Below, one piece after another: positions 1 to 21,458 of a stretch of DNA of 21,458 bases. The notes under the pieces were generated by a model that was not told the DNA's origin, did no database searches, and was given only the letters and a program-made list of their open reading frames with translations. The position numbers and the translations under genes are program-made. Positions within the stretch are counted from its first letter, which is position 1. Every line of letters starts with the position of its first letter. Source of the DNA: a virus; IMG/VR virus record IMGVR_UViG_3300031801_000030, positions 1 to 21,458 of that record, one strand, 5' to 3'.

Positions 1-610
1 TATTTGTTAATGCCTCTTTGAGGTATTTTTGGGCTTTTGCATCATTTCTAACTTCCGCCGCCAGTCCCTTCGCCTTTAATCCACCTTTTGTGTTTAAAAG
101 ATGTTCATAAATTGGCGTAGGATATGCCCCTGGTGCCGAAGGTTGGGCCACAACATCAACTGTTATGATTTCAAAGTCTGAAACCTCGCCACCACCGTAC
201 TCTGACATATTGCCAGAGCCACGAGAGCTAACGCCTAGTTTCACACCTGATTCCAACATTGTTTTGACAAGTTGGCCCATCGGTGTTGGCAAAATTTTCA
301 TTTTGCCGTATCCATTTGGTCCATCCATCCACATTTCTGTAATCATGTGAGACACACGGTCCAAATTAATTTTTAAATCGTCTGGATGATCTACTTCTCC
401 GAGAACTGAATAACCAGATGTAATCTGATCATTAAGAGTTTTCACTGCTTTTCCTATTTCGTTTACAGGATAAACTCTTTCATTAGCATTTTTGATCCCG
501 CCTTGAATACAAATACCTTTCATGTACAAATCCTTGCCTTCTTTTCCTTCATGCAAGACCTGTATTCTGGCTTGATTAAATGATAACTCTTCTCTAAGAT
601 ATATTGACAT
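1..610 (-). CDS. 21: Prohead core protease gp21 (partial, C-terminus off the left edge)
   Basis: This is the serine protease that matures the T4-type prohead by cleaving scaffold and capsid proteins inside the shell. The first 203 residues are visible, starting MSIYLREELS. Family hallmarks are GEVDHPDD around residues 71-78 (candidate catalytic His75) and GVSSRGSG around 126-133 (candidate nucleophile Ser128 or Ser129), followed by VVAQPSAPGAYP. Both blocks have the spacing seen in the T4 gp21 (peptidase S77) family. The ATG at 610-608 has a good ribosome site (AAGGAG on the minus strand). It is the last visible gene of the leftward head operon, 39 bases after the core protein gene, and no promoter is evident in that gap. 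The reading frame is open to the window edge, so only the end is missing. Identification is from recalled motifs, not a search. Confidence 0.9.
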   Translation of the reverse strand, partial: MSIYLREELSFNQARIQVLHEGKEGKDLYMKGICIQGGIKNANERVYPVNEIGKAVKTLNDQITSGYSVLGEVDHPDDLKINLDRVSHMITEMWMDGPNGYGKMKILPTPMGQLVKTMLESGVKLGVSSRGSGNMSEYGGGEVSDFEIITVDVVAQPSAPGAYPTPIYEHLLNTKGGLKAKGLAAEVRNDAKAQKYLKEALTN

Positions 611-649
611 TCTGACAATCTCCTTTTATTAAATCAACAATGCTGACAA

Positions 650-1672
650 TTATTTGCCGGCTACTGGTGATTTTGCAGATTTATCTGAACCATCTTTGGA
701 ATCGGCTTTCTCTTGCTTCTTAAATGAAGTAGATTTAGCTTTTCCACCTGTGTTCTCAAAATCGCCTGCTAGTTTGCCTGCTGTGGGTGCCGCTCGTCCT
801 TTATCTTCTGCGCCTGATCCAGTTTTAATTGGAGTTCCTGCACTTTTGATTTTCGGTCCACTTGATACTGGTGATTTTGCCGATTTGTCATCTCCGCCGC
901 TCATATCGCCTTTAACTGGATTTTTGTATTCTTTCACAGTTTCTTTTGCGTTTTCTTTAGCGTCTTTGGTTTCGAATCTAGACATTTCTGGTTGCACTTG
1001 TTGTGCTTCTGCAGGAATAACTGGTGCTAATGAAGTTTCTTCTTCTTCGCCATCACCGTTTTTGTCATTCATCATCGCTTCGAATTCTGCTTTTAGTTCG
1101 TCTAAAGCGTCTTCTAAATCAACAACTCTTTCTTCTACAGAACCGTCTTCACCATTTTCAGCATCAGCGTCCATGTCTTGACCTAATTCGTCGGCCGCCA
1201 CATCTGCTTCACCTTCTCCATCAGCTGAAATATCTTTGATTAATTCATCAGTAGCGTCGCCACCAACTTCTTCAATCGTTTCTTCATCTGTTTTTTGAAC
1301 TGGTGCAGATTTAGTATAGACTCCCTCATCTTTAATCTTTTCTTCTGCGGGTTTGTCTTCTACTGTTTCTTTTGCTTCTTCTTTGGTTTCTTCTGCTTTT
1401 TCGTCAGACTTTTCAGTTTCTTTAACTACTGATTCGTCTTTCTTGTCGTCTTCTTTAGCTTCTTCTTTAGTTTCGTCTTTAGTTTCTGTTGTAACAGCTT
1501 CTTGAGCTACTGGCGTTGCCGCTGTTGCTTCTGAATCTGCTAACCCTTCGTAGATGTCTCTAGACTTTTCTACTACTATTTCATGAAATAGTTGTTCTGC
1601 TTTATCAGTTTCTTCATTGATTAAAAGCTCTAACAACGATTCAAATTTATTTTGTTTAAGTTCGTTTGACAT
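650..1672 (-). CDS. Acidic prohead core/scaffold protein, gp67-like
   Basis: It probably forms part of the internal core on which the head assembles. The N-terminal 40 residues (FESLLELLINEE, then KAEQLFHEIVVEKSRDIYE) look like the helical start of T4 gp67. They are followed by a very long Glu/Lys/Asp-rich low-complexity stretch, an acidic helix around residues 180-215 (VVDLEDALDELKAEFEAMM) and a Lys/Ser/Gly-rich tail. The octapeptide DKSAKSPV occurs twice near the C-terminus. At 340 residues it is several times longer than T4 gp67 (about 80), so gp22-like scaffold function may be merged in or it may be a distinct core protein. ATG 1672 is preferred over the GTG at 1678 because AAAGGAG lies about 9 bases before the ATG but only 3 before the GTG. 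Position between portal and protease matches T4 gene order (20-67-68-21). Confidence 0.65.
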   Translation of the reverse strand: MSNELKQNKFESLLELLINEETDKAEQLFHEIVVEKSRDIYEGLADSEATAATPVAQEAVTTETKDETKEEAKEDDKKDESVVKETEKSDEKAEETKEEAKETVEDKPAEEKIKDEGVYTKSAPVQKTDEETIEEVGGDATDELIKDISADGEGEADVAADELGQDMDADAENGEDGSVEERVVDLEDALDELKAEFEAMMNDKNGDGEEEETSLAPVIPAEAQQVQPEMSRFETKDAKENAKETVKEYKNPVKGDMSGGDDKSAKSPVSSGPKIKSAGTPIKTGSGAEDKGRAAPTAGKLAGDFENTGGKAKSTSFKKQEKADSKDGSDKSAKSPVAGK

Positions 1673-1701
1673 TTGCACGTGCTCCTTTATTGTGGCAAGT
1701 T

Positions 1702-1709
1702 TACTTATA
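1702..1709 (-). promoter_or_regulatory. Late-promoter-like box TATAAGTA
   Basis: The minus strand reads TATAAGTA, one base from the T4 late consensus TATAAATA, about 30 bases upstream of the gp67-like ATG and followed by a strong AAAGGAG ribosome site. It lies in the 103-base gap after the glycosyltransferase-like gene, so it could boost expression of the core protein and protease. The one-base difference and the AT-rich background keep confidence moderate. Confidence 0.4.
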
Positions 1710-1775
1710 AGTGTATTGTATTTACAAAAGATGGGGAAAAAGGTACCTATATTTGGCGAAAAACCGTTCTTTTAG

Positions 1776-2399
1776 TTAACTTTTTGTTTCAAGGTTGAAT
1801 TTAGTTAAAAAATCAGCGATTATAATGTTAGTTAAGTTGTCTTGCCATAGTAAATCTTTGGGAGCAAACCAGCCTGCAGGTATTACACGAATATATTTTA
1901 CATCTTTAAAATCTTGTAGGCACCTTTTCGTTTGACTCATCCAATTGCCATAAAAAGTTGCTTCATCTGTGCTTTTTTTATAGTTACGAGTATCTTTATA
2001 AAGATTGTTAAACTTATTCAAAGATTTACTGTCTTTGTCAAAGCCCTTATAATCAAAACCTAACATATAAACTTCTGTAGATCCTTGATCTAACGCCAGT
2101 CTTAATGCTGTTGGTCCAGAACTCCACCCTAGACTTGGTTTAAACCATTGTACATGGTCTAATATTTTTTGATTTTTTTCATATTGCACATTATAATTTG
2201 AATATACTTTATTATGTACAACATAATCAGTTTCTCCAATCTCCATCATCATTTTTGGATCAACAGCAACTAAAAAATCTGGTCTATCAGTTCTATATAC
2301 ACCATTACAGGCAAAAACTGTGCCGTGTTTTTTTAAATCTTCTATTTGGATTCCTTTTCGGGATTCGCCGTTACCCAATACAAATGCTACTTTACTCAT
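1776..2399 (-). CDS. Glycosyltransferase/DUF115-like protein inserted in the head operon
   Basis: The function is not certain. The 207-residue protein starts KVAFVLGNGESR, a glycine-rich nucleotide-sugar-type loop. It continues with VFACNGVYR and DFLVAVDPKMM (residues 27-52), then GWSSGPTALRLAL and EVYMLGFDYKG. This order (GNG-x-S-R, ACN-x-x-Y, D-x-V-A-V-D, SG-x-TAL, GFD) resembles GT42 sialyltransferase/DUF115 (MAF-like) folds, which bind CMP-sugars or related nucleotides. It sits between a small conserved protein and the core protein gene in an otherwise purely structural operon, with 42 bases upstream and no clear ribosome site. I recall similar proteins in the same place in marine T4-like phages but cannot verify this. 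It could glycosylate a virion protein or be a degenerate enzyme with a structural role. Confidence 0.5.
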   Translation of the reverse strand: MSKVAFVLGNGESRKGIQIEDLKKHGTVFACNGVYRTDRPDFLVAVDPKMMMEIGETDYVVHNKVYSNYNVQYEKNQKILDHVQWFKPSLGWSSGPTALRLALDQGSTEVYMLGFDYKGFDKDSKSLNKFNNLYKDTRNYKKSTDEATFYGNWMSQTKRCLQDFKDVKYIRVIPAGWFAPKDLLWQDNLTNIIIADFLTKFNLETKS

Positions 2400-2441
2400 A
2401 ATGTATAGTAATTATTCTGTTTTGCTAAAGGGTATGTTAAA

Positions 2442-2681
2442 TTAGATTGCTAAATCGTCTACTTGTGGTTGAGCATACATTTTTTGAACAAATTCTGCTT
2501 CTTCTACTTGTTGATCGTCGTGTTCTTCAGATGCTAATCTCATTAAATTAATATCGTTGAGAGTAAGTCTTGTTTTTCTAGTGTCGTCTTTATCTAATAT
2601 GGAAATATCGTTTTCAGGTTGATACGTTTTATCCTGTTCAAAGCCATCTTGTCCGTGTGTAAAAAATTCCAATAGTTTCAT
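2442..2681 (-). CDS. Small conserved protein downstream of the portal gene
   Basis: This 79-residue acidic protein has the motif RKTRLTLNDINLMR (around residues 35-48), followed by a charged helix and VQKMYAQP. A similar RKTRLTL-x-x-IN-x-x-R small protein follows gene 20 in marine T4-like phages as I recall them. Its position corresponds to the T4 gp67/gp68 zone, so a role in head assembly or the prohead core is plausible but unproven. It starts 15 bases after the portal stop, consistent with translation from the same message. No membrane segment or catalytic motif is visible. Confidence 0.6.
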   Translation of the reverse strand: MKLLEFFTHGQDGFEQDKTYQPENDISILDKDDTRKTRLTLNDINLMRLASEEHDDQQVEEAEFVQKMYAQPQVDDLAI

Positions 2682-2696
2682 ATCAGTATTTAACCC

Positions 2697-4427
2697 TTAT
2701 ACAGGTGTTCCTCCACTACCGCCCGGTATGACACCTCCACCGCCTGGTGTTTGTCCTGGTTGTCCGGGTTGTCCTGGTCCTGGTTCTGGAGAGTCTGGGT
2801 CTGCTGTTGGTTCTTCAAATTGGTCTAGATCTGAAGTAATGCCTGATTGTGATACTCCGCCACCTCTTAATTGCGATTGTTTACTTTGTTTTTTCTTAGG
2901 TATAGCATTTTCTTCTGCCCACAAGTCAGCATTTCTTGCCATTTCTTCTTCACTTAATCCTAAATATCTTTTTAACGCAAATCTTTTTGACATATATGGT
3001 AGTTCTGCTACCTGTGTAAATGTACCTACCCTACTTTGATCCATTTCAGTTTGTCTATATGCCGCAAAGTTTTGTGGTGGATTAAGTTTTAATTCAAACA
3101 TACCATTGTCAATGTTATAACCTTTGCTTTTAATCCATAATTTAAATTCTGAATCAAATGATTCTTTTAACATACTTTGTAATCTTGCACAATATTTGTT
3201 AAATCTTAATTCTTGTATGTAAGCAGTACCTACTCTACCATCATTATATTGTTGCCCACCATCTTCCGCACCAGTTGGCAAATATGAACTTGGAATTCTT
3301 AATCCTCTAAACAATTTGTTTGTAAAAAATCTTAAATCGTCTATTTCACCTAAATTAGTACCACCTGGCAGTGTATCAACTTTAGATCCTCTTCCTTCTG
3401 CTGTTTGCGGAAAGAAATAATCCTCATTAATGCTCATAGGATTATATGTTGCATCAATATAGTTGACACCACCTGATGTGCTTGGAATTCTTCTTTGATT
3501 AATTTCGTTTTTAACTCTCTCAACGAATTGCATAGCCAAGTGTGTTGGCATATTACCTACGTCAATATAAAATACTCTTCTTTCAGGTGCTCTTTGAACC
3601 CTGTAAATGATAATTGCATCTTCTAATAATTCTTTTTGTTTGTAAACTTTGAAAACTTGTTCTAATACTGATTGTCCAAACGGAAATAAGTTGTCTAACC
3701 CATCTGACATTGACATATGAATAACGTTTTCTGCACCAATGGCATATTGATTCATTGTTCTGTAGAATCTTCCACCAGTTGCTCCAGCAAATCCTGACAT
3801 ATCAGAACCTCTACCAGCACCTGCATAACTTTGTGAGTATGCCGCAGTACCACCACCTGTAGTTCCACTACCACCAAACGTTTGATTTGGTGTTATTGAC
3901 GTTACAGATAATTTTTGTAAGTTTGGATTAATATCTCTAATAACATATTGTTCGGGTTTTTTGCCTTCAGATTCGTTAACAATGATTCTATCTATTTTTG
4001 CCGCGTCCATATACAACCATTTTAGTGTTTCTGGGTCTCTTACAAAAAAGCAATCTCCATATTTTAACGCATTTCTGAAAATTCTAAAAATTCTTTTATT
4101 AAATTTGTTTGCCTGTGTCCATTGTTGAAGTGCTTTTTTTAAAAGTTTAACTTCGTGTTCAGTTGTTTCATCTTTGAATACTAAATCAAATGGTGTTTCG
4201 TTTTCTGTGTTAGATTGTGTAGAAAATTCTGCTAGAATATCTAGTGCCGCATTAATTTCACTGTCTGAATCCATTTGGTCATATTGAAAATATCTTTGAA
4301 TTCTGTTTGGATGTCCTGTATAAACATCAGGTAGGTATGATGAATAGTTTCTTTTTGCGAAATTAGGCACTTTTTCACCACTAATTGGTGATAAGTTGGC
4401 ATCTCTAAAATATTTTTTCCAAGACAT
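2697..4427 (-). CDS. 20: Portal vertex protein gp20
   Basis: It forms the dodecameric portal at the head vertex, through which DNA is packaged and to which the tail joins. The 576-residue length is close to T4 gp20 (about 524). Typical features are the N-terminal SYLPDVYTGHPNRIQRY, the stretch DSDSEINAALDILAEFS (residues about 54-70), the central YRVQRAPERRVFYIDVGNMP and the LPGGTNLGEIDDLRFF region, all well conserved in this family. A Gly/Ser-rich loop lies around residues 184-222. The last 35 or so residues form an unusual Pro/Gly-rich tail with GQPGQPGQ repeats. It lies 39 bases downstream of the tape-measure gene, with no late box in that gap, so the two are probably co-transcribed. Confidence 0.95.
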   Translation of the reverse strand: MSWKKYFRDANLSPISGEKVPNFAKRNYSSYLPDVYTGHPNRIQRYFQYDQMDSDSEINAALDILAEFSTQSNTENETPFDLVFKDETTEHEVKLLKKALQQWTQANKFNKRIFRIFRNALKYGDCFFVRDPETLKWLYMDAAKIDRIIVNESEGKKPEQYVIRDINPNLQKLSVTSITPNQTFGGSGTTGGGTAAYSQSYAGAGRGSDMSGFAGATGGRFYRTMNQYAIGAENVIHMSMSDGLDNLFPFGQSVLEQVFKVYKQKELLEDAIIIYRVQRAPERRVFYIDVGNMPTHLAMQFVERVKNEINQRRIPSTSGGVNYIDATYNPMSINEDYFFPQTAEGRGSKVDTLPGGTNLGEIDDLRFFTNKLFRGLRIPSSYLPTGAEDGGQQYNDGRVGTAYIQELRFNKYCARLQSMLKESFDSEFKLWIKSKGYNIDNGMFELKLNPPQNFAAYRQTEMDQSRVGTFTQVAELPYMSKRFALKRYLGLSEEEMARNADLWAEENAIPKKKQSKQSQLRGGGVSQSGITSDLDQFEEPTADPDSPEPGPGQPGQPGQTPGGGGVIPGGSGGTPV

Positions 4428-4466
4428 AGTTTATTTTACACTTTTTTGTAGCAAATAACAAGACAT

Positions 4467-6605
4467 TTATGCTTGAAGTACCTGTCCACTAACATTTTTT
4501 ATGTTCCTATATGTTCCTTCAGTAGATCTAGCAATCTTACTATTAACACCTACAAGCATATTTACACTATCTACCATGTTTGTTAGCTTTTTATTTGTAG
4601 TGGTTAATTCTGTTACCATACTGGCCATTTTAGTTTCTAATGGCGTAATGTTTAGTGCAGAATTAAGATTAGCATTTGATGTAACTGAACTTGCTACGTT
4701 TGGTGTTATTATTTCCGGTCCTCGTTCACCTGTAAGATATGGAACACCTGAAGCCATAGCACCACCAACATATTTTTCACCACCTACCATTCCACCAACG
4801 GCTGATCCGGCCATATTTCCTAGTGTTGCACCTAGCATAGCACCACCTGGTCCACCTAAAAAGAATCCAGCTATTCCACCTAATACTGAACCAGCTAAAC
4901 CTCCCCAAGATGAATTGTCATTTGATTTGTCGTCATCTACTAATCCAGCAACACTCATACCTGCTGTTCCAACTGCTCCAACGGCGCCGAGTGCTAATCC
5001 CATTCCTGAATTTAATCCACCTTTAATTCCGCCACCCATTCCACCAAACATTCTAGAACCCATCATACCTGCCTTGGTTCCCATATACACTGCTGTATAA
5101 GTTGGTAGTGTGTCTTTTAATAAATTTAATCCCAATCCTGCAATAGTTTTTGAACCGTATAATATTGCTTTTGTAAAATCTGATGTACCTGTAATAAATT
5201 TGTCAGACAGATCTCCTATTGAACCTACTATGCTGTCAGTTCCTTCACCGCCCAACCGACCTAACATACTATAAAATCCTGTTTCTAAACTTTGTGTTGC
5301 CGCTGATAATCTTTTTGCATTTTCTTGAAATTGCATTAATGAAGATGTACCACCTGCAATGGCAATCCCTTGTTCTTTTAATGCCGCTACCTGATCTAAT
5401 GTTAATCCAGCTAAGGCAATAATTCCAGGAGTTAAAGCTGTGAATTCTACTTGTCCAGTTGCCGCCGCTTTACTAAATCTATCTAAAGATTTAACTGACA
5501 TATTTTTCATTTGTACTAAAGCCTGTTCAGAATTTATTGTTCCAGAAATTAATGACCTAACTGTTTTTTGTACTTCTGGAAAATTCTGTACAAGCATCAT
5601 AGCGGCATCAGTTACAGGAACTCCGGCATTAGCAATTAAGTCTTCCATACCTTCACTTAACATTGGAGATACTGATCCTATTGTAGCGGCAAATCCTGAT
5701 AACCTTCTTTGAGTATCATCGTCTTGTGTTCTTATAAAAGCGGCAAATCTAGCATTTGAGGCTTGTTGATCTAATTGAGCACGAAGTTCTGATCTTTGTT
5801 GACCTGTTAATTTTGCTAATCTATCAAGTTCTTTGGCAAAATTTGCGGCACTTTGCACTCTTTGTTGATTAGTCAATTGATCAAAGATACCTGTTCTTCT
5901 TTGTCTATCTAAATTTGTTATTAGTGTTTCATTAATTTCGTCGACTGTAAAACCTAAACTAGCTAGTTCTGGAGTAGCTTGAGTTCTTAATGCTTCTCCT
6001 AATCCAGCAATACCTATAGCACCTTTAGTAGTTGTTCCGTAAAGTGCGGCTAGTGTTGTTGAATTATCTCTAACCAATTTAGCAAAGTCATCTAATGGCA
6101 AAGCGGCCATTGCCGCGGCATTTCTCATTTGTACGATAGACTGATTAAAGTTACCACCAACTTCAGATAGTCCTCTAAATGTGTCGGCATTGACGTCAAA
6201 TGTTTTACCAAGATCTGCAATAAAATTTAAAACTTCACTACTACCTCGTAAACTTTCAGTAAATTCACTTATTGATCCTGTACCTGCATATGCGGCTGAA
6301 CCAAATCCTCTTAAACTAGATCTAACTGCTCTTACACTGTCGTTAAGTTCAGAAAAAGAGTCTCTAATCTCTTTTAAATCTTTATCTAATTCTTTGTAAC
6401 CTTTTCCTTCTTTTGTTAACGATTTAACTATTTTTGATCTGTTTGTATTTTCTAGTGTTTGTAATTTAACACCTTTCTCATCATGAGCAAGTTTTTGTAA
6501 AGCTAGTTTTCTTTGTTTACGAGCATCGACGCCGCCTGATATTCCTCCTAAGGCTTTCTTAATTTCTTCCCCTAATGCTTTTATATCTCCGTCGTCCATC
6601 GCCAT
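4467..6605 (-). CDS. Tail tape-measure protein (gp29 functional equivalent)
   Basis: It probably sets tail length and occupies the tube lumen. The 712 residues have a charged helical N-terminus (residues 1-100), a long helical middle with QQRVQSAANFAKELDRLAK, a Gly/Ala-rich hydrophobic zone (about 495-620) and the motif GERGPEIITP at 626-635, which is common near the end of phage tape measures. At roughly 1.5 Angstrom per residue it would give a tail near 107 nm, in the range of T4-like tails. It is the first gene of the leftward operon, behind a late promoter at 6669-6676, and is divergent from gp26/gp51. Tail chaperones next to a tape measure fit the lambda-type arrangement. Direct similarity to T4 gp29 is not obvious by eye. 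ATG 6605 is chosen over ATG 6599 because AGGA lies upstream at a usable distance. Confidence 0.75.
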   Translation of the reverse strand: MAMDDGDIKALGEEIKKALGGISGGVDARKQRKLALQKLAHDEKGVKLQTLENTNRSKIVKSLTKEGKGYKELDKDLKEIRDSFSELNDSVRAVRSSLRGFGSAAYAGTGSISEFTESLRGSSEVLNFIADLGKTFDVNADTFRGLSEVGGNFNQSIVQMRNAAAMAALPLDDFAKLVRDNSTTLAALYGTTTKGAIGIAGLGEALRTQATPELASLGFTVDEINETLITNLDRQRRTGIFDQLTNQQRVQSAANFAKELDRLAKLTGQQRSELRAQLDQQASNARFAAFIRTQDDDTQRRLSGFAATIGSVSPMLSEGMEDLIANAGVPVTDAAMMLVQNFPEVQKTVRSLISGTINSEQALVQMKNMSVKSLDRFSKAAATGQVEFTALTPGIIALAGLTLDQVAALKEQGIAIAGGTSSLMQFQENAKRLSAATQSLETGFYSMLGRLGGEGTDSIVGSIGDLSDKFITGTSDFTKAILYGSKTIAGLGLNLLKDTLPTYTAVYMGTKAGMMGSRMFGGMGGGIKGGLNSGMGLALGAVGAVGTAGMSVAGLVDDDKSNDNSSWGGLAGSVLGGIAGFFLGGPGGAMLGATLGNMAGSAVGGMVGGEKYVGGAMASGVPYLTGERGPEIITPNVASSVTSNANLNSALNITPLETKMASMVTELTTTNKKLTNMVDSVNMLVGVNSKIARSTEGTYRNIKNVSGQVLQA

Positions 6606-6635
6606 ATGGTTTTAATTCCTATCATTATCTACGCA

Positions 6636-6643
6636 TATAAATA
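6636..6643 (+). promoter_or_regulatory. T4-type late promoter for gp26-gp51
   Basis: An exact TATAAATA box on the plus strand lies 43 bases before the gp26 ATG. The T4 gp55 sigma factor needs only this extended -10 box, and a gp55 homologue is encoded in this window. It points rightward and lies to the left of the leftward promoter at 6669-6676, so the two face each other. Confidence 0.75.
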
Positions 6644-6668
6644 TAGACATATATACGTAATTAATGTA

Positions 6669-6676
6669 TATTTATA
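6669..6676 (-). promoter_or_regulatory. T4-type late promoter for the tape-measure/head operon
   Basis: The plus strand reads TATTTATA, an exact TATAAATA on the minus strand, 63 bases upstream of the tape-measure ATG. It is the only exact late box seen ahead of the leftward block 1-6605, so it probably drives tape measure, portal and downstream head genes. Confidence 0.75.
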
Positions 6677-6686
6677 GATATAAAAA

Positions 6687-7541
6687 ATGGTAGAAAACAC
6701 AAACCCTTTAAACAAGTATTTTAGACAGCCCTCTGTATATGTAACGTTACCATCGGGTGGAGCATATCCTCCACACGTATTAACGCCATCTGAAACAGGA
6801 GAAGTAGGTGTACAACCAATGACTGCTCGTGATGAGATTGTGTTTAAAACACCAGATGCATTAATGAATGGTCAGGGCATGGTAGATGTAATCCAGAGTT
6901 GTATTCCAGCAGTTAAAGATGCATGGCAAATTAGCAATTATGATTTAGATTCAATATTAATAGCGATACGTATTGCCACGTACGGTGAAACTATGGATAT
7001 TAATTTTAATGTTCCGGGCACAACAGAAAAAGCAGATCATACATTAAATTTACCAGCATTGTTAGACCAAATTAAATCTGCTACGGTAAAAAATGAAGTT
7101 GTGTTAAAAGACGGATTAAAAATTGCAGTAAGACCGTTAACATACAAAGACATGACTACTACTGCTCTCCAAACATTTACGCAACAAAAATTATATTCAA
7201 CAGTACAGAACGCAGATATGGCTCCAGAAGAAAAAATAAAAAGATTTAACGAAAGTTTTAAAGCATTAACTGAGTTAAGTCATACTATCCTGTTAAAAAA
7301 TGTTTCTAGTATTACTATACAAGATGGTACAGAAGTCACAGACCCCGCACAAATAAAGGAGTTTGTAGAAAAAGCGAATGCAACACTAATAAAAGAGTTG
7401 CAAGATAAATTAATTGAACTGAGAACTCAAGGTGCAGTACAACCTATAAAATTAAAAGCAACCGAAGAGCAGATCAAAAAAGGTGCACCAGTTTCCTATG
7501 AGATTCCGGTAACATTTGATACTGCAAATTTTTTCGTATAA
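6687..7541 (+). CDS. 26: Baseplate hub/tail assembly chaperone gp26
   Basis: This is a T4 gp26-family protein (T4_baseplate family), needed for assembly of the central tail hub. The 284 residues contain the family signature KYFRQPSVYVTLPSGG (10-25), QPMTARDEIVFKTPDALMNG (43-62), VIQSCIPAVKDAW (68-80) and ILIAIRIATYGE (90-101). Related phage proteins, as I recall them, carry a CxxC zinc-ribbon-like turn after this; here the site reads NVPGTTEKADH, without cysteines. No clear ribosome site precedes the ATG, only an A-rich stretch. It ends ANFFV-stop over a run of six T, where a -1 slip would continue into gp51. It is first in a two-gene operon behind the late promoter at 6636. Confidence 0.9.
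   Translation: MVENTNPLNKYFRQPSVYVTLPSGGAYPPHVLTPSETGEVGVQPMTARDEIVFKTPDALMNGQGMVDVIQSCIPAVKDAWQISNYDLDSILIAIRIATYGETMDINFNVPGTTEKADHTLNLPALLDQIKSATVKNEVVLKDGLKIAVRPLTYKDMTTTALQTFTQQKLYSTVQNADMAPEEKIKRFNESFKALTELSHTILLKNVSSITIQDGTEVTDPAQIKEFVEKANATLIKELQDKLIELRTQGAVQPIKLKATEEQIKKGAPVSYEIPVTFDTANFFV
7526..7535 (+). promoter_or_regulatory. Candidate -1 ribosomal frameshift site joining gp26 to gp51
   Basis: In the gp26 frame the codons AAT TTT TTC are read just before GTA TAA. The bases form two overlapping slippery heptamers, A AAT TTT (7526-7532) and T TTT TTC (7529-7535), and the stop is 4-7 bases downstream. The -1 frame is open from 7520 through the gp51 stop at 7765. A slip would give gp26 residues 1-282 plus 77 more, about 359 in all. 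No strong downstream hairpin was seen. Confidence 0.5.
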
Positions 7542-7588
7542 CGTTACTTTCACAATCGGATTCTGACATTATTATCACTTTAAAGGAT

Positions 7589-7765
7589 ATGGAAAAAGAT
7601 ACTAAAGCATTACGGAACGATCTTTTAAAAATATGCTGGTATATGCGAGGTGGCGTAACATATTCAGAGGCCGCGGCAATGTCCCCCACAGAACGTCAAA
7701 TAGTAAGTCAATTGGTAAAAGATAATTTGGAAACAACCAAAAAAACTGGTCAACCTTTCTTTTAA
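7589..7765 (+). CDS. 51: Baseplate hub assembly catalyst gp51
   Basis: This small T4 gp51-family protein assists hub assembly. The 58 residues from ATG 7589 contain KALRNDLLKICWYMRGGVTY (6-25) and the C-terminal VKDNLETTKKTGQPFF, both characteristic of the family in marine T4-like phages. The ATG is poorly placed: AAAGGA ends only one base before it. The open frame continues upstream without a stop to 7520, overlapping the end of gp26 in the -1 frame, with coding-like sequence LLSQSDSDIIITLKD. It may therefore be made wholly or partly as a gp26-gp51 fusion. It is too short to be seen at usual length cutoffs. Confidence 0.85.
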   Translation: MEKDTKALRNDLLKICWYMRGGVTYSEAAAMSPTERQIVSQLVKDNLETTKKTGQPFF

Positions 7766-7772
7766 ATCAATA

Positions 7773-7778
7773 TATAAT
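7773..7778 (+). promoter_or_regulatory. Possible -10 box ahead of the coiled-coil gene
   Basis: TATAAT lies 46 bases before ATG 7819 in the 53-base gap after gp51. No matching -35 box is seen at 16-18 bases. It could serve an early or middle transcript, but AT-richness makes chance occurrence likely. Confidence 0.25.
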
Positions 7779-7818
7779 ACTTTAATGGGCACTAAAAAAC
7801 TGGATAATTACAATCTAT

Positions 7819-8145
7819 ATGTCTGAACGAGATCTTATTCAAGAACTCAAGTCTACAATTAAGGATCTCTCTGATGAGAAGGAGGATCTCCTTAAGGCTA
7901 TTAAACAAAAAGAGGCGCGAAGTAAAACTCTTTTGATTAAATTAGAACACTCAACAGCAGATGTTAGTACTACAGGAAAGAAAATAGCAGAACAAGATAA
8001 AGAACTTGTAAAATTAAAAGATAAACTTAAAGATAAAAATAAAATTGTTAAAAAAGAAATTGACGAAGAAATAGAAAAGTATATCACCTCTCATAGTACA
8101 GTAGAAGTAGAATCTAAAAAAGAAGAAGACGAAGAATCCCAATAA
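7819..8145 (+). CDS. Small charged coiled-coil protein, unknown function
   Basis: I do not recognise this gene. The 108 residues are almost wholly Lys/Glu/Asp/Leu in heptad-like order (IKDLSDEKEDLLKAIKQKEA, then KELVKLKDKLKDKNKIVKKE), predicting a continuous coiled coil, with a terminal acidic tail (EEDEESQ). No membrane, zinc or catalytic motif is visible. It follows gp51 in the same direction by 53 bases and precedes the gene-free block. No ribosome site is visible before the ATG. A 13-codon open frame (7785-7826) overlaps its start by 8 bases and may couple translation, or may mark a changed N-terminus. Heptad-rich low-complexity proteins can resemble scaffold or tail accessory proteins, but nothing here decides. 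Confidence 0.65.
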   Translation: MSERDLIQELKSTIKDLSDEKEDLLKAIKQKEARSKTLLIKLEHSTADVSTTGKKIAEQDKELVKLKDKLKDKNKIVKKEIDEEIEKYITSHSTVEVESKKEEDEESQ

Positions 8146-8273
8146 TCATTGTTTCCTGCAGTTTCATTACAAAAGATGACTTACAGTCATCTAAACTTCG
8201 CTTACGCTCGTTTATTTCTAATTTACGCTACGCTCTAAAAAATTAAACGCACTTTGCGTCTTATGTGCTAGAC

Positions 8274-8312
8274 GTTAGTCATAGTTCTGCTATCTCTAGC
8301 AGAACGACTTAC
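8274..8312. repeat. Strongest hairpin in the gene-free block
   Basis: GTTCTGCTA (8284-8292), loop TCTC and TAGCAGAAC (8297-8305) form a perfect 9-bp stem. Outside it GTTAGTC (8274-8280) pairs with GACTTAC (8306-8312) with one mismatch across a 3-base bulge. No T-tract follows on either strand, so it is not an ordinary intrinsic terminator. Confidence 0.7.
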
Positions 8313-8494
8313 TCATGTGCTGAGCTTATAGTCACCGTATATTGCTGTCGTAACTGGGCGGTTGTGCTGTACCCATTAGCTAGTTCTAACCAACGCGAGC
8401 TTACTAAACCTTTATACGATAATTTTTAGTAAACTTGAGGTTGCTTTTTTCACAGAGCCTCATCTTTGCTGTTTGTTCTACAAGCAAGATCCGA

Positions 8495-8506
8495 TCGCAA
8501 TTGCGA
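8495..8506. repeat. 12-bp perfect palindrome TCGCAATTGCGA
   Basis: A perfect palindrome inside the gene-free block. It overlaps the right arm (8503-8512) of a long-range 10-bp pairing with 8435-8444, so the two pairings exclude each other. It could be a protein-binding site or part of a switching RNA fold. Confidence 0.55.
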
Positions 8507-8567
8507 CCTCAATGCTGTTTTAATATAATGTAGATATGTTTGCCTAGTGGATGGATGCGGTTGCCCA

Positions 8568-9167
8568 TCACTTATATATATCATCGTATAATAACGTATC
8601 AAAAAAAGATAATTCTTTGCATTTAAATGGTTGTGATAATAATTTTAACAAAGAATTAGTAAAATGCTTTTGAGTATATCTTATTCTATTGTAATAGATA
8701 TGTTCAAACTCTAATATTATAAAAATATTTGTTTTTGGTAGACATTTTATTATATCATTTAATTTTTTTGCTGTTGTTTTAAGATTTGTATATTGATGTC
8801 CGTATCTTAAAACAACAGAAGTTGGTTTTTGATATTTTGTTATGTATTGTAACGTTGTTTTGCTTAAAGTATCTTCACTATAAAGAATTTTACCATTATG
8901 ATTAATTTTTTCTAAAAACTTTTTATTCTTTTTGTTTTCAAAACTTATTATATTAGGATTTTCATCTGTAAATGCATAGCCAAAATTGTTTAACCAAATG
9001 CTAGTACCTTTGGGTAATAATTTAAGAATATTGTTTTGTTTATTTTCGGTGTTTTTGCCTTTTCTTTTTTTCATCCACCATGCAAAATTTTCAATTTGTA
9101 AAAAATATGTACTGTAATTTTGCTTAAGACTGTTTTTAGCATTTTTGTATGAAGAAAGACTAGTCAT
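8568..9167 (-). CDS. Unknown protein, second gene of a leftward pair
   Basis: I do not recognise this 199-residue basic protein. It starts MTSLSSYKNAKNSLKQ and has a Lys-rich segment (KKRKGKNTENKQNN). An alternating hydrophobic part follows, including SVVLRYGHQYTNL and TNIFIILEFEHIYY, suggesting an alpha/beta domain. The ATG at 9167 lies inside the stop region of the upstream gene (8-base overlap), which argues for coupled translation; a TTG at 9200 would add 11 residues but has only a distant AGGAG. Very AT-rich codon use is shared with its partner. The C-terminal codons run into the last hairpin of the adjacent gene-free block. It could be a host-takeover or accessory protein; nothing in the sequence fixes a role. 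Confidence 0.6.
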   Translation of the reverse strand: MTSLSSYKNAKNSLKQNYSTYFLQIENFAWWMKKRKGKNTENKQNNILKLLPKGTSIWLNNFGYAFTDENPNIISFENKKNKKFLEKINHNGKILYSEDTLSKTTLQYITKYQKPTSVVLRYGHQYTNLKTTAKKLNDIIKCLPKTNIFIILEFEHIYYNRIRYTQKHFTNSLLKLLSQPFKCKELSFFDTLLYDDIYK

Positions 9168-9618
9168 GTGTAATATAAAATTGTGTAGTAGGACTTGCAA
9201 AATTAAATTTGTCTCCTAAATCTTTTTCGTAAAAATAATCTATTCTACTATCTTTAAAGATGTCTTGTACGAAATCGAATAAACTTATGTCGTAGTTACT
9301 GTTTACTGTATTGCTATTTTGAGTAGAATACAATCTAAATTTATTAACAGCAATACAAATACGTGTTGCTTTAATTGACTGTAATTGCTGTTTAAACTCA
9401 TTTAGAGATGTTGCAGTATTACATACAAATAATACTTGCTCTGGAGCAGTTGTTACTTTATTGTCAAAGTATGCATCAAAATATGATGTATCACCAAGTA
9501 ACATTGTTGGTGCATTTTTAGTAGTGTTAAAAAAATCTTTAATACGTTGTATTTGTTTGAACTCGTGTGGTTCTTTAAAAAAAGTTTTTTGACGTGATAT
9601 CCAGTTTATGTTAGGCAT
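9160..9618 (-). CDS. Unknown protein, first gene of a leftward pair
   Basis: I do not recognise this 152-residue protein. It has a basic start (WISRQKTFFKEPHEFKQIQR), then PTMLLGDTSYFDAYF, EQVLFVCNTATSLNEF and RICIAVNKFRLY, an alternating strand/helix pattern like an alpha/beta (Rossmann-like) fold, but no glycine-rich nucleotide loop. Its start is only 27 bases from the divergent gene at 9646, and no TATAAATA box or clear ribosome site lies between them. It overlaps the next leftward gene by 8 bases, so the two proteins probably act together. Confidence 0.65.
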   Translation of the reverse strand: MPNINWISRQKTFFKEPHEFKQIQRIKDFFNTTKNAPTMLLGDTSYFDAYFDNKVTTAPEQVLFVCNTATSLNEFKQQLQSIKATRICIAVNKFRLYSTQNSNTVNSNYDISLFDFVQDIFKDSRIDYFYEKDLGDKFNFASPTTQFYITHD

Positions 9619-9645
9619 GATTAATGTTATTGTAAGTAATTATTA

Positions 9646-10593
9646 ATGTTATACGACCCGAAAAAAATTAAAGTTTACTACACTGCTGGTACATTCGGAC
9701 ACTTTATTGCATATCTTTTAGAAAGTCATATTAAAGGAAAACTTTTACCAGTTCCTCTTACAGAGCTTGGTAATAGTCACGGATACAGAACATATGGCAC
9801 AATAGAAGAGCACGACATTACTGGCGATACTGCTATGAAAAGCTATAAAGATACTAAACACGATGATAACAGTATTGGAATTATATGGCCAGCAGAAATG
9901 TTTGCTTATTGTTTACACGCCTCGATCTCAAGAACAAGGACAGAGGACCAAAAAGACGGAATAAAAGAATTAGAAAATGATGCATATACGTTTTTAAAAA
10001 CTAATGTAGGAGAATATTGGCATCTTCTTAGTAAAGATTTAGAAACAATGTATAATTTTAAAATAACAGAGAGAAATAAACGAGTTCCTCGTAGTGTATT
10101 AAGACAGTATTATTTCTTTCAATTTGCTATGCAAAATCAGAACAGATTAACGATACTTAATCAACGTATTAAAAATAATAATGCATTAACTAAATTACCA
10201 ATTGCAATTATATTAGATTATGAATCATTAAGAGATTTTTTACAAACAGTCACCGGTAATAATTTAGATTTTAGAGACTTACACGATGATTTTATTAGAT
10301 TAAACAGATCCTTAAAAATGTATAATGAAATAAAACAAATAACAGATGCAGTAAAACGTAAAGAAAACGTACCAATTAAAAATTTAGATTGTGTAACAGA
10401 AGCAGGCATATTTTTTGAACTAGAAACATATTTTTACGATATTCCTTTTCATAACATTCCAAAATTTTTTAAAACTACTGTAGATATAATAATGTATGTC
10501 GAAACGTTCCCAACCTTTATGAAACAGCCAAACCAATTATTCCAAAAGAAACTACATAAAACAATTAGTAGGAGAGACCATGACTGGTTTTAA
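9646..10593 (+). CDS. Unknown protein with sulfotransferase-like outline
   Basis: The function is unknown. The 315-residue protein starts with KVYYTAGTFGHFIAYLLES (residues 9-27), a strand-glycine loop-helix unit. It later has IAIILDYESLRDF (around 186-198) and DFRDLHDDFIRLNRSL (around 207-222). The general order (N-terminal G-x-x-G-x-F loop, then a D/E-Y-E-x-L segment, then an N-rich helix) is reminiscent of phage sulfotransferase-like proteins, but the key PAPS-binding residues cannot be assigned, so this is only a hint. It overlaps the GIY-YIG-like gene by 14 bases and probably shares its message. No recognisable ribosome site precedes ATG 9646. Confidence 0.6.
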   Translation: MLYDPKKIKVYYTAGTFGHFIAYLLESHIKGKLLPVPLTELGNSHGYRTYGTIEEHDITGDTAMKSYKDTKHDDNSIGIIWPAEMFAYCLHASISRTRTEDQKDGIKELENDAYTFLKTNVGEYWHLLSKDLETMYNFKITERNKRVPRSVLRQYYFFQFAMQNQNRLTILNQRIKNNNALTKLPIAIILDYESLRDFLQTVTGNNLDFRDLHDDFIRLNRSLKMYNEIKQITDAVKRKENVPIKNLDCVTEAGIFFELETYFYDIPFHNIPKFFKTTVDIIMYVETFPTFMKQPNQLFQKKLHKTISRRDHDWF

Positions 10594-11035
10594 ATGGACA
10601 TATAAAGGAAATAAAATTTTAGAATTACCAGAAGACTGTGTTGGGTTTGTTTATCAAATAACAAATACAACTAATGGTAGGATGTACATAGGTAAAAAAT
10701 TAGCACAGTTTAAAAGATCTCGTCCTCCATTAAAAGGTAGAAGAAATAAACGTAGATACAAAGTTAATAGTGATTGGGAAGATTACTATGGTAGTAGTGA
10801 TAACTTAACTATTGATATTAAACGATTTGGTAAAGAAAACTTTACAAGAGAAATACTTTTTTATTGTAAATCAAAAGCAGAACTTTCATACATAGAAGCC
10901 AGAGAACAGTTTGCACGTAAGGTGCTAGAATCAAATGATTATTATAATGGTCATATTCGTGTGAGAATACACGGTTCTGGAATACTCAGAGAAAAAACAA
11001 CTAAAGGTATATTAAAAGAAAAAGCCTCCACTTAA
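10580..11035 (+). CDS. GIY-YIG family nuclease-like protein
   Basis: It probably cuts DNA through a GIY-YIG domain. The 151 residues show GFVYQITN (22-29) in place of GIY, MYIGKK (35-40) as the YIG element, a basic stretch KRSRPPLKGRRNKRR (45-59), and the later IEAREQF (105-111) and DYYNGH (120-125). The last two would supply the conserved Glu (Glu106) and Asn (Asn123) of the family. No separate DNA-binding domain follows, so it is a minimal stand-alone type, either a homing-like or a DNA-processing enzyme. Ribosome site AGGAGAG lies 4-10 bases before the ATG, within the end of the preceding gene (14-base overlap). Its last codons and stop lie in the stem of the terminator at 11022-11048. Confidence 0.7.
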   Translation: MTGFKWTYKGNKILELPEDCVGFVYQITNTTNGRMYIGKKLAQFKRSRPPLKGRRNKRRYKVNSDWEDYYGSSDNLTIDIKRFGKENFTREILFYCKSKAELSYIEAREQFARKVLESNDYYNGHIRVRIHGSGILREKTTKGILKEKAST

Positions 11036-11048
11036 AAAGTGAAGGCTT
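11022..11048 (-). terminator. Intrinsic terminator between convergent genes
   Basis: A 12-base arm (AAGCCTCCACTT, 11022-11033) pairs with AAGTGAAGGCTT (11037-11048) around a 3-base loop. The one imperfect pair is a G-U on the minus strand and a C-A mismatch on the plus strand. On the minus strand it is followed by TTTCTTTT, a good T-tract for the gene at 11077-11280. On the plus strand the tract is weak, so leftward termination is favoured. It overlaps the stop codon of the GIY-YIG-like gene. Confidence 0.75.
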
Positions 11049-11054
11049 ATATCT

Positions 11055-11072
11055 CTAATTGGATCCAATTAG
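11055..11072. repeat. 18-bp perfect palindrome
   Basis: CTAATTGGATCCAATTAG is perfectly self-complementary and lies between the terminator and the stop of the leftward Hc1-like gene. It could form a second stem with a GATC loop or be a dimeric protein-binding site. Confidence 0.7.
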
Positions 11073-11076
11073 CAAA

Positions 11077-11280
11077 TTACGCCGCTGTTGCCGTCGCAGT
11101 TTTCGCCGCGTTTTTTGCCTCTTGAATTTCTTTTCTTCTTAGTTTGATCAATTTTGACAAAGCCGCTAATGCTTTTCTGGCTCTTGTTGCCGAAGCTTTA
11201 ACACCTTTTTCTACAAACTTTCCGTTTTCTTCAGAATAGTTTTGAATCTCTGTCATGATCGATTCGTGTGTTTGTGACAT
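11077..11280 (-). CDS. Histone H1/Hc1-like small DNA-binding protein
   Basis: This 67-residue Lys/Ala-rich protein probably binds DNA without sequence preference. The core, residues 20-54 (from GKFVEKGVKAS through RARKALAALSKLIK to LRRKE), follows the pattern of the chlamydial Hc1 family (EKGNKAAAQRVR-like, then a basic helix). The tail AAKTATATAA is Ala/Thr-rich. A good ribosome site (GGAAGGA) lies 8 bases before the ATG, and a strong terminator lies just beyond the stop, so it is a short, independent and probably well-expressed unit. Its Ala codons include GCC and GCG despite the AT-rich genome. Similar small proteins occur in marine T4-like phages as I recall. Candidate roles are packing or protecting phage DNA, or host nucleoid effects. 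Confidence 0.65.
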   Translation of the reverse strand: MSQTHESIMTEIQNYSEENGKFVEKGVKASATRARKALAALSKLIKLRRKEIQEAKNAAKTATATAA

Positions 11281-11285
11281 ATTAT

Positions 11286-11313
11286 TTGTCCTTCCATTGT
11301 CGTACGATATAAT
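11286..11313 (+). promoter_or_regulatory. Possible sigma-70-type promoter ahead of the oxygenase-like gene
   Basis: TTGTCC (11286-11291) and TATAAT (11308-11313) are 16 bases apart. The -10 box ends 10 bases before ATG 11324, so a transcript would have almost no leader. The -35 is only a 4/6 match. Confidence 0.3.
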
Positions 11314-11323
11314 TAATTAACAT

Positions 11324-11887
11324 ATGTTACATTTAAACACACAAGAAGTGGTTTTGTCAATTGAAAAATCGCCAATATATTGGAAAAATGAAACATATTA
11401 CCAAGAATATACAAGTTTTTTTGGTAATCTTTTATTAAACAAGATAAAAAACGGAATGTCTAACTTGGTAATGGTAAAATTAGAGAACCAAGAAAACAAA
11501 TCTAGAGAAAGAGTTGATTATAATGAAATGCTATGTAAAGAGTTACGTATATTTTTTTCAAACACAAATATAACAGCAGTATTAGAAAAAATGTTTAACA
11601 CAAAATTAAAATTTAATTCATTAGACATATGGCACGACTATAATAATTACGATAACCCTCCGCATTTAGATGATAGCAGAATTAAATTACATTTACAAAT
11701 TTATTTAGGAGACGAAGAAAATTTAGGAACAAGTTTATATGCTAATGAAAATAGGTCAAGTATTTTTCATACATTTAATTATAAATGTAATAGTGGTTAT
11801 GCATTATTACATAATAATCATAGTTGGCATGGAATAGAATCTCCAATTATTAATAATAGAAAAAGTCTTTATGTCCGATATAACTAA
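11324..11887 (+). CDS. 2-oxoglutarate/Fe(II)-dependent oxygenase-like protein
   Basis: It probably hydroxylates or otherwise oxidises a protein, nucleic acid or small molecule with 2-oxoglutarate and iron. The 187 residues show the double-stranded beta-helix signature. His114 and Asp116 lie in PPHLDDSRIKLHLQIYLGD (HxD). The distal His169 is in HNNHSWHGIE, and Arg179 (or Arg185) in NNRKSLYVRY would bind the 2-oxoglutarate carboxylate. Spacing between the HxD and the distal His (about 53 residues) fits small phage oxygenases of this type. The substrate is unknown. It overlaps the downstream PLP-enzyme-like gene by 17 bases, implying coupled translation. No clear ribosome site is visible upstream. 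Confidence 0.75.
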   Translation: MLHLNTQEVVLSIEKSPIYWKNETYYQEYTSFFGNLLLNKIKNGMSNLVMVKLENQENKSRERVDYNEMLCKELRIFFSNTNITAVLEKMFNTKLKFNSLDIWHDYNNYDNPPHLDDSRIKLHLQIYLGDEENLGTSLYANENRSSIFHTFNYKCNSGYALLHNNHSWHGIESPIINNRKSLYVRYN

Positions 11888-12674
11888 AAAATTACATCCT
11901 ATAAATGATGCATATTTAAAAAGTGTTAAGCAAGAATGGTTTAGTAAACAACACCCAAATCCATCAAGGGAAGAATTTATTGAACAAGCTACTACTTGGT
12001 TTAAGTCTACAAAGTTAAATCAGTTACATGGGTGGAATGCATTTCCTTATCATGATATTATTATTGGGTGTACGAACTATATTGAATCAACGTGTTTAAG
12101 ATACAGTTGGAAGATACAACATTTGCCTAACGAATATGCTTATTATTCTGTTATGGGAAAACAACCAACACCAGTTGGTGAGCTAAAAGAGAATATTCCT
12201 TTAATTATAAGTTTACCTGTATGGCAACATTGTGATATTCATGAGAATTGGGAAGAAATTTTAAAAGAGTGTGAACAAAAGAATATCGATATTCATATAG
12301 ACGGAGCATGGTTTCAGTCAGCTAGAGATATTAACTTTAATTTTGATCATCCTAACATTAAATCATTTGCTATGAGTATGACTAAAGGACTTGAGTTAAA
12401 TTGGAATAGGGTAGGTATTAGATGGTCCAAACAACGAACAATGGATTCTATTACTTTGCTTAATAACAAAAATACGTATGGTGAAAATATAACTGCTTGT
12501 GGTTCTTTTTTAATGTCTAAAATTGAAAAAGACTATGCTTGGAACAAATATAAAAAAGAGCATATAAGATTAGCAAAAGAACATAACTTATTACCTACAA
12601 ATAGTATTCATGTTTTGCGAGATAATAATACTGTATATGGTATAGGAAAAATTTTAAGTAAAATTAAACAATAA
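11871..12674 (+). CDS. PLP fold-type I (aminotransferase-like) protein, reduced size
   Basis: Tentatively a pyridoxal-phosphate enzyme. In 267 residues it shows the order expected of fold-type I enzymes. GCTNYIES (66-73) may be a cofactor-phosphate loop. IDIHIDGAWF (139-148) offers Asp144 for the pyridine nitrogen. SFAMSMTKGLELNWNRVG (165-182) offers Lys172 as Schiff-base lysine and Arg180 for phosphate. It is about 100 residues shorter than usual aminotransferases, so it may be a minimal, degenerate or non-catalytic version. It overlaps the oxygenase-like gene by 17 bases, and its 3' end overlaps the convergent gp46 end by 11 bases. The partner suggests a two-step modification, but the substrate is unknown. 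Confidence 0.45.
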   Translation: MSDITKKLHPINDAYLKSVKQEWFSKQHPNPSREEFIEQATTWFKSTKLNQLHGWNAFPYHDIIIGCTNYIESTCLRYSWKIQHLPNEYAYYSVMGKQPTPVGELKENIPLIISLPVWQHCDIHENWEEILKECEQKNIDIHIDGAWFQSARDINFNFDHPNIKSFAMSMTKGLELNWNRVGIRWSKQRTMDSITLLNNKNTYGENITACGSFLMSKIEKDYAWNKYKKEHIRLAKEHNLLPTNSIHVLRDNNTVYGIGKILSKIKQ

Positions 12675-14439
12675 TCTCAACGTCATTTGCATAGTTTGTA
12701 AACCCATTTTCTTTTACAACTTTTAATACTGAATCTACTCTAGAAATTAGTTCATCTTTATGAGATATTAAGAAAATATTCTTTTGTTGAGTTCTACTCA
12801 TATCTTTTAATACTGCCATAGCCGACTCAACACCAGATAGATCCATACCAGCGTCTACAAGTTCGTCAATAAACAATAAGTTGATCTGTTGATAAAGTGA
12901 TTCCCAAACATCTCTAAATGCCCAACTTAAACTTAAAATTAATCTGTTTCTTTCACCTCTACTTAGATTGTCAAAATCTAAATCTCTACCTAGTTCTTCA
13001 ATTTGTACAGTTAAGTCACTTTGGAAAGTAACTGTGTGTGGTAATTTTACTTGTCCTAAATAATATGCTAAACGTTGATTTAAATATGTTAAGTTTTGTT
13101 CAATAATTCTTGTTCTTATAAATGAGTCTTTTGCTGTTAACAGTTTATATAAAAAGTCTTGGTGCCTGTTTAGGTCCTCCATCTCATTTATTTTTACATA
13201 GCTAACTTTTTGAATAGCACTTTTCTTTAACTCTGTAATTTGTTCTAAATATGGGTCTTGTTTAGACTCTGTTTGTGTTAATTGTCTTTTTAAATCTGCT
13301 AAAGATCCTTTATGATTATATGCTTCATCTATATTATCATAATAAGTGTCTGGCACTAAACCTAAATCTCCAATTGCATCAACATTGTGTTGCACATTTG
13401 CAAGATCACTTTTTAATTTTTCTGCATATTGTTTAGATTCGGTTAAAGTTGAATTTAATTCGGTTACTAAATGTTCGTGTTTATCGTCGTGTAGTTCTTG
13501 TCCACACGTTGGACATTTAGCATCATTGGCAAATTCTAAATCTTTTTCAGTTTTTCCAACTTGCGTTTGTGCCTTGGTTAAAGAATCTTCATGATATGCT
13601 TTTTCTTTTTCTAAATTTCTTAACGTTTTTACGTCATCGGTATGTTTTGCAAGTTTTTTGTGTGTTTTTAGTTCTGCATTAATATCTACTTTTTCTAGTT
13701 CTGCTATTGCAGTTGTAAAATTTTTATTGTCTTCGTCTTTTTGTGTTTGCCATGCACTACTTCTTATTTTTAATGATTCAATTGATTCTTGTATTTTTTC
13801 ATTAGAAGCAATCCTAGAATCTATTTTTATTTTTTCTTCGGCTATTTCTGTTTTAGTTGCTTTTTGTTGTTCTTTAAGCAAGTCAGCTTTTTGACTTAAT
13901 AGTGTTATGCCTAATAATTGTTCAATAATTTCTCTTTGTTCTGCTTGTTTAGTTGCAAGAAATGGTTGTGTATATGTGTTTAACGCAATTATGTTTTTAA
14001 ACATAGCATGGGTCATACCAAGTAATCTGTTTATTTCTTTTTGTGTTTCTTTATTTTCCCCTTGTGCCTCATTTGAATCTATATTTTGTTCAATATCATT
14101 TGCATAAAATCTTAATTTTTGAGGTTTTCTTCCACGTTCAATTGTATAAGTTACATTGTTTTTTATAAAGTTAGTAGAAACCGACATTCCTCTTTCGTTA
14201 GTTTTGTTTACAAGATTGTCTCTTCTAATGTTTGTTAATGCCTCACCATAAAATACATAAGATAATGCATTAATGATTGTAGTTTTACCAGTACCATTTC
14301 TTGCACCAGCATCATCCCCGCCCAAATCCAAATTCTCACCTAGTACTAAAACTAAATGTTTGTTATCAAACGTAATTGCTTGAGCTTGATTGCCTACGCT
14401 CATAAAGTTTTTTACTGTAAGATTTTTAATTACTAACAT
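12664..14439 (-). CDS. 46: Recombination endonuclease subunit gp46 (Rad50/SbcC-like ATPase)
   Basis: It is the ATPase of the gp46-gp47 complex, which resects DNA ends for recombination-dependent replication. The 591 residues (T4: 560) hold Walker A GARNGTGKTT (45-54), long coiled-coil arms (about 180-300 and 320-450), the zinc-hook CPTC at 309-312, the ABC signature LSRGERN (492-498), Walker B LLFIDE (521-526) with catalytic Glu526, and the switch His in ISHKDE (about 558-563). All key residues are present. It overlaps the gp47 gene by 14 bases and is the last gene of the gp55-gp47-gp46 operon. Its stop overlaps the convergent PLP-like gene by 11 bases, with no terminator visible between them. 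Confidence 0.95.
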   Translation of the reverse strand: MLVIKNLTVKNFMSVGNQAQAITFDNKHLVLVLGENLDLGGDDAGARNGTGKTTIINALSYVFYGEALTNIRRDNLVNKTNERGMSVSTNFIKNNVTYTIERGRKPQKLRFYANDIEQNIDSNEAQGENKETQKEINRLLGMTHAMFKNIIALNTYTQPFLATKQAEQREIIEQLLGITLLSQKADLLKEQQKATKTEIAEEKIKIDSRIASNEKIQESIESLKIRSSAWQTQKDEDNKNFTTAIAELEKVDINAELKTHKKLAKHTDDVKTLRNLEKEKAYHEDSLTKAQTQVGKTEKDLEFANDAKCPTCGQELHDDKHEHLVTELNSTLTESKQYAEKLKSDLANVQHNVDAIGDLGLVPDTYYDNIDEAYNHKGSLADLKRQLTQTESKQDPYLEQITELKKSAIQKVSYVKINEMEDLNRHQDFLYKLLTAKDSFIRTRIIEQNLTYLNQRLAYYLGQVKLPHTVTFQSDLTVQIEELGRDLDFDNLSRGERNRLILSLSWAFRDVWESLYQQINLLFIDELVDAGMDLSGVESAMAVLKDMSRTQQKNIFLISHKDELISRVDSVLKVVKENGFTNYANDVEIIV

Positions 14440-15448
14440 CTAAATTATTATAAATTGCCATTAATATGTTTCTATCGTATGTTTCAGAATCAACACCTTC
14501 TAATTGTTTTAAAACAATTTGGTCCACAGAATCAAATTTTTGTACTTGCACTAATGGTTGTTGTGCTCTATCGATTTGTTCAGGAATTAATTGTAATTCT
14601 CTTAATTGGTATTTTTCTATAAAAGTTTCTCTTATAAAATTTGCTTCTTCGTATGATATTTTAATATTTAATGTTACTCTCACGTACATTTTTGGTTTTA
14701 ATATTTTTTCTGGATCTGCAAGGAGTTCAGATATTTTAATTGTTCTATATCTTGGCATATCCGGCCAATTAATATATTTTGGTTCTCCACCCCATTCTAA
14801 TATCATCATGCCCCTTTCATCGTCCCAAGCATCTGCGTAATTGTGTGGAAACGCATTACCAATATAAGTTACATTTTTATTTGTTTGTCTTTTATGGAAG
14901 TGTCCTGAAAATACTTTTTCACATCCAGCAAAGTGTTCTGTTTTAATTGTGCCAATATCAGGCATATCTACCATTGCATTCATTTTAAAATACGGAAGTT
15001 CAAAGTGTCCAAACACATATCTCTTTTTCATTTTTGTAATAGTTTTCCATTCGTTTTCTACAATCCATGGAATAATTGCAATATCTTCTTCTTCTATCCA
15101 TTTGTTTACTATATGGACATTAGGAATATTTCTAATGTATTCCATAGAATTAATTTCTCTTTTATCTCTGTAAAATAAATCATGATTGCCCATGATAACA
15201 TAAACATTTTTAAATGCTTTTCCTAATCTTTCAATATTGGAAACTGTGTAATTCATTGTAGAAAAATTGGTTACTGATCTGTGATGATGCCAGTCTCCTA
15301 GGAATATACAAGTTTCACAATTGTGTGCTTTAGCTTGTTCCATAAACCAATATATAAATGCTTCACAATCATCGTTGTGTACACGTGAATTACCTTTTAA
15401 TCCAAAGTGTATATCTGTAAAACAAGCTACTCTATTAAAAAATGTCAT
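14426..15448 (-). CDS. 47: Recombination endonuclease subunit gp47 (Mre11/SbcD-like nuclease)
   Basis: It is the metallophosphoesterase nuclease partner of gp46. In the 340-residue version (T4: 339) the phosphoesterase motifs run in order: DIHFG (Asp12, His14), FLGDWHHH (Asp52), MGNHD (Asn88, His89), FGHFE (His148) and SGHFHKR (His183, His185). Together these make the two-metal site. The start at ATG 15448 is preferred over GTG 15454, because it overlaps the gp55 stop as ATGA, a classic coupling arrangement, and gives the family length. The C-terminal part should bind gp46. Confidence 0.95.
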   Translation of the reverse strand: MTFFNRVACFTDIHFGLKGNSRVHNDDCEAFIYWFMEQAKAHNCETCIFLGDWHHHRSVTNFSTMNYTVSNIERLGKAFKNVYVIMGNHDLFYRDKREINSMEYIRNIPNVHIVNKWIEEEDIAIIPWIVENEWKTITKMKKRYVFGHFELPYFKMNAMVDMPDIGTIKTEHFAGCEKVFSGHFHKRQTNKNVTYIGNAFPHNYADAWDDERGMMILEWGGEPKYINWPDMPRYRTIKISELLADPEKILKPKMYVRVTLNIKISYEEANFIRETFIEKYQLRELQLIPEQIDRAQQPLVQVQKFDSVDQIVLKQLEGVDSETYDRNILMAIYNNLDVSN

Positions 15449-16428
15449 TTCCACTTTTTCTTTTCAGGAGGTATATGATTAGTCATGTCTATTTCTTTAT
15501 ATCCCACAGAGTCAAAATCTTTTGTTTTTAATTGCCCTTTTTTACGGAATGCTCGATTAAGTTTTATTAATCCTGTTTTGTTTACAGTTTTAACTGGACC
15601 GTGTGCAGTTAACATACGTTTTTTATAAGCCGTTGTATTAATTGAATTAGTTAGTTGTCTAGTAGATGAAGGCATCATGTGATGTTGCTCTAATATATCA
15701 TCACGTATATTTTGATTTTTCTTTTCAATGTTTAAAATTCTTGTAAAACTATTTGTAATTGCCGCAGTATAATATGCAAACGGATTCTCTGATTTGCTTT
15801 CATCAAACTGTAAACCAATTTGTGATAGTTGCATTAATGCTTGTGATTGCATTTCATCATTGTAAGTATACCCTCTCCAGTTTGCTCTTGTACCATAACG
15901 TTCACACAATTTCATAAACATCATTGCTAAACTGTTTGTAATTTTTCCATATACGCAATCAAAATGTCCATTGGACAATCCACCTACCCAATGTGATTTA
16001 CCTATACATTTTGTTTTACCTTTATTATCTAAACGGTAATGTTGGAACGGAGGAAAATTACATTTAGTATGCCTATCAGCAACAGATTTTGGATTCTTTT
16101 TTCTACCTGGTTCTAACGGTACATGATCAAACATCATTACTCTAAACACAAGGTCAGTTTTATGAATTTTTCTTGTGCTAACTGTGTAATCACTTAATTT
16201 TATTTTTTTTAATCCACTATCCTTAGCTTCTTGCCAAGCTTCTTGAGTTAATCTTTTTGATTTGTTTTTTCTAGCCTGTGCTATGGTGACAGCATTAATT
16301 TTTTTAATATTAGGTACAATTACATCATATCGTGCATCGTCGTCGACGACATATGAACAAAATGTATTTTTACTGGCGTGTATTTGTGCCAACAGATCTC
16401 GGTTGTTTAAGTATTTCACTCTCTTCAT
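15445..16428 (-). CDS. 55: Late-transcription sigma factor gp55 with a large insertion
   Basis: It directs host RNA polymerase to TATAAATA late promoters. The N-terminus KYLNNRDLLAQI (5-16) matches the start of T4 gp55. The sigma-region-2-like core lies at about 164-245: TNSLAMMFMKLCERYG, NWRGYTYNDEMQSQALMQLS, FDESKSENPFAYYTAAITNS and RILNIEKKNQNIRDD. Between these, residues about 25-163 form an insertion absent from T4 gp55 (185 residues), with DRHTKC (118-123), C141 and H146 that could hold zinc. The C-terminal HIPPEKKKWK lacks an obvious hydrophobic clamp-binding tail like that of T4 gp55. ATG 16428 has a weak AAGAG ribosome site. It is the first gene of the gp55-gp47-gp46 operon and is divergent from a late promoter it would itself use. 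Confidence 0.85.
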   Translation of the reverse strand: MKRVKYLNNRDLLAQIHASKNTFCSYVVDDDARYDVIVPNIKKINAVTIAQARKNKSKRLTQEAWQEAKDSGLKKIKLSDYTVSTRKIHKTDLVFRVMMFDHVPLEPGRKKNPKSVADRHTKCNFPPFQHYRLDNKGKTKCIGKSHWVGGLSNGHFDCVYGKITNSLAMMFMKLCERYGTRANWRGYTYNDEMQSQALMQLSQIGLQFDESKSENPFAYYTAAITNSFTRILNIEKKNQNIRDDILEQHHMMPSSTRQLTNSINTTAYKKRMLTAHGPVKTVNKTGLIKLNRAFRKKGQLKTKDFDSVGYKEIDMTNHIPPEKKKWK

Positions 16429-16514
16429 AATTATCTCTTATTTTAATGTAAATGACCACAAACAGGTCTGTTGAATCGTGTCGTATGGGAATTAAGTACG
16501 CCTATAATAATGCC

Positions 16515-16522
16515 TATAAATA
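16515..16522 (+). promoter_or_regulatory. T4-type late promoter for the baseplate operon
   Basis: An exact TATAAATA box lies 44 bases before the ATG at 16567, in the 138-base gap between divergent gp55 and the baseplate operon. A separate TATAAT at 16503-16508 just upstream has no convincing -35 partner. Nothing else was seen in the gap. Confidence 0.8.
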
Positions 16523-16566
16523 TGTTTAAAGTATACAAAATTTAACAAGGAAATACAACCAGAAAA

Positions 16567-17424
16567 ATGGCAACAATTAGAGAAGCACTAGGCAAAGCAG
16601 GCGGATCAGTTTTTAACAGAACATTGGGTAGATTATTTGGCTCGGGTATTAGCAGAAACGATGCCATCAGACGATCAACTGCCGCATGGAGTGGTAGAAA
16701 AGATGAAAGAGATTGGAGAGTTCGTCTTACAATACCCCAAGATGGCCCATTAAAGGATTTTTTTTTCGAGCAAACAACTTTAGGAAATAATCGACTTGCA
16801 CCATTACATGATTTAGGAGGTTTCTTTTGGCCACTTACACCTTCTATGATGATACAGCACACTGCAAATTATAATGCATTGGCACAAACACATAGCAATT
16901 ATCCATTTCAAGCATATCAAAATTCGCAAGTAGATCAAATGAACATTATCGGTGAGTTTCCAGTACAAAATCAACAAGATGCTTTATATTGGGTAGCAAC
17001 TGTTAATTTCCTAAGAACAGTAACTAAAATGTTTTTTGGAAAAAAACAAGGCGGTCTGAAAGGTAACCCACCACCAATATTATTTTTAAATGGTTATGGT
17101 GATCATATGTTTCAAAATGTACCAGTTGTTGTTAATACATTTAACGTTGAATTAAGATCGGGTATTGACTATATTTCAACAAGTCAAGATAACAAATTTC
17201 AAGGTCATAGTCCGTTATATTCAAAAGATTCAAAGCTAGCCGCGGAAAGAGCTGGCACCACGATGATGGATCCAAATGATTTGGATCAAACATGGGCACC
17301 TACAATATCTAATATTTCAGTACTAGTAACACCAATTTACTCTAGAGAATCACTTAAACATTTCTCACTGCGTGATTTTGCGGCTGGCAGGATGAATGGC
17401 AAAGAAGGTATAGGATTTATTTAA
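16567..17424 (+). CDS. Baseplate tail-tube cap/initiator protein (gp48/gp54 type)
   Basis: It probably caps the central baseplate hub and nucleates the tail tube. The 285 residues begin with a basic Gly-rich segment, then a beta-rich body: DWRVRLTIPQDG (residues about 49-60), FFWPLTPSMMIQHTANYN, NQQDALYWVATVNFLRTVTK and PVVVNTFNVELRSGIDYIS. The body ends in TISNISVLVTPIYSRESLKH. The FPVQNQQDALYW and VPVVVNTFNVEL features recall the tube-like domain of gp48/gp54, but which of the two T4 proteins is closer cannot be settled by eye. It is the first gene behind the late promoter, and its TAA shares one base with the gp53 ATG (TAATG). Confidence 0.65.
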   Translation: MATIREALGKAGGSVFNRTLGRLFGSGISRNDAIRRSTAAWSGRKDERDWRVRLTIPQDGPLKDFFFEQTTLGNNRLAPLHDLGGFFWPLTPSMMIQHTANYNALAQTHSNYPFQAYQNSQVDQMNIIGEFPVQNQQDALYWVATVNFLRTVTKMFFGKKQGGLKGNPPPILFLNGYGDHMFQNVPVVVNTFNVELRSGIDYISTSQDNKFQGHSPLYSKDSKLAAERAGTTMMDPNDLDQTWAPTISNISVLVTPIYSRESLKHFSLRDFAAGRMNGKEGIGFI

Positions 17425-17723
17425 TGACCAAATATTCAAACACATCACCGTACTTTGCTACAACATTAACTAAAACAGCACTTGATATTTTTGTACCAAG
17501 AACAATTACATCTGAATTAGATGACCAAACTTATACAATAGAAAGAACTTACGCATATAGACCAGACTTGTTAGCATATGACTTGTATGGTACTCCACGA
17601 TTATGGTGGGTCTTTGCTCAAAGAAATCCAGACGAGATTGAAGATCCTATTTACGGTTTCAAACCAGGAGTAACGATACAGTTGCCTAAACCGGCCAACA
17701 TATCTAGTGATTTAGGAGTTTAA
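17424..17723 (+). CDS. 53: Baseplate wedge protein gp53
   Basis: It is a wedge subunit that joins baseplate sectors through a LysM-like domain. The 99 residues contain the signature YRPDLLAYDLYGTPRLWWVF (46-65), followed by NPDEIEDPIYGFKPG and IQLPKP. This matches the gp53 core, with Trp-Trp and the final strand of a LysM-like fold. It is about half the length of T4 gp53 (196), the short form I associate with marine T4-like phages. It overlaps the preceding stop by one base, and its own stop is two bases before the next ATG, so the operon is tightly coupled. Confidence 0.85.
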   Translation: MTKYSNTSPYFATTLTKTALDIFVPRTITSELDDQTYTIERTYAYRPDLLAYDLYGTPRLWWVFAQRNPDEIEDPIYGFKPGVTIQLPKPANISSDLGV

Positions 17724-17725
17724 TA

Positions 17726-20242
17726 ATGGACAATGAACCGTTTATTACAAAAAAAACTACTAGGCAAATAAAAGATGAGTTAGAGAACGTAATTTACGGA
17801 CATAACGTTGGACCAAATTCTGTAGAAGGTCTCATACTTGATTATGGCCAGTCCAACGCGACGACACAAACAGACGGCCTATCCGTAGCAGTTCCTTTGG
17901 AACATGATGAGACACCAGAAAACATAAACCCATTACATAAGTTTGCTAGTTATAATACTTTATTCACACTATCAGCATTAACAGATGAAGAAATTAGAAA
18001 CCCATTAAAGTATCTTCAAGGCCCAGTGCATGATGTTATAGCACAAAGCGCCGGTATAGGACCAAACTTTAGGACAGCAGGCCTAGACCCATATAATATA
18101 GGGAAGAAAAAGGGTGTTGACAAATATGCCGCGGACGCAGAAAAAACAGCACAAGGATTTGATACAATTTCTGCATCGCAAGAAATACTAGAAAGAAATC
18201 ATGATTTATTTTTTGAGAATGTTAATATAACTTCAACAGTATCTCCAAATGAAGAAAGAAATACAATGAGTTTTACAAAAATGGATTTTGAATTGCATGA
18301 ACCATATAGTATAACATTTGTGGAGAGAATAAGAGCCGCCGCATACAATAGTGGTTTTTTAGATTATCAAGATGCACCGTATCTATTAACCATAGAATGG
18401 AAAGGCATGAACCAAAGTGGCAGGGTCGGTATGCCAACAAACCAAGACAAACTTACAAATGGATTTTCAGGGGACCCAAATGATACACTAGTTAGAAAAA
18501 TACCTATAGTAATTGCTCGTGTTGAGTTTGATGTAACTGCCGGTGGGGCAGTATATCTAATACAAGCCGCGGCATATTCAGAGTTTGGTATGATGGATAG
18601 ATTCCATCTGACAAGAAATCCTTTTACAATTGCAAAATCAAAATTACAAGCATGGTGCAAGAATTTTGCATTAGAAATGCAAAATCAACAGGAAACAGAA
18701 GCGAATCAAGGTTTAAGGTCTTTTGGATATGAAGATGTATATGTATTTGAATTTGATAAGAAATTAAAGAACCTAATGCAAAACCTAAGGGCGACGGAAG
18801 AAACAACGACTTATGGTACGACTTATGGTTCAACAGAACAAAGTGATAAGGCTCTAGATAACAAAGCAAATCCAGGGTCTGAAAGCCATCCTAAAAAGTC
18901 TGATGCCAAAGAAGCAGGAGGTAATGCCTTTAATGTTCTTAAGACAGAGGTTCCTGCAAATACATCGGTTCTAAAAGTAATGGAAGATACTATAATGTCA
19001 TCGAAGTTTTTTCAAGAACTCACAAGCGATTTTTGGTTAACATATTTAGATGGTGCTCAAATATTAAGTGATGAGACTAAAGGAAAGCACGGCTGGAGTG
19101 AAGCCGACATAAAAGCCGGAGTACCTTTTAAAAAAGACAATGCAGATGCACTTGCTAAGGTAACTGCAAATAATACAATGATCCCTTGGTTTAAAATTAT
19201 TAGTACGGTGCATACTAATATTGATAAAGGAATAGACCCAATTACTAGAATGTATCCTAAAACTATTATATACAAAGCAATATATTATGAGTTTCATATT
19301 TTAAAATTAATAATGCCTGGTATGAGTATAGGAAAAGTTAAGTGGGAAAAAACAGTTCAAAAAAGATACAACTATTTCTATACTGGAGAAAATGTTGATA
19401 TACAAAATTTACGAGTTAATTATAAAACAGGATACTATCATAGAAATATTATTGCTAAACCAGATTCTTTGCAGACGAAGATTGTAGATACAATAAAAAG
19501 AGGATGGCAAGTTATATACGGGGAAGACCCAGAAGAAGTAGAGCTATCAACATTAAGATCATATCCTTCAATAACTCATTCAAAGAATTTAGTGTCAAAC
19601 ACAAATCACAGAGAAGCGATAAGAACACAGGAATTTTTTGATTATCTTATAAACCCAAATGCAGATATGATGAGATTAGAAATGGAAATTTTAGGAGATC
19701 CTTCGTATATTGCACAAGATATGTATGTTACTATTGATGGAAATGTAAAAGCAAGAAAACCCTTGAATATGTCTGATGGTGCTTGGAATGATCAATTAAA
19801 TTGTTTTAATGTAGATAATTCAATGCCTTTAATACACTTAACTTATAGAATGCCAGCCGATATAAGAGAACGTAAAGGTACTATGTTTGATACAGATGCC
19901 AACGGTAAAAAAACAGCCGAATCAAATTTATTCTTCTCAGGAATATACCAAGTAAGTAAAGTAGAAAGCAGTATTAAAAATGGAGCATTTACTCAGATAT
20001 TATTTTTAGTAAGATTAAACAATCAACAAGGAATTGGAAGTGCACCGTTTGTAGCTACTATACCTGTAGAGAAAAAATTAGAAACTAAAGCAGGAGATAA
20101 AACTACAATTAGAGACAATGAAGAAGCTTATGGAATCACAAAAGAAGTTACAGAAGGATTAAGTGAAAAAGATGACGAAAAAATGGACAACCTTGGCAAA
20201 AAACAGATTTTGGAAGGTAAAGAACCGTGGGAACTTGATTAA
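17726..20242 (+). CDS. Large baseplate hub protein, gp27-like
   Basis: It is probably the central hub on which the gp5 spike sits. The 838 residues are twice the length of T4 gp27 (391). Residues about 182-226 (TKMDFELHEPYSITFVERIR and YQDAPYLLTIEWKG) look like the first tube-like hub domain. Residues 735-765 (FFSGIYQVSKVESSIKNGAF then TQILFLVRLN) resemble the closing strands of the second hub domain. A long N-terminal extension (1-165) and a central insertion (about 330-500, with TTYGTTYG) account for the extra size. It lies between gp53 and gp5, as expected for a hub gene. Alternatives are a fusion with another wedge or hub protein. It starts 2 bases after gp53. Confidence 0.6.
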   Translation: MDNEPFITKKTTRQIKDELENVIYGHNVGPNSVEGLILDYGQSNATTQTDGLSVAVPLEHDETPENINPLHKFASYNTLFTLSALTDEEIRNPLKYLQGPVHDVIAQSAGIGPNFRTAGLDPYNIGKKKGVDKYAADAEKTAQGFDTISASQEILERNHDLFFENVNITSTVSPNEERNTMSFTKMDFELHEPYSITFVERIRAAAYNSGFLDYQDAPYLLTIEWKGMNQSGRVGMPTNQDKLTNGFSGDPNDTLVRKIPIVIARVEFDVTAGGAVYLIQAAAYSEFGMMDRFHLTRNPFTIAKSKLQAWCKNFALEMQNQQETEANQGLRSFGYEDVYVFEFDKKLKNLMQNLRATEETTTYGTTYGSTEQSDKALDNKANPGSESHPKKSDAKEAGGNAFNVLKTEVPANTSVLKVMEDTIMSSKFFQELTSDFWLTYLDGAQILSDETKGKHGWSEADIKAGVPFKKDNADALAKVTANNTMIPWFKIISTVHTNIDKGIDPITRMYPKTIIYKAIYYEFHILKLIMPGMSIGKVKWEKTVQKRYNYFYTGENVDIQNLRVNYKTGYYHRNIIAKPDSLQTKIVDTIKRGWQVIYGEDPEEVELSTLRSYPSITHSKNLVSNTNHREAIRTQEFFDYLINPNADMMRLEMEILGDPSYIAQDMYVTIDGNVKARKPLNMSDGAWNDQLNCFNVDNSMPLIHLTYRMPADIRERKGTMFDTDANGKKTAESNLFFSGIYQVSKVESSIKNGAFTQILFLVRLNNQQGIGSAPFVATIPVEKKLETKAGDKTTIRDNEEAYGITKEVTEGLSEKDDEKMDNLGKKQILEGKEPWELD
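18806..18829 (+). repeat. Perfect 12-bp tandem duplication in the hub gene
   Basis: ACGACTTATGGT occurs twice head to tail, encoding TTYG-TTYG in frame inside the low-conservation central insertion of the gp27-like protein. The exact match suggests a recent duplication, possibly by slippage. Confidence 0.85.
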
Positions 20243-20265
20243 ATGAAGAGTAAAATAAAATAAAA

Positions 20266-21458
20266 ATGGCTGATCACAGAGGAGACGTATCCAGTAAAGG
20301 ATTAAACACAGATTTAACATCTTATGTAAAAAGAGATGCTGGACCTTACCTAGGAAGAGTAAAAAGTACAGACGATCCATTAAGAATGGGAAGATTAGGT
20401 GTAAACATTATATCTCAAACTAAAAGATTAAATCCTACGTTCTCACAGCTAACATGGTGTAATTATCTTTCTCCTTTCTATGGAGCCAAAAGTAGAGACG
20501 CAGTTAGTACAACAAATGCATATCTTCCAAAATCTAATGGACATTCATATGGTATGTGGTTTGTACCACCAGATATTGATACAGACGTATTAGTGTTATT
20601 TGTTGAAGGAGAACAAAACGAAGAGAATGCATTTTGGATTGGTTGTGTACAACAACCAATGATGAATCATATGATTCCAGGACACGGTGCTAGTACCCAA
20701 GCTGTTGCACCTCCTCCGCCACCATCTTCTAAAACTACTACAGATTTATACGGTACAACATTTGTACCAGCTGGAGAAATAAACAGATACATTTGGGATA
20801 AAGCAACACCAGGAAAAATTGGAACAGGGTATTATCCAGTAAATGATACAAGTGCAGAGATATTAAAGGATCAAGGATTAATTAAAGATCCAATTAGAGG
20901 TACAACAACGTCATCAGCACAAAGAGAAGCACCAAGTCAGGTGTTTGGAATTAGCACACCGGGTAGAATTAAATCAGACAGCAGGACATCGCCAATAGAA
21001 TTAGCACAAGACGATTCTTATATACAAACCCCAACTGACAGAGACCCAGGGCATAGTTTTGTAATGGACGATGGTGATGTGAACAACCAAAATCAATTAT
21101 TAAGATTAAGAACAGCATCTGGACATCAGTTATTAATGCATGATACATCAGGAGTAGTATACATCGCTAATGGTTCAGGAAAATCATGGATAGAGATGAC
21201 AAAAGACGGCAAAATTAGTGTATACTCAGCTGATGGGATTAATATGAGAACTGAAGGTAATTTTGATTTGCACTCAGACGGAGATATAAATTTTCACGCA
21301 AAGAATCATATAAAATTTACAGCAGAAAATAATGTAACTTTAAATTCAGAAAATTATGTACAGGTTATAGGAGAAAATGGAATTTTAACTAGTTCACAAT
21401 CTGGAGTAGTAAAAACTTATGGCAAGGCAGGAATATCATCTTATACAGGTGGTGGGCA
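20266..21458 (+). CDS. 5: Baseplate central spike protein gp5 (partial, C-terminus off the right edge)
   Basis: It forms the trimeric membrane-piercing spike below the hub. The 397 visible residues begin with an OB-fold domain: GPYLGRVKSTDDPLRMGRLG (26-45), then YGMWFVPPDIDTDVLVLFVE (95-114) and FWIGCV (123-128). A Pro-rich linker (149-153) and a long loop follow. PGHSFVMDDGD (261-271) then opens a VgrG-like repeat region with alternating short strands (SGHQLLMHDTSGVVYIANG, DGINMRTEGNFDLHSDGDI), typical of the triple-stranded beta-helix. The lysozyme domain that T4 gp5 carries between OB fold and beta-helix is absent: the linker of about 120 residues is too short and has no catalytic motif. 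The ATG follows the hub gene by 23 bases. The frame is open to the window end. Confidence 0.9.
   Translation, partial: MADHRGDVSSKGLNTDLTSYVKRDAGPYLGRVKSTDDPLRMGRLGVNIISQTKRLNPTFSQLTWCNYLSPFYGAKSRDAVSTTNAYLPKSNGHSYGMWFVPPDIDTDVLVLFVEGEQNEENAFWIGCVQQPMMNHMIPGHGASTQAVAPPPPPSSKTTTDLYGTTFVPAGEINRYIWDKATPGKIGTGYYPVNDTSAEILKDQGLIKDPIRGTTTSSAQREAPSQVFGISTPGRIKSDSRTSPIELAQDDSYIQTPTDRDPGHSFVMDDGDVNNQNQLLRLRTASGHQLLMHDTSGVVYIANGSGKSWIEMTKDGKISVYSADGINMRTEGNFDLHSDGDINFHAKNHIKFTAENNVTLNSENYVQVIGENGILTSSQSGVVKTYGKAGISSYTGGG

Follow-up and report, generated by a model that had tools for sequence, protein, structure and literature searches.

The 21,458-nucleotide stretch of viral DNA analysed here, referred to as the window, contains no GCWGC site, and this absence extends through the phage lineage to which it belongs. 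The loss is total, follows the lineage, is reversible, is accompanied by W-to-S replacement at the middle base of the motif and is paralleled, in many avoiders, by the loss of other restriction-type sites. Very probably, hosts encoding a type II restriction system for this site, of either the TseI/ApeKI type (GCWGC) or the BbvI type (GCAGC), selected for its loss from the lineage.

The preliminary description of the window had reported no GCAGC or GCTGC, about 82 GCAG/GCTG tetramers each followed by A, G or T, and about 37 GCCGC/GCGGC. An exact recount over positions 1..21458 returned the same figures, with no missed sites. GCWGC is absent from both strands (GCAGC, 0; GCTGC, 0), the 82 tetramers (49 GCAG and 33 GCTG) are followed by T (37), A (27) or G (18) and never by C, and the 37 GCSGC comprise 26 GCCGC and 11 GCGGC. 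The expected number of GCWGC is 10.9 from base composition, 16.9 from an order-2 Markov model and 15.6 from a maximal-order Markov model. Synonymous-codon shuffling of the 22 window ORFs gives 26.8, and none of the 2000 shuffles had fewer than 18; GCWGC is under-represented against both the Markov and the codon models. In the same ORFs, 35 GCSGC were observed as compared to 8.9 +/- 2.6 after shuffling. When the 5-mer reverse-complement pairs of the window are ranked by deviation, none is as depleted as GCAGC/GCTGC, and no second palindrome fell below 0.12 of expectation among the 4-base, W- or S-centred 5-base and 6-base palindromes with an expectation of at least 10.

Alanine codons display the same pattern. 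The first codon of an Ala-Ala pair had been described as GCC or GCG, and this holds for all 33 pairs in the window (GCG, 19; GCC, 14; GCA, 0; GCT, 0). Isolated alanines are mostly GCA or GCT, with 224 GCA, 108 GCT, 40 GCC and 22 GCG before any non-alanine residue. All four examples cited (near 6103-6120, 7671-7680, 18335-18343 and 18565-18573) are stretches written with GCC/GCG. Alanine codons ahead of GC are written with GCC/GCG at 6103..6120 (GCGGCCATTGCCGCGGCA), and an Ala-Ala-Ala stretch at 18335..18343 is encoded without GCWGC (GCCGCCGCA).

Its predicted genes identify the window as part of the genome of a T4-like myovirus that has PA5oct and Phosso as distant relatives. This placement rests on a T4-type portal, prohead protease, gp46/gp47, late sigma factor, baseplate genes and shared gene order. 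On the minus strand, the window encodes a prohead core protease of the T4 gp21 type (Peptidase_S77; 2..610, truncated at the window edge; PF03420, E 5.3e-26), a T4-type portal protein gp20 (2697..4427; PF07230, E 2.5e-107), a putative tail tape-measure protein (4467..6605; phrog_167, E 8.9e-10), a small histone H1-like protein (Hc1; 11077..11280; PF07432, E 3.4e-12), gp46-type (12664..14439; PF13476, PF02463) and gp47-type (Metallophos; 14426..15454; PF00149, E 1.1e-7) subunits of a recombination nuclease, and a gp55-type late-transcription sigma factor (15445..16428; phrog_12791, E 6.2e-79). On the plus strand lie a T4-type baseplate protein (6687..7541; PF12322, E 3.5e-12), a SegE-type GIY-YIG endonuclease (10580..11035; PF19835, E 1.6e-35) and a gp5-type baseplate hub protein (20266..21456, truncated at the window edge; PF04717, E 2.5e-6). 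The jumbo T4-like phages PA5oct, Phosso, Atu_ph07 and 121Q have head, recombination and baseplate genes in common with the window. Their portals are 45-51% identical to that of the window, gp46 is 43-48% identical in PA5oct, Phosso and Atu_ph07, and the gene order near gp20 and gp46 resembles that of Phosso, PA5oct and 121Q. Unlike the window, they have normal GCWGC counts in the 49-kb stretches read. Searches for relatives found no cultured member of the window's lineage.

Relatives were collected with the portal and gp46 genes of the window, the latter also used for a tree, and with a DNA polymerase from a zero-GCWGC contig; loci from one bait lie partly on contigs found with another. All 39 loci with gp46 at least 77% identical lack GCWGC, with 522 expected, some of these loci lying on the same contig or being near-copies. 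The portal bait (at least 78% identity) gave 27 zero loci out of 30, and the polymerase bait (at least 93% identity) gave 78 out of 80, with 2 sites as compared to 578 expected. Pooling of zero loci, selected as such, with five overlapping loci excluded and 106 reduced to 95 by shared 31-mers, yielded 1,155,753 non-redundant bases with no GCWGC as compared to 1,299 expected; the 5-mer pair ranking second in depletion stands at 0.50 of expectation. A normal frequency of GCWGC elsewhere in the lineage would have contradicted the preliminary description, and each of 16 long avoider contigs has none, with 55-186 expected in each. Among them are contigs of 196,581 bases (0 of 156 expected), 184,930 bases (G070; 0 of 186) and 138,715 bases (0 of 133). 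Avoiders range in G+C from 0.33 to 0.49 and lack the site in every codon phase as well as outside called ORFs.

Close relatives with the same proteins, their portals 82-89% identical, have normal GCWGC counts. A few close relatives, namely L022, L036 and L009, carry sites; L009, whose portal is 89% identical, has 8 of them as compared to about 8 expected. In a gp46 tree of 97 rows, 59 are zero, 7 intermediate and 31 normal; loci with an expectation below 4, gp46 matches covering less than 60% of the query, named duplicates and the pieces L175-L234 were left out. The zero label requires 5 changes on this tree, at least 4 of them forced by starred branches. Since lineages with normal counts are nested within and neighbour the avoiders, the avoidance state switches: it tracks lineage, yet is reversible.

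The avoidance is specific to the motif. One-base neighbours of GCAGC occur in avoiders at 0.83-1.31 of the level in non-avoiders, defined as 47 loci above 0.7 of expectation, with L091-L093 excluded. GCSGC marks the upper end at 1.31 times the non-avoider level, and GTAGC, the product of deamination, stands at 0.83. From 850 aligned pairs, 536 with amino-acid changes and 67 with gaps were set aside; among 150 single-base synonymous differences, the pairs not being independent, 109 are W-to-S changes of the middle base and 37 are C>T or G>A.

GCWGC is not the only site missing, many of the avoider contigs lacking other type II-like sites as well. Among the motifs listed, at most eight per contig, AGCT is absent from five of the 16 avoider contigs (0/323, 0/423, 0/237, 0/125 and 0/103), and AAGCTT, ACATGT, GCATGC and TGCGCA are also missing from avoiders, in varying sets. 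AGCT, AAGCTT, ACATGT and GCATGC resemble the recognition sequences of type II enzymes. Among seven normal relatives, three lack none of the listed motifs, one lacks one, and G049, G073 and G071 lack three, two and seven, respectively, none of these being GCWGC.

Absence of GCWGC was also seen outside the lineage. An unselected sample of 120 loci (113 with an expectation of at least 4), examined as 80 and then the other 40, contained four zero-GCWGC loci at first. One of them, L526, was discarded, being zero only in the fetched stretch; its whole contig has 8 sites, with 33 expected. Two contigs outside the lineage, sharing almost no protein with it, lack the site (54.5 kb, 0 of 129 expected; 20 kb, 0 of 49). 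At the zero locus L553, one encoded protein matches tail-fibre families of the T4 type, and the L553 contig may belong to a distant T4-like phage; no protein of the sixteen lineage contigs matched it. In the same sample, CCWGG is missing from 19 of 93 loci. A transporter-gene bait gave 59 zero loci out of 80. The phages sharing this transporter were rejected as unrelated cases because helicase and portal place them in the same T4-like family; the second transporter group is another branch of that family and is therefore not independent evidence.

The total loss, the switching among relatives, the absence of other type II-like sites and the zeros outside the lineage support the selection against a GCWGC-reading restriction system proposed in the preliminary description. 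GCWGC is a known type II site, and TseI is given with this specificity (PMC6329791). One unmethylated GCWGC in an incoming genome would carry a risk of cutting, and site-free mutants would be favoured until none was left. Ala-Ala pairs would be kept by a change of the first codon's wobble base from A/T to G/C, turning GCWGC into tolerated GCSGC, and in hosts without a GCWGC system phage lineages could retain or regain sites. That host restriction-modification is the agent is inferred, as are its enzyme type and its carrier. The TseI/ApeKI and BbvI types are indistinguishable here, since a search of both strands for GCAGC yields exactly the GCWGC sites. Two scans of genome contigs with phage genes found no relative that would point to a host, and therefore neither a methyltransferase nor an endonuclease for GCWGC was observed in any host; one candidate host-derived gene had no relative in phages or plasmids.

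Some observations count against host restriction. The G+C range of the avoiders suggests several hosts with one common specificity; restriction systems are patchy, and one specificity across several hosts is unusual. The site-bearing close relatives named above, the normal counts in the stretches read of isolate phages of SAR11, SAR116 and Roseobacter-group hosts, and the few or no other missing sites, among the motifs listed, in the window and in three other avoiders (G002, G003 and G022) point the same way. A GCWGC barrier constant across hosts probably differing in G+C could act as a fixed constraint on the genomes of this widespread lineage, set either by a near-universal restriction specificity in one abundant group of uncultured bacteria or by a phage-carried nuclease with self-immunity through absence of the sequence; this we consider unlikely.

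Still less probable is that a phage-encoded GCWGC nuclease is directed against host DNA or rival phages, with the phage's own sites purged rather than modified. Absolute absence across a wide G+C range and several sublineages fits such an internal constraint, and a GIY-YIG endonuclease is present in the lineage. However, this gene was rejected as the cause, being found in avoiders and in relatives with normal counts alike. No G070 protein was both present throughout nine further avoiders and missing from all five non-avoiders compared, the contigs being incomplete and a missed gene possible, and the best avoider-linked candidate (six of nine avoiders, none of five non-avoiders) is a peroxiredoxin. 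The further sites missing in varying sets would require several nucleases. Among incomplete contigs of avoiders and non-avoiders, PF00145 methyltransferases were found in 0 of 20 and 0 of 19 records and PF01555 in 0 of 44; PF02086 was found in one of 19 records, the non-avoider G071, and in no avoider. Neither a phage methyltransferase from one of these families nor a gene confined to avoiders explains the absence.

It is very improbable that DNA modification protects these phages from most restriction enzymes, leaving GCWGC as the sole uncovered, vulnerable site. Parts of 7-deazaguanine pathways are encoded in early regions of avoiders: GTP cyclohydrolase I and a QueE-like radical SAM protein, joined in several of them by a preQ0-type transporter. 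However, a TGT-type transferase was found in 0 of 43 records, and QueC in two of 43 (one an isolate phage, the other the non-avoider G042 with a match below the cut-off) and in no avoider. With the Vid5 DpdA as query, phmmer gave no match at E 0.01 in a protein set without G070 and G078, although a diverged DpdA is possible. The transporter and, by similarity, the cyclohydrolase also occur in normal-count contigs, and sites other than GCWGC are avoided too. On the absence of TGT, the lack of QueC in avoiders and the same genes in normal-count contigs, 7-deazaguanine modification was rejected. FolE and the preQ0-type transporter lie in avoider early regions and are lacking in the non-avoider G049.

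An equally slight chance is given to a non-restriction protein of the host that works on GCWGC in the way mismatch repair works on GATC, with site-free phages profiting. Like the lineage, phiX174 has wholly lost a short palindrome, being devoid of GATC, and this is tied to escape from post-replicative repair (reported in PMC5014478). It differs in that link to mismatch repair, and the genomes of the lineage are far larger and lack several restriction-like motifs; AGCT, AAGCTT, ACATGT and GCATGC resemble type II restriction sites. Cleavage of the m5C-dependent BisI type at GCNGC (described in PMC4926085 and PMC8281217) was rejected on the abundance of GCSGC.

Codon-context, tRNA or mutational bias without restriction, such as deamination of methylated C in GCWGC, is barely credible: most coding sites lie in phase 0 (Ala-Ala), where codon choice might act, in four of five site-holding contigs, as compared to 74 of 157 in G042, but the codon shuffle predicts 27 sites in the window, relatives with the same proteins have normal counts, avoiders are zero in every phase and outside called ORFs, GTAGC reaches 0.83 of its level in non-avoiders, and 37 of the 150 differences given above are C>T or G>A.

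Complete loss of restriction sites is already known and common, and the lineage is a clean, unusually complete further case. Rusinov et al. 2018 (PMC6286503) report that it is chiefly orthodox type II sites that are avoided, that roughly one viral genome in ten has eliminated sites entirely or almost so, and that GCWGC is already among the avoided sites, below expectation in 66.3% of their genome pairs. Like the non-temperate phages of that report, the lineage displays strong-to-complete, motif-exact loss of an orthodox type II palindrome with near neighbours kept; it differs in being uncultured and in its contigs, which reach 197 kb and hold 0 of 150-190 expected sites. In uncultured Chloroflexi, GCWGC carries m4C methylation by the methyltransferase M.AbaBS3I (PMC6329791), the same recognition sequence, again in uncultured bacteria, but it is listed there without an R-M system and no link to these phages was found. 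In the present contigs, near 200 kb, complete loss is seen far above the small genomes where purging seems easy. The phiX174 genome measures a few kb. The GCWGC-methylating Chloroflexi reportedly live in freshwater.

The absence of GCWGC could be used as a host marker, the hosts being predicted to restrict and methylate GCWGC. By comparing paired avoider and non-avoider lineages, one could trace how a restriction barrier is gained and lost, and the sets of lost sites may serve as a readable record, for each phage, of the restriction systems it has met.

GCAGC and GCTGC (together GCWGC) each occurred zero times in the window, against expectations of 10.9 from base composition, 15.6 from a maximal-order Markov model and 16.9 from an order-2 model. 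Shuffling synonymous codons within 22 window ORFs gave 26.8 expected sites, with a minimum of 18 over 2000 shuffles. In these ORFs GCSGC (GCCGC and GCGGC) was raised, at 35 compared to 8.9 under the shuffle, and the entire window held 37. The counts and example coordinates of the preliminary description were reproduced on recount, the absence it reported is real and very strong (0 compared to 10.9–26.8, depending on the model), and its rule that the first codon of an Ala-Ala pair is GCC or GCG was exact (33/33). The remaining Ala codons were GCA or GCT in 332 of 394 cases. Among the motifs tested, GCWGC was the only one missing from the window and from contig G002.

With genes for a portal, a prohead protease, baseplate proteins, gp46/gp47, a late sigma factor and a tape-measure protein, the window has the gene set of a T4-like myovirus. 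Genes are cut at both ends of the 21,458-base virus record, which is therefore a fragment. Among the 40 matches listed, the portal protein gp20 (2697..4427, minus strand) was 45–51% identical to its closest isolates, which are jumbo T4-like phages, and the gp46-type protein (12664..14439, minus strand) was 43–48% identical to those of PA5oct, Phosso and Atu_ph07. Gene order near gp20 and gp46 was similar in Phosso, PA5oct and 121Q. The 49-kb stretches read from the six isolates checked, Phosso, PA5oct, Vibrio phage 2.275.O, Atu_ph07, SCTP-2 and 121Q had normal GCWGC counts. A small, histone H1-like Hc1 gene (11077-11280) adjoins the gp46 region and was matched in many relatives, both avoiders (viruses with zero GCWGC) and non-avoiders.

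Relatives were taken from IMG/VR using four baits, with the best 80 loci kept per bait. GCWGC was absent from all 39 loci with gp46 identity of at least 77% (522 sites expected) and from 27 of 30 with portal identity of at least 78%. With a DNA polymerase bait, itself drawn from a zero contig, 78 of 80 loci at 93% identity or more were zero, with 2 sites compared to 578 expected. The best 80 loci divided into 38 zero, 8 intermediate and 34 normal for the portal, 61, 3 and 16 for gp46, and 59, 5 and 16 for the transporter bait. Long avoider contigs of 196,581, 184,930 and 138,715 bases had 0/156, 0/186 and 0/133 sites (observed/expected), and thirteen more, of which 53-104 kb each was read, also had none. 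The G+C content of zero loci ranged from 0.33 to 0.49. Non-redundant zero loci pooled from the portal and gp46 baits and from early contigs, picked for zero and so informative on specificity and not frequency, contained 0 GCWGC in 1,155,753 bases compared to 1,299 expected; no other 5-mer pair with an expectation above 20 fell below 0.50 of it. Among GC-NN-GC hexamers in the pooled zero loci, GCAAGC, GCACGC, GCGCGC and GCCCGC stood at 0.10-0.41 of the non-avoider level, and GCAGGC, GCATGC and GCCAGC at 0.94-1.00.

A gp46 tree with 97 rows, of which 59 were zero, 7 intermediate and 31 normal, was built by a quick method, and the tool flagged its long branches; on it the zero label required 5 changes, at least 4 of them forced by starred branches. 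The main clade, with its 40 zero rows, also enclosed a group of six normal rows. One 90-kb relative was evenly intermediate (41 sites, 146 expected), and a locus with an 89% identical portal (L009) had 8 sites where about 8 were expected. The GCWGC state thus follows lineage, yet is gained and lost.

Non-avoider GCWGC sites in twelve genes were compared to aligned avoiders in 850 pairs, which are not independent; 247 kept the same amino acids, 536 were changed and 67 fell at a gap. A single base change separated 150 of the 247 synonymous pairs. In 109 of these 150 it was W-to-S at the middle position, and C>T or G>A outside the middle position accounted for 37. GTAGC, the product of deamination at the first C, was at 0.83 of the non-avoider level. 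Coding GCWGC, where present, was mostly in phase 0 (exception: G042, 74/157), and tested avoiders had none in any phase or outside called ORFs. These data show selection on the DNA word and not mutation bias or codon choice.

The most probable cause of this selection is host restriction, as the preliminary description had proposed; that interpretation is supported because many avoider contigs are also free of further type II-like sites, the set differing between contigs, and because contigs outside the lineage lack GCWGC as well. AGCT was missing from 5 of 16 avoider contigs: G078 (L441-L450, 0/323), G070 (L451-L460, 0/423), G021 (L175-L180, 0/237), G024 (L195-L199, 0/125) and G028 (L191-L194, 0/103). 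AAGCTT, ACATGT, GCATGC and TGCGCA were missing from several avoiders in varying sets, and GTWAC from G021 (0/271). The window retained AGCT (40) and AAGCTT (3). Among seven relatives with normal GCWGC, motifs of this kind numbered 0 in three, 1 in one, 2 in G073, 3 in G049 and 7 in G071 (the scan gave at most eight per contig), and these were never GCWGC or AGCT. G071 (237 kb) was almost without AAGCTT (3/98) and GAATTC (4/36).

An unselected sample of IMG/VR loci (L478-L597), chosen only via a made-up 14-base word, contained 4 zero loci among 113 with an expectation of at least 4, compared to a Poisson expectation of 0.07. Of the contigs behind these loci, one of 54.5 kb had 0/129 sites, one of 20 kb had 0/49, and a third proved only depleted (8/33). 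The fourth, L505, had 0/22 over 8.6 kb; its ribonucleotide reductase was closest to that of a Roseobacter phage, and six phage isolates of Roseobacter-group hosts had normal GCWGC. Zero counts were found for CCWGG in 19/93 and CCGG in 12/82 loci (expectation at least 8), GATC in 8/118, GGWCC in 6/70, AGCT in 5/116 and GCWGC in 3/100. The most often missing motifs resemble restriction sites, which supports host restriction, and hard loss of such sites is common among environmental viruses. The 54.5-kb contig G084 (L605-L607), outside the lineage, also lacked CCWGG (0/133) and several 6-base palindromes.

Rusinov et al. (PMC6286503) report that avoidance falls mainly on orthodox type II sites, with total or near-total elimination in roughly a tenth of viral genomes, and that GCWGC is under expectation in 66.3% of genomes. 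GCWGC methylation is known in uncultured Chloroflexi (PMC6329791). Two genome scans with phage genes gave no host match, and GCWGC was normal in tested SAR11, SAR116 and Roseobacter-group isolates.

For a phage-borne ALTERNATIVES, searches with three Pfam families found no DNA methyltransferase in the avoiders searched; a D12-type enzyme occurred in 1 of 19 records, the non-avoider G071 (140147-140848, L604). No protein of the 184.9-kb avoider was present in all nine other avoiders and in none of five non-avoiders, the contigs being incomplete; the best avoider-linked candidate was a peroxiredoxin (6/9 and 0/5). A 7-deazaguanine modification scheme was tested and dropped, and a SegE-type GIY-YIG gene was rejected since it occurs in avoiders and non-avoiders.

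Genes for GTP cyclohydrolase I, a QueE-like protein, a preQ0-type transporter, a phosphoribosyltransferase and an IMP dehydrogenase-like protein were clustered in L331-L332 (G058), L181 (G022) and L344 (G061), a candidate partial deazapurine pathway; QueC and DpdA were not detected beside it. Among avoider phages with a median identity of 65-84% in the rest of their shared proteins, the preQ0-type (YhhQ/Vut_1) transporter (L332:1487-2131 and relatives L358-L370) reached 97-98% identity. The same transporter is common to another branch of the T4-like family, and it looks recently exchanged.

In the accessible literature on GCWGC, restriction-site avoidance and environmental methylomes (subscription papers excluded), no description of this lineage's GCWGC absence was recognised. 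The loss belongs to a known, common kind. What gives it value is its completeness, the pairing of avoider with non-avoider lineages, and a prediction about the host that can be tested.
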